From Paramacrobiotus metropolitanus (lineage: Eukaryota; Tardigrada; Eutardigrada; Parachela; Macrobiotidae), in NCBI RefSeq assembly GCF_019649055.1, contig NW_026570227.1, forward strand, positions 1,860,001 to 1,924,000: 64,000 nucleotides of DNA, in the 5' to 3' direction. The position numbers and the translations under genes were made by a program. Below are positions 1 to 64,000 of the stretch, piece by piece. A model generated the notes under the pieces. That model was given only the letters and a program-made list of their open reading frames with translations. It made no database searches and was not told where the DNA came from. Position 1 is the first letter of the stretch. Each line of letters starts with the position of its first letter.

Positions 1-1513
1 TTATTATTATTATGCCGGAGTAAATTTGCAGTCAAACAGAAATGAGGCCGGTGACGCTGGAAGCAATCGGGGCAATTTCCGAATTTCTTCTACTAGTCTG
101 CTTTGTTCCGTTGTTTACACTCTCACCTGCTCATTGTTTTTACTACCGATTAATTTCTCCTTTAACGGCGTGAACCGCGCTGCAACGCAGCCGGCACGTG
201 CCGATACAAATCAATACGGGCCGCTGCCGGGCGCAGCTACTTTAGTACAGCAGTTTCTGCGATGAAAATCGGAAGGAAATTCAGAATGGGTAGTTGGTCT
301 AGTGTGCCTGCAGCAATACCACTTTCTCTTTCAAAGAATTCCCGTGCACACAGACGGATCAACTCTTTTTAAATTTTTTTTCTGTTTATTCTTTAACTAT
401 GTGTCAAATTTGGTTTCTTCTCGAGATTTTATTTGGTAATAAACATTTTGGCATGCGTTTCAATTACAGTTTTGCGGTTGTGATAGTAATACATTTATCT
501 ACGCGACAATTTACGGACCGCTGTCGCGGGCAGCTACTTTATTACAGCCGCTGCTTCGATGCAAATCCGTGTTAATTACTTTTTATGACTTGTGCTCGCG
601 ATTTCTGGGCATGTGTACTAGTCCGGTTGCTTATCGCAAATCAGGTAATGTATTTTGTTCTACAAAACGCTTTTCCCGGCACGCAGACGGATCAACTCTT
701 TTTATTTCTTTTTGCTTGCGTTTCTTGCTCTATCAAGCAGATTCGATTTTTCCCACAATATTAGTGTAATTTACATTTATATTTCGGCAGCTGTTTTCTC
801 TACGAATTATTTCAGTACACGAAAATGAATTTGTATACACATTTTATTTTTTGTCCTAGCCCGGTTAAAGGCAAAGTCCAACATACCGAATGTCGCTTAA
901 AATGAATACTTCTACTGCAATAGGCAGAAAAATCGTTTAATTCACATATATATGTGAGATAGTTGGTCGAGTGTGCTTGCAGCAAATCCATTGAATGTGC
1001 AGACTAATACGGTTTACCATACCGGCACACCGCAAGATCAACTCTTTATAATTTTTTTTACTTTCGATATACTGCTTAACATCCAAATACATTTCTGCTT
1101 GCAACATATCTTATCCTTCTACAGCATTACTGATTAAGTGATCATTGTATCGCGCGGCATAAAGGAAAGATAACGGGGAATTTTACAGGATCAATCGCGG
1201 ACAATTGAACGGATAACATATTAAAAATTTAAATGTATGGAGGAGATATGCCACACACTGCCACAATGAACAGTAAATGTACAGAACGATAAGACAACCA
1301 GGCGAAAGGTCATCTGAACAGCCGGAAGTCCAACGCGGCTGCTTTGAAGTGATAATTCTGTAGATAATTAGCGTGGCTTACAGTTAGTCGTGCAGCTGCG
1401 TGGTCCACCGGAAAGTAACCGCACTTTTCCAGTTGCTGTAATTAATTTCACCAATAATTACCGCTCGACTGTTCCTCGGAAGATCTTGCGTTATTCATTT
1501 CTCCTGCTGGACA
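1..1513. repeat. Degenerate ~330 bp direct repeats upstream of the first gene
   Basis: No supportable gene. The segment holds diverged direct repeats. The block around 209-275 (GGGCGCAGCTACTTTAGTAC) recurs at about 510-570. The block AGACGGATCAACTCTTTTTA at 353-372 recurs at about 684-703 and, more diverged, at 1030-1055. The block TAGTTGGTCTAGTGTGC at 291 recurs at 961. Together they suggest two and a half copies of a roughly 330 bp unit. The last few hundred bases before 1514 presumably include the promoter of the gene starting there, but I see no clear core motif. Confidence 0.55.
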
Positions 1514-2361
1514 ATGAAGAGCCTAATATTCCTCGCAGCGTGCGGTGCTTTACTGGCTGGCGTCAGCGCATTTTCTCTTCAAGGTAAGTACGTTATGCAG
1601 TCTCTATAAAAAATATACAGTATGTACCATTGTCAAAATACCTAACTGATAACAGATTTTGCAATAATTGCTAGTAGTTCTTTAATATTTTTTCTTGTGT
1701 TTGTTTCTCATCGTTTATTATTGGTACGTTATTGCTTTATATGTATTTTCAGTATTCTTTTTTTCCCCTTATTCAGGCAACAGCCAAATAACATAACAAC
1801 AAGCCTGCGCATATAGACACTATTCACACTAATAAGAAATTCCAGTTTACACGTTAAAGAAACATTTCAGTATGTTGACTAGCTGTAATTAAAGTAAAAG
1901 CAGCCACTGTAACTGCAGATGGGCAGAAATAGGCAGTAATTGTGCGTTGACAGGAGGTGCGGAGGCGCGGTTGCCGGATTGGATGCTGGCCAACCAGACG
2001 GCGTACGTGTACACGACGACGATGGAGGGCCTGATGCTGGCGGCGACGAACCTGGTGGTGAACGACATGTGCAACAGCTACGAGTGGGGCGCCTGGGGCC
2101 AGCCGCTGGCCGCGCACGTGGCCGGCAACATGAAGGCCTTCTTCCCCAACTACCACTGGCACGTCTTCATGCTGGACAACAAGCAGGGCGGCGGCAAGTT
2201 CGGCTACGACGTAAGTACCCTGCCATTAACCGTTCGTCACCCGGATAAATTAATACCTGTGTTTGTGCCGGCAGATCGACCCGGCCGTCGGCGCGCAGTA
2301 CAGCGCCGAGTGCAAGTACAACCGCATCTACGTCTGGGGCAATCTGGTCGTGCCCTTCTGA
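1514..2361 (+). CDS. Small secreted protein, possible dynein-light-chain-like fold
   Basis: Three exons: 1514-1583, 1954-2210, 2275-2361, giving 137 residues. Both introns have GTAAGT donors and CAG acceptors, and the frame is continuous across them. Exon 1 encodes a textbook signal peptide (MKSLIFLAACGALLAGVSA), so the protein should be secreted. The mature part has a pattern like the C-terminal half of LC8 dynein light chains: FFPNYHWHVFML, then a KFGYD stretch, then IYVWGNLVVPF at the very end, compared with the family's PTWHC...FGS...FIYFYLGQVAILLF. The LC8 fold is normally cytosolic, so a secreted version is unusual; flatworm tegument allergen-like proteins carry the domain in another context. 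Exons 2 and 3 are strongly GC-biased at third positions. A polyadenylation signal AATAAA lies near 2486. The gene model is firm; the fold assignment is by eye and uncertain. Confidence 0.7.
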
Positions 2362-2673
2362 GTGGATCCTTCCTTCTCCATGTTTCAACTCCGTTCACTG
2401 TACACAGCAACCATCAAGCGGATAAAACTGCTAGATGGTTTAAGAGAATAAGCAGTTTCGACCGACTAAAGGTCATTGTGGGGAAATAAAAATGAATACA
2501 CCGGCACAGATGGCGTTATGCAATGATTTGCCCTTGGGCTTTGTGCTTGAACGTTGTACAGACGAGTGTGCTCGTCAGACATAAAGTACCGCACTGTAAT
2601 TTACAAATGGCGTTTGCACACGAAACGCTTGGACAGCAAGCAACAAACCAGATAATAAATGAAAAGACAATAT

Positions 2674-2905
2674 AATAACACATTTGCCCAAACGTACATC
2701 GCCAAGACGTCCAGTGTTCCGGGAAGCGCAGCGGAGATACGGGAAAACCGGAAGTTAGGAAAGTATAGCGGGCTGGCAGACCGCTACATTGTTCAACCGC
2801 TAGCGTTCGAAACTACGGGGAACATTTGGGCCGCTGACGAAGAAGTTCTTCAAAGATTTGTCGCGAAAGATTTGTGACTGTACAGGCAACCCTCGCTCGG
2901 TGTCC
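2674..2905 (+). pseudogene. 5'-truncated non-LTR retrotransposon end (C-terminal domain fragment)
   Basis: The plus strand encodes a fragment of the C-terminal domain seen complete at 45087-47292: an AQTYIAKTSSVPGSAAE stretch, then GLADRYIVQPLAFETTG, then a frameshifted TGNPRS. The same subfamily occurs at 38753-39690 (AQTYIGQTSRVPESAAE). The fragment abuts, tail to tail, the truncated exon 4 of the minus-strand family A copy at about 2906, so its arrival or a linked deletion destroyed that exon. No complete reading frame remains. Confidence 0.6.
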
Positions 2906-3094
2906 CATTTGAGATGGGATTTATCGCCGCCGGAGTGATGTGCCAGCAGCATTCGAAGGAGATGCTGAGGTGTTCCGTCATGCAGGAACTGTTCAGCAGC
3001 AAATGCCATAAGGCGCACACCCTATCAGACGCACACTGATCCGTAATGAAAAAAAACGAAACCTTTAATACGTATCATGTCATAAGTACAAACT

Positions 3095-3240
3095 TAGTAC
3101 TAGAAAACATATGTATAACAGAAACACTTCCTCAATGCTATCCTGATCGGGAACTGAACCCATTACACAAATCGCATTCCCCCGTTGTATCTGGATAGAA
3201 AGTCGCTGTCTAAAAACCTCTTTGCGCACGTTCCTGGCCG
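3095..3240 (-). pseudogene. 3' end of a non-LTR retrotransposon inside intron 3 of copy 1
   Basis: The minus strand encodes QRLSIQIQRGNAICVMG, the conserved tail of the retrotransposon C-terminal domain, and then the stop and 3' UTR. The DNA is nearly the same as the segment at about 36965-37140, including the 3' UTR (TAGTACTAGAAAACAT), so both belong to one element family and are truncated at different 5' points. A shorter relative is at 25550-25680. Confidence 0.65.
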
Positions 3241-3659
3241 GTAACGTAATTAACGTATGTAAATTGCAAAGGTCACAAACAGTCAGACTAGTGCCACCTG
3301 ACAGCGCAGACTGGTGTTGGGAAAAGAGCGTTAGCACAGACATCCCGTACCGTTTGGCTGCCATGCGCGAGTGCAAATCCAAATGCGACAAGATATAGCG
3401 CAGCAACGACGGCGTCAGAACACGGACGCCGACATCCAACCCCAATGTATCAACTTCTCCATCTAAGAGTGGAATAATTATTATAGTGTAAGCCAGTGCC
3501 ACAGCAAACCAAATAAAGGTCCCCATAGTGTCTATTTACAAGAGTTTAAGTTTGCTTAGCTTCTGCGCAGTTCTTCCCTTTCAAACTTCCACTATAGCTG
3601 CACAACATGCGGTGCGAAGCCTAAGAGCAGTTTCGAACAATCCCATTTCAAAAAAGGAT

Positions 3660-3765
3660 AAATTTAAAGAAAAAAAAACGTTGCTGAGGTTTTCTTAGGT
3701 TTTCGCCGGGTATCGTAGGATTTCTTAGGTCTTCTTAAGTTTCTTGGGTTTTCCCAGTGTATCAT
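3660..3765. repeat. TTCTTAGG-rich core repeat remnant
   Basis: A short run of TTTTCTTAGG / TTTCTTAGGTCTTC units. It matches the central core of the hairpin-arm elements at 8800-9275, 47293-47945 and 50072-50746 but has no arms here. The same core occurs reversed at about 42115-42165. Confidence 0.45.
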
Positions 3766-4763
3766 GTATCTTGATGTTTATTTATTTCGCGACTGATGAA
3801 AGCTAGAACCTGTAGGATAAGTATGTTGCTAACCAATTTCAGTTGGGACATCATAACTGACGCGAAGCTCCCGATTATGGATCGGTGGTAGGTGGGCGCG
3901 GCTAGCTAAATGGGTCTCCAGGATTTTCGGCAGGATTTCCGCCATCGAGTGCGTTAGCCTTGCGTCGGTTTCCGGACTGACGAAAACAAACATGCAACCC
4001 TCGTTTTCGACGCGCAGATCGGCAGCAGTCCGGCAACCAGTCCCGGCTTAGCCGAAGTTTGGCTTCCACCGCCTCGTGAACTTGCTTTATGATGCGACAT
4101 TTATCGGCCGGGGCTCACTGAGCACGGCGTTCGCTTGATCGAACGGTACGAAGTGTTTGGCGTACCTGCAACGCTCCAACAAGGAGGGTCCGCTGGGCGG
4201 GAGTTCACTGGCCATTTGGCGCAGATGCACCACCTGAAAACCAGCCTGGTACGCAGGGACATCGGTGTTGACAAGGTCGGTTTTGATGCACAACATCTGA
4301 CAACACGGCGCCTGGTTACAGCCGACAATTGGGCTGAGCATGACGGCTGGCCGGAACCGGAACGGTCCGTTATCTTCATCACGCAGTGCCGCAAATACGG
4401 CAACGCTTCCCTGTATAGTTTCTGGGTAACCTAGTAGGATGGCAGCGGCCAGACGTCTTTTAAGTGCATCCAGTGCGCTTCGGTTGTTGTGGAGTCGAAG
4501 TGGATCAAGGCGCGGTCGTCGTTAAAATCCTGGATGTATCCCAGCCACCACGGGTCGTCAGCGTTGCGGACAACAACCGTGTTGTCATATTTCATTTGAG
4601 TATCAGTTACCAGCAGCGTCCGAAACAGCGGCATTGCTCCCAGCGAATTTACAGGGGCCTAAGGATAATAAATTCATCATTACAAGTAATAAAAAAATGA
4701 TGAGATGTTGTGTCAGAGATCGGTTGCTGGACTTACCTTTTTAAGCCGTTTTACAGGCTGCAT

Positions 4764-5194
4764 AATAGGTAATCTCCGGAAAGCTCAGCTGAATTTTTCA
4801 GCGATATATAAAATCCAACGAAAATACATAAGGCAAAACAGTATGCGATTTTCGAAAATTTGTGCGAAGACTTTTTGTGCGATTTTCGAAAATTTAAGCA
4901 TATAATAAAGTATCCATGTGTGGTGATGTATAAGTCTGCACAGTCTGTGGCGTTGAAATATTGTGTATTCAAGCAGACGCAGTGCAAATCAGCGCATGTA
5001 TACTGCGCTAAGTTTACTGGCGCTGCTTGTGACCAAAGTGGCCTCTATCCTACTGCCGGCCGGGTCTACCTACCCACCGGCATTAGTGCCGCCTCGACGG
5101 TTAGTTTTTTATGGTGTAATGGGTTTTATTATGCTAAGCCAGTTTAAACATCCAAACACACACAAGCGTCACACAGCATCAAAAGACAGCGGAG
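4764..5194. other. Intergenic gap between copy 1 and a retrotransposon end
   Basis: No supportable gene. It contains the 5' flank of the minus-strand copy 1 and a short repeated TGCGATTTTCGAAAATTT motif (twice within 4842-4892). Short open frames here have no family features and AT-rich codon use. Confidence 0.4.
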
Positions 5195-5720
5195 ACATGC
5201 GGCTGAATCACAGAGAACATTTGATCTAAATTAGCCGAGGCTGGCGTCGTTCCCAGGATGGATGCCGCATTTCCACGTTGAATTTCGATGCTGAACCTCT
5301 GGCGCAGATACTCCGTTGCGCGTATCTCGCCCGTTTCCTGCCATATCATCCTGCCTGCTTCGCTGAGCAGCCGGGAGGCTTCCGGTCCGAGTGGTCCCAC
5401 TGTCTCCACACCTGTACCTGTACCTGTCCTGGTACTTCACGGTTTTTTTCCGTTCGGCCTGTGCAGCTGCTGCTCCAGCTTGGGTTGATGTTGCTGCAAC
5501 ATGTGAAAGGGCCATCGTACACACACAAGTTACATCCCATGTTAACATTTTGCCTCGTTCCCATGGCACTAGGGTGACTCCGTCCGGGCGTATACCGTTG
5601 ATACGCGATATTCCCAGTGGCTCGAGTTCTGTCTCGATGGTGGCTAAGGCGAATGCTCGTTTAAGCGTGGCGTTTAAACTACTGTGTCTTGATTTCCGGC
5701 CGTAAACAAAGCGCCGCCCC
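5195..5720 (-). pseudogene. Truncated non-LTR retrotransposon, C-terminal domain
   Basis: The minus strand encodes, in two frames, RINGIRPDGVTLVPWERG, KMLTWDVTCVCTMALSHVA, STQAGAAAAQAE and, after a frame change, EFLRQRF-type sequence ending SIEIQRGNAASILGTT. This is the PD...WDVT segment plus tail of the element seen at 45087-47292. Between the frames lies a TACCTG microsatellite at about 5412-5440 that probably caused the frameshift. The reverse transcriptase domain is absent, so this is a 5'-truncated copy. Confidence 0.7.
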
Positions 5721-6024
5721 ATACTGCTATCCGGTACCGGCATTGGTACATTGCTCGATTAGTAACATCCAAAAAGGATACTTCTACCCTATATTGTTGA
5801 TTGTACACCGGACTTGTGATTGCGGTGGCTCGAAGGGATTGTTGTTATGAGCGGTCCTTTGCTGTGACTGCTAATCCTGACCGTAGATGATCCTGATTGT
5901 AGATGTTAAAGTAACTAAACAAACAGACCGCAGTTTTAAAAATTGGATCGGCTAATTTTTTACGTAATTCGCAGTCGTTTTTGAATGGTATTAACAGAGT
6001 GAATTACATTTTGTTTTTAAAATA

Positions 6025-6955
6025 AAGTGTGTGCCTTATGGCAGTTGGTTGAGCAGCTTCCAAATGACGGAGCGCACCAGCATCTCCTACGAAAGCTGGT
6101 GGCAAACTGAGCCCAAAGGCGAGAAGTTCATCCTTACAAGGGACACCGACAACTGTTTCAAGACGGCCGCTCTCCTCAGTCGCGTAATCAGCGCAAATAC
6201 TAACCGTCTCACTGTCTTGAGAGTCTTCCCGCCAACCCACTCCGGATTTTTGCGTCCGATTTTCGAGGCCATGGAAATTCGCTTACCGATTCTGGTGGTC
6301 AAAGACCACGTTAACGTCGAACCACGCGGATTCACTGCCGGAAAGCATCCGCGTTCCAGGCACAGGGCAGCGCGTGAATTAAGGTTCTACCAGCGCACTT
6401 GCAGCGTCGTTCTCCTGTACAACTGGACGGTGTCCAGTCTTTTTGGCTCGCAAGCGTACAACGTCTTTCTAAATAATTCCTACTATGGGCGTACGGGCGG
6501 GCCACTATTCGTACGATCTCTGCCGGCGGACGAGCGGGAGTGGAAGCTGCCTTTCACGTGGGAGTCGCACGAACTGGCCATCGACAAACTGCAGATCAGA
6601 ATTCTCAAGCTCCTGCTTCCCTGCAGGGAAGACTGGTTCCACATGACGGATCGCGTGATGTGTGCGCTCAACGACAGCTTCCCGCCGGTCACGCCGGACA
6701 TGCTGGCAAAGGTCACGGCGGTCCACGCGCGCTGATCGCGTATCCTGGCCCCGCTGGACTGTGAGAGCATTCGCAACTGCCTGTGACTGTTAGTAGTACT
6801 AAGTAGCAAGTATTTAGCACCTCGTACTGTTGAAAACGCATATTAATGGTAATTTTGGAAGTGCATCTATCACGTGCCGTTTATCGTGTTGTGCAGTTCC
6901 GTACACCTGGAGCAAAATGGCCATTTACGGAATTAACGAGGTGTTGCGAGTGTGA
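6025..6955 (+). pseudogene. Family A copy 2, exons 4-5 only
   Basis: An isolated exon 4 (about 6025-6790) and a decayed exon 5 (about 6889-6955, STWSKMAIYGINEVLRV and a stop). The exon 4 body is well preserved: RDTDNCFKTAALLSRV, ILVVKDHVNVEP, RVMCALNDSFPPVTPDMLA and KVTAVHAR. The 5' end has small deletions that shift the frame relative to the VCALWQLLL consensus, and stops follow KVTAVHAR and the degraded NYLRL end. No exon 1-3 sequence lies upstream, where a minus-strand retrotransposon fragment sits. A 5'-truncated duplicate is the simplest reading. Confidence 0.8.
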
Positions 6956-7622
6956 AACCCCGAACATCCAGATTATTCTTGCCAAGTAAATTCCAGCATC
7001 ATGCAGCCCCAGATATCAGGACGCAGAAAGTACAAGCGTCCTGGCATACCGCTGTTACGTTAGTTGTCTATCTTGGCTGTGCTCGGATGGCAGCTGCTAC
7101 TTAAAGGGCGATCAGTGTATCGAGAAGTATCTACTTCTTTTCCTGTTGTTTTCCGCTAATATCTCTTGATTTCTGAGCTGGGAAGTCTTCTAATAATTAT
7201 CTTCTTGTTCCCAGTTCAGCGCTTCGAATTGGATAATGCTCCTTATTTTGCGTATAGTCCGTGAGGAATAGGAAGAAGGCAGATAAATGCCGGTGGGAAG
7301 GTTCGGATCGACGATGACCAGACAGGTGATGGCGGCGCCACTGTCGTCCCACGCAGTAAATGCTGCGCAGCACTAATGCGCTCGATCTATCGCGGCTACT
7401 TGCACACGGATCCCACACCATAGTTACGAAGCTTACACACACCACACGGATTCTTTATAAATGTTGTTTGCAGCAATCGCACAAAGAAAGAAACATTTCT
7501 GCTGTTTACAAATCTGTCTATGTAAGATTGCTTGTTTGTTCCAATAAGCAAAATGCCAATAATCGTTTGATTTTCGGCTTCATCTGTCGTTGAAAAAATA
7601 TTCCGTTGGAGTGTCCTCGGAA
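6956..7622. other. Intergenic; contains a possible minus-strand 7TM-receptor relic
   Basis: Between family A copies 2 and 3. At 7271-7350 the minus strand reads AAITCLVIVDPNLPTGIY, close to transmembrane segment 6 of the receptors at 20-24 kb (VAAWSCLTFVCSNLP and VACISCVVFIGLYLP). No longer frame survives. The rest shows nothing I can name. Confidence 0.4.
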
Positions 7623-10600
7623 ATGCAGGCTTCAATTGCAAAACGGTTAAGAACCGTAAGTCCACAGCCGAATGTTTTAATATTAAACCTTCTTAATGCA
7701 TTTCGTATGATAGAAAAAGTTGTTAGTGCAGCAGACCCTGTGATCTACTATGCTTTATGCGGTTTTTTTGTTTCTTCAGGACCCTCAGCCTCAGGTTGTA
7801 TTAGGTGCACTGCCACCGTATAAGCCGCTGATGGCCGATACCGGCCAAATGAACTACCACAACACAGTCGTCGTCCGCAACAGGGAGGACGCTTGGTGGC
7901 TGGGATACATCCAGGATATCGACGGCGACCGCGCCTTCATCCGCTTCGACTCCACAACAGCCGAAGCTCGCTGGATGCCTTTAAAAGACGTCTGGCCCCT
8001 GCCATCGTACTGGGTCACCGAGAAATTATCCACTGCAGGTTATATAAAGGTTGCAGTATTTGCGGCACTGCGGGACGAAGACAGCGGACCGTTCCGTTTC
8101 CGGCCAGTTGTCATGCTCAACACAATGGTGAGCTGTGACCTGGCACCGCGTTGTCAGATGTTTTGCATTAAAACCGATCTTTCCAAGTCCGACATTCCGG
8201 CACACCAGGCTGGCTACCAAGTGGTTCATCTGCGGCAAATTGCCAGTGAACTGCCACCCGGCGGACCCTCCTTGCTGCAGCGTCGCATGTATACCAAGCA
8301 TGTTATTCCGTTTGGCCAAGCCAACGTCCTTCTCAGCGACCCGTCGGATAAAAGCCGCATCATCAAGCATGCTTACGAGGTTCTTCAAGCCGAGCTGCAT
8401 GTACGGAATGAACATTTGCGGACTGCTGTCGTTTTCACCTGCGTATCGAAGAGAAGGTTTGCATGTTTGTCTTCGCCAGTCTCACACCCGACGCGCAACG
8501 GACGCACTTTATGGCGGCAGTCTTAAAGAAAATTCTGCAAACCCATCTAGCGGGCCGTGGCGATCCACCCCCTATCCATAAACGAGGACTCTGCGCAAAT
8601 GCAAAAACTCCTTGCGAAGCCGGTTGGTAGCCTGTTGTAAATAATACCATTATATTAAAGCTTATTTTAAGGAATAAAGGGTACAGGGTTTATTTTAAAG
8701 AATCATTGGAAGCCGTTACCTTTAAACTCTAGTAATCTCCGAAGCAATCGCAAAGTAGCGCTGTATTTCTTAATTTGATTGCTTGATGCATTTGTTTGTA
8801 CTGTGGTAACACGTCCGTCGTCTGTTCGTCGATCTACAACTTGCTGCCCGACAATTTGCTGACCGACATGCTGTTGACTTACACAGTTCGCTGACCGACA
8901 AATTGTTAACCGACAATTTGCTTTTCTGCTAAATTGTTGACCGACGTTTTGTTGAAACAATTTTGCTGATCGACAACTTGCTTCTCGGGTCGACGCGCTG
9001 ATCTTTGAGTTTTTCTAGTTTCTTCTTGTTTTTTCTTAGATTTCTTATGTTTCTTAGGGTTCTTAGGTTTTCTCGGGTTTCTTACGCCAGCAAAATGTCT
9101 TCAGCCAGTTGCCGGTGTTCACAAAATGTCGTTCAGCGAATTGTCGTTTCAACAAACCCGGGTCATCACTGTCGGGTCATCATTTGGTCGGTCAGCAAAA
9201 AGTCGTAAACAAGTTGTCGGTGAGCATGATAGTCGTCAGCGAGTTGTCGGTGTGCCTTGTACGGTACTGTACACTAAAATAACTTCTTGCTTTTTCAGAT
9301 GTCGAGGTTGACACATCGATTTTCTCCGTCAGCATCCGTGATTTGACGCCTCCGCTGCTGTGTGACATCTTGTGGCATTTGGATGCACACTCACGCATGA
9401 CAGCCAAACGGTACGGGATGTTGTGAGTCCAGTACAGATAATATCCCTTTTGTGGCACCCCTTTTGTAGTGGATTGTACAGAGTAGTAACGGGCGCCTGC
9501 TGTGTTCGAGCAAGTTGTAATTCATTGATAAAGTGTGCGTTCCTTGATAGGGTGTGCGTTTTATGGCAGTTGCTGCTGGACAGCTCCCAAATGACAGCGC
9601 ACGTCAGCATTTCTTTCGAGAGCTGCTGGCACATCGCACCCGACGGCGATAAATCCCTTCTCAAATGTGACACCGACAACTGCTTCAAAGCCGCGTCCCT
9701 CCTCAGCCGCTCAATCAACTCAGCAACAATCAGTCTCACTGTGTTGCGCGTCTTCCCGCCACACCACTTCTTGGTAACCCTGTTGGATGCCATGGAGATG
9801 CGCTTGCCTTTACTGGTGCTCAAAGACCACGTCAACATCACATTATCCAGATTCTTTCCTCGACAAAACCTATCGCGTCTGAAGCACGGTGCAGCGTGTG
9901 ATATAACGCTCTATAAGCGCACCTGCAACTTTGTCTTCCTGCGCAATTGGACAACTAGCGATCTTTTCGGTGGACAAATGCACGAAGTCTTTGTGAGTAA
10001 TTGGTACTATGAGGATCATAACGGCGTGGAGGTGACCGCTCTTCCCTTGCCGGCGCACGAGCGGGAGTGGATGCTGCCTCTTACCTGGCAGCCGCGCCAA
10101 TTGGCCATCGACAAGCTGCAGATCAGCATTCCCAAGCTCCTCATTTCCTGCAGCGACGGTAAACTGCACATGACCAGTCGCTTGATGTGCGCGCTGAACG
10201 ACAACTTCCCGCCGGTAACGCCGGACATGCTGGCGAAGGTCACGGCGGTTCACGCGCGCTGGTTGCGTACCTTGACCTATCCCGACGACTGGCAGAGCAT
10301 CCGCAATTACCTCCGACTGTGGGTGCAGTAACAGACTAGGGTGTCGCGGTTGACTGGTACTACTAATACTACCAGTCTGGTAGTATTTGTATGACCCATA
10401 ACAGTCTTATGGTAAGACCACCCAGCGATGATTCATCATTTCACCGCGTTATGAAATCTGACGCTTTTCTCGGCAAGCTGTCCGTCACTAGAATTTTTAG
10501 AATTGGTTTCACACTCCCTTGCAGACCGCTTGTTTCCTCTTGCCTAATTTCTTGCACCAAACCTAAATCCGTTTCTTGCATCACTGCATGCTCTTGCCAT

Positions 10601-11027
10601 TAAATATGCTGTGAGTTACGTTGTTGTGTCTGACCGCTTGTGCTAAAGCTTGTGTCATCCCAACCGGAGCCACCTGTATAATGGTGTCTAGTCAGGGTCC
10701 TCGGCCGGACCGTTTCCGGCCGAGCCAACCTTTCATGCCAACTTTCAACCCCTAGAAAGCAGCCCGATTACCTATGTTGTTGTTACAACAGCATATTGGC
10801 AGTCCTTCGAACGTGTGCTATATATATTTACATACTGCTCAAAACCCAGCTGATTTAAGTGATTTGGCTAAATGCACCCTTGAACGCTGGTCTCGTTGTG
10901 CAGGTTCAGCGGGTTTCACTGCGACGGAAGCCCAAAGGTGTGGAATAACGTGGATCTACGGTGCGAAGACTTATCCATCTGGAGCAAGCTGGCCATTTAC
11001 GGGATCAATGAGGTGTTCCGCGTGTGA
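7623..11027 (+). CDS. Family A copy 3: Tudor-like/F-box-like protein, one frameshift
   Basis: Exons: 7623-7655 (MQASIAKRLRT), 7780-8622, 9299-9410, 9551-10318, 10904-11027. Exon 2 has the WWLGYIQDIDGDRAFIRFDS block, Tudor/agenet-like. Exon 3 and the start of exon 4 form an F-box-like segment (LTPPLLCDILWHLDAHS then RVCVLWQLLL). Exon 5 ends EVFRV and a stop. Exon 2 is one base short of the family phase: a 1-nt deletion near 8420 shifts the frame just before the CRFHLRI motif, which resumes in the next frame. All other exons are open and the splice sites are good. It is either a very recent pseudogene or a sequencing error. Intron 3 (676 bp) contains a hairpin-arm repeat. The likely role, by analogy with F-box proteins, is an SCF ubiquitin-ligase substrate adaptor; this is inferred. 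Confidence 0.75.
8800..9275. repeat. Hairpin-arm element in intron 3 of copy 3
   Basis: The left arm (about 8811-8996) is made of degenerate ~18-20 bp units such as ACAATTTGCTGACCGAC. The core (about 9005-9085) is TTTCTTAGG-rich. The right arm (about 9088-9252) carries the complementary units (AGTTGTCGGTGAGC). The two arms are inverted relative to each other, so transcripts could fold into a long imperfect hairpin. GTACTGT flanks both sides (8799 and 9273) and may be a target-site duplication. The architecture matches 47293-47945 and 50072-50746, but the arm unit is different in sequence. Confidence 0.55.
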
Positions 11028-11946
11028 GGCCATGCAGCAGCATTCTGCGAATCTCCCTGGGAATGCCAGTTTTGTTATTCCCGGAATGCCACCAGGAGAC
11101 CAGTATACTCCAGATAATGGGAAAAGCACTGTGTCGTGCTCATATCGTTATCAGCTGCCATTCTATTGTTTTGTTAAATAAGAAGAACTGTTAATTGCGA
11201 CTACTTTGGCCATCATTTTCGATAAAATAGGGTGGTCAAGATGACCACAACAAGGTGAACGGATTAAACAACGTTACTTCGCTTTAAAACGAGGAGAACA
11301 ACCGGTTTTTATCAGACCAGTCGATGGAGACCAGACACGAGACAGAGGCCACTTTGAATGCGTTCAGCTCCCGTGCACTCCGCGCAGTACACATCCGCTG
11401 CTTGTGTGGCGGCTACTTGATGTGTCTCAGCCTTTATTGTCCTGTGGTTGGTACAATTCAAAATCGTCAATACATGTAGTTCACAATTTCACGAAAACAA
11501 TCAAACAAATGAAATTAATGAATTTTTGATGTTGTAAAAAAACTGATGTTTTCAATTATTATAAAATTACGTTATACCACAGGTGAAATAAATATATCTC
11601 AAACAAAGTGCTACGTAATTGACAACAAGGCAACATTTTGGCGCCGCAAAAAGGGCAAGCCGACGTGCACATCTTCAGGCAAGCCGACCTGCACATCTTC
11701 AAACTTCAGGCCACAAACTGTGAGATTTATACAGCACGGTTGTCAGCACCCCATACCCACAGATTTGGTAACATACGTAAAGGGTAATCTACAAAATTGC
11801 AAAAAAAAACGTAACACGTTTCCCACTAAGGTAAATACATAATTATATTTTATACTTACGACGAGGAATGCCATGCGTATGATGATTTCGATTGGTTTTG
11901 TTTGCCGTTAAAAAATTCCGTTTGAATTGTCCGTAGACGTCTTACT
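11028..11946. other. Intergenic between copies 3 and 4; 7TM-receptor relic
   Basis: At 11311-11371 the minus strand reads ELNAFKVASVSCLVSI, aligning with ELHVTKVACISCVVFI of the receptor at 20077-21566 (start of transmembrane segment 6). It is a short relic with no surrounding frame. At 11652-11701 there is a 24-bp unit (GCAAGCCGACSTGCACATCTTC) in two tandem copies. Nothing else is recognisable. Confidence 0.45.
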
Positions 11947-14900
11947 ATGCAGCGTGCAAAACGGCTTACAACGGTAAGTAAAGCAATTTAATTTGGATGG
12001 TACCACAACGTCTTGTTATCCATTTACTCTGTATTTGTCATCTACATCTCTTTGGTTTGGAATGGGAAAATTGTTTCTTCTTTAGGCCTCTGCGGATGCG
12101 CTGGGAGCCATGCCGCTGTTTCGGCCGCTGCTAGCAACTGATAATCAAATCAGCTATAACAACACCGTTCTCGTCCGGAACGGCGACGATGACTGGTGGC
12201 TGGGATACATCCAGGATATTGACGGCGACCGTGCCTTCATCCACTTCGACTCCAGCGCAGTCGCGGCTCGCTGGGTGCACATGGGAGATGTCTGGCCTAT
12301 CCCATCCTACTGGGACACCGACCTGTTTTCCAGCAGTGGTCACCACAACGTGCCCGTATTTGCGGCGCTGCGGGATGCTTTTGGCGGACCGTTCCGGTTC
12401 CGACCAGCCGTCATGCTTGACAGCCTCTCGGGTTGCACGCCGGATTGTACTCTATTCTGCATCCGAACTGACGTGTCCAACACCGGTGCTGTCGCAAATC
12501 AAGCCGGCTTTGAGCTGGTCCATCTGCGGCAAATTGCCAGTGAAGTGCCGCCCAGCGAACCCTCCTTGCTGGCTCGCCGCGGTTGCGGTCTGCTGTACAT
12601 CAAACACTTTATCCCGTTTCCCCAAGCCAACGCCGTTCTGCGCGATCCATCGGATAAATTCCGCATCATCAAGCACATTTACGACGCTCTCGAAACCAAA
12701 CTGCAATCAAGACGAGAAGATCTGCCGGACTGCTGCCGATTTCATCTGCGCGTCGAACCGGAGGGTTGCCTGCTGGTTTTCGCCAGTCTCGAGACCGACG
12801 CGCAACCAACGCACTGGGATGACGGAAATGCTGCCGAAAATCCTGGAAACACATCTGGCTAGCCGCGCCCATCTTCAGCGAACATTTTGCGCAGCGGAAT
12901 ACCTCCCTCGCGAAGACGGTCAGAAGGAGGTTATCAGATACCACATAGTTATTACTAGTTCAAACTGTTTTGTTTTATTACCCAGTAGATATCCGAGTTA
13001 ATGGATTAATGTTGACTGTCTGCATCCGGGATTTGACGCCTACACTGTTTAGCGACATCTTGTCGCATTTGGATTTGCATTCGCAAATGAATGCCAAACG
13101 GTACGAAATATCTAGGTGTTCATATCTAGATGTTCGTCCTTGGAAGTTATTTGACGAAATGAGTAACGATTTTTGAGTAACTGGCGAGTTAGCGAATTAC
13201 TCAAAAATCAGTTATGAATCCCGCGCGCAATCAGTTATGAATTCCCAATCCCGGCGCGATCATCTAAGTGCACACACATTTTTAATCAGCTGAAAAGCCA
13301 ATCAGGAAGGGCAAGAGCAAGAATGATTTCAGAACATTCAGACCTTCTCAATTGTCTACGAAATCAATGTTTAGAACTGGCCAATGTATAAGCACACGCA
13401 CAGATGTTTCCGGTGGAACTAGCACCAATGAGACGACCAATCCTTTTACAACTGTAGAATTTTGAAAATTTCCTTAATTTTTCGATCTGTTAACACAAGG
13501 TTATCCTTAATCGCTGTCTCAAGAAAGCGCACTAAAAGTGATCGTGTTTCTCTTTGTAGGGTATGTGCCTTATGGCATATGCTGCTGAACAACTCTCGCG
13601 ATCGACTGACGGAGCACGTTAGAATTTCTTTCGAAAACTGTTGGCACTGCAAACCCGACGGCGATATATCCCTTCCCTCAACGGATACCGACAACTGCTT
13701 CAAAGCAGCAACTCTGCTCAGCCGCGCAGTCCGCTCCACGACCATCAGTCTCACTCTGCTGCGAGTTTTCCCGCCAAATCACTTTGCATTTCTGCATCCG
13801 CTACTGCATGCCATGGAAATTAAGCCGCCTTTCGTGGTGCTCCAAGACCACATGACCGTTAAACCACAAGGACATTGGTGGCAAAAACAGTCGCGTTTAA
13901 AGCACGCAGCAGCGTGGCACATCACGCTGCATAAGCGGGTCTGCAACGTCGTCATGCTGCGCAACTGGACAATTACCGACCTGTTCGGTCGCCAAATGTA
14001 CGAGGTCTTTCTGGATAATTGCTACTTTGAGCGGCGTCTCGGTGAGGAGATATACTCGCGTCCCTTGCCAGCGCACGAGCGGACGTGGATGCTGCCTCTC
14101 ACCAAAGAGTCGCACGAACTGTCCATCGACAAACTGCAGATAAACATTCCCAAGCTGCGGCTGCGCTGCAGCGAAGGACGATTCCGTATGACGGCTCGCG
14201 TGATGTGTGCTCTGAACGACAACTTTCCGCCCGTCACGCCGGAAATGTTGACAAAGGTCACGGCGGTCCACGCGCGCTGGCTGCACACCCTGACCTATCC
14301 CGCGGACTGGCAGAGTATTCGCAACTACCTCCGGCTGTAAGTGCGAGTAATGAACGCTTCAGCGATTACACACTGCTTCGACTGTATTCTTCTGCCGACT
14401 TTTTTTCAGTATATACTAGTATTTAGCAAGAGCAGCCATAGACTGACGATGGCCTGATCTGTGTAAGATTTCCTTCAATTGATTGGTTAGCTGGTGACGG
14501 AATATGGTGATATCGGTACTCGTACTTTACGGCTATATTTGTACTTTCTCGCATTTGCTCTTTTGTTTTGGGTTATACCTTTAGCTGTTCTAACCGGACG
14601 CGCCTTGCGCTTATATAAGTCCGAGAGTTGCAGTATTTTGGCATCAGTTCGTTCTCATTCGGAGTTTGGCAGTGTCGGAGTTTACTATTGAAAATATATC
14701 GTCGGAATGCAGTCTCGTATTCTCGCTTCGCGTAGTTCGTTGCTTACGCATATTATTTAGTTATGCCACATTGAAATTATCAGCTCATTCTCTGTCGTTG
14801 AGTCGGGTCGGTAGGATTGATATTACGGTATTATTCTATCGTACTCGTCTCTCCGTCACTGGAAAGCCAGCTTTAATAAAGCTTATTCAATAGAAATGCG

Positions 14901-15188
14901 ACAGGGTTTAAATCCTTCTGAACCAATGCTTTGTGGTTTCTTTGAAAGCGGGTCTATCACGAAGCGTATAATTGTGTTGTTTTTTGCAGGTTTAGCGGGT
15001 TCCACTCGGATGGAAGCCCGAAAGTGTGGGAGGGCGTCGATCTGCAGTGTGAAGATATTTCCACCTGGAGCAAAATGGCCATATACGGGATCAACGAAGT
15101 GTTCCGTGTGGGAGTCCATGCAGTTGCATCCTCGCAGGTCTTAGGGAAAGACGATCCTGATGTTGCCGGAAACAGACCCGCAGATTAA
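11947..15188 (+). CDS. Family A copy 4: Tudor-like/F-box-like protein, one frameshift, lost stop
   Basis: Exons: 11947-11973 (MQRAKRLTT), 12086-12918, 12989-13100, 13560-14336, 14990-15188. The Tudor-like block is WWLGYIQDIDGDRAFIHFDS; the F-box is LTPTLFSDILSHLDLHS then RVCALWHMLL. Exon 2 is one base too long: an extra G near 12816 (CACTGGGATGACG) shifts the frame before the MTEMLPKILETHL stretch, which continues in the next frame. In exon 5 the usual GTG-TGA ending is GTG-GGA, so translation would run 21 residues beyond FRV to a TAA at 15186. Exon 4 is fully open and close to the intact copies (ITDLFGRQMYEVF, ALNDNFPPVTPEML). Probably a young pseudogene, unless the extra G is a sequencing error. 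Confidence 0.75.
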
Positions 15189-16479
15189 GACATCCTGGAG
15201 AGACGAGAAGGACGCACGTATCGGTGGATTCGCTTCCATCACTGCCAATCTTTGTAACTTCAGTTTGATGATAACAGCTGTTTTAACTACCAACACTCTA
15301 TTTCGTAGTGTCCATGGCCATGTTCTTTGATAAATGTACAATTTTTTACTTCTGCTGTCTTGGGTCCTGTCCAGCGATTCTGTTGTATAATATTGTTCCC
15401 CCTCGGCTTAATAACTTAGCTGTTGATGTCGGTGTTGATTAAAAAGAAATAATCTAAAGACTTCACCAGGGAAATCAACTGCAACGGATTCACACAGTTG
15501 GCTGGCTGGGTAGTGACCAGGGAAAACCCAATGGCTTCAGTGTTGGTCTACTCGATTCCACGTTCCGAAGAAAAACGATAGATTTAGACAAATCAGCGGC
15601 CCATAATACAGTGGCGAGAGATACCGCGGCCGCGGCGCGACTGAATGACCTTTGGCCGGCATGATGCTCTGCCCCACCAACCCGTGTCAATTTTCAAACT
15701 ATCTAACGAAGAACGATTAATTTATTTTTCATTGTTTTTTTTTGACAAGAGCGTGAAGCTAGACGATAGAGAAACTGTACGATTTAGCAATGCACCGAAA
15801 GAATTCGGCTAACGTCAGCGAGTTAACGGTCACCGTGGAGGTCCCGCGGCTAAATACCGACGGGTAGATACAGGCCGATGAAGACCAGACAGTGGAAGGC
15901 GGCGGGCGTCACTTCTCTTCTGTTAAGCTCTGTTTCTGTGCACAGTGCGAAGCTCGCTAGCGCCCATCGTTCTGCAGCTGCAGTACTGCTGCATATTAAA
16001 AACGACGCTCTTAATTAAGCATCTCAACTGGAGCAGTCGACTGTTCAGATTGGAAAAGGATGCGGGGTCACGAAGCAGCTATGATTACGATTAGCAGAAT
16101 CGAGAAACATCAGTTCACTGTGCGGCCAGATCGCAGGCCTAATTTATTGGAACGACGTCCCGTAAGAACGGAAGAAGAAACAAAACTAAAATCATGTTTA
16201 GAAACAGATTGGACATAATGTGTCATATTAGTCGTCCTACGCTCATAGCAGGCTGGTCAGAACAGGTGGTCACACATGGTGAACCTCTTAGACAACATTC
16301 ATCCGCCTTAATACGTACAAGTTTGCAGCTCGCCACTTGCACATGCAACGCCGACTTTTTATTATAAGGCTAATTATTATTATAAGGCAAGAATCGCCAA
16401 AGCACGCACGTGTCTGCCTTTCACAAATTAATTTCTTTCTTTACTGGCTTACGCTACGAATAGCTTCTTATTATATATA
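15189..16479. other. Intergenic between copies 4 and 5; receptor relic and duplicated block
   Basis: At 15827-15912 the minus strand reads HCLVFIGLYLPVGI followed by a stop, matching the receptor sequence VVFIGLYLPAGIYAAS. From about 16004 to 16217 runs a block shared with 17930-18050 and 55198-55412 (common motif GGTCACGAAGCAGCTA). The adjoining 16222-16315 stretch (GTCACACATGGTGAACC) is shared with 58410-58500. No open frame in these blocks looks coding. Confidence 0.5.
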
Positions 16480-16746
16480 CCGTAAAAATCGAATTATGAG
16501 CCCTGGGCTTCAAAAGTTGGAACGCTCTGCGGAGGGGCTTTAATTACGGACATGGGCTTGTATTTTGGGGGGAGGGGGGCTATTATATTTCAAATGTGTT
16601 TTAATGGCAGCATTTGTGTGCATTTTATATAGCCCATGGGCATCTATTTCGGGGGAGCTTATAAATTTCGAACCACCTTAAGGGGGGGGGGTCCAATTAC
16701 GGGGAGGGCTTCTATTGTGGAGGGGCCAATAATTCGATTTTTACGG
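16480..16746. mobile_element. MITE with CCGTAAAAATCGAATTAT inverted ends, G-rich interior
   Basis: The terminal inverted repeats are CCGTAAAAATCGAATTAT at 16480 and its complement ending at 16746. A TA lies immediately outside each end (16478-16479 and 16747-16748), the usual 2-bp target duplication of several cut-and-paste families. The 267 bp interior has runs of G (16567-16577, 16683-16691) and no coding capacity, so it is non-autonomous. It sits about 120 bp upstream of the copy 5 start codon and could affect its promoter. Confidence 0.75.
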
Positions 16747-16863
16747 TAGACGAAATGTTGGTAATTGATGGCAGTTTGCATGGATGATGTTCGTTAACGG
16801 TTTCATTTTTCGATGAAACATTTTGCTGACTGAGCGTGAGTCGTTCCTCTTGAATTTCTTAAA

Positions 16864-19508
16864 ATGCAGCCTTCAAAACAATTACGAACCGTAAGTCCCC
16901 AACTGAGTTTTTGATGCACCACAGCGCGCCGATCAAACTTTTATTTGGTCGTTATCTGCTGTGTATTGTGAATCTTATTAATAATTTAGGTCACTCAAGA
17001 TGGGTCAGGAATGCCGCTGTTTAAACCGCTATTGGCGGATGCCGATCAACTCACTTACCACAACACTGTTGTCGTCCGCAACGGCGACGGCACTTGGTGG
17101 CTGGGATACATCCAGGATATCGACGGCGACCGCGCCTTCATCCACTTCGACTCCACAATAGCCGAGGCTCGCAGGATGCACATGAAAGACGTCTGGCCGC
17201 TGCAGTCCTATTGGGACACCGAGCTTGCAAGCAAAGGTCACCAAAACCTTCCTATATTTGCGGCGCTGCGCGATGAAGATAACGGACCGTTCCGCTTCCG
17301 ACCGGCCGTTATGCTATACGCGCTTTTGGGCTGTAACGGGACGTCGGCTTGTCAAATGTTCAGCATCCAAACTGACCTTACCAATACCGATGTCCCCGCC
17401 CATCAAGCGGGGTTTCAGGTGGTCCACCTGCGGCAAATTGCCAGTGAGCTGCCACCCAGCGGTCCTTCGTTGCTGGACCGCCGCAGCGGCGTATTGTACA
17501 CCGAGCACTTTATTCCGTTTGGCCCAGTGAATACCGTTCTCAGCGATCCGTCCGATAGAGCGCGCATCATCAGGCATGCTTACGCCGCTATTCGCACCAA
17601 ACTGGAAAGAAGATGTGGAGACTTGCGGGATGCCTGCCGCTTCCATCTGCGCATCAGACCGGATGGCTGGATGCTCCTTTTCGTCAGCCTCGCTACGGAC
17701 GCCCAACCGCCGCAGTGGAGGACGGAAATCTGGGGAAGCGTTCTGGAAATGCAACGGGCCAGCCGCGACCATCATCCGCCTGTGCATGATCAACAACTCC
17801 GCGCAAGTGATGCCAATGGAGTAGTCGGTTAGTGGTTTGTCCTAGATATATCTTTTAGGTGGTCCTAACTTACTGCGAAACACAAAGTTCCTTCGGCATT
17901 TGCTATGGAGTATAACAAAGATTAAAACGATGCTCTTAAAGCATCTCAACTGGAACTGCTTACTTATACGGCGAACGGCTGTTCAGGTTGGAAAATGATG
18001 CGATGTCACGAAGCAGCTAAGATTACGATTATCAGAACACTCTGTCTGGCAAACCGGCACGAAATCAGTCCACGAGACATTTTGTCAAGATATAAGGAAA
18101 CATGATAAAACTTAAGGAAACAGAATTTAAACATAAGAGAACATAGGTACCCAAGGAAAAGCGAAAACGAAGAAGTCCTGCACACACTAAGTGCGTCGAG
18201 CGCGAATTGTCGCTTATACCGTACTCGCAATAATGAATTAATCACGTTTTCCTTAGATACGAGTACGGAAGTTGATGTATTGATGTCGACTGGCAGCATC
18301 CGTAATTTGACGCCTCCTTTGCTGAGCGACATCTTGTCGCATTTGGACGTGCATTCACAAATGAAGGCCAAACGGTACGAAATATCTCTGCGGGCGCGTT
18401 TAGTTCCATGGCAATAGCACTATTAGGGGACGTTTTTACCAAGGGTCTTTGAGCTGACCGAGTCATGGAAGTTTAAGAATTTTGACATACTTTTTATTGC
18501 TTTTAATGCTGTATTCGTATTCGTAATGGTATTCGCTGTTAACAGAGTGTGCGCCTTGTGGCAGTTGCTGCTGAGCAGCTCCTGCATGATGGAGCACGTC
18601 AGCATCTCCTTCGAAAGCTGCTGGAACATCGAACCCGACAGCGAAAAGTGCGCCTTGAAATGGGACACCGGCAACTGCTTCAAAGCGGCCTCGCTGCTCT
18701 GTCGTTCAATCAACTCAACGACCATCAGTCTGACCCTGCTGAGAGTTTTCCCGCCAAACCACTCTGTCTTTTTGCATTGGATGTTGCAGGCCATGGAAAT
18801 CCAGTTGCCTATACTGGTGCTCAAAGACCACATTAACGCCAAATCAACCGGGATTTATTTCTCGCAACGCAAGCAGTGGCGTCTAAAGCACGGAGTAGCG
18901 TGGGATATTACACTATATAAAAACACTAGCAACTGCGTCTTGCTGCTCAACTGGACCGTTTCCCATCTTTTTTGGTCGCCAGATGTACAGGGTCCTTATG
19001 AGCGATTGGTACTATGAGGAGCCTAACGGCGTGCCAGTCGCCGCGCGTCTCTTGCCAGCCAGCGAGCGGGACTGGATGCTGCCTCTCACTGACGCGCCAC
19101 CTCAACCGGCCATTGACCAACTGCAGATCACCATTCCGAAGCTGCTGCTGCGCTGCAGCGACGGCCGATTCCCTATGACTGCACGCGTTATGTGCGCCCT
19201 GAACGACCACTTCCCGCCCGTCACGCCGGAAATGCTGGCAAAGGTCACGGCTGTCCATGCGCGCTGGTTGCGCACGGTGACTTATCCCGCGGAATGGCAG
19301 AGCATCCGCAACTACCTCCGATTGTAAGTGCAGTAAGGAGACCGTACTTCGAAGCGCAGCTACACGTGTATGGTGTTTTGTTAGATTCTGCGGGTTCCAC
19401 TCGGACGGCAGCCCGAAAGTGTGGGACGACGTCGATCTGCGGCGTGAGGATGTTTCCACCTGGAGCAAGCTGGCCGTTTACGGGATCAACGAGATGTTCC
19501 GCGTGTAA
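16864..19508 (+). CDS. Family A copy 5: Tudor-like/F-box-like protein, one frameshift in a T run
   Basis: Exons: 16864-16890 (MQPSKQLRT), 16990-17827, 18257-18374, 18546-19323, 19385-19508. Exon 2 is fully open: WWLGYIQDIDGDRAFIHFDS, then VFAALRDEDNGPFRFRPAV with the first residues IFA here, then the CRFHLRI block. F-box: LTPPLLSDILSHLDVHS then RVCALWQLLL. Exon 4 is one base too long. The extra T lies in a six-T run near 18968-18973 (SHLF then GRQMYRV in the next frame), a spot prone to sequencing error. Exon 5 uses a TTAG acceptor and ends EMFRV and TAA. With the T run read as five, the product would be about 627 residues. Whether the gene works depends on that base. Confidence 0.75.
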
Positions 19509-20076
19509 AGCTTTGCAGCAACCAGCACATACTTTGTTCGGCATGGCTATCTTGTTATTCCCAGGATTGTACCAGCATTGCGAAATCACAGACAACGGAA
19601 GATAGAAAGTATTTGCAGTCAGACACAAGCTTACCTAGGAATTTGTGTCTTTTCGATACATTTACACGTTGGGTTTTACTGGTTTCTTCTAACTTTGGCT
19701 GTTCAACGCTTTGGTTCATACCGGCACTCTCTTTCTGATCATCCGCTCCTGTCCTACCAGCTCGTCCGTTTCCATTCGGTAAAAAAAGCTGCTTTGCTGC
19801 GTTTTCTTACCCACTATTAATCTGAATGGTTCTCTAGAAAAAATGGAATGACACATTTATTTTCTGACAGTGACAATTTTAAATTTCTGAATGTCACTAA
19901 AATATCGCAACGGTCGGTGCAGCTGCAGCGAATCTAGGCTGCTGGTTAGAGGGATACATGTCCGGTAAAGGTCAGCGTGCGGCAATAAATAATTAAGTAC
20001 TGCATTGTGCGTTGTTTATACAGAGAATTACTGATGTAATCATCCGCTGGCTGTTGTTTCTTGTCTGAAATTAGCG
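19509..20076. other. Intergenic
   Basis: Lies between family A copy 5 (plus) and the 3' end of the first receptor gene (minus), so it should hold both 3' UTRs. I see no further gene or repeat. Confidence 0.4.
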
Positions 20077-21566
20077 TTAAAAATGTTGGTGCGGGTAACT
20101 GTTATGGGAGGGCGCTGCTTTGGGGCTAACGGCGGTGGGTTTGGTGGCTTTGCCAGAGGGGTGGGAATGCGTGGAATGCCGGCGCGTGGAGGCATTACCG
20201 ATGGTGGGATCGGCATCGTCCGACTGGCGATTGAAGCAGCAATCCAGGTGGCGCATAGCCAGGAAGTGCCGCAGGGCGTGGTTCTTCAGGCTGCTGTCCA
20301 GGCAGATGGCCAGCCACGGCGACAGTGAATATCCTGTATAACAGAGCACATTCTGTCGAAATACAGTGCAAGAATAACACAGCGAAGAGTCGCTTTGCAC
20401 ATACTGAGCAGCTAGTTTATTACTCTTTCACTGGAAATCCTGGAGCTGATTAAGAGGCTAAGGTTTCGTTCGTTATCGGAATTAACCAGACATTTGCTTT
20501 TTTACTGATCCTACGTTATATATGCACGCAAAATAGTCTTTTATAAGCCCGCACTCAACCGGGCAGTAAATAAAGGGTATCACTTACCAATCCAGCTGAG
20601 GAAACTGAGCCACGTTGACGTCGTCGCATTGAAGGTCACCGCGGAGGCGGCATAGATGCCGGCAGGCAAATACAGGCCAATAAACACCACGCAGGAGATG
20701 CAGGCCACTTTGGTCACGTGCAGCTCCAGCTGGCGCTGCTTCCGTACCGTCGCCGGCGCACTGGCCGCCGCCGCCGTCTGCCCGCCACCTGCACCCTCCG
20801 CTTCGGCCTGCTTGCGCTGCTGCAGCCGCAGCGAATGCGTCCGCATCCAGGCGGTGATCTTCCGGCGCGTGGCGTACACTTTCCAGTACACGGCCGCGTA
20901 GCAGACGATCATCAGCGGCACACTGGACAGTGGCGCCGCCGTCCGCAGGAAAACGTGGTAGCGTGGCGAGGTGGGCCGCCCCACCAGACACCGGTTATTG
21001 ACGCGCACGTAGCCGTACTCCCCACCGATCCCGAAGAGCGGCCACATCGCGCACAGAATCCCCAGGACCCACGGGCCAATCGCCAGCGCCACCGTGACCT
21101 TTCGCATCCGCACAAAGTGGCGCGCATTGAGCACGACGACCAGGAAGCGGTTGAGGGCGATGGACACGTGGGAGAGGGGCGAGACGAGGGTCATGAAGAC
21201 GCCGGCGAAGGCCACGAACTGGCAGAGGGCCGAGCCGGGGGCGGAGAGGGCGTTGGGGCCGCCGGTGGCGGTGGTGTAAGCGTGGAAGGGGGCCACGCAG
21301 AGGCTGGCGAGGAGGCTGCTGCTGCAGGCACTCTCGAAGAGCACGTCGGCAGAGGCGTAGGCCGTGCTGCGCTTCACCGCCAGGATGTACAAGCCCGCGA
21401 CGCTCCCAACGCTGCCGGCCAGGCTGAAGAAGGCGAACAGCAGGCCGGGACCGAGTTGGGGCGGGGCGAAGGCGGGGCCGGAGGAGGCGTTGATGGGTGA
21501 CGGTGAAACGGCCGTCTCCCCGTAAACACTGTGATTAATCATATTAGTAAAATGCAGGACAAACAA
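20077..21566 (-). CDS. Rhodopsin-type 7TM receptor (orphan), atypical motifs
   Basis: Two exons, complement(20588-21566) and complement(20077-20333), 411 residues; donor GTAAGT, acceptor ACAG, phase 1. Seven hydrophobic segments can be traced: FFSLAGSVGSVAGLYILAV (TM1), a TM2 ending LCVAPFHAY, the conserved Cys before TM3 (LCQFVAF), TM4 with Trp (GPWVLGIL), an extracellular-loop Cys (NRCLVG), TM5 with Pro (SSVPLMIVCYAAVYW), TM6 (CVVFIGLYLPAG) and TM7 (SPWLAICLD) in exon 2. The DRY motif at the end of TM3 is NRF, and the NPxxY of TM7 is SPWLA. TM6 lacks the usual CWxP. A basic third loop and an Ala/Gly-rich insert precede TM6. Ligand unknown. The paralogue at 22698-24012 has the same intron, so they are tandem duplicates. 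Confidence 0.85.
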
Positions 21567-22697
21567 ATCGGAATCGCCGGCACTCCTTCTGGTAAACCAG
21601 TTGGCTATTTAGCAGGCTAGAGTTTCGTCCGTGATCGAAATTAACCAGACTACGATGTAGGACTAAAATCTGAAAAACCAGCGAGTCGTTCCGCGGTTAA
21701 AAAATTGAATAATAAAATCAGCAAACAGCGCTCAACAGGAACAAGTCCATTGCGCACAAATCGCCGGCACTAGGTTCGAACAGAGGAGCGCTGTTTTGCG
21801 CAGTATTTGTTAAGGTGAAGCATCTACGTTTTTTGCCTTGCATACACGTTGTAGTAAAGCAATGAGTGGAAAATTAGAGGCCGCAATAAACCAATAACGA
21901 TCCATATTGCCGAACGCAGCAACTGAACTCCATCGCTTCGACGGTGAGGCGCGCTGCACCGCGTAGTTGTAATATAAGCACTGAATGGGCGATTGTGCAC
22001 CGCTGCGATTTGTGGTGTGAAATGTGACGTGGGTTTTTGTCTGGCGGCGCCCGTTGACATCCGCTGCCTCCCACACTCCTTGCCGTGTGAACAGGAACCG
22101 GCCGGATCGACCTTTCCAGCCACAATCACCGGAAGCGGTTGGTAAAGGTGACACGCTGCGCCGCTTCGAGGGAGCGTGCGCTAATTATAACACTGCCGGC
22201 ATTCTTGGATACATAGTCACTAACTCGGGCACGGAAGCTGGATTAACAATAAAATGCCGGGATAATTGTTTCTGCTAACATAGACTTATATGAACTGCAG
22301 TTTGGCCCGCTTATTCCAAGTTCGCAGCAGCGGAAATCCCCGCAAGCCGCAAAATTGTTGGATCGGGTGTTTTTAGCTATTCCGACGAAATGTGCACGTG
22401 CTGCTTAACTAGCGTGTTATAGTGATTTGGAGTAATTATATTATGCCACGGTGCCTGCAGACCATAACGGAAAGGTCACCAGTAAAATGTCTAATTAAGC
22501 ACGTGAAATAATTAAACGAAATTGATATGCTCACTTAGACATAAAGGTCACCGAGTCATAATAAATTGGGGCGCTACTGCATGTCTCCGTAAAATGATAA
22601 TATGGATAAATAAATATTTTCGCTGAATATGATTAGCGACGATAATATGCTAGCACGAATCCGCTCTGCTCAACCGAGACACGACGCAAAACGGCAG
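21567..22697. other. Intergenic between the two receptor genes
   Basis: Contains the 5' flank of one receptor and the 3' flank of the other. The stretch at about 21755-21840 (AATCGCCGGCACTAGGTTCG) recurs at 23040-23125 inside the intron of the second receptor, and 21590-21650 resembles 20430-20490. These matches are further signs of local tandem duplication. Other open frames here overlap repeats and look non-coding. Confidence 0.45.
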
Positions 22698-24012
22698 TCA
22701 CGAGACGGTCTTCAGTATATGGACGTCCGTGTGGGAGGAGCGGCCGGTGTTGGCGGAAGTGGCGGAGTTCGCGCCTTCCCTCCGCTGCCGTTGCAGACTG
22801 AACTCGGCCGCTTGCTTTTTAAGGTGCTGCACGGTGAAGGCCTTGACGGTGGTGTCCAGGCAGATGGCCAACCACGGCGACATCGTGAAACCTGCCACTC
22901 ACAACAAAAAAAGATTTTGGAGTGATTTCACCACGTAATTATCGAGATCTGAAAAAATGTCAAAAAGTGGACATTTCTGTAATTTCTCACGGTAAATCTT
23001 TTTTCGCAATCCGTTTTCAGATTCGTGTTCACGTTTAGTTAAACGCATAAATCGCCGGCACTGGGTTCGACACAGAAGCGCTCATTTGCGCAGAATGCTT
23101 TAAAACGAAACATCTATGCTTTGTCACCAAAACGGTTGTCACTAGCGAGCTTTTCTTACCGAGCCAGGGCAGAACGGAGATGTAGGACGCTAGACTCCCG
23201 TGCAGCGTGGAGCCCTTATTCAGCAGCCCGACCAACGCCGACGGGAGGTTGCTGCACACAAAGGTCAAACACGACCACGCCGCCACCTTCGTCACGTGCA
23301 TCTCCACGCTGCGCTGCGGCCGCTTCCCATCGCTGGGCGCGCCCTGGTGCACCCGCAGGTTGCGGCGGGCCACGATGACCTTGAGGAACACCGCGCTGTA
23401 GCACACCACCATCACGGCGATGCACAGCAGCGGGCCGGCGGTGCGGATGAACACGTGGTAGCGCAGCGACGCCGCGGTGTCGATTAAGACACACCGGTTG
23501 ATCCCCGGGTTGTAGGCGTACACCCCGCCGACGCCCCACAACGGCCACATGACGAACAGCGCCGACGTGATCCACGGGAAGGCCACCAAGACCCCCGTGA
23601 CCTTTCGGGTGCGCACCAGGTGTTTGGCGTTGCACAGGACGACCAGGGCGCGATTGATGGCTAAAGCGACGTGCGCCAGCGGCGAGGCGTTGGCGATGAA
23701 GAGGATGCCGACGGCGACGAAGCGGCACAGCGGGGCGTAGCGGGCCGTGGCCAGGAAGTTGGGCGAGCCGGTGACCGTGGTGTAGGCGTGGAAGGGGGCC
23801 ACGCAGAGAGAGATCCAGAGGCTGGTGCAGGACAGGCTGAGGAAGAGCGGATCGGTGGACGCGTAGGACACCACGTGCTTGATGGCCAGGATGTATAACG
23901 ACAGCAGGCTGCCCAGGACGCCGACGATGCACATGGGGATGAAGAAGTAGCCGAAGGGGTCCGGCCCGTTGAAGGGGGCGTGGCCGCCGCCGGCGGAAGA
24001 GTTGTTGGACAT
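22698..24012 (-). CDS. Rhodopsin-type 7TM receptor (orphan), paralogue of the gene at 20-21.6 kb
   Basis: Two exons, complement(23160-24012) and complement(22698-22891), 348 residues; donor GTAAGA, acceptor GGCAG, phase 1 at the same point as in its neighbour. Landmarks: TM1 CIVGVLGSLLSLYILAIKH, a TM2 ending LCVAPFHAY, Cys at the start of TM3 (LCRFVAV), TM4 Trp (FPWITSALFVMWPLWG), a loop Cys (NRCVLI), TM5 (CIAVMVVCYSAVFLKV), TM6 (SCLTFVCSNLPSAL), TM7 (MSPWLAICLDTT). DRY is replaced by NRA and NPxxY by SPWLA, as in the other copy, so these are shared features of the subfamily. The start ATG is the first in frame and is followed by an Asn-Ser-rich N-terminus typical of a glycosylated extracellular tail. 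Confidence 0.85.
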
Positions 24013-24639
24013 AGTGTGGATGGCGAAAAATACGGAATTTTTAGAATTTAATCAGCGTGACCTTTTACCGATTTATAAAGAAATTAATTCCGAAAAACTC
24101 GATTTCAACAGGCAACAGGGACCGCGGCGGAATAAATGTAAAAAGCGCCAGCAGACAGAATAAAGTAAAAACAATTCTGTTTTTCGTAGGGTTAAAAGGC
24201 GACGTAGCTAGCACAGTCGCGGCGTTTCCCTGCTTAATGACAACTAAACTAAAACATTATCCAAGAAAATGAGAAATGCATCATCATGCCGGGCGCTGTG
24301 ATCGCGTTGGTTGTACAATTAAATGTGAAAAGAAGACACCATATAAAACGGTGGACGTAAATGCCGGGATTAAACTGCACAGACCACGTCCCATCCAGTA
24401 CTGGCAATGACGTTGGCAGACTGATTTGCTGGTTATTGTTCTGCGCTTGCCTTAACTGCAGATCAGGTTTCCCGGGACGTGCAACGCCTGTGCAGTCTGA
24501 GTGCTACGGCAAAGGGGCGAGCGGATCGAATGACAGCGGCAGCGGATGTCGTTAATCGCTCGTACGCGGACATGATCGTAGTTACACAAGGCGGTTCTGT
24601 ATTATGCGCTGACGTACAGAACCGGCACGTGTTGTGACG
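24013..24639. other. Intergenic
   Basis: The 5' flank of the second receptor and unassigned sequence. I see no supportable gene, RNA gene or repeat in it. Confidence 0.35.
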
Positions 24640-24730
24640 TTGTCGCGGAAGAACACCTGACCGGCGTGACGCTGATGCCGGTTCGCCAAGGAAAACCGAT
24701 CGTGTGGAATGTTACACGTGGCGAGCCAGT
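24640..24730 (+). pseudogene. Short relic of a non-LTR retrotransposon C-terminal domain
   Basis: The plus strand reads LTGVTLMPVRQGKPIVWNVT, matching the PDGVTLVP...GK.L.WDVTC segment of the elements elsewhere in the window. It ends just before the foldback repeat that starts at 24736. Too short to assign to a subfamily. Confidence 0.45.
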
Positions 24731-24735
24731 CTACA

Positions 24736-25265
24736 GTATATAGGGGGAAAAATGAGTCTAGCCGAACCAGTCCCTTGTACTTCTGATGCAAGCCAGCTGG
24801 TGGTTTACGTTGTGGCTTGACAGTGTTTTATGTAAAGCGCTGCTATTAAGGCTGTGCGGCATTGACGGTACATGTGGTTTTGGCTGCATGGGGCTATAAT
24901 ACAGTTTTAGCCTGCTTATCTGCAGTTGTACGAGTGCTGCTTACCTGTTATCAGTACCTGTACGAGGACATTTGGGTGCTGTGAACATACCCTGCACGAT
25001 TAGGCTGCGATGAACAGCTGGTTAGCCGTAGCTCGCAACGCTACTGTTATCACAGTCTGAATGCAAACGGCTATAAATTTAGCCGGCTGTTCATCGCAGC
25101 CTAATCGTGCAGGGTATGTTCACAGCACCCAAATGTCCTCGTAATCTTAATAGCGGCGCTGTACAGTACATAAAACGCCGTCTAGCCACAACGTAAACCA
25201 TCAGCTGGCTTACACCAGAAGTACAAGGGACTGGTTCGGCTAGACTCATTTTTCCCCCTATATAC
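24736..25265. repeat. Large foldback (inverted) repeat
   Basis: The left arm 24736-25025 is the reverse complement of the right arm 25081-25265 over two long blocks. 24736-24860 pairs with about 25145-25265 (shared TAGCCGAACCAGTCCCTTGT), and 24960-25020 pairs with about 25085-25145 (shared CTGCACGATTAGGCTGCG). About 95 bp in the left arm (24861-24955) has no partner. The loop is about 55 bp. The arms are roughly 90% identical by eye, so this is a young inverted duplication or a foldback transposon. No coding capacity. Confidence 0.8.
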
Positions 25266-25549
25266 GCTCGCACACTGGCACGTCAGCAAAAGCGCCATAA
25301 ATGGGGAAGCGCGGCCCAGTGGGCGGATTCCCGCGATGGAAACACATGTCTGATGTCATTCCTTTAGTGTACTGAATGTACTACGTAATAATTTACGCAT
25401 TTGCAGTTGCAAAAATTGTCAGTTTCTTACGTGTTGATAATTCTCGTAACTGTTACCCAGTATTACTGTATGTACATGCAGATACAACAGTACAAGACAG
25501 TGATCCTTTAATAATTATCACGATACCAATGTGAAACAGATTTTATAAC

Positions 25550-25680
25550 AGAAACACTTCCTCTTTGCTCGGGAACTGTGCCTATCACTCAAAACGCAAT
25601 CCCTCTTTGCATTTGCACAGAGAGCCGCTGCTTAAAAAAACTCTTTTGCTCGTTTCTGGCCAGCGGCGGTGTGACGGTGG
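25550..25680 (-). pseudogene. Retrotransposon 3'-end fragment
   Basis: Similar to 3113-3240 and 37022-37150 on the same strand (shared ATAACAGAAACACTTCCTC), the end of the C-terminal domain plus the stop. Diverged and without an open frame. Confidence 0.55.
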
Positions 25681-26292
25681 CGGTCATATGTACATGTACA
25701 TATTATATAATTACTGTGTTGAAATACTATATTATATGTAGGTTTCAACAAATCTTTTTACGATTTTAATTGTGGTCACTATATCAATCTAATTCCCATA
25801 AAACGAAGGTATTTGTCTACAATACTTACTTTACTCTACTAGATACAAAAGTCCCGCTCGCCAGTATGATCCGTATCAACTATCAAGATGGTCCAAAGTC
25901 CTCCAAACCGCCGACATGTACCAGTATTAAGACGGTACGTTACCGTACGCTACAGCCACGATTTTCGGCTGCCAACTGCCGACCGCGATCATATTTACGC
26001 GTCCCATAATCAGATCGCAGTCGAGAAGCGATCGCCACGTACTATCGCACCGTTCTTGTCGTGTTCGTTGCTGTCCTAGCAACTACTGTTTTACTTCATA
26101 CGTCTTCCTGTTATATTCCTGTCATTCTACCTGCTGCGCAGTTGCTGTACACATCATTAATTATGTAGTATTAATTAACTATTAAAGTATTACTTATACA
26201 ATACTTCACAGTTCTCATAACTCATAAACTATCACACCGTTCTCATAACTGACATGTGACAAAAACAAGTTGAATTTGGTCTGTTACGAAAA
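25681..26292 (+). promoter_or_regulatory. Duplicated upstream region of the ApeC gene pair
   Basis: From about 25880 the sequence matches the upstream region of the second ApeC gene at about 31780. The shared blocks are GGTCCAAAGTCCTCCAAACC, ACGGTACGTTACCGT-like and, just before the ATG, AAGTTGAATT...TGTGAAAAATGTA-like. Retention of short blocks against diverged surroundings, hundreds of bases from the start codon, is compatible with either recent duplication or functional constraint. I cannot separate the two by eye. Confidence 0.45.
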
Positions 26293-27084
26293 ATGTACGG
26301 AAAGCTTGGTCTAATCCGTTGTGTATTCTTGCTGTTATGTTATAGCAGTTCATGCATCTATTCTCAGCAGACGGGTGTTCCGGCTACCAGTGACTGCTGG
26401 CCGAATACCAAATTTGCCCTGTTACGCACAACGACCGACTGTCCCGGAGGCGGCGCCTGGGGCACCGGCGAAGTAATGCACCGTCTCGGTCCGAACTCCT
26501 CCGTCTCCCATCCGGATCTGCTCAGCGTGGCAATCACCGAGGAAGCCGTCATCCTCGACTTTTGCGTCCTGGACCCGTCCGAGGACTGCGGTCCGGTCAG
26601 AACCGCCTTCCCGCCCGGCTCATACTGTATCCTTAACGCGCAACCCGGGATGCGGTTCGCTGACTGCCCCGCCGGCTTTTACTGGAGCGCCGTCGGGTTG
26701 GACGACGTCGGGACGCCAATCCGGCGGCCGCGGGCTCGAGGTCACGTCCCGACCGGGGAGTACCTGCCCACCTTCACGCACTATTATTTTTGTTGTCGCA
26801 ACGATTCCGCGCCGGCTAATCCCGTGCTGCTGCCCCCGCAGTGGCCCTTTATCCTCTTCCCGTTGGGCGTGCACTGCGCCTGTCAGGAGGTGGTCGGAAT
26901 GCGGGCTAAGATGTTTTCTCTCTACCTGGATGCGGAGAACGGCTCCTATGTCAATCGTCCCGATCCGTATCGTTCGCCGTACGCGGTGACGGCGAACAGT
27001 ACCGTTGAGGGGGCGGGGCCCGCCTGTGCCGGCGAGAAACGCGGAGCCGGGCTGCACTTGCACATGTGCCATTATAGTTCATGA
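26293..27084 (+). CDS. Secreted ApeC-domain (apextrin C-terminal-like) protein
   Basis: Single exon, 263 residues, ATG start followed by a signal peptide (LGLIRCVFLLLCYSSSCIYS), so secreted. The mature protein is one ApeC domain recognised by its motif order: a Trp-rich start (DCWPNTKFALLRTTTDCPGG), an FCV strand at about 95, FPPGSYCILN, DCPAGFYW, GLDDVGTP, GHVPTGEYLP, YYFCCRNDS, LPPQWPFILFPLG, CACQEVVGM, LDAENGSY. Cysteines are abundant and conserved with the paralogue at 31977-33002. Proteins with this domain in amphioxus bind bacterial peptidoglycan and act in immunity; that role here is by analogy. This copy lacks the intron that seems to interrupt the paralogue just after the signal peptide. 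Its 5' and 3' flanks are shared with the paralogue, so the duplication was of genomic DNA. Confidence 0.85.
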   Translation: MYGKLGLIRCVFLLLCYSSSCIYSQQTGVPATSDCWPNTKFALLRTTTDCPGGGAWGTGEVMHRLGPNSSVSHPDLLSVAITEEAVILDFCVLDPSEDCGPVRTAFPPGSYCILNAQPGMRFADCPAGFYWSAVGLDDVGTPIRRPRARGHVPTGEYLPTFTHYYFCCRNDSAPANPVLLPPQWPFILFPLGVHCACQEVVGMRAKMFSLYLDAENGSYVNRPDPYRSPYAVTANSTVEGAGPACAGEKRGAGLHLHMCHYSS

Positions 27085-27439
27085 TGAACACGGGATCCGA
27101 ATTATCTGATTGCGTAAACGCTCATGTTAAAACCGTAAACGGAGAACCGGTGTTAACAAAATTAACCGGCGTACGCATTTTTTATTATTTTGATTTATTA
27201 ATTCATCAGTTAACTGTGAGAAAGTGCAATGTAACTGCAAATTTCCAACTGGATTGATATTTTCACAATATGTCTCATCCTTCACGCCGAATGGCGTGTC
27301 TTTATGAAAGCAACTTAGAAGTATCTCACAGAATGATAGAAAGCCATAGGCTAGGTACTTCCTGGCAATCGTACTAAATGTTGTCTTTTTTCGGAAAAAG
27401 CCATCAATACAATAAAAAGTGCATACGCAGAATACTATG

Positions 27440-27950
27440 CAAAATGATTTACATTTAAAAATTAAAAAAAAACAACCAAAATCGTTAGCGCTGTCCGTCA
27501 TCTTAGAACGCATACCCAAAGTGCCCATAACAGCAGCAGCATTTCCTTTTACAACAGCTAGGCTAAATCTCTGTTTTAAAAACGTAGTAGAAAGAGGCTC
27601 CCCTGTCGCGTCGCGAATCCTTCTGCCAACGAAACGAATGAGCTCCGCAAATGCCGGACCAAAAGTTCCAAAGGTCTCGACCGCCAAGGGATAAAGAAGA
27701 TATCCCATTCTTTCCACAAAGGCGTATTTACGACGTTAATTGTTTTCGGCCAAAAGCGCAAAACTGCCGGATGCACTCGCTCTTGCCCGCACATGCGTTA
27801 TGGCTACTGTGTCCTAACATGCAGCGTCCCAAACGAGCGCTTTGCCATCACGTACAGGGACGAGAGTCATGCCGTCTGGCCGCGTATTGTCTATACCGGA
27901 CAGTCCCAGTGGCTCGCTTTGACAAGGATACCCAGCAGCATTGCGTAAAG
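27440..27950 (-). pseudogene. Truncated non-LTR retrotransposon, C-terminal domain
   Basis: The minus strand encodes [20 protein letters not shown] then [10 protein letters not shown], and after frame changes GYLLYPLAVETFGTFGPAFA, TTFLKQRFSLAVVKGNAAAV and MGTLGMRSK. This subfamily (KQR.SLA..KGNAAAV) matches 57190-58265, including the DFGCFF end. The tail lies directly after the first ApeC gene, in opposite orientation. Confidence 0.7.
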
Positions 27951-28027
27951 AGAAAGCACAGCTTGTTCTAAAAATCAAACTCGATACGGCCGTCACATGC
28001 CGGCAGTTTCTCGCAGTCTGCTGTACA

Positions 28028-28561
28028 TTAAATGTCACCACTCGTTTCTTCTTCCAACGCCGGGCGAAACGCAATAGTTTGGCTGTCGTAACTAGAGAAG
28101 AGCACGCGGGCGTCGGCGCTATCCAAACTGGTGATTCTCGAGCTAGTCCATCCGTTTGTCTGCGGGTCATACAATTCCATCGTCGACAAGGACACGGCAT
28201 AGTCGTTCTCGATGCGGCCGCCGAACACACCGATACGGTTGCCGGTAACAAAGGCACAGTGATTACTGCGGGCGTGACGCAAGGATGGCAAGGATTCCCA
28301 TGTGCGCGTTGTCATGTTCAGACGGGCGCATGACCGCAACGTTTCTACCGACCACACGACCACCGACCGTCCGCCCAGAATGTAGACGTAGTTCTGCAGG
28401 ACGGCCGTGGCGAAGGCGCACCGACGGCCCGCTAACGGCGGCAGGCTGTGCCATTCGCTCGTTACGGTGTTGAAGCCTTCCACGTACATGAACTTGGATG
28501 ATGTCGCAACGGGAGAACCGATGAAAATGATGTACTGATTAATGGGCACTCCGCATTCCAT
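28028..28561 (-). CDS. Kelch-repeat protein fragment
   Basis: ATG-started minus-strand frame of 177 residues with about three kelch motifs: [17 protein letters not shown] then [32 protein letters not shown] then [14 protein letters not shown], and a partial one before ([20 protein letters not shown]). Kelch propellers normally have five to seven blades, and metazoan BTB-kelch proteins have an N-terminal BTB-BACK region. Both are missing. Retrotransposon pieces abut both ends (27440-27950 and 28615-28925), so this is probably a truncated duplicate and not a complete gene. It could also be one exon of a longer gene, but I see no neighbouring exons. Confidence 0.55.
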
Positions 28562-28614
28562 ACGCCGGATCCTGCAGACCGGCTATCGTTTATTAGGCAA
28601 CCGTACTATTTTAA

Positions 28615-28925
28615 CACTCTTTTGTGTGCACGGTAGCCTTGTCACACATCGCGGCATCATCGAAGCAAGCGGGGCAGCGCGCAACGCGCAGAGCAGGATA
28701 AAGTGGCGAAGTATCAGGAACTCACCCGAGATTACCTGTCCCGTGCATTTGGCGTCGAAACACTCCGGACCGGACGCCTCTCGTTTGGTCACCGAAGTCG
28801 GTAGATGATACAACAGAAACAGGCGGTACGGGCGATGGAGTTTCTGCGCCAACGAATCAGCATTGACATCCAACGCGGGAACGCGGCCTCTGTCATGGAA
28901 CAGCACCAGTATCGGCTAATCAGAA
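28615..28925 (+). pseudogene. Decayed non-LTR retrotransposon end
   Basis: The plus strand reads, in pieces, ALSHIAASSKQAG-like, AEQDKVAKYQELTRDYLS, then MEFLRQRISIDIQRGNAASV. These are the last quarter of the element C-terminal domain, with frameshifts and a stop in between. No reverse transcriptase part. Confidence 0.6.
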
Positions 28926-29168
28926 ATGTTCTGTGTGATTAGGCCGCTATCTCAGTAGTCGGCTGAGGCTGTGCATTCAGTACAAATCTTTCACTTTTAT
29001 AGGAACTTGTGACTGTATCGTTTCGCCAATCTGAATAAATTTTCGAAGCTTTGAAAGTTTAAAAAAAAACACTCTTTTCCACATACAGTAAATAGCGGAC
29101 TAATGAAAGTGAGAACTGGATCGAATGTTAACTTTAGAAAACCAAGAAACATTTGCAACAGCCAGCCG

Positions 29169-29456
29169 AGCACATTTAAGGGATTCGGCCCGGTACATAG
29201 CACCAAATTCATATAATCCACGGCAACTTTCGCTGTCGCGCACTCCCAAACACTTTTTTGCATTGCTTTATGATATTTTGTAGCCAAAGGATTCGTATAC
29301 ATATGCGAAAAAACCATATGTGCGCGCAACATCCGGTTCGGGAGTTATTAGTGAAATAAAATTCCAAAAGTTTAAACGCGTGGAGGTGTACCAAAAGTTC
29401 CCGTGTATGTACGTACCCGAATTCGGTACTATGTACGAGGCCAAATCCCTTAACGC
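29169..29456. mobile_element. TIR element (MITE) flanked by TTAA
   Basis: The left end TTAAGGGATTCGGCCCGGTA is inverted at the right end (about 29435-29456, GAGGCCAAATCCCTTAA), and the similarity continues inward (ACATAGCACCAAATTC against GAATTCGGTACTATGT). Both ends have TTAA outside GGGATT. A related copy in the opposite orientation lies at about 31220-31446 with the same TAGTGCTATGTACCGGGCC end. About 290 bp, non-coding. Confidence 0.65.
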
Positions 29457-29510
29457 GCATAAATTAGCAATATCAACGTCTTTAGTTCTGCACTACATTT
29501 TACACACCAC

Positions 29511-31100
29511 TCACCGGTTTAAGTTTGGACCGACCGGCAGTTCCTGCAAAGCGGACCCGGTGTGTTGCAGCAAATCCGTTGTTTTGAACGATCTGCACCT
29601 CATATCCCAGAAGCACAGCATGCTCCCAGTTACCACAGGGCATTTGATGAGCGAAGTCTGGTGACCCATAGAAACTGAGCGGCACGTCTGTCTAACCACG
29701 TCCCATGCCAGGGTGTGGAACACCCGTGAGGGGCTGCCATCGTGCATGTCGGTGACCTGGCAAAGCACCTCGTTTCTCCACACTCCAATCACCTGACCTA
29801 AGTGCTTACGCCGCAGACTGACCGGCAAAGGGAACTGCCACAATCGGGTGCTGGCCGGATGGTACGACTGCGCGTACAGCGAATATTTAATAGAACCGTC
29901 AAAGACACGTTGCAGTATTATGACATTATCCTGGGGATTATGTGTTTTCTCGGTCAGCCGCTGGATTATGCTATCCGCAGAGCTTCGACAGTCACTAATA
30001 GACTGCACGCAATTACGTCCACATTCAGCGAGAGCGGTTGGCGCCAGGGTGCCAATAACCGGTGTATAACCGTCGACGATCATGATAGCATAGCGGCTAT
30101 CCGGAGTTTCCTCCCCTGCCTCCATCATGTCGCCGTCGGCATTGTGCAGCCATTCCCGGTGGTTTCCCAGCACGCAGTGCGCGAGCTTCACTACAATACA
30201 ACCCAAACTCCAGATATCGGTTTTCCGTCCAGGCGGTCGGTGTCCGACCCTTTCCGCTTCGGTTAGGGTGAATTTCTCCAGCGTCTCCGGTGACATATAG
30301 CGGATCGTCCTCCGGGCATGGGTCATGTCTGCCGAGCACGTGACATGGCTCTGCATACAGACGATATCGCCCAGATCGCAGAGTATCACCTTATCTCCGA
30401 GGTGTCCCAGCCGCCTAACCAGTATGTTACCCGGCTTCAAATCACCGTGGATGATACGGTTTTGATGTAAGAAATGCAGCGCCTGTGCAATTTCCAGCGT
30501 ATACCGTGTAGCGGTCTGTCTTTTCAGCATGCTGCCGTCTTGTCCTAATTTATTAAGAAGATAAGCTAAATCTTTTTCTATAAAAGTAATTATTATGACG
30601 AAATTAACCCAGGTATGCCAATATAATAATCACAAGACTGTACGATAAAGTGGAACAGAGTTATTAATAGAAGTTTATAGCAGTCCTGTAATATTGGAAA
30701 ATGTACTGTAATACCTTGATAGTACTCCATCATCAGTTCCACGGAAACGAGCGTTCCTTTTCGTTTAGGAAAGCGTATAGTGATTTTGTGATGCTTAACC
30801 AAGTGGTTATGCTGCATCTTCTACAGTAACTCACATTTGTCCCGTAGTTTTCGATAGTACTCCGAATTCATCTGCAGCCTGGCTGTACAGTATCCAGCTG
30901 GATAACTTTCATGGCGACGGTTTCGTCCCCGGCGAAATTGCCACGCTCCGTCACGGTGGCCATGTATACGTACCCAAATGCACCGCGTGCCAGGCAATCG
31001 GTACTCTCGTACTGGTACTGGTAGTTGCTTCCGAGTACTACATTTTCTCCCGCAACACAGTTCTTACACCGATCCACTGTTGTAGCATGTTTTTCAAATT
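29511..31100 (-). pseudogene. Protein kinase-like gene, probably disabled
   Basis: Minus-strand exons at about 30881-31100 (N-lobe), 30715-30866 and 29511-30577. Kinase landmarks: glycine loop LARGAFGYVYMA, VAMKVIQL (ATP-binding Lys), KMQHNHLVKHH, hinge VELMMEYYQ, catalytic loop RIIHGDLKPGNIL (HGD in place of HRD), LCDLGD (DLG in place of DFG), activation-segment end MSPETLE and the F-helix DIWSLGCIVVKLA. About 170 residues follow the catalytic domain. The last intron (30578-30714) is clean GT-AG. Between the N-lobe and KMQHNHLV the frame shifts once and meets a TAG, with no believable intron, so I treat it as a pseudogene. The upstream ATG at 31179 lies in a hairpin repeat, so the true start is unknown. 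HGD and DLG occur in some divergent kinases. Confidence 0.6.
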
Positions 31101-31172
31101 TCAAAATGAATTTCAAAAATTGGAAAACAATCGTGGAAGTCTGGATCGGTGTAAGAACGATCTTCATGGTTA
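31062..31172. repeat. Short foldback repeat at the 5' end of the kinase
   Basis: TTCTTACACCGATCCAC at 31062-31078 is the reverse complement of GTGGATCGGTGTAAGAA-like sequence at about 31142-31158, and the interior (TTTTTCAAATTTCAAAATGAATTTCAAAAA) continues the imperfect pairing. The kinase N-lobe reading frame runs into it, so it probably replaced the original 5' part of the gene. Confidence 0.5.
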
Positions 31173-31219
31173 TGTGCATTTACTTGCAAAATCTGAAATG
31201 GATCGGTCCATAATGAGAC

Positions 31220-31446
31220 TTTTGGTACACCTGAATGCAGTTAAACTTTTTGGAATTTGTCTGACAGCCATAACTCCCGAACCGGATGTTGCGCGCGAAA
31301 ACGGACTTCACGCCTCTGAAAACAAATCATTTGGCTACATAATGTCAAAAAGCCATTCAAAAAAGTGTTTGGAAGTGCACGAAAGCGGATAATCCCGTCA
31401 ATGTACACGAATTTAGTGCTATGTACCGGGCCAAATCCCTTAAATG
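31220..31446. mobile_element. Related TIR element, inverted relative to 29169-29456
   Basis: Reverse-complement similarity to 29169-29400 throughout: AACTCCCGAACCGGATGTTG, GGCTACATAATGTC-like, AAAAAAGTGTTTGG, and the end TAGTGCTATGTACCGGGCC before AAATCCCTTAA. The pair flanks the kinase in opposite orientations, which could promote inversion of the segment between. Confidence 0.55.
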
Positions 31447-31460
31447 AACATCCGGTCTGA

Positions 31461-31730
31461 CCTGAGGGAACGCTGACCGAATCAATTAGCCGCAAGGCGT
31501 TATTCGACACAAACAGAACATATTTTCGCCATGAAAAAACCTTTATCTTTATTATTCGCACGCCATTGTACGTACTCCTCGTAATTTTTTCTTTAAATGC
31601 GTTGACTGCAGTTAATTGCGCCGAAGTTTCCACACAGGAGAATATGCAAAAAGCAGACCCTATATTCACCGGCGATCCATCTCCACTGCCGGACGATCCG
31701 GATATCCGCGTGTTGATTGATCACTGACTA
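31461..31730 (+). pseudogene. Truncated duplicate of the cupin_5 gene 5' region
   Basis: Matches 37601-37870 from the upstream region into the coding sequence: CCTGAGGGAACGCTGACCGA upstream, then coding for STQENMQKADP and SPLPDDPDIRVLIDH and a stop, against STQENMQKTAN and SPLPDDPEIRALIQRYQ in the full gene. The copy ends just before the HPEGGWY motif, so it has no enzyme or cupin core. It lies about 6 kb upstream of its source, on the same strand. Confidence 0.75.
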
Positions 31731-31976
31731 ACTGACTCAACAAGCACCAGTATAAGAGTAAATTACTCTATTTGTATCAAGATTGTCCAAAGTCCTCCAA
31801 ACCGCCGGTATGCGACTCTATTTGAGAACTGAGGCGGTACGTTACCGTGCGCAGCAGCCGTTGCCAATTAATGATGTTTGAAAATCCTCTCAAATCAGAT
31901 CGTAGTCGTAGAATGACTATCGTACCGTTCACACAAGCGGCGTGTGAAAAAAGTTGAATTCGACCTCTTGTGAAAA

Positions 31977-33002
31977 ATGTATGGAGGAAAGAAGGGTATG
32001 ATCTGTTCCCTGTTGTTATTATGCTTGAGCATTACATGCTTTTATGCTCAGCCTAATTACACGCTTAACGATGCATCATCACGGCAGAGGTCAGTACAAG
32101 CACAATGTCGAAATTTTTAATTAGCATCTACCAGCGCCGGCTTGTTGTTCTGTTAATTGGCTATTGCCCGAATACATATACAGCACAATATACTTCAACG
32201 GGTGTTTTGGCTAATGACGTCTTCATTCAGCGTGGGTGAGCCCGAGAGAGCGGGTCAGGTGGCGGCCAACGCGAGCAGGAATGTGCCGGCACCTGTTGAC
32301 TGCTGGCCGAATGCCCGGTTCGCCCTGCTGCGCCCGGTGACCGACTGCCCCGGCGGCGGCATCTGGGAGGCCGGGGAAGTGATGCACCATCTCGGCGGCA
32401 GCTCCTCCGTCTCCCAGCAGAACCTCCTCGGCGCCCACATCACGGAGGAAGCCGTGACCCTCCACTTTTGCGTCCGGAATCCCTCCGACGAGCCCTGGTA
32501 CGACGACTGCCGTCCGCTCAACCCCGCCTTCCCGCCCGGCTCCTACTGCCTCCTCAACGCGCAGCCCCGGACCAGCTTCGACCACTGCCCCGCCGGCTTC
32601 CACTGGAGCGTCGTCGGCCTGGACGACGTCGGGACGCCGCTACGGCGGGCGCGGCCGCGCGGCTTCCTCCCGACCGGGGAGTACCTCCCGGACTTTACCC
32701 GTTATTATTTTTGTTGTCGCAACGACTCCGCTCCCGGTAATCCTGTGGTGCTGCCTACGCAGCGGCCCTTTATCCTATTCCCGTTGGGCGGGCACTGCGC
32801 ATGCCAGGAAGTGGTCGGAATGCGGGCCAGGATGGTCTCGCTCTATCTGGATGCGGAGAACGGCTCCTATGTCAACCACCCCGATCCGTATTGTTCGCCG
32901 TACGCGGAAACGGCGGATAGTATCGTCGCGGGTGCCGGGTCTGCCTGTATCAGGGAGAAACGGGGAACCGGGCTGCGCTTGCACATGTGCCATTATAGTT
33001 GA
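31977..33002 (+). CDS. Secreted ApeC-domain protein, second copy
   Basis: Two exons, 31977-32089 and 32231-33002, 294 residues. Exon 1 gives a signal peptide (MICSLLLLCLSITCFYAQ) and a linker. The donor is AG|GTCAGT and the acceptor TTCAG, phase 2, which joins the linker in frame to GEPERAGQVAAN and the domain. The ApeC motifs match the first copy almost one for one: DCWPNARFALLRPVTDCPGG, HFCVRNPS, FPPGSYCLLN, HCPAGFHW, GLDDVGTP, LPTGEYLPDFTRYYFCCRND, RPFILFPLGGHCACQEVVGM, LDAENGSYV. If the intron is wrong, exon 1 would end at a TAA at about 32120 and the domain would lack a signal peptide. The shared upstream and downstream flanks (from about 31780 to 33275) mark a segmental duplication of 25880-27310. 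Confidence 0.75.
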
Positions 33003-33317
33003 TGATGGGCGCTGGATCCGCGCCAATGTTCATGTCAATACCGGTAACCGGTACTAACAAAATCAACCGGCGAAAGCATTTTAACTGTTGTGTTACGGTT
33101 ACTCGGTTCATTGCATGGTATCGTGTAATTATATTGTATTAGCCACGAATACGTACGTAATACATGCACTGCCTGACCGCATATTTCCCGCATTGATTAA
33201 CATTTTCAAGCTGGTGGCGTGGTAGTAGTTATTAAGAGTGCCAAAGAGTCCTTCACGCCAAATGCCGCTTCTTTATTACAAAAACGGACATATCGTACCG
33301 AGCGATAAAAAGCCGTA
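33003..33317. other. 3' flank of the second ApeC gene
   Basis: Shares blocks with the sequence after the first ApeC gene: AACAAAATCAACCGGCG right after the gene, and CCTTCACGCCAAATGCC at about 33250 against CCTTCACGCCGAATGGC at about 27280. No gene. Confidence 0.45.
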
Positions 33318-33919
33318 CAGTGAAACCTCCAAGATACGTACACCTCCGTTCAAAAAATTTCGTACGTAACTCAGAGGTGTACGTAACATAGAATCGCCAC
33401 CCCCAACGCCCCCTGGGGGGGGGGCGACTGTATAATGAGGGGACTGTCCCACTGCGGAGTGCTCAGTATACTGCATGCAACTTCACTGTACACAGCGTGC
33501 AGTTCGGAAAGGTACATGTTGCATTAGTTCACACAAATTTTAATATTTTTACAGCATATAAGCAGGCGGAAAAGTTTCTCCCACACACTTCGAACAGAAA
33601 ACATCGTCCGAATCAGTTCAGAACAAAAGACAACGTACAATTTTAAGCTAGTTTCTTTGTTTCTTTACGATTTTTCCATCGAATATTTTAAAAAAACCAA
33701 ATTCTTACTCGCCAGTGTACGTATGTTCGAGGTGATTGCGTACAGTTTACTGCTTAGGCGGTACAGAGAAAAAGTGTACGTGTACGTATCGTAGAGGTGT
33801 ACGTCACGTAGAGGTTCCCCCCTGTACTGTAGTCTACGGAGAGTTTCGGTACAGAATTTTTCGTACTTAAGTGAGAGGTGTACGTATCTTGGGAGTGTAC
33901 GTACGAGGAGGTTTTACTG
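33318..33919. mobile_element. MITE with CAGTGAAACCTCC ends (pogo/Tigger-like)
   Basis: The left end CAGTGAAACCTCCAAGATAC is inverted at the right end (GTATCTTGGGAG, then GAGGAGGTTTTACTG ending at 33919). A TA lies outside each end (33316-33317 and 33920-33921). The interior has more inverted GTACACCTC/GAGGTGTAC copies and a C/G run near 33410-33425. It is 602 bp without an open frame. CAGTRRAACCTC-type ends with TA duplication are typical of pogo/Tigger-like elements of the Tc1-mariner superfamily; the assignment is by that pattern only. Confidence 0.7.
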
Positions 33920-34041
33920 TATATTAAATTAATTAACTAGCTATATTCTACACAGTCGCGATCACACTACAGAATAGTACTGTACAGTTACATAAAACAA
34001 TTATGTTGCTACCGGCATGCTAATAGCAATTGTGGAGTATA

Positions 34042-34629
34042 CTACTGTATGCTGCAATAGCCGCGGATTTCCGGGCAGATTCCTAAGAAGCGCATCGTGT
34101 CGGCCACAAACTCGGCGCAATTGCGCAGAATGCTGTACGTGTCTTTCAGCTCGGATCGAATGAACGCCAGCAGATCCTCCAGCGTCCGTTGCGTGCCCGG
34201 CTGAATATCCTCCCAGATGATCCATAGCCACTCCCGCTCCTCGCTCCAGTTGCTGCGCTTGAGGTCCGCCCGTCTCTTGCTGCGCTGGATATTGATGCCC
34301 TCGTCGTGCTTGTCGATGCACCAGTACCAGTCGTCCGTCTCCACGATGGCAAAGCTGTGCTTCACCACCGCCGCGGTCGGGCCCTCCATACCCTGGATCT
34401 TGCAGTTGTAGGTGGAGATGGCCAGCACCTTCTCGTCGTAGCGCACCGCCTCGCTCTCCCGGATGGCGTTGAACATATCCCAGAAGTCGTCATAGTGGCA
34501 GCGGTACATGAACGTCGCGGACGCTTTCCCGGCCGATGGGTCAAATAAGAGTCGGCCGGCCCACGAGCCTCCCCACTTGGTTTTGCCGGCATGCTCCTCC
34601 TTGGACACGGAGTACTTGCAGCAAGACAT
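34042..34629 (-). CDS. Protein with His...Asn-Cys pattern of LRAT/NlpC-type papain folds
   Basis: Single frame of 195 residues starting MSCCKYSVSKEEH. It has no signal peptide or membrane segment. Towards the middle is VVKHSFAIVETDDWYWCIDK (His91), and near the end DTYSILRNCAEFVADTMRFLG (Cys171). A His on a strand followed much later by a helix starting N-C-x-x-F is the arrangement of circularly permuted papain folds such as LRAT-like proteins (motif NCxHF). Spacing and order fit, overall similarity is low, so a thiol acyltransferase or peptidase-like activity is only a suggestion. The GC-rich third positions support real coding. A short ORF lies 10 bp upstream on the same strand. Confidence 0.6.
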   Translation of the reverse strand: MSCCKYSVSKEEHAGKTKWGGSWAGRLLFDPSAGKASATFMYRCHYDDFWDMFNAIRESEAVRYDEKVLAISTYNCKIQGMEGPTAAVVKHSFAIVETDDWYWCIDKHDEGINIQRSKRRADLKRSNWSEEREWLWIIWEDIQPGTQRTLEDLLAFIRSELKDTYSILRNCAEFVADTMRFLGICPEIRGYCSIQ

Positions 34630-34639
34630 GTCTGCTGCG

Positions 34640-34813
34640 TTAGTTATACGGCTTGGGTGCTGCCCAGGAATTGGGGGGTGGCGCCGAGGGACTGGCTTGT
34701 TTGGTGTTGTTCTGGCCGGTGCCGCCTTTATTCTTCTGGATGTCGCAGTGGCAGGGACTGGTAATGTTGATCACCGGGTTGGGACTGATCAGCTTGGAGC
34801 CGGCGCCACCCAT
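34640..34813 (-). CDS. 57-residue ORF with N-myristoylation-like start, upstream of the papain-fold-like gene
   Basis: The frame starts MGGAGSKLISPNP, which fits the N-myristoylation signal (Gly2, Ser6, Lys7). It continues with CHCDIQKNKGGTGQ and a Pro/Ser-rich tail (ASPSAPPPNSWAAPKPYN). Its stop lies 10 bp before the ATG of the 195-residue gene, and its codons are GC-biased like that gene. Possibilities: an upstream ORF in the same mRNA, a bicistronic transcript, or an exon of one protein whose splice sites I cannot define (CTAACGCAG just before the second ATG looks like a branch point and acceptor). The frame is short, so coding is not certain. Confidence 0.4.
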   Translation of the reverse strand: MGGAGSKLISPNPVINITSPCHCDIQKNKGGTGQNNTKQASPSAPPPNSWAAPKPYN

Positions 34814-36960
34814 GCGAGCCGGTGAAGGGCGTGGATGAGGCGTTACTTTGTGGCTTGTGGGGCCTCCTGCCAATGCATAATAGAATTCGGCATCGACTGT
34901 TTACTTTCCCAGGTTTCACAGCTTCTAACTGGTAAGGCATCTTCTCTTATACACAAATTAAAGCGCTGTACTAATACTAACTGCACAATAAGCACATTAA
35001 GTAGCCTGATGCTGTTGCAGGGCTAATGTTACACACTGCTATGGCCACAGCTATAATTAAACATGGAAAGGTCAAGACCGAGCCGGCCGCTCACAGAATC
35101 ACACGTGCAGTGTTGTTTAAGAGCGATGGCGGCACCCAGCAGACAAGGCTACCTGAGCAGTGTTAACAGCAACTGAAGACATACGCACTCAACAAGCAGT
35201 ACTCACGCGCATGGAGAGGTTTTTTATTCAAGGAGCCAGCATGATGACATTAGAACAGTAATCAGAGCATCAAATTTCGGCACGACCAATGACATTAGTC
35301 AAAGGTCATGTACACGCTACAGGAGACCGGCAGTTCTAACGGGTATACCGGTAACTACAAAATGCTGCACAATATGCCCATGCGGTATACAGAGTACTCT
35401 ATCAAGATGGGTGATATGGATTCTTAAGAATTGTTCTTACCGATCGGATCGGACAGACCAACGCGCAACGACCTAGTTACTCTGACCGAACCACTCCACC
35501 TGCCCCGTAACTGGCAACTGCAATCCCAGCAGAAAATGTCAACAACAGGAAATATATCTGTGCAGGGCCAGAGCACAGCGCAAATAAGAACGATCGATGA
35601 TTTACCTGACAATGAAGCAACGTTCAGCACAGATTGTCAGCGTAATGTATTGCCGCCGTATCCTCCACGGAATCCTTGTAAATGAATTACCGGTTCAAAT
35701 ACCGGCGATATGGTCCGCAGAGAAAAAAATTTAAGTAGTAGGGCGGCGTATCATCAGCTCAAACGAGATGGGAATTTTCAAAGTGGATGTGCAACCGCTT
35801 GCCGCCACTGCAGGATTTGCAGTCTTCGTACGAGTTTATATAGGAGCGTCGGTGCATATATGCTTTTACGAGGAGAGCATTGAGAGCTTTTCAGTACAGT
35901 AATTATACGAGTAATTAAGCCGATTGACATAGCCAAATTCAGATGAACCACACAGCCTACCGACATCGCAGTCCTCCGTCACTCTAAACCCACTTTACAA
36001 ATATAGCTGCGTCGTGGGCACATTCGCGTGATCTACGTCGCTGACACCCATTAATCACCGCGCTTTCTAAAATTTACCCAACCTTTACGTCCTATCCAAG
36101 GTTAAGCAAAACCGCACAAGAACCCGGCAATGGCAAGGAATTAATCATAATAACGTGACTATTACAGTAGTAAAAATCTTCTACGCTTTTCTTCCATTTT
36201 TACCCCTGTCAACCAGATTCTGCGCGCAAGACAATTTTCTTATCAGTTACGCGTTTGACGCTTTCGCTCACTTTTCACGCTTTGACGCTCTTCATGTAAA
36301 CAGGCGATGCGATCACGTTTGACCTTGGGTGAGACGTAAAGGGCGAGAAAGTGTAGGGAACCGAAAGTGATTAATGAGTGTCAGCGACGGTGATCACGCG
36401 AATGGTCCCCGAGACAGCTATTTTTGTAGACTGGTTAAACTGACGAAGAACTGCGACGTTTACAGGCCTGTGTTGGTCAGCTGACTTTGGCGATGCAAAA
36501 GTTAACTGGCTCAGTTTGTTGTGATTTACGGTTTGTGTTCTTTTCTCGAAAGTTCTGCAGTCCGCCGGCAACCCTATGGCGCTTTACGAGTGTACGGTTG
36601 GGGAGAGGAGTTGCATGTTAGCTGCGTGGGATGTCGTTAATATTAATCCTGCCATCATCGCGATCATCACTGACCGGTTGTGCTCTGTGTAATACTTGTG
36701 TGCTTGTACATGTATATTGCATGTATACTCGTATAATTATGTATATTTTTAACAAAAGCTTCGGAAACTATAAAAGTACTCGTGTTGTAAGTTGTAATAG
36801 TAATCAATTAAAATGAGTGCATTCGAAAGATTATGTATATTACTGCTTGTACATGTATATTACATATATATGTATATCTATATTACTGCTTGAACCCTGT
36901 ACATGTATATTGCTCTCTGCATGTATATTACAGTACTTCACAAGTTTTTGACAACATACG
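34814..36960. other. About 2.1 kb without a recognisable gene
   Basis: The 5' flank of the papain-fold-like gene, then unassigned sequence. An 84-codon frame at 35431-35685 has no domain or codon-bias support. Around 36700-36940 there is imperfect TGTACATGTATATT microsatellite sequence leading into a retrotransposon 3' UTR. Confidence 0.4.
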
Positions 36961-36964
36961 GTAA

Positions 36965-37410
36965 CACCTTTAATAAGTATCATGTCACAAGTACAAACTT
37001 AGTACTAGAAAACATTAATCTCATAACAGAAACACTTCCTCAATGCTATCCTGATCGGGCATTGTACCCATTACACAAATCGCATTCCCCCGTTGTATCT
37101 GGATAGAGAGCCGCTGTCTAAAAAACTCTTTCGCACGTTTCTCGCCTGTGGCGGTGGCCATACCGCTTCCAACCTCATCCACAAGCCTTTTTGTTCCATC
37201 TCCCCACGGTCCGTAAATTTCGAATGCTGCCGCCATGAAGTTATACCGTGGCTGCAGCCAGCTGTTTCGAAAGTTTCGCTCTTTCGGCATGTTCAGCTGC
37301 GGCCCCGGCATTCATTGAGGTGCGATCGATATAAGAGGCTGCAAGTGTGTCCACGCAAGTCACATCGACGGCCAGCGGCTTTCCGCGTTCCCGCGTTTTG
37401 ACAACCGTGG
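36965..37410 (-). pseudogene. Truncated non-LTR retrotransposon end
   Basis: The minus strand encodes, with one frame change, ERGKPLAVDVTCVDTLAAS and NAGAAAEHAERAKLS, then FEIYGPWGDGTKRLVDEVGS and EFFRQRLSIQIQRGNAICVM, ending EEVFLL and a stop. It is the best-preserved member of the subfamily also seen at 3095-3240 and 25550-25680. The sequence 5' of the DVTC segment is missing. Confidence 0.7.
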
Positions 37411-37795
37411 AACAGGAGGACAGATGCTGCTGCGTTCGTAGCGTGTTGTGTATAAGTCGTTATTAAGTGATATTAATGAAGACGAGCACAACTACGATGT
37501 ACGAGTATATATACGCGATGTACCGTATAATTGCGTATATGAGTGCAAAGCCACTGAATGTATATTACATCTGAGTATGAGTTACGGTAGACGTACATGG
37601 CCTGAGGGGACACTGGTCGAATTAACTAGCAGTCTAGCCGTAAGCTGACAATTCGGCATGCGCCACACACGAAAATATTTCCGTGATTTAAACAGTTACT
37701 CTTGTTCTTCGTACACCCCTACATGCACTCATCGTAAATAATAAATAGTTATATTTATTCTGTAACGCGTGGCTGCTCAGTCCACGCAGGAGAAC

Positions 37796-38347
37796 ATGCA
37801 GAAGACAGCCAACGCCTCAACCAGTGACTCGTCTCCACTGCCGGACGATCCCGAAATCCGCGCTCTGATCCAACGCTACCAGCTGAAGAAGCACCCCGAA
37901 GGCGGCTGGTACCGCAAACTGTACAAATGCCAGGACACCGTCTTGCCGCAGTCACCCGCCCTCGAACGCTACCCCCCGCCGACCTGCCACGCTGCCGGCA
38001 CCTCCATCCTCTTCCTGGTGACCGCCGGGGACCACTCCGCCTGGCACCGGCTCCTCTCCGACGAGACCTGGTACTTCCACCGAGGTGACGCCCTCACGCT
38101 GCGGACCATCCGCCCCACCGGCGACCTCCAGGAGGTGGTTCTCAGCGGGGATCCGGCGGAGGGGGACCTCCAGTACACGGTACGGGCGCTGCAGCCCCTG
38201 TCGGCCGAGACCCGCGGACGCTACACCCTCGTGGGCTGCGGACAGTGTCCGGGTTTTGAGTACCGGGATTGGCAGCTCCTGACGCGCGAGGAGTTCCTCC
38301 GGGAACATCCTGGTCTGTCGCATTTGGCGTATTTGTGCTCTCAGTAA
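37796..38347 (+). CDS. Cupin_5 (DUF985) family protein
   Basis: An intronless frame of 183 residues from ATG 37796. The frame is open a little further up but without an ATG. The family signature is clear: LIQRYQLKKHPEGGWYRKLY, then SILFLVTAGDHSAWHRLLSD, ETWYFHRGDALTLRTI, LSGDPAEGDLQYTV and GRYTLVGCGQCPGFEYRDW. The double-stranded beta-helix metal-site residues expected in the family (His in WHR, Glu in DETW, His in YFH) are present. Function in animals is not established; bacterial and fungal members are uncharacterised or sugar-related. Third positions are GC-rich. A polyadenylation signal (AATAAA) lies near 38650. A truncated duplicate of its 5' part is at 31461-31730. Confidence 0.85.
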   Translation: MQKTANASTSDSSPLPDDPEIRALIQRYQLKKHPEGGWYRKLYKCQDTVLPQSPALERYPPPTCHAAGTSILFLVTAGDHSAWHRLLSDETWYFHRGDALTLRTIRPTGDLQEVVLSGDPAEGDLQYTVRALQPLSAETRGRYTLVGCGQCPGFEYRDWQLLTREEFLREHPGLSHLAYLCSQ

Positions 38348-38752
38348 TGTCTGTCCTAATTCAGGATTGCGTGACACTGTAACACTTACTAATTCTGGTT
38401 GTTAAAAATAATCGTCTGTGATGTTATGGTGCTGGGATTTTCTATAGATTTTTTTCTTTAGTGTAAGTTTGATATAATATTATTAGAAGTAGAGATCTTA
38501 GTGTTATGAAAGCAGGATTATCAGGGAAAATGCCAAAATGGTGTTTTGATACAGCGTGTCAGCGTGTGTATACTTGTACTCTAGTTTTTTTTATTTATCG
38601 ACTAGCGTTTTTTAGGGACTTTTGGATTACTAAGTAACACTTAAAGAAGTAATAAACTATACTGTATTCGGTTTTATGTGCTATTTTTTTTAGATTTTTA
38701 TTCATAATTACACCGCGCATTACACAAGTAACAAGAACAACAATCCTTGACA
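38348..38752. other. 3' flank of the cupin gene
   Basis: AT-rich sequence with the probable polyadenylation site of the cupin gene, then the 3' UTR of the minus-strand retrotransposon fragment. Nothing else seen. Confidence 0.4.
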
Positions 38753-39690
38753 TCATTGCCGTTCAGCTAATTTAAAGGCAAAATACAAATCTCCCTTCTC
38801 AACCATGTCACCAAAAGTACCGAGAACAGACACTGCATTTCCTCGCTGGATCTCGATACCAATTCTCTGACGCAAAAACTCCCCTGAGCGAGGGTTGCCT
38901 GTACAGTCACAGATCTTTCTCGACAAATCTTTAAAAAACTTCTTCGTCAGCGGTCCAAATGTTCCCGTGGTTTCGAAAGCCAGCGGTTGAACTATGTAGC
39001 GATCTGCCAGGCCGCTGTACTTTCCCAACTTCTGGTTTTCCCACATTTCCGCTGCACTCTCCGGCACCCTGGACGTCTGGCCAATGTAAGTTTGGGCAAA
39101 TGTGTCTGCCACGGTAACATCCCACACTAGCGGCTTTCCATTCTTCTATGGGAAGGCTGTCACTCCGTCGGGCCGCTTTCCATCGCCTCTGTCTAAGCCC
39201 ACCGGCTCGAGTGATGAGGGCACTTTTGCCGAACTCAGCGCCCGCTTGGTTGCTTCGTTCAAGACGGCGTGGACTGGACACCGTGTCTTCCTTTCGCCAG
39301 CTTGCAAACCAGCCCATGGTGTCCGAGATTGTCTACGGTACTGCCGCACCTACACACATGCTTCTGGCATACTGGAGCTCCTAACCGCCGCGCCACGGCA
39401 ATTTGTAAGTGGGCATCCTCCAGTAGATTTCCGAATATAGATACGGGCAAAGCAGACAACCAAGCACGCGATTCCGGTGAGGATGCAACCAACAATCGCG
39501 CAGAGGTAAATACTAAATACGTCGGCATTCTCCATCATGCGGGATACTGTCTGGTTATGCTGCAATGCTGTCCAGACCGACTGGAAGTGACGGCTTTCCA
39601 TCCGCGGAGGTTCCAGGGAAAAGCGTTCGATCCAAACTTCCATCAGCCGATTGGCTGTGTCTTTTATTTATGTGTGCTATTAGTAAGTAT
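38753..39690 (-). pseudogene. Truncated non-LTR retrotransposon, zinc-finger and C-terminal domains
   Basis: The minus strand encodes, over several frames: SLEPPRMESRHFQSVWTALQ, ASSPESRAWLSALPVSIFGN, the zinc motif [17 protein letters not shown] (C-x-C at this point, with a preceding Cys), [45 protein letters not shown], and GEFLRQRIGIEIQRGNAVSV. Homologous to residues ~430-713 of the element at 45087-47292. Frameshifts interrupt it and the reverse transcriptase domain is absent. Same subfamily as 2674-2905. Confidence 0.75.
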
Positions 39691-39768
39691 ATTAGTATCA
39701 GGACGAAATAATGAAACTGTAGTGTAGTGGCTACGGCCTACGGGCAGTAGTTGCGCGTAGCCACGTTA

Positions 39769-40591
39769 CTGTAGCCGCTAGACGAACTTGCACCACTTTT
39801 AGATCCGGCCGCTGCCTGCCACTGGCCCGGCATTGCTGATCTGCGCCGGGAAGGCAACCGCCGTAGACGTTGTTTCGCACGTCACCAATTACAGGAATTG
39901 CGCAGTGCGCCAAAATGAGAACTACGCATACGCTACGTATCACGTAAAGATTGGCGCATGGTAGGCGCACTGTAATACCGAGGCCGCTAACTGACCGCAG
40001 AATTTACCGAGTACACTACTCTTTTTTATCATGCATGTGTCTTTCGCTTTGTAGACCTTGGTTTTCTGTTAATTTTCATGTGCCACCCGTCTTTGCAGAC
40101 AGCACGGTTTGCAAACGCGCCCTAATTAAAAATTACAGTAGGAGCACGCGTTGCTATGGAGCAGCCACGACTTCCCGGCTACTCGAAGGCTACTGACTTC
40201 CAACCGCCCTCGGGCTGCGTGGCGGCGCAGATCAGCAATTGAGCACGAGCCTTCCTCCCACCGGGTGGGGTGGCCCACACTTTACCTTTCAAATTTTAGT
40301 ACTATACTCGGTGCTGCCTGCCCCTGCCACGGGCACCCCAAAAACAACAACAAACCAGATTTACAAACAGAAAAATATCAGAGCTCTGACATTGTGCTCT
40401 TGTTAATAATTATCTAGCGTTGCAAAGAATAAAAAACTAGCAATGAACAGCAAAACATGTAAAACGGCGGTAGCATCGAAGTGAAAATAATTCAAATCAA
40501 AAACATTTTTGCACGGAGCAAAGTATGTATATTGGGCCTGCATTTTTCCGTACACCAGACTCTGTGGTGCAAGTTCGTTTAGCGGCTACAG
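39769..40591. mobile_element. TIR element with 28-bp inverted ends
   Basis: 39769-39796 begins CTGTAGCCGCTAGACGAACT and is the reverse complement of 40564-40591 with one mismatch. The 823 bp between them have no convincing coding frame. At 39840-39870 and 40215-40235 another short segment (GGCGCAGATCAGCAAT) is present on opposite strands, so the interior also contains inverted parts. No clear target duplication was found, so the exact boundaries could be a few bases off. Confidence 0.55.
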
Positions 40592-40725
40592 AATATCTGC
40601 ATGACTTTTGGTCGACCTAACCCTATGCGGTACTCGTATTCTTTGCCAATTATCATTTAGTTAGCCAGTATCTCGCAAGCTAGAATGAGTGAAGATGCCC
40701 AATAAATCTGCTGCAGCATATGCCC

Positions 40726-40805
40726 GTAAGCACTGCTTACGTAGGGAATCGAACCCCGGCTACGTCGTAAGATCTGCCTAGGCAGCACCACTGCACCACG
40801 GCGCA
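40726..40805 (-). ncRNA. tRNA-derived sequence with Pol III A and B boxes (SINE head or tRNA relic)
   Basis: On the minus strand: GCGCCGTGGTGCAGTGGT, then after about 32 bp GGGGTTCGATTCCC. TGGTGCAGTGG fits the A box and GGTTCGATTCC fits the B box exactly, at normal tRNA spacing. The first seven bases (GCGCCGT) have no complementary 3' acceptor strand after the T arm, and no good anticodon arm forms. It is therefore not a working tRNA. A SINE head or a decayed tRNA fits. Confidence 0.6.
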
Positions 40806-40936
40806 AAGTGTTGAAAATCCTTGAAAGACTTTGTCGCTGTACGTGAGCCGATTCCCTCCTCACGCCAGAATTTTTTTCTCTCGCGTCTCAGCTACCTTGT
40901 TACTGCATTTACAACACAAGAGGAAAGCTTCCACGA

Positions 40937-43765
40937 ATGGGTCATTTGGTGAGTAAGCATCCTGCCTTTCTGAAGTCCAGCCAGAAGAAAAGAAATATTT
41001 TTAAGCGACTGTCTCTATGTAGTGTCTCTTTATCTGTAGGCCCCTCAGTTCGCGCTGGGAGCGAAGCCGCCGTTTCAGCCGCTATTAGCGGATGCCAGTC
41101 AGATCAGCTATCACAACACGGTTGTCGTGCGCAACGCTGACGACACGTGGTGGCTGGGATACATTCAGGATATTAACGGCGACCACGCATTCATCCACTT
41201 CGACTCCACAACAGCCGCAGCGCGCTGGATGCACTTACGAGACGTCTGGCCGCTGCCATCCTACTGGGACATAATTCTTACCAGTAAAGGTCACCCAAAC
41301 ACTCCAGTATTTGCGGCACTGCGTGATGAAGACAACGGAGCCTTCCGTTTCCGACCAGCCGTTATCCTCAACACGGCTTTTAGTTGTGACGCGGGTTACG
41401 AGATGCTTCACATCCGAACTGATGCGTCCACAACGAACAACGCTCCGGTACAGCACGCCGGTTTTCATGTGGTCCACCTGTGCCAAGTGGCCAGTGAGTT
41501 GCCGCCCAGTGGACCCTCCTTGCTGGGTCGCCGCAGCGGTCTGCTCTATACCAAACACTTCATTCCGTTCGGCCAAGCGAATGCCGTTCTGCGCGAGCCT
41601 GCCGATAAATTTCGTATTGTCAGACATGTGGATAACGCTCTTCGCGCCAGGATGGCAGCAACTAATACATATAGAATGGACTGCTGCCGGTTTCATCTGC
41701 GCATTGAACGGGACGGTTGTATATTTCTTATCGCCTACCATGCAACCGACGCGCTACCCACGGACTGGATGAATGAAATGTTGTTGAAAATCTTGGAAAC
41801 ACATCTGAACCGCCGAGCGGATCTACCGCCGATTGACAATCGAACGTACCACGCAGGCACACTGACCTCTGGCGAAGACGGTTGGTAAAACCCCACTATG
41901 CGTTGGGCAAGCAAACCGACTCTACTACACATTTTTAATATCAAGAAGCATTCTAGAATCAGTCTGAACATGTTTACAATGAGGAAAATTGATTTTGACT
42001 GAAACATGTTTTCAAAAACTTAACATGGTAGTCTATGCAAGCGGAACATGGCGCATGTGGTTGGTCCCTGTACAAGCTGTAGCTGTGAGGCCGATCTCTA
42101 GGCCGGTAGTTTTTTATCCTAGGGAACCTAAGAAAACCTAAGAATGGCCTAAGAAAACTACGTTAACTGTGGTCAGTTTCCATAAACCACCACGTTAAAT
42201 TTGTGGAAGTGCATTTCAGTCAGGATCAATTTCCCTCACTTGAAAAATGTTTAAATATAATAATTTTAGGATGCCTCTTAAACCTAAAAAGATGTATTAT
42301 ATACGCTTTCCTTGTCCACCGGATAATGTGATAAAACCAGACGGTTAGCAGCGTGACCTTGATAATACGCAATAACCTGGCATTGCCCGGGGTATCAAGG
42401 AATTTTTTGTTGTGAAAACTGCACCGCTTGGGCATTGCCGATATACAATACGTACGGTGTGGGCAAGATGGTTGCGATGCGACACCACGCAAATTCTTTT
42501 TCAGATTTCTATAATATTATTGCCCCATCGATGTGGACTGCCGGCATCTGCGATTTGACACCTTCGCTACTGAGCGACATCTTGTCGCATTTGGACCTAC
42601 ATTCACAGATGAAAGCCAAACGGTAGGGTTTCGTGTTTCCTCTACTAAAAGCGTACACAGCGTAATTTTTCCTAGTTCTTTAAAAAAGTCTGCATCATTT
42701 GGGGGAGTGCTACAGTTGCCGTTCAGACCGGTTATTGTCTAGAGAATTGTAGATGGTGTTTGGTTTAAACTTTAAAATAATACAGTAGTTTGTGTGTATT
42801 TTTAAAGAGTGTGTGCCATATGGCAGCTGCTGCTGAGTAGCTATAAAATGAGGGAACGCGTCAGTATTTCCTTCGAAAGCTATTGGGAACTAAGAGCCGA
42901 CGGCAGTAAATGCGTCCTTCTAACGGGCTCGAATAATCATTTCAAAGCGGCCGCTCTGCTCAGCTGCTCCATCAACGCGGCGACAACCAGCCTCACTCTG
43001 CTGATAGTCTTCCCGCCGCTCTACCACTACCTCCTTGTATATGCAGTCTTCCACACCGTGGGAATTAAGTTGCCGATCCTGGTCCTGAAAGACCACTGTG
43101 ACGTCCAGCCATTGGGATTGCCACGGCAGAAACAGTCGCGTTTAAAGCACGGGGCAGCGACGCAGATCACGCACTATAAGGGCATGTGCAACTTCGTCCT
43201 ACTGCACAACTGGACCGCTTCCCGTCTTTTCGGTCGCCAAATGCGCGAAGTCTTCGGGGATAACCTCTATTATAACCCCCATTCCGGCGTGACCTCGCGT
43301 CGCCTACCGGCGCACGAGCGGGAATGGATGCTGCCGGAAATACACGAACTGGCCATCGACCAGCTGCAGATCAGCATTCCGAAACTGCTTCTGCGCTGCA
43401 GTGAAGGCCGGTTCCGTATGACGGCTCGCGTGATGTGCGCCCTCAACGACAACTTCCCGCCGGTGACGCACGATATGCTGGCAAAGGTCACGGCTGTGCG
43501 TGCGCGTTGGCTGCGTACGTTGACCTATCCCGAGGAGTGGCAGAGCATCCGCAACTACCTCCTAATGTAAGTACAATGCGCTGTCTGCTTGTGATTTACT
43601 TGAAACGAACCCACTGTGCAGCATCATGTTAAATTGTGCAGGTTCAGCGGGTTCCACGCGGACGGAAGTGCAAAAGTGTGGGACGGCGTCGATCTGCGGT
43701 GTGAGGATGTGTCCACCTGGAGCAAAATGGCCATTTACGGGATTAACGAGGTGTTCCGCGTGTGA
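40937..43765 (+). CDS. Family A copy 6: intact Tudor-like/F-box-like protein (reference copy)
   Basis: Exons: 40937-40948 (MGHL, tentative), 41040-41880, 42505-42622, 42808-43566, 43642-43765. The frame is open throughout and gives 617 residues. Domains: about residues 28-75 Tudor/agenet-like (VVVRNADDTWWLGYIQDING, FIHFDST, DVWPLPSYW); residues ~80-280 a family-specific region (VFAALRDEDNGAFRFRPAV, CRFHLRIERDGC); about 300-340 F-box-like (LTPSLLSDILSHLDLHSQMK then RVCAIWQLLL), split by intron 3 as in every copy; a C-terminal ~250-residue region with DKLQISIPKLLLRC-type motifs (here DQLQISIPKLLLRC), ALNDNFPPVT and WQSIRNYL; last exon DLRCEDVSTWSKMAIYG then INEVFRV. F-box proteins recruit substrates to SCF ubiquitin ligases; that role is inferred from the F-box resemblance. 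No signal peptide or membrane segment, so cytosolic or nuclear. Confidence 0.85.
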
Positions 43766-44849
43766 GGCGCTGGAAATGCATCGACGCTCGATCTCCATTT
43801 CGGAACTATTATCCTGATTATTAATGCCCAGATGTCACCTGCATCCAGAGATCCTACAAAAAGCTTGCGGACAAAAATAAGGCCTCGCTACAAAGTGGAG
43901 ATATGTCTTATGACCAGAGCTGTTGTTTCCACTATCTGTAGTCACCTTGGCCACGCCTCCGATAAATTTCACACGCTTCTTCGTTGGTAATCTCGTTGTA
44001 AACTCGTTTTGCGGGTTCTCGCTATCTGTTCAACCCTTCTGTTGCATCCCTTTCTGTCTGATCAGTTAGCTTGCAGTCTCGATATGGAAAAAGGTTGTGT
44101 TAGCTGTGTTGATATTCACCAGGAAAACAACTACTGGTTCATTGCGTTTGTACGCTCTTTAAGGGAAGCGACGGTTATCACAGCTTGAACGTTCAGGTGA
44201 TGCAGCACGTCTATCCGCTGAAATTTTTGTGAGTGTAAATATAAAAAAAAGCCTGTGCATCCATATAACCAGTCGCTCGTGGAGTGGGGGAAGTGATCTT
44301 TTAAACCCTTTTTGGACAAAAATAAACACCATAAAATGGCCATCGTTTGTGGTTGTCCCTATTTTGGTCTTTGAACATTCTATTCAGGTTTTCAAAAATT
44401 ATTGAAGACCCATTGAATTCTGAGTCTCTGGCTACCGTTAGTCCAATTAAGATCAGATAAGCAAGTACTGCTTAGGTTCAGAGCTTATCACAATTACTAT
44501 TGTAGTTCGGTAAGATAACAATCCTCAGTTTCGCCATAAAGAAAGCTGCATCCCGATGCACTCTCCCGATGTACAGTACTTGGCGGGATGTATCTCTACA
44601 GAAAGGCGCAGGCTCACCGTTGCTCAACAACGCTGCGCACGTGGATCACGTAAGCAGGTACGGTACTTTATTTTATCAAATACGTAGAACCCTTAATTTT
44701 TTCTTAGAAAACCCAGAATAAGAAAACCCAAGAGTCCTTAACAGCACACTTCGAACCGTGCCAGCGTATGTCTTTACGAGAATTCTCAACAGATTATGAT
44801 TTCGATGGAATTGTCTTCTGGCAAAAAATGCAATAAATGCGCCTTAACA
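43766..44849. other. Intergenic between copies 6 and 7
   Basis: No supportable gene. It includes a short stretch of TTCTTAGAAAACCC-like sequence near 44700-44735, resembling the core repeat of the hairpin-arm elements. The rest is unassigned. Confidence 0.4.
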
Positions 44850-45086
44850 AGGTGCGATGCCGCCGTTTCAGCCACTGCCACGTTTCAGCCGTTGTTGGCG
44901 GATGCCAATCGAATCAGCTATCACAACACGGTCGCCGTTCGCCATAGTGGCGACATGTGGCGGCAACGCCTTCATCCACTTTGACTCCACAACAGTCGAA
45001 GCGCGCTGGATACACATGCGGGACATTTGGAAGTTTTTGCGGCACGGCGTGATGAACTCGGCGGACCGCACCCGGACAATTGGGAG

Positions 45087-47292
45087 GGGATTGGGATTTG
45101 TTGGATTTGGTGGGGTCAAAGCTAGATGAACTTAACGGACCCTTTTGCGAAGCCATTGCCTCTGTGCTGACGCTGGTTTCACACGGTAAAATACCTGCTG
45201 ATTTACGGCCGATCTTCTTTGGTGGCAGATTACTGGCGCTGCGCAAGAAGGACGGTGGGCTGCGCCCGATAGCGGTTGGCCTGTCCCTGCGTCGCCTGAT
45301 CGCCAAAATTATTTGCACCAGAATAGCGGACCGGGCAACCGCTTCGCTCACACCTCACCAGGCCGGCTTTAATGTCCGGGGAGGGGCCGAAGCCATCGTC
45401 CACGCTACCAGACATTTCGTCGAGTCCTCACCGGAAAGTATTAAAGCGATTTTGAAGATAGATTTTCGAATTGCCTTCAACACTGTATCCCGAGACGTAA
45501 TTTTGGATGCTGTTCATACCCACTTCCCCGAATACGATGCTTTCTTCTGGTCGGCGTATGGGCATCATTCGTCCTTGTTTATTGATCAGACGATGCTGTC
45601 ATCTGAGTCTGGGGTACAGCAAGGCGATCCGTTGGGACCCCTGTTATTTTGCCTTGCACGACTACGTGTAATAGCCACGCTCAGTACTGAGCTTAACGCT
45701 TGGTACCTGGACGACGGAACCCTGGGCGGAGCGCCGGCGACAGTAGCAGAAAATTTTACTCGGGTTATTGAAGGCGCCCGTGCCATTGGACTGGAAATAA
45801 ATGAGTCTAAGTGCGAGCTCTTTGTATCAGGAGGCACTGAAAGTGAACGGCAGGAAGTTGTAGAGGACTTTGTTTCGCACCATCCACAACTCCGTGTGAT
45901 GTCCAGCTCCACCTTAACACTGCTAGGCGCCCCGGTTCTGGACGACGCGATTGGTGACACACTTGCGGAGAAATCATGCGCCATAAAGACAGCCTGTGAA
46001 CGCTTGCAACTTCTTCCTCGCCACCATGCACTATATCTACTCAGATATTGTTTGGGCGCCCCGAAACTAATATATGTGCTCAGATGTTGCAATGCCTGGA
46101 AAAATCCCAACCAGCTTTACCAAATCGACGAGGCTATACGTTCATGTTTTCAAGAACTAAGTAACGTTCGTGTGAACCATGACGACTACCCATGTTGGCG
46201 ACAAGCGACTCTTACGGTTAGTCGAGGAGGTATTGGCATACGTCGTGCGGAAGAATTATCACTCCCAGCCTTCTTGGCTTCGATTCACTCCGCATTTGAT
46301 TTGTTATCGTCGATGCTTCCCCATCATCCGGCAGTGGACGCTTCAGAAGCAATACAGCTGTGGAAAACGAAGGCTCGGCAATCGGAAATCCCAGAAATTG
46401 CATTCCGGAAACTACAAAAAACGTGGGACCTGCCGCTCTGTAATGTGTTAGTTTCAGTCTTAATGGACTTGTTTCGCCATGATCGGGTTAACACAGCCCG
46501 CCTACTCGCACAGTCAAGACCGGAAGCAGGCATCTGGCTGAACGCGCTTCCCTCAGCCCACATCGGCAACCTCCTCGACGACGATACGATGAAAATCTCA
46601 ATTGGCCTGCGTCTTGGAGCGGATATTTGTGAGCCGCATAACTGCACCAAATGCCATAAACTGGTTGACAAGCTCGGGCACCACGGGCTATCGTGCAGCT
46701 ACTCGGCCGGTAGACATGCGCGACACGGAGGTTTAAACAGTATCGTGTGTCGGGCTTGTGTTTCAGCTGGCATCCCAGCTAAGCTTGAACCTCGCGGCAC
46801 GTCCTCCACTACAGATCAACGCCCAGACGGTTGTACAACGTTTGCTTGGAAAAGGGGGATGTGCCTGGCCTGGGATGTAACGTGCGTCGACACAATGGCC
46901 CTTTCCCATCTTCAGTCTACGTCGGTTACGGCAGGCGCTGCTGCTGCTCAAGCGGAAGAAAGGAAGTCCCAACTGTATGCCTATCTGCAAGGGCGCTACA
47001 TTTTTTCTCCGATCGCCTTTGAGACGATGGGTCCTTGGGGCCCGTCGGCTATCGCCATTGTGAAAGAGTTGGGCAAAAGACTGCAGCAGCATACCGGAGA
47101 GCGTCGATCGCATGAATTTCTGCGTCAACGGCTATCGCTGGAAATTCAGCGCGGAAATGCAGCATCTATTCTTGGCACTATAGACGGAGAGGATAGCTTA
47201 AACGAAGTTTTGCTGTTGTGAAAAATGTAATGTGTTTAGTTTTCTTCCACCTGATTTGTCCATTGGTTATTAATAAAGAGTTATAAACCAAA
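45087..47292 (+). mobile_element. Non-LTR retrotransposon, 5'-truncated, open reverse transcriptase frame
   Basis: A single open frame from the left junction to a TGA at 47219-47221, about 710 codons. Reverse transcriptase motifs: GLRPIAVGLSLRRLIAKII, the motif A aspartate in ILKIDFRIAFNTVSR (~127), GVQQGDPLGPLLFCLA (~175), YLDD (~208). Then a thumb region, a CCHC zinc motif CTKCHKLVDKLGHHGLSC (~521), and RPDGCTTFAWKRG then LAWDVTC (~581-600), which looks like the PD-(D/E)xK endonuclease of R2-type elements. The tail is FLRQRLSLEIQRGNAASILG. The N-terminal part is missing. A 9-bp direct repeat AATTGGGAG flanks it (45078-45086 and 47293-47301), the expected target duplication. AATAAAG near 47272. 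The open frame and intact flank suggest a recent insertion. Family assignment beyond R2-like is not possible by eye. Confidence 0.85.
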
Positions 47293-47945
47293 AATTGGGA
47301 GTGTGACATTTCGCCGCACTCATACTCGACGTGCGACTTTTCGCCGCGAAGACATTTCGCCGCCGGACATTCGGACGCTGGGACACTTCGGTTTGGGGCA
47401 TCACGCTTTGAGACATTTTACATTTGCGACATTTTGACGCAAGACGTCTGGTCGCGGACATTTCGTCTTGGGGCTTTTGGAACGGTGCGACTAACCGCCG
47501 CAAAATAATTCACCGCGCTTAATTCTCAATAGATTTTGCAGCTTTTTATAGACTTTCTTAGGTCTTCTTAGGTTTTTTAGATTTCTTAGATTTTCTTACG
47601 TTTCTTGGGTTACTTAGGTTTGTTTAGTTTGCTTAGGTTTTCTTATGTTGCTTACTCCTTAGGTTTCTTAGGTTATTCGTTTGGTTTTGTTTTTAGTTTT
47701 CCCTTTTCGGGCTGTCTTATTTATCTTAGCAAATCATTTATCTGATAGGTAAAATGTCGCTTCGTCAAGATATCCTTGCGGCGAAATTTCCTTGCGTCGA
47801 AGAGGTCATGCGACGGAAAGTCGCGCGGCGTAACGTCACAAAATGTCCTGCGACGAAACGTCGCGCGGCGGGATGGCCTTGCGGTGAAATGTCTGCGACC
47901 AAAAGTCCCGCGACTAGTTGCCCGCGGCGAAATGTCGCGGTGCTG
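47293..47945. mobile_element. Hairpin-arm element, interrupted copy (rest at 45069-45086)
   Basis: The left arm (about 47300-47515) is built of GCGACATTTCGCCGC-like degenerate units. The core (about 47540-47690) is TTTCTTAGG-rich. The right arm (about 47745-47945) has the inverted units (GCGGCGAAATGTCGCGG). The first 18 bp of the element (GCACCCGGACAATTGGGA) lie at 45069, beyond the inserted retrotransposon. Re-joined in thought, it is about 660 bp, as long as the intact copy at 50072-50746. No coding frame. It interrupts family A copy 7. Confidence 0.7.
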
Positions 47946-48300
47946 TAGCGTGCTTTACACTAACTATTTCGTTCCGTTTGACCGCGTTAACGCTGTTCTG
48001 ATGGAGCCGGCACATCATCAAACACGTTTACGACGCAATTCTAGCAAAGCTGGGTTTAACCCGTTCAGGGCCGAGACGGTCTGCCGGACTGCTGCCGGTT
48101 TCCTCTGCGCGTTGAAGAGCAGGTTTGCATGTTTGTTTTCGTCAGTCTCGAAAGACGCGCAACCGGCGCAGTGGATGGCGGAAACCCTGCCGACAATCCT
48201 GAAGACACGTCTGGCCAGCCGGGATGATCTTCCGCCGATCGATAATTGGACGGTTCGGGCAAGTGCAAATATCCCTTGCGAAGCCGGGGAAGCAGCTTAA

Positions 48301-49033
48301 AGTTGGACAACGTTCGTTTAAAACTTTAATCTTTCTTCAGGTATCGAAGACGGTGGATTGTGCGTAGATATCCCCCAGGAATAAATGTCACTGCTCATCA
48401 AAACATCGATCAAAGCCATGGGTAAGTGAGGTTGTGCGCGATGTTTCCGGTTTGCTACAGCAAGCACGACCTTACGCATGGTTTTGATCGTACTTCCATC
48501 GCTCAACTCTACTGACATTATCTACGGATTCGAGGCGATATACAACTTCCGTTCTAGGAAGCCACGGTTCACCACCATGGTTTCCTGGAACGGAAGTTGG
48601 ACGAGGACCGCGGATAAAAAAGCCACCAATAGGTCTCGAAACCCAGGATCTTCTGCTTACTGATTATATTGATGGCGTCATGTTCGCTCCTTGGGAAAGA
48701 GCCAGAATGCTGACTTAATTAGTTAGTAAATTCAATTTAGTAATTAATTTCTTGACCTGAGCAGCACATCCAAGTGACCCATTTTCAAGGCATATTCGTA
48801 ACATACGTAGATCAACGACATCGTTGTTGTAATCTTGGACTGGATGGTCTTTTTTCGACAAGTTGGACACCGTGTTTCACGACTAGCCCGCACGAATTGG
48901 CAGCGCCCCGTCGTGCGGGGTAACCGTACATCACGACCGAGTGGCCAGGCACACCGGCACCTGCGTCTACTGCGTGGCCTCGTTCCAATCCAGCGACTGG
49001 GCCACGGTCGTAAACTGTCGTATATGTATACTC
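48301..49033. other. Intergenic, unassigned
   Basis: Follows the family A copy 7 remnant. No frame here has domain or codon support on either strand, and I see no repeat structure. Confidence 0.35.
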
Positions 49034-49090
49034 GGGGAGAACGTAGCGCAATGGCTACGTAATACGTAGCCATTGCGCTACGTTCTCCCC
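49034..49090. repeat. Perfect 57-bp palindrome (28-bp arms, 1-nt centre)
   Basis: The left arm begins GGGGAGAACGTAGCGCAATG and ends GGCTACGTA. The right arm is its exact reverse complement, separated by a single A. Outside the arms only weak inverted similarity continues (TATACTC against GTAAAGC reversed). Such a perfect long palindrome with almost no spacer can extrude as a cruciform. Its origin is not evident. Confidence 0.85.
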
Positions 49091-50071
49091 CGCTTTACAA
49101 ATAAAATACGAGCGCCAGTACGTCTATGGCCGCTGCCACGATATCAACCCGCACCCCGTATCCACCGTAAACACCGAAGAAGGCCAGCCACGCGGTTGCA
49201 AAAATAATTTTGGGGAAGCATAAGATTAAATAGTGTCGACCGAAGCCGGCAATAACAACTCATCGGGCAATCGCCCTAATACCTAGTCTGACAATCAGTC
49301 GTTGTTAGTATTAAGTACTGACAATGAATATCAGAGCGATACTCTGTTCATCTGGGCAACAAGAGCATGGGAAAGGCAGTAAGATAGACTGTGACCATCA
49401 GACCATAGGAAAATCCATACAAGACCATAAGGCAAACATATCGGTAATTGTTATACAGCACTGCCATGGCGCGGCGGCCCACGCTTGTTTGGATACTGCC
49501 GCAATGTACGATAAAGCTACAGAGCACACACCATTTTACCGTTAATTGTAACGGTGTACATTGGTGATGGGTACTTCGAGACGCCGGCCCACAGCGATTT
49601 TGGGTGTGGTATCGTTCAGAAAGTTCCCGAGCGGTCATGCTGAAGCCTTGTACACATTCAACCGGACGTGGTCGCGATTCGTGACTGCTTTCGTGTCCAG
49701 TAAAGATTTCTGTTTCATAAAACTCGTGTGCATTACAGATAAAAATGAAACATGTGCAGTTCATCACATCAACAAAATTTCATTTAAAGCTGCCGCTCCA
49801 TCTACTGTTTCGAGAACATCTGTGGTGAGCTAGCTGTAGCTAGTGGTCGGCTGGCCACCGACAGGCTGCAGCCTGCTTCTATCGTTTTTTCTTAACAGTA
49901 GACAAACACGATCGGTTTACTGATAATTCTCTCCCTAGTGTCCCTACGTCTTCCCTGCATCGTTCATTTGTTTGAAACATTATTAAGAGTCATAATTGCA
50001 CAGGGCACTTAATATTTGTTGTGGTCCTAATTGTTATGGTCAAAGATTACGGATTCGAGTACGCTGAAGAG
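49091..50071. other. Intergenic; weak membrane-protein-like frame on the minus strand
   Basis: At 49348-49767 the minus strand has a 139-codon frame ending YVCLMVLYGFSYGLMVTVYL then TAFPMLLLPR. That end resembles a transmembrane pair of monocarboxylate-type major facilitator transporters. The rest of the frame is not transporter-like and there are no further segments, so it could be a relic. I do not call a gene here. 50062-50071 is the left target duplication of the next element. Confidence 0.3.
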
Positions 50072-50746
50072 CGCACCCGGACATTTGGGAGTGTGACATT
50101 TCGCCGCAATTAAATTCGACGCACGACTTTTCGCCGCAAAAGAAATTTCGCCGCGGGACATTTTGACGCTGGGACATTTCGGTTAGGGACAACTAGCACT
50201 GAGACATTTCGACCTTGCGACATTTTGACGCAAGACGTCTGGTCGCGGACACTTCGCCGCAAAACCATTCGACACGCTTAATTTGCGCAAGTTGTTTTGG
50301 TTTTTCGGGAGATTTTTTTGGTCTTTTGGGCTTATTATTCGTTCCTAGGCTGTTCTTAGGTTTCTTAGGTTATTCGTAGGTTATTCTTAGGTCTCTTAGG
50401 TTATTCTTAGGCTTCTTATGTCATTCTTAGGTTATTCTTAGGTTTCTTATGTCATTCTTAGGTTATTCTTAGATTTCTTAGGTTTCTTAGGTTTCTTAGG
50501 GCTTTCTTATGGTTCTTAGCCTTCGTAATTAAAATTTTTTCCTGCTGAATTGGACTTTTCGTCAAAACAACCCTGCGGCGAAATGTCTCGGCGTCGAAAC
50601 GGCCGGACGACGAAATGTCTCGCGGCGTAATGCCCTGCCGGTTAAATGTCCGGCGACGAAGCGTCGCAAGGCGAAATGACCTTGCGGCAAAATGTCTGCG
50701 ACCAAAAGTCCTGCGACGAGTTGTCGGCGGCGAAATGTCGCGGTGC
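50072..50746. mobile_element. Hairpin-arm element, complete copy with 10-bp target duplication
   Basis: The direct repeat CGCTGAAGAG flanks it (50062-50071 and 50747-50756). The ends are inverted: GCACCCGGACATTT at the left, and the right end ...AAATGTCGCGGTGC, whose complement reads GCACCGCGACATTT. The left arm (to about 50285) and right arm (from about 50565) consist of degenerate GACATTTCGCCGC units in opposite orientation. The core (50300-50520) is TTCTTAGGTTATTC repeats. A 9-10 bp target duplication with long terminal inverted arms is typical of Mutator-like or foldback elements. Non-autonomous, no coding frame. Confidence 0.75.
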
Positions 50747-50864
50747 CGCTGAAGAGTGACAGCCACAACCTACAAACTGCTACAGATATAACATGATGAC
50801 AACTTTGACAAGTACCCGAGAGAGATCATCTCCGCGTTTGCCTTTAGCGTGTAACGCTGTCGGG

Positions 50865-53800
50865 ATGGGCCAAGTAAGCATTAAAAATGTGTTGGCATCG
50901 TCGTATTTTACAACAAGAAACAGCCTCGGCTTCGCCTCCGCGTTTCTTGTGGTCCCCAGTCTACGGCCGGTTTATTTAGATGATTTCGATCAGCTGTTTA
51001 GTTAACATCTTATTCCTTCAGCAAAACAAAACTGTCCGAAAGTAGCGCTAAAACGTAAATAGGATAATAAGTAAATTTACGGCTTTTGTGCACTCAGATG
51101 CATTCACTTTCACTCAGAAGAGAATCTATGTTAACTTTTCCATCCCGACTCTGAGGGTACGAGGTAGAAAATTTCAACGTAAAGAACGCTTGCAATAGAT
51201 TATCGATGCCTATGGGAGTTGGGTCACTCGTTCACTTAGCGGGATGTGTGCTCTGGACAGCAGCGGTAGTTCGGTCACTCGTTACCTAGCGGGCCGTGTG
51301 CTCTGGACAGCAGCGGTACTTCGGTCACTCGTTCACCTAGCGGGCTGTGTGCTCTGGACAGCAGCGGTATTTCGGTCACTCGTTCACCTAGCGGGCCGTG
51401 TGCTCTGGACAGCCTCGGCTTCGCCTCCGCGTTTCTTGGGTTCTAACCTTCACGGCCGATTTGCGGATTGCTAACTTAGAATGGATAAATCTGAAGAGCC
51501 CGATAACAAAAACTTTATAAAAAAATAGATGTTTTGGTTCGTGCAGTCGAACGCATTCACTTTGACTTTACAGATAATTTTTGTTGAATTTTCGTAACGA
51601 AAAACCATCCGAATCTACTGTAATCAACCACGAGAGGACGCTTAGGCTGGACACTGGTGCCAGTTGGGTCACCCACTAACAACTTAGCGGGCCCTGTTCT
51701 ATTTTGCTCATGTTTTTTATGTTATTTTGCCCATGTTTTTAGCGCTTTAAATTGTAAACGATTTATTGAAACGAAGCCATCCATTAGCAGCATCGTTTGT
51801 GTTACTGCTAATATTATTGGTTTTCCTAGTTTTGTAGGAGTAATAGTTTAAATATTTTTATTTTGCTGATCTAAAAAGGTACCAGTTTAAATTTTCTGAT
51901 TTTTTCTCCATGCAACCGGACTATTAAATTATTTTCACAAGGTCACCTTGAGCTTCCAGCTCTACCGGCACCGGCACGAGAGCACGGGAGCCGGAGCGAA
52001 TAATTTTTAAAACAAAATGCATGTGACACAGTTTCCGAACATGCGGAATCGAATGGCGTTATCGATTTTTCGATTAATTTTTTGGTTTGTTCTGACCAGA
52101 TCGCACGGGGTTTTCCGTTGTAATATAGATCTTTACCTTGAAATACAACAAACACAAAATGGAAACATTAGTGAGCTGGAAGCATCAGCACTCCACATCT
52201 CTTTAAGACCGTTTATGAAAGACAATATCTGCTGCTGTGTTGTAAAGTCCTTAATTTTTCTTGTCAGAAAACAGGTTTTTGTCATAATGAGTGAATTCTT
52301 GCCAAATTGTGCACTGTGTTGTTTTTGTGTAGACCAGTCTGGACGCTTTGCCGAGGTATCAGCCGTTGCTAGCGGAGGCCAATCAAATCAGCTACCACAA
52401 TACGGTTATCGTCCGCAACGGCGAGGACACGTGGTGGCTGGGCTACATTCAGGATATCGACGGCGACCGCGCCTTCATTAACTTCAACTCCACACTAAGC
52501 GAAGCTCGCTGGATGCACATGCAAGACGTCTGGCCGCTGCCATCCTACTGGGACACCGAGCTCTTTAACACAGCCGGCAGCGAAAATGTGCCTATATCTG
52601 CGGCGCTGCGCGATGAAGATAACGGACCATTCTGGTTTCAACCAGGCGTGATGCTCGACAAGTTTGCGGGTTGCGACGCGAATTGTCACATGTTATACAT
52701 CCAGGTCGACGTTTCCAACAGCACGGTCCCAGCACAACAGACTCGGTTTGAGGTGGTCCACGAAGGTCAAGTGGCCGCTGAGCTGCCACCCAGCGGACCC
52801 TCCTTGCTGGGTCGCCGCAACGGTTTCCTGTACAGCAAGCACTTTATCCCGTTTGGTCAGGCCAACGCTCTTCTGATCGAGCCTTCCGATAAATTCCGTA
52901 TCATCAAGCATGCACACGCCGCTCTGCGAGCCAGAATGTTTTTGACCCGCACTTGCATGAGTGACTGCTGCCGATTCCATTTACGCATCGAACCCAACGG
53001 CTGCCTGTTTGTCGTCGGGAGTGCTGCAACGAACGCGGAGTCGACGCACGGGATGGCGGAAGTCTTGCTGAGGATCTTGGAAACCCATCTGACGAGCCGC
53101 GCCAATTTGCCGCCAATCGGTACGCGAGCATTCCGCGCAGGAGAAGACATTCCTTGCGAAGGTTGGCAGCTTGGCGTTGTGATGTCATCTAGTCGTTCCA
53201 CTGGTGTAAACTACTGTAAACTACATTTCTTTTCGTAGATAGCCAAGTTGATGCATGGAGATTGACTGCCGGCATCCGTGATTTAACGCCGTCGCTGCTG
53301 AGCGACATCTTGTCACATTTGGATTTGCATTCGCGAATGATTGTCAAACGGTACGGTATCCCTGTTTGGTCGTTTTTTTCCCATTTTTTTGCTTGAGTAA
53401 TTTATGCAGTTCGCTTCCGAGCAAATAAGCCATTTCCGGGTAGGACGACAGTCTAGTACAGGATTAAAATAACCGGGCATTTGGATTGGTTAGTCGGTTG
53501 CTTTGCAGAAAACTGTTTTTTTTAATGATGTCAATATACAATGTATGTGTTGTTATATTTGTAGGGTGTGTGTATTGTGGCAGTTGCTGCTCAGCAGCTC
53601 CTGGATGACGGAACACGTGAGCATCTCGTTTGAGAGCTGTTGGCAGCTGAAGGTGGACAGCGATAACTGCTTCAAACTGGCCTCCCTCCTCAGCCGCTCA
53701 ATTAACTGCACGACAATCAGTCTCACCGTACTGCGAGTTCTTCCGCCACACGGCACTTTATTTTTGGGTGGGATGTTGCAGGCCATGCAGATCAAGTTGC

Positions 53801-54817
53801 CTATAATTGTATTCAAAGACCTCGTTAACGTCAAACCGTCCGCATATTATGGACAAGGCCAGTCATGCCAACATGGGACAGCGATTATGCTGGTTCTATA
53901 TAAGCGCTACTGCAATTTCATCGTGTTCTCCAACTGGAAAATTGGCGACCTTTTCGGTCAACCCATGTTGGATATCTTTGAAGACCGTCTCGGCTGGGAG
54001 TCCATTTATATGACCCCTCGTCCCTTGCCTGCCCAGGAGCGGCAGCGGATGGTGCCGCTTTCATACGAGTCACATGAACTGGCCATCGACAAACTACCGA
54101 TCAGCATTCCCAGGCTGCTGCTGCGCTGCAACGAAGACGACAGGCATATAGGCAGTCGCTTAATGTGCGCGCTGAGCGACCACTTCCCGCCGGTCACGGA
54201 GGACATGCTGGCAAAGGTCACGGCGGTCCACGCGCGTTGGCAGCGCACCCTGGCGTATCCCGAGGACTGGAAGTGCATCCGCAACTACCTACGGTTGTAA
54301 GTATGAACCTAATAAGTAATAATTAGCTTTTAGCAATGATTAGGAAAATGCACGCTGGTGTGCACTGGCAGACCGGAGCGAGACTTCATTGGCATTTCCA
54401 GTACGGCACGCGTGGCAGACGCAGAAGTATATTTCAAAATGCTGGTCAAGGTGAAATACTACAAAAAGGTCACGGGTTGTCTGACCGACCGGTCGTACTG
54501 TTTAGGTATAGTTACCTAAATATGCCTGCGTTAAGAAAAATGTAAGTAGCGGTGTCAATGAACAGAAGGTCCAACCAGCCAGTGAACTAGTATTAAAAGA
54601 GAAAAACCGCTGTATATCATGCAAGCGAACGAATGGTGATCAAATCAAATTACATGAGCGGACACATTGCCCTATTGAATCTGTTTCCCGCAGGTTCAGC
54701 GGGTTTCACGCGGACGGCAGCCCGAAAGTGTGGGACAGCGTCGATCTGCGGTGTGAGGATATCTCCACCTGCAGCAAACTGGCCATTTACGGGATCGACG
54801 AAGTGTTCCGCGTCTGA
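50865..54817 (+). CDS. Family A copy 8: intact Tudor-like/F-box-like protein
   Basis: Exons 2-5: 52333-53161, 53239-53350, 53565-54296, 54694-54817, all open and in phase. Exon 2 starts TSLDALPRYQPLLAEANQ and has WWLGYIQDIDGDRAFINFNS. The F-box spans LTPSLLSDILSHLDLHSRMI and RVCVLWQLLL. The end is CEDISTCSKLAIYGIDEV then FRV and TGA. The start exon is tentative: 50865-50873 (MGQ, then GTAAGC) resembles MDQ and MEQ of copies 9 and 10, but the intron would be 1,459 bp and contains a minisatellite; a nearer start exon may exist. With MGQ the product is 601 residues. The last-exon TCSKL has Cys where others have Trp. Together with copy 6 it is one of only two copies without visible lesions. Confidence 0.8.
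51222..51416. repeat. ~51-bp minisatellite, four copies
   Basis: The unit contains GGTCACTCGTTCACCTAGCG then GTGCTCTGGACAGCAGCGGT. Four tandem copies differ at a few positions, and the last runs into CCTCGGCTTCGCCTCCGCGT, which also occurs at about 50925-50944. A single diverged relative is at 51655-51695. It lies in the putative first intron of family A copy 8. Confidence 0.75.
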
Positions 54818-56220
54818 GGCAGTGTTTAACTACATGTTTAACGCCCATCTCGTGCGAAGTGGCTATCCGGATTATCTTTGCCAGAAAAACAGCAGCATCC
54901 AGCGATCCTAAATAATGGCACACGGCCATAACATGAACGCCATGCTGGGCAGTGTACTGATTAATGTTAACCGTACCCTTCGTCAGTTTAATGACCAGCG
55001 CTGACGTAAGGTGTGAATACAGTTTTGTTTGCCCATCAGGTTCGCTAAAGTCACTCCCTATTTCTGTTGTTTTCTCTACATTTCCGAATAGGAGATAAAT
55101 CAACAAACTAATAATCAATAAACTCTCCGTACCAGTCGCGTGACCTTAAGCACACCATTTCCGCACCTAAGCGTAATATCGAACAGTGCATGTTAAAACG
55201 ATGATGCCAAAGCATTTCAACTGAAAGCGCTTATTCAGCGCTTCGCGAGGGCAAACAACTACGCTTGGAAAAGCCCAGCTTGGAAAAGGATGCAAGGTCA
55301 CGAAGCAGCTAAGATCCGTTTAGTGCCCGACCGGATCGCAGGCCTTTTATTAAAATGTCCCCTACGAACGGAAGAAGAACGAAAACTGAAATCAGGTTTA
55401 GAAACAGAATGGCCAGCTTCCGATAAATATGCCTAGTTGATTTTGTTTATTGCAAAGTAGGCAGGTAATCCATTAAGGGCGAGGATTGTCATCTAGTGTG
55501 GGGATTTTAAACTTGGCTAACATAACAAAATTCAGACAGCAGTAGCCCTACATCATTGGCAATGTAGGCTAACCAGTAGTTTTAACACATTTTAACGCAT
55601 TGCGAAAAGCAGACAGAGACCGGCTGCTTAGAATATGTATCCTTTCCGGCTCGGTTCAGTTGGCTCATGATATTGTTCATCCTCTATAGTAGCCATGCTC
55701 TAATAAATAATGCAGCTCTATAGTATTAGTAGTCATGTGACAATTCGACGTTTTTCGCATGATTGCAAGCTTTTTGTGTTTTCGTTGATATTTTGTTATT
55801 TTCATTGTTAATTTGCACACGTATTACGGATGCGTGGTGTTTATGAAGCGCCTTAATGGCCGCAGTTTCTGGTTTAAACATGATCTTAACATACAGTGAA
55901 TGCTACGGATATGCGGTCATTGCGGTATCGAATTTGGGCCGTTGAAGAGTGGTCATGTGTCCGTTAATTCATCCCTTCCTGTAAAATGGGTGATTCGTCG
56001 TATTCGTTTTTTTTTTTGCGGTATCTCAAATGAATTGGAAAGTTTTTGTACCAGATTTTATAAAGTTTGCGAACTTCGCGGAAGCTTTGAAATCGGAAAT
56101 TGAGCAGCCGAAAGCCCGGAACCTGTATTTGACGGACCGGTTGAAACATCATGGGTCGCCGCCGAGCGTTGGTTTATCTGGTACTGCCACACAACACTGT
56201 CAAATAACTACTTAAATTTA
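54818..56220. other. Intergenic after copy 8; duplicated block
   Basis: The block 55198-55412 matches 16004-16217 (and part of 17930-18050), sharing GGTCACGAAGCAGCTA, CGGATCGCAGGCC-like and GAACGGAAGAAGAA. Its presence near three family A copies suggests it travelled with them. A 61-codon frame at 56030-56215 has no support. Confidence 0.45.
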
Positions 56221-56622
56221 ATGAAGCCATCGAGGATGTATCGCAGCGCGTCTACCTACTGGAATGCAAGAGAGCTACTGGAATGCAAGAGAGAAGAACA
56301 GGATGAACATGGTTTGTGCTATCATCTACCAACTGCCGGCACTGTTCAAGTCGGAATGCGGGACCAGCAAGTTGTGCAAACTTTGAAAGAAAACTTTGGA
56401 CTTCCAAGCTACGCTACTGATGACGCAAACCGCAGACGTGAACTACTGATGTTGGACAAGAAAATTTTGGCGAAGGAAGGAAATCTATGGAAGCCGCGTA
56501 AAGCTATTGTGCCGAAAATCACCGTCGCCTTTGGACAGCCCTTACCCCGACTGGGATCCATTCAGGACATAAAAAAAGATTCCCTAAATCGACCACACCG
56601 CAAAACGCCTCCGAACAAATAA
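56221..56622 (+). CDS. Hypothetical 133-residue ORF
   Basis: ATG-started open frame with ordinary composition: a Lys/Arg-rich second half (KAIVPKITVAFGQPLPRLGS, SLNRPHRKTPPNK). No signal peptide, membrane segment or motif that I recognise. Downstream, at 56700-56933, another open stretch (PHAEFCVRGISRLRDSKFSN) may belong to the same decayed gene or element. It lies between family A copy 8 and a retrotransposon fragment, so a mobile-element origin is possible. Coding is uncertain. Confidence 0.3.
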   Translation: MKPSRMYRSASTYWNARELLECKREEQDEHGLCYHLPTAGTVQVGMRDQQVVQTLKENFGLPSYATDDANRRRELLMLDKKILAKEGNLWKPRKAIVPKITVAFGQPLPRLGSIQDIKKDSLNRPHRKTPPNK

Positions 56623-57189
56623 ACTACGTCGTATGCTGCTGTCACGAAACGTCAATCCAAGATGATCCGTGGTGAACAGGATACCAGCAACCGAACATTT
56701 TGGCCTTGCAGTGTAATCAGCCCCATGCTGAATTTTGTGTGAGAGGAATCTCTCGCTTGAGAGATTCGAAATTCTCCAATATCAAAGACTACAACGCCTT
56801 TATTGTTAACCAACTGAACGCAGCCGGAATCACAACAAGATTTGTGAGTCTGTTTGTTTCCCCTACGGGAGATAGGAGAACTTCGACATTTGCGCGGACC
56901 GGGACATTCAAGGAGGGGCCGAGAAGATTTTAGATCCAAAAATCTGGCAATCAAACGTGTTTGCACGGGAATGGATTTACCAAGTATGGATATGACTGAA
57001 TTGCTTGTTTCTTGCTTGTGCGAACTTTCATATATTGTTGCTCTTGAGTTTCTTCTGTCGACGTTGTCATTAATATCACTTCCGTAATAATGAACACCAT
57101 CAATCGATTACTCGATGTTCTGATAATTTTCTCAATTCTCTTCTTTTTCTGGTTACATTTACTTGATGTTTTATCCCTTTCTATGAATA

Positions 57190-58265
57190 AACTTTTCACA
57201 AATTGGACACAAATGACCCTGCCGGTCGGCCGGGGCGGTCTGGGAATACGGCGAGCAGAGGAGCTAGCTTTGTCGGCGTTTATCGTTTCGGCGTCCTCGG
57301 TTTTGCCAGTGTGCCTGGAAATGCTTCAGGTCGATAGGTTATCTGGGCTGGAGCAGGCTATGGACAAGTGGGTAAAGCAGTATCATTGCGAAATGCCGTC
57401 CGAAAATTTAAGGAAATTTCAAAAAAGGTTGGGATTGGCCAGTTGTGGAGCGAGCAGACTCACAGCTGCGTCTATCAGCGATGGTCAGTGGTAAGGCGCA
57501 AGAGATGGCAGCACTATTAGCGGCGTCCGAGAAAGAATCAGCGGCATGGTTGCACGCGTTACCGGCTGCAAGCTTGGGAACGGTGGTGGATGACGAACAT
57601 GTTAGAATTGCCGTGGGATTACGATTTGGTTTGCCAGTAGTGGCACCGCATGAATGCGCGGGATGCGGCTTCCAGGCAACTTCAGATGGCCACCACGGAT
57701 TGTCCTGCCTGTATAGCAAAGGTAGATGGAGCCAGCATTTGGAACTGAACAGTATACTGGAAAGGGGATACGTAGCAGCGGGCATATCCTGCGATTTGGA
57801 ACCGAAAGGAATATTTAGGGACAACGGAAAGCGCCCAGACGGATTGACGTCGGTGCTAGTGCGAGAAGGAAAGCATCTTGTATGGGACGCCACTTTTGCG
57901 GACACGTTAGCACAGTCGTACGTTAAACGGTCAGCAAGAGCAGCGGGCGCAGCGGAATGCCGGAAGGGATACACCAAGCAGAATGCCGGAAGGGATACAA
58001 CTATCGGCAGCTGGGCGAAGAATACTGGTTTTATCCTCTTGCCGTGGAAACCCTGGGAGTGCTCGGCGAAGGAGCCAGAGAAATGGTCAGTTTCCTTGGA
58101 CGGAAAACGAAGGAGAGGTCCGGGGAATGCAGATCCACGGCTTTTTTAAAGCAGCGTATTAGCCTCGCAATTATTAAAGGCAATGCGGCTGCCGTTTTAG
58201 GAACTTTACCGGGCAAGAATAAACTGATGGATAATACCGATTTCGGTTGTTTTTTTAATTCTTAA
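57190..58265 (+). pseudogene. Truncated non-LTR retrotransposon, zinc-finger and C-terminal domains
   Basis: The plus strand encodes, in three frames: LPVGRGGLGIRRAEELALSA, EKESAAWLHALPAASLGTVV, the CCHC motif CAGCGFQATSDGHHGLSC, GKRPDGLTSVLVREGKHLVW then DATFADTLAQSY, EEYWFYPLAVETLGVLGEGA, and AFLKQRISLAIIKGNAAAVL. Frameshifts lie near 57490 and at about 57956-57990. The second coincides with a direct duplication of AATGCCGGAAGGGATACA. The polymerase motifs are missing. Same subfamily as 27440-27950 (DFGCFF end). AATAAAG at about 58325. Confidence 0.75.
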
Positions 58266-58956
58266 TTGTGCATTGTTGGCCGTAGTGATATGAATTACGA
58301 CTGTTATGTCGCGATATGAACATCAATAAAGATAATTATTTTACATATCCATAAGGCACAACATATGTTGTGCCCCTACCGGAAGAAATCCGGGGGAATG
58401 AAGTTGTCCTGTCTTGCTACGCTCATGGTAAGAGGCTGGTTAGAAAAGGTAGTCACACATGGTGAACCGCTTAGACAACATTCATCCGCTTCAACACATC
58501 CACTTAAAGAACAAACTGTGGAGTGTGGACAACACAAGGCTCTCTAGCGGACGCGTTCCCAGCAGAAGCGTTACAGACAAAAACGGAGCCGGACTGTGAG
58601 TGAAAATAGTATTTCGGGATTCCGTATGGGCATGGAAGGCTACCTGAAGCAATCTGGGCGGGCGACTGCCGATATACCGACGGCTAGTTGCTGATGTTCT
58701 GTACTGTACAGTGGATTTCTTAACAGCCTAAAAACCAGGACGTGCTTGCCGTTTTTCTCTCGCACGTTTTCATCGCGTCGTCTTCTTTCCATTCACTGGC
58801 AATCGTGATTACAGTATACAGATATTATTTAACTTATGGTTAGGATCACTTTGCAAGTTGGTCAAAAACAACCGGTCAAAACCAACCGCTCGGCTAAACC
58901 TGTGCGGCGACCAGTACGCAAAAGTACTCCAGCAAAACCTCACGTTTGTTGCGGAG
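58266..58956. other. Intergenic before copy 9; duplicated block
   Basis: 58410-58500 (GTCACACATGGTGAACCGCT, then TTAGACAACATTCATCCGC) matches 16222-16315. No gene. The last 100 bp before the start exon are shared with the equivalent region of copy 10 (TTGTTGCGGAGATGGA against TGTTGCGGACATGGA). Confidence 0.45.
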
Positions 58957-61900
58957 ATGGATCAAGTACGTAAGGAAGCGGGTAGATTCTCTTTACACAA
59001 TCTTTCAACAGTTCTCGAGTACGACATAGTCGAATACTTTCTAGCGCACCGTCAGTTGGCAGGCGTCGACCTTCTTATGGTCCTCAAATAAAATTTTTTC
59101 GTTGTGTATAATTTTATCGCATTAAAAATTCTGTTATCTTTAGACCAATGTGGATGCTTTGGGAGCGATGCCGCGATTTCGGCCTCTACTGGCGGAGGCC
59201 AACCAAATCAGTTACAAGAACACCGTCGCCGTCCGCAACGGCGACGACACGTGGTGGCTGGGATACATTCAGGATATTAACGGCGATCGCGCCTTCGTCC
59301 ACTTTGACTCCACAACTGTGGACGCTCGCTGGATTAACATGAGCGACGTCTGGCCACTGGCCTCGTACGTCTGGTTCACCGAGGGTTTTACGGCGGGAAC
59401 CCCCAACGTCCCCGTCTTCGCGGCACTGCGCGACGAAGATAACGGACCGTGGCATTTCCGGCCGGCCGTTCTGCTGGACAGCCTCCTGGGCTGTGTCGGC
59501 AACATGGGTTGCTGGATGCTGTACATCCAGATCCCCGCGCCCGGCGCCAGCGTGCGGCGTGAGCTGGTCCACGAAGGCCAAGTGGTCAGTGCGCTGCCCC
59601 CCACCGGTCCACCGTTCCTGTACACCAAGCACTGCATCCCCTTTGCCCGCGCCCACGCCCTGCTCAGCGAGCCGTCCGATAAATTCCGCATCATCGGGCA
59701 CGTTCTTGACGCTTTCCTAAACCGACCCGGCTTACTAAGTTTTCCATACTGCTGCCGATTCCACCTGCGCATCGAAGAGGAGGGCTGCACGTTCATCCTT
59801 CTCAGCCTGGATACCGACGCGGCAACGACACAGCGGATGGCGGAAACCCTGTCGAAAATCCTGGACCGGCATCTGGCCAGCCGCGCGCATCTGCCGTCTA
59901 TCCATCAGCGAACGCTGCTTGCAGTCGAAAGTTTCTCTGAAGCCGGTTAGCAGCCTGCCATTAGCTTTAACTTTTAAGCATTTTTTTCAGCGAAACTTCA
60001 AAGTAAGGTATTTGCTGCGAAGCAGACAAACAGTCTTAAATAGAATCGGGCTGCATCGGGTCTGTGCATTCACGTACAGTTTATTTAGATTTAAATTCAG
60101 TATGCCATATCAGGCTCAGTAACTGCTTTCCTTAGATACGGAAGTTGGTGCGTTGATGTTGTCTGCGTGTATCCGTGATTTGCCGCTGTGGCTGCTCAGC
60201 GACACCCTGTCGTATTTGGACCTGCACTCCCAAATGAAGACGAAGCGGTATGGAATATCCCTGCGTTAGCTGATTTCTTTTGGAAACACAGTGACAGTGT
60301 TTTTGCTGCTTGAACTTGTTTCTAAGGTCTCATATGTTGTATAAATCTTTCCTTCATCTTAGGGTGTGTACCTTATGGCAGGCGCTGCTGAGTAGCTCCA
60401 TCATGATGAAACACGTCAGAATCTCTTTCCAAAGCTGCTGGCAACTGGAGGTGGACAGCGACAACTGCTTCCGCGCGGCCTCGCTGCTCAACCGTTCCAT
60501 CAGCTCAGCGACAACAAGTCTCACCGTGCTCAGCGCCGTCCCGTCACACCGGATTTTCTTCTTGGCGGCCATTTTACAAGCCAGGGGAATTAAGCTGCCT
60601 ATACTGCTGCTCAAAGACCAGACGAACGTCAAAGAGAAATGGAGAGACGTGGTTCGTCGCCGAGAGTCGCGCATAAAGCGCCGGGCCGCGGATGAGATAA
60701 CGTTCTACAAGCGCTTCTGCAGCGCTGTCGGCCTGCACAACTGGACAGTGGACGACCTGTTCGGTCAGCACGTGTACGATGCCTTTGTGAATAACTGGTA
60801 CAACGAGCCCCAATCTGGCGTGACCTCGCGTCCGCTGCCCGCGCACGAGCGGCACTGGATGCTGCCTCTCCCCGACGAGCGGCACGAACTGGCCATCGAC
60901 AGACTGCGGATCAGCATTCCCAAGCTGCTCCTGCGCTGCAGCGACGGCAAGATGCGGATGACCTGTCGATATACGTGCGCCTTGAACGACAACTTCCCGC
61001 CGGTCACGCCGGACATGCTGGCAAAGGTCACGGCGGTCCACGCGCGTTGGCGACGCACGTTGACCTAGCCTGAGGAGTGGCAGAGCATCCGTAACTATCT
61101 CCGCCTGTGAGTGCGAACAGTAAGCGGCTTTAATTTGGCCAACTGAAATTGTGCTGAACTGCGAGAGCTTCAGCTTTGCTTGCGAGTGGCCTTTCTATTT
61201 TGGCACTCTGCCTGGCCGGATCTTCATGTTTTCTTAGTCGGCATTGGTAGCTAGAGATAACCCCATATGATGTATTTGTGGTGACTGGTGCGCCACGTTG
61301 CCTGGCCGGATTCATGTTTTCTTAGTCTGCAATGGTAGCTAGAGATAACCCCATATGATGTATTTGTGGTGACTGGTGAGCGTGGTCCTTTTACTTTTTG
61401 AATCCAGCGGAAATTTGCCGAAAATCGCATCTATCGCTGACTGTATACTGTAGCAGGAGTCGCTTTAACTGGTGTTCTAGTGGGGTGGTCAATCCACTTT
61501 CTCACGATTTGTCGGCTGTTAGTGTGGGAAAGGCTGGCGCGATCGGCAGCAATCAGTAAGCGATGCTGACTAGAAGCTGAGTCCCGTTTACACAGGGGAC
61601 GACGGTCGGAAGTGCACGATCATCCCATAGCGGTTAAGCAACGTAACGCTAGGTCATCGCAAGAGCTTATTTTAGCAAGTGCATGTAGAAAATTCAGCGA
61701 GCAAAGCAAGCTGAGGAGCAACAACTGCATAAGCAAGGGGCAAGGTTCGGAGCAAGCTGCAACAAGACTAATTTCAAGATATTTCTGACTGTGTGAGCTG
61801 ACAAGATATTTCTGACTATATTTCTGACTTTTTGTATTTCAAGATATTTCTGACTGTGTGAGCTGCAGTCGATAAAATAAACATTCTGTAGGAATCTTTA

Positions 61901-62116
61901 TAACACAGCAAGCAATAAAAAGTAGAGAAAGGCAATTAACACTCCTACTGGCGGTATATTTTAATTTCTATCGCTGCAATTTTGTGCTGCAGGTTTAGCG
62001 GATTTCAATCGGACGGAAGTCCCAAAGTGTGGGACGATGTGGATCTGCGATGGGCGGATGTATCCACCTGGAGCAAACTGGCCATTTACGGGATCAACGA
62101 GGTGTTCCGCATGTGA
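58957..62116 (+). CDS. Family A copy 9: Tudor-like/F-box-like protein with a premature stop
   Basis: Exons: 58957-58965 (MDQ), 59144-59945, 60136-60247, 60363-61106, 61993-62116; phases match the intact copies. Tudor-like block WWLGYIQDINGDRAFVHFDS; F-box-like segment diverged (LPLWLLSDTLSYLDLHSQMK then RVCTLWQALL). Exon 2 is shorter than in copies 6 and 8 because the region after the second conserved Cys is compressed (QIPAPGASVRRELVHEGQ). In exon 4 the conserved TYPEEW reads T-stop-PEEW: TAT has become TAG at 61066-61068. Translation would end there and lose the last 13 residues of exon 4 and all of exon 5. Exon 5 itself is intact (FSGFQSDGSPKVWDDVDLRW to FRM). Copy 10 is its closest relative. 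Confidence 0.75.
61205..61382. repeat. Tandem duplication of a ~93-bp segment in intron 4 of copy 9
   Basis: CCTGGCCGGATCTTCATGTT at 61210 and CCTGGCCGGATTCATGTTTT at about 61303 begin two almost identical 93-bp units that both run through GGTAGCTAGAGATAACCCCA and GTGGTGACTGGTG. Further on, at about 61770-61866, AAGATATTTCTGACTGTGTG is also repeated. Confidence 0.75.
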
Positions 62117-63247
62117 AGCCATGGAACTGCACCCATGCGCCGACAAAAAAGACCGTCCTGGTTATTACTGCCAGGCAAACAGCAGCATCATGAGATCCTT
62201 GATAACGGCAGACGGAAAGGATTGGCACCTGGGAATGATTTATCGCTACTACGTTGACCGATTATCTTTGTTTGTAACAGCGCTACCGATTTTGGCTGTT
62301 ATTTGACCTTTCAATTCGAAACGTTGTCAGTGGTATCATGCGAAGGCACCTTTAGTTATATTGCCGGCTTGACCGATAATGAGAGAGCTCGTTAGCTTAT
62401 CTGGCTGAATTATCACAGCTGCTTTATTGACCTTGGAATCCGCCTCGATAAGTCTGTCCTGTTTTCTTCATTATCAAGGTTGTTAAGTCATTTATTTCTC
62501 AATGTGTACCAGGCGAGCTTCACTCAACAAAAATGATCAAATGAAGAATTTGTTGTCAGCACTTCTGTTGGAAGATATTCCTGATTTCCTGGTCTCGCGG
62601 CTGTAGATCTCGATATCAAATAATGTAATCCTATTTTTATGTTTATTGATCTGTTTGCTGTAGTCGAAATTAACAAAGTAGTATGATGCAATAAAAGGTT
62701 ATCATTTAATTCAAGATCTGGTGACTGTTGTGAACTCTCGCTCGCATATTTATTTCCTAATTTTGTGACAATTACAGGTACATGTAAACAGCTGATCAAG
62801 GTTATAATTACTAATATCAAATCATGGGCTACCAGGACACCACAGGGATGATTCATAGAAAAACATAAAAACTGTCGGCCGACTCCCAGGCTGGCTGAAT
62901 CTGGGCGGATGGTTAGCGACAGACCAGCGGCTTGCTGGCAGTTGTTGAGTGTTGGTGCACTGTAACTGGAGCACATAATTATCATAATTATGTAGTTAAC
63001 ATTCCAAGAACATCTTAAGAACTAGTCGATCCTAAAGAACTAATTATCTTCCTAAGAATTTCCTTCCTCCGACGTGTTAATTGCGTCCTTCCCTTTCATG
63101 ACAACCATAATTACAGTATATGACTACAATAGTAATTTATGAATGGGGATTGCATTTTAAGTGGTTCAAAAATAACAGTCCTTCAACTGGGTTCGCCTAA
63201 GCTGTCCTGTCATCGGTACGCGAAAGTACAGTACGTCTGTTGCGGAC
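62117..63247. other. Intergenic between copies 9 and 10
   Basis: No supportable gene. A 153-codon minus-strand frame at 62524-62985 has AT-rich codons and no domain. Near 63010-63065 there is CTAAAGAACTAATTATCTTCCTAAG, weakly like the core repeat of the hairpin-arm elements in reverse. Confidence 0.4.
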
Positions 63248-64000
63248 ATGGAGCAAGTACGTAAAGAGGTGAGTCCTTCTCCTTTGCACGATGTGCTAGC
63301 ATTCTTCGAGTAATTACTATACAACATCAACAGAGCACTTCCTAACGCGGCGTTGGCTGGCAGGCGTTCGCAGCTTTTAACTCCGCTGCGTGCGAAACAG
63401 TGAAAAACCGCGGCCAGTGAACAATCGAGACGTATTCGTGTAGTTCCCAAGGTAACTTTATCACTGTCAGAATGCCGTTGTTATTTAGACCTGGGTGGAT
63501 GAGTTGGGAGCGATGCCGCGGTATCGGCCACTATTGGCGGATACCAATCAGATCAGTTACCAGAACACCGTCGCCGTCCGCAACGCTGACGACACGTGGT
63601 GGCTGGGATACATTCAGGATATTGACGGCGACGGCGCCTTCATCCACTTCGACTCCACAACCGTGGACGCTCGCTGGATACCCATGAGCGACGTTTGGCC
63701 ACTGGCCTCGTATGTCTGGCACACCGAGGACTTTACAGCAGGACACCCAAGCGTCCCCGTCTTCGCGGCACTGCGCGATCCAGATAACGGACCATGGCGT
63801 TTCCGGCCGGCCGTTCTGCTGGACAGCGTCACCGGGTGTGGGGTGCCATGTGCTGGATGCTGTACATCCAGATCGCCGGCAGTCCCGTTCGTCGTCAGCT
63901 GGTCCACGAAGCACAAGTGGTCAGTGCGCTGCCCCCCGCCACTCCTCCGCTGCGCTACAGCAAGCACTGCATCCTCTTTGCTCGTGCCCACGCCCTTCTC
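63248..64000 (+). CDS. Family A copy 10, partial (window end), with a frameshift
   Basis: Start exon 63248-63256 (MEQ, then GTACGT). Exon 2 starts at 63489 and runs off the window: TWVDELGAMPRYRPLLADTN, WWLGYIQDIDGDGAFIHFDS, FAALRDPDNGPWRFRPAVLL. After LLDSVTGCG (about 63840) the family sequence (MCWMLYIQIAG, QLVHEAQVVSALPPA, HCILFARAHALL) continues in another frame, so there is a 1-nt indel. Closest to copy 9 (same MxQ start and VHEGQVVSALPP region). Exons 3-5 would lie beyond the window. Confidence 0.7.

Follow-up and report, generated by a model that had tools for sequence, protein, structure and literature searches.

What does the gene unit that recurs along this part of the Paramacrobiotus metropolitanus genome encode? 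The window, by which we mean the whole stretch of 64,000 nucleotides analysed, contains ten loci of one gene family, and the best match between copies (E 4.7e-113) lies far above chance. A first-pass annotation had described a ten-member family in which every copy, in the same order, joins a Royal-family barrel to an F-box. The 617-residue product that it predicted from positions 40937 to 43765 (the 41-kb copy) is exact, and is assembled from five exons separated by GT-AG introns:

40937–40948, plus strand: start exon (MGHL), followed by the donor gtgagt
41040–41880, plus strand: N exon, ending in phase 1
42505–42622, plus strand: F-box exon with the first half of the F-box (LTPSLLSDILSHLDLHSQMKAK), ending in phase 2
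42808–43566, plus strand: C exon with the second half of the F-box (VCAIWQLLL) and a family-specific module of about 240 residues
43642–43765, plus strand: tail exon (FSGFHADGSAKVW...INEVFRV and stop)

The tandem Agenet-like part encoded by the N exon occupies approximately residues 30–160 of this product and is followed by some 120 residues in the position of KH0. The F-box match covers residues 299–336, with a score of 16.9 bits against a curated cut-off of 20.5 bits in a whole-protein scan.

The motifs on which the family had been recognised do recur: N exons carrying VVVRN..WWLGYIQD..FIHFDS are followed by a short exon (LTPSLLSDILSHLDLHS...KR) and, across an intron, by RVCALWQLLL and some 240 residues more. 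The uniformity attributed to the copies does not hold, since one lies in inverted orientation, a reverse-transcriptase open reading frame divides another, one C module has no N module and one copy is cut off. An N exon, whole or in part, is found at nine loci (4658–3832 on the minus strand, 7789, 12098, 17014, 41040, 44851/47893, 52336, 59156 and 63504, the last cut by the window end), and the tenth is the orphan C module. Seven loci (at 3.8 kb on the minus strand and at 7.8, 12, 17, 41, 52 and 59 kb) keep the order N exon, F-box exon, C exon. Apart from the 41-kb copy, the features are as follows:

3832–4658, minus strand: N exon of the inverted copy, with a frame change and two stops
3350–3430, minus strand: F-box exon of the inverted copy
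2937–3023, minus strand: C-exon fragment of the inverted copy
6028–6783, plus strand: orphan C exon with one stop and without an N-exon match upstream on the same strand
7789–8627, plus strand: N exon of the 7.8-kb copy, with a frame change near 8400 and one stop
9316–9411, plus strand: F-box exon of the 7.8-kb copy
9549–10313, plus strand: C exon of the 7.8-kb copy, open
12098–12920, plus strand: N exon of the 12-kb copy, with a frame change at about 12818
13009–13101, plus strand: F-box exon of the 12-kb copy
13558–14331, plus strand: C exon of the 12-kb copy, open
17014–17805, plus strand: N exon of the 17-kb copy, match stop-free
18283–18375, plus strand: F-box exon of the 17-kb copy
18544–19318, plus strand: C exon of the 17-kb copy, with a frame change at about 18970
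44851–45030, plus strand: 5' N-exon piece of the split copy
45056–47221: reverse-transcriptase open reading frame between the two N-exon pieces
47893–48288, plus strand: 3' N-exon piece of the split copy
52336–53161, plus strand: N exon of the 52-kb copy, without frame lesion; start codon not located
53239–53350, plus strand: F-box exon of the 52-kb copy
53565–54296, plus strand: C exon of the 52-kb copy
59156–59923, plus strand: N exon of the 59-kb copy, match stop-free
60156–60248, plus strand: F-box exon of the 59-kb copy
60361–61101, plus strand: C exon of the 59-kb copy, containing one TAG
63504–64000, plus strand: N exon of the last copy, cut by the window end

Within the window only the 41- and 52-kb copies are free of frame lesions in all three main exons. 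Eight of the ten loci are broken, partial or cut, and were counted against the reading of the family as SCF adaptors that we propose below; some of the lesions could be errors of the Nanopore-based assembly. Nor is the tiny start exon a general feature, as an in-frame Met precedes the conserved Tyr24 in 43 of 45 aligned N exons, the two exceptions being the 41- and 52-kb copies. The copy at 63504 has its next same-strand C match outside the window (C7:1925994).

The ten loci form part of a family that extends across the genome, beyond one cluster. The branch represented in the window (branch 1) comprises 137 merged N modules on 55 contigs, fragments included. Within 12 kb downstream of 100 of these lies a C module in the same orientation, against three of 137 for the opposite strand, which speaks for N and C as parts of one gene; 37 of the 137 N modules and 45 of the 145 C modules have no partner. 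A second, non-overlapping branch (branch 2) adds at least 147 N modules after merging (from the best 150 of 161 matches, fragments included). The two branches together hold at least 284 tandem-Agenet modules including fragments, or approximately 1% of P. metropolitanus genes, and these totals are lower bounds because most candidates of the first look (lists of 1080 and 752, the latter from the branch-2 search) were unscored. By hand count, in-frame stops occur in 14 of 143 branch-1 N matches and in 48 of the 150 branch-2 matches listed. An FMRP-like unit was found upstream in ten of 12 F-box loci in which the F-box lies within one exon; these loci were chosen by ranking, non-randomly and with 11 on the plus strand, and their upstream units were scored with a profile that contains FMR1 itself and Tudor-picked members (weakest L074, 0.026, or 0.0015 with alignment A6). 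Bacterial/archaeal and viral collections yielded no relative at tblastn E≤1e-3.

F-box domains usually serve to hand target proteins to the disposal machinery of the cell. Judging from its profile matches, the middle segment of these genes is a genuine F-box that a phase-2 intron interrupts. Because the intron divides it, the F-box is visible to Pfam only after joining across the intron: single N and C exons gave no F-box and no significant Tudor match in Pfam scans, and the joined peptides (29 of 39 available, alignment A1) matched PF00646 in all 29 cases (best 7.9e-8) and PF12937 in 27 (best 1.2e-9) at E≤1, which bears out the name given at first sight. Eleven PDB matches were obtained with the F-box at E≤1 (best E 0.031), nine of them named as F-box or Skp2-like; a tenth, 1fs1_A, is presumably the F-box chain of Skp2. 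Several members score above the curated F-box cut-off and others below it (17.6 bits for the 52-kb copy), and both curated thresholds are cleared by two relatives (L057 and L071). The intron does interrupt the F-box at the same place, with the GT donor and the AG acceptor each at a shared position in 49 of 51 loci (counted by hand). Outside the window, the best F-box-exon match falls between the N and C modules in all 44 loci fetched (weakest E 0.61, L023). The genome contains four Skp1-family matches.

The barrel proposed for the N exon proved to be of the Tudor/Agenet kind, although not a single barrel. A profile of 45 of the 47 N exons (A2) has three PDB matches at E≤1, namely FXR1 (0.016), FXR2 (0.034) and the eggless Tudor domain (0.66). 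With a profile of 13 of these 45 exons and five more distant members (A7), all six FMRP-family chains lead the PDB list (FXR1 7.5e-6) and the matches extend over both Agenet units, which argues for an FMRP-type tandem. Of the distant members of A7, L051–L053 were weak hits of a Tudor_FRX1 search and L054–L055 were hits of an Agenet search, and all five were confirmed as relatives by A2. Four further members (L048–L050 and L056), removed from A7, had been chosen for matching the FMRP Tudor model, and the value of 2.5e-12 for FXR1 obtained when they are included (A6) is therefore not independent; alignment A10 contains one such member (L056) among eight, and A2 alone is free of this picking. With the profile of branch 2, six PDB chains match at E≤1; every one belongs to the FMRP family, but the matches are weak (best 0.022). 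In hhalign comparisons with two FMRP sequences the Agenet part scored above 60 of 60 shuffles in each of three alignments, covering 113 of 117 columns with A7, at low probabilities (4% for A2, 17% for A7), and A2 aligned with the single FMR1 sequence of the same genome gave a non-significant E of 0.43. The case for FMRP affinity thus rests on the PDB ranking and the shuffles, from which we conclude that the N module is, as far as profiles can tell, a tandem Agenet/Tudor unit that is most closely related, among known proteins, to FMRP and FXR.

The available text of one study names F32 and Y96 as residues of the methyl-binding pocket of FMRP (PMC5430443). The position of F32 is Phe in 44 of 45 N exons and Tyr in one. 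At the Y96 position, read by eye from profile alignments, Thr is found in 28 of 45 and an aromatic residue in none, so that methyl-reading by the second Agenet unit seems doubtful; the FMR1 of this genome has Ile there. Residues in the KH0 position fit by eye after the FXR match, but profile tests gave no support in branch 1, where shuffles reached the real score in 4 of 60 (A2), 22 of 60 (A7) and 16 of 60 (A6) cases. With more FMRP-like members (A9), 12–22 columns at the start of KH0 are in register, above 60 of 60 shuffles; the score of the A9 Agenet part was reached by eight of 60 shuffles and A9 had no FMRP match in the PDB, and KH0 in L057-like members received no support from Pfam or PDB. 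No KH match at E≤1 was found in a profile scan of 45 N and 42 C exons, and neither KH1 nor KH2 was encountered. The presence in this family of the full FMRP N-terminal domain including KH0 is accordingly unproven at the level of sequence.

Downstream of the F-box lies the C module of about 240–290 family-specific residues, which appears to match nothing known: among 42 C exons (alignment A3, from 44 available, with L009 and L041 left out) no Pfam family was matched by more than a single exon, and no PDB match was obtained. Beyond the F-box, A3 gave only weak matches to branch 2 (L077, 0.0054), and for this reason a common origin of the C modules of the two branches is not claimed.

Gene models were attempted on 47 loci (W63, W04m, W07, W12 and W17 were left out). 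Eight did not close and three contained a stop, leaving 36 that are stop-free from N to C, among loci picked from the paired ones, for selection and Mantel tests. The 39 closed models are no proof of the intron phases, because the script imposed those of the 41-kb copy; the splice positions of the GT/AG count were not imposed. The N, F-box and C parts evolve together, with an N–C Mantel correlation of 0.861 against a permutation maximum of 0.323 in the 36 complete models. These models are under purifying selection (dN/dS about 0.2–0.6), with values of 0.20–0.48 in N and 0.25–0.59 in C for the 14 closest pairs; since some loci occur in more than one pair, these values are not independent. The short F exon of the closest pair (L020/L021) has dN 0.10 and dS 0.

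The family is probably a genome-scale set of multi-exon genes for SCF ubiquitin-ligase adaptors that carry a reader of FMRP type. What the loci show directly is the order of the domains, the pattern of the F-box, the affinity of the tandem Agenet to FMRP, conserved splice positions, co-inheritance and purifying selection. A complete gene would encode, in order, an FMRP-type tandem Agenet, an F-box and a C-terminal module of about 240–290 residues. From this layout we infer that the F-box would dock Skp1–Cul1, that the N and C modules would bind substrate and that the bound protein would then be ubiquitinated, each paralogue serving as SCF adaptor for a substrate of its own. Substrate binding by the C module is an assumption, given that no Pfam family occurs in more than one of the 42 C exons and the PDB offers no match. 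The tandem Agenet of FMRP reportedly reads methylated Arg/Lys or RG-rich segments, and the N module probably reads a protein segment of this type. In size and divergence the family resembles the F-box repertoires of nematodes and plants, whose presumed targets are foreign or selfish proteins.

Much of the family might instead reflect drift, as tandem and dispersed duplicates with little function and many pseudogenes. The state of the window loci, the unpaired N and C modules, the stops in 48 of 150 branch-2 matches listed and dN/dS values as high as 0.59 are what such a history would leave, but in the 14 closest pairs (non-independent, with shared loci) dN/dS stays below 0.6 for the N and the C part alike, 36 of 47 attempted models, picked among paired loci, are stop-free, and no more than 14 of 143 branch-1 N matches carry an in-frame stop; we regard drift as an improbable account of the whole. 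It is still harder to credit that the F-box binds Skp1 in a role outside degradation, for example in adaptors or decoys of ribonucleoprotein granules. The N module is FMRP-like, and FMRP itself works in mRNPs according to the available text of PMC5430443, but KH domains are not seen in the N or C exons, KH0 is undetected in branch 1, and an ordinary FMR1 gene is already present for that role.

Two narrower readings concern what SCF adaptors of this kind would act upon. In the first, the front end of a fragile-X-type protein would have given rise to several hundred SCF adaptors that change rapidly and keep watch over the cell: viral, transposon-encoded or selfish proteins that are modified or RG-rich would be recognised by them and passed on to be degraded, a tentative suggestion to which we attach a low probability. 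As a special case of the SCF reading, the proteins could be antidotes or agents in genetic conflict with the Agenet unit as a variable sensor; the family is large, clustered and divergent, as this would have it, but whole-gene dN/dS values of 0.2–0.6 give no sign of an arms race, and we think it unlikely.

The combination of an FMRP-like N module with an F-box appears to be undescribed. Open-licence literature searches found no Agenet/F-box architecture of this type, in agreement with the initial impression, the nearest precedents being the Caenorhabditis F-box expansions. The family shares with FMRP/FXR (PDB 3kuf, 3h8z and 4qvz) the order and register of the tandem Agenet units and an aromatic residue at the F32 position (45 of 45), and FMRP/FXR chains are the best PDB matches of four profiles. 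In contrast to FMRP/FXR, it has no KH match and no detectable KH0 (branch 1), carries an F-box instead, and mostly has Thr at the Y96 position; the genome keeps its FMR1 as a separate gene. An SCF F-box protein and the fragile X family are also brought together in SCF-Fbxo4, which acts on Fxr1, although in the part of that report available the F-box protein is a separate molecule that has the FXR protein as its substrate (PMC5688124), whereas here FMRP-like and F-box parts lie in one predicted polypeptide. As far as the accessible portions of two reports describe them, the Caenorhabditis families A1, A2 and B combine an F-box with FTH or FBA2, and A2 has captured a transposase HTH at its N-terminus (PMC12062965; PMC8665587); they resemble the present family in their large expansion and in an F-box followed by approximately 300 divergent residues, and A2 shows that a family can acquire a foreign domain at its N-terminus and then expand. 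In P. metropolitanus the N-terminal part differs, as an exon of about 280 codons encodes a reader of FMRP type rather than an HTH, and neither FTH nor FBA2 was matched by Pfam in the 42 C exons or in the F-box open reading frames of L061, L071 and L075.

Families of this kind can be hidden by single-exon annotation, since the intron splits the F-box and Pfam is blind to it in single N and C exons. Large F-box repertoires in nematodes and plants have been linked to immunity and genetic conflict. The tardigrade family looks like a separate animal case of such a repertoire, built on a different front end, the tandem Agenet of FMRP, the biochemistry of which is known.

The window (C7:1860001-1924000) holds ten loci of a single F-box/Agenet family, in which an N exon encoding a tandem Agenet/Tudor module similar to that of FMRP/FXR is followed by an F-box exon and a family-specific C exon. 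The first-pass annotation had described a ten-member family with a tiny start exon in every copy; the ten loci stand, although one is truncated by the window end and three depart from the common arrangement as listed here, and the start exon is present in some copies, not in all.

Atypical family loci in the window
2.9-4.7 kb, minus strand: inverted family copy
6028-6783, plus strand: C exon alone, without an N exon
44851-48288, plus strand: two pieces of an N exon flanking a reverse-transcriptase ORF at 45056-47221 (RVT_1, 3.8e-16)

The split N exon has the appearance of a family copy interrupted by a retroelement insertion. Within the window, only the 41-kb and 52-kb copies lack frame lesions in their N, F-box and C exons; the Paramacrobiotus sp. 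TYO assembly (170.48 Mb, 24,903 genes) is Nanopore-based and polished (PMC8277472), so single lesions may be errors. Joining five exons across GT-AG introns gives precisely the 617-residue product proposed earlier.

Other reading frames share this region. The plus strand carries two apextrin C-terminal (ApeC) ORFs (26260-27081, 1.5e-24; 32157-32999, 6.4e-27) and a Cupin_5 (DUF985) ORF (37766-38344, E 4.2e-35). On the minus strand are 7-transmembrane receptor ORFs at 20583-21608 and 23038-24051 (7tm_1 1.4e-18; Srx 6.7e-8), a Kelch-repeat ORF (28031-28582) near a protein-kinase ORF (29514-30629), which may both belong to one gene or to two, and a 242-residue ORF (34045-34770) with no Pfam match at E<=0.01.

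The Royal-family affinity proposed in the first-pass annotation is supported by PDB searches with N-exon profiles, in which FMRP/FXR chains take the lead. A profile of 45 N exons matched FXR1 (0.016), FXR2 (0.034), eggless Tudor (0.66) and no others at E<=1. When 13 of these 45 were combined with five distant members, FXR1 (7.5e-6) and FXR2 (1.9e-4) were followed by four FMRP chains (0.0043-0.013); adding four members selected by the FMRP Tudor model brought FXR1 to 2.5e-12, a value that is not independent. Scanned singly, members give only a few, weak Pfam matches: 11 of 26 hits fall to four Royal-family models (Tudor_4 5, MBT 3, Tudor_FRX1 2, Agenet 1) and the remaining 15 are scattered over 13 families. 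In three alignments to two FMRP sequences the Agenet part exceeded 60 of 60 shuffles, and the part corresponding to KH0, the domain after the tandem Agenet in FMRP, did not exceed shuffles. F32 and Y96 are pocket residues of FMRP (PMC5430443); the F32 position is Phe in 44 of 45 N exons and Tyr in one, and at the Y96 position Thr predominates and no aromatic residue occurs. The genome also encodes an FMR1 orthologue (L045, C5:3433332-3433952), a single open frame of 630 aa in which KH_9 and Tudor_FRX1 score above cut-off and which carries the sole KH_9 match found genome-wide.

No F-box was detected in N or C exons scanned singly, because an intron splits it. The suggestion of an F-box-like segment with an internal intron was upheld by the joined peptides, which match PF00646 in 29/29 cases and PF12937 in 27/29 (E<=1). 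At E<=1 the profile drew 11 PDB matches, the best at only 0.031; nine carry F-box or Skp2-like names, and a tenth we take to be such a protein. Some relatives have a clearer F-box, above both cut-offs in each case (L057, 1.8e-7; L071, 1.2e-8).

Searching the whole genome (169.8 Mb, 533 contigs) gave at least 143 N-exon and at least 150 C-exon matches, which merge to at least 137 N and at least 145 C modules, each set spread over 55 contigs. For 100 of the 137 N modules a C module follows within 12 kb on that strand; for the opposite strand the figure is three, and for the control, with C upstream on the same strand, it is 24, which clustering would explain. In-frame stops occur in 14 of the 143 listed N matches (hand count). 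At every one of the 44 loci extracted for closer study (40 paired, 4 unpaired), the F-box-exon search had its best match between the N and C exons, at E up to 0.61. With no phase imposed, GT occupies one fixed position after the F-box exon, and AG one fixed position before the C exon, each in 49 of 51 loci by hand count; the exceptions are divergent, mis-anchored loci. Imposing the phases of the 41-kb copy (phase 1 at the end of the N exon, often G|GTTAGT; phase 2 for both the F-box and the C exon, the latter mostly GTAAGT) closed gene models at 39 of 47 loci attempted, 36 without a stop. Among these 36, protein distances correlate at 0.861 for N and C (highest of 2000 permutations, 0.323), 0.769 for N and F-box and 0.841 for F-box and C; the three modules are therefore inherited together. 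In the 14 closest pairs, which have loci in common, dN/dS is 0.20-0.48 in the N exon and 0.25-0.59 in the C exon, and thus indicates purifying, fairly relaxed selection; the short F-box exon is noisier (one pair, dN 0.10 and dS 0). Dispersed copies retain their introns, which speaks against spread by retrocopying.

This family, branch 1, belongs to a larger assemblage. The FMRP Tudor model matches further loci, and 18 were fetched (L048-L065, two through the Agenet model). The family F-box profile reached E<0.01 in 11, as a half-exon F-box of branch-1 style in L050-L055 and L057 and as a one-exon F-box in L056, L061, L064 and L065, and did not in the stretches fetched for L048, L049, L058, L059, L060, L062 and L063. 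The F-box model gave 1080 first-look candidates, of which 150 were scored, all above cut-off. Among 12 F-box loci picked by the analyst through ranking, ten are preceded on their own strand by a tandem-Agenet-like ORF (profile E 1e-15 to 0.026); L066 and L068 have none within about 2.4 kb upstream. A search with one of these upstream ORFs, that of L071, retrieved branch 2, with 161 matches, the best 150 merging to at least 147 modules, and none of those listed lies within 1.5 kb of a branch-1 N module. In-frame stops are present in 48 of the 150 listed matches (hand count). Of the 150 F-box hits that were scored, 37 are preceded within 6 kb by a listed branch-2 module, versus 4 on the opposite strand; a branch-1 module lies upstream of none. 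Against PDB, the branch-2 profile matched nothing outside the FMRP family at E<=1: there were six matches, the best at 0.022, and the top two align across the whole tandem. Together the branches comprise at least 284 modules, broken ones and fragments counted; as this is a lower bound from the matches listed for both, the full set probably runs to several hundred.

In open-licence PubMed Central papers we found no tardigrade F-box gene family expansion, no report of F-box with Tudor in tardigrades and no lineage-specific expansion of a Tudor domain and F-box protein. Going by how they are listed, the matching papers there do not treat a fusion of Agenet, F-box and FMRP, nor, by title and opening of the abstract, is an F-box family the topic of the tardigrade papers that mention F-box; the terms F-box and FMR1 are absent from the main text of the P. 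metropolitanus transcriptome paper. A large F-box gene expansion is known in Caenorhabditis, with one family bearing a captured N-terminal domain, and the Agenet-F-box architecture appears to be a new variation on an expansion of this type.

The family proteins are most likely SCF substrate adaptors. Given its pattern, the F-box would dock one of the Skp1 proteins encoded in the genome, where four Skp1-family matches were found, and by analogy the N and/or C module would hold a target protein. From the tandem Agenet of FMRP (PMC5430443), our best guess for the N-module target is an RG-rich or methylated protein, a guess weakened by the missing Y96 aromatic. Following the Caenorhabditis precedent for action on foreign or selfish proteins (PMC12680543), we hypothesise that the tardigrade family may be put to similar use.
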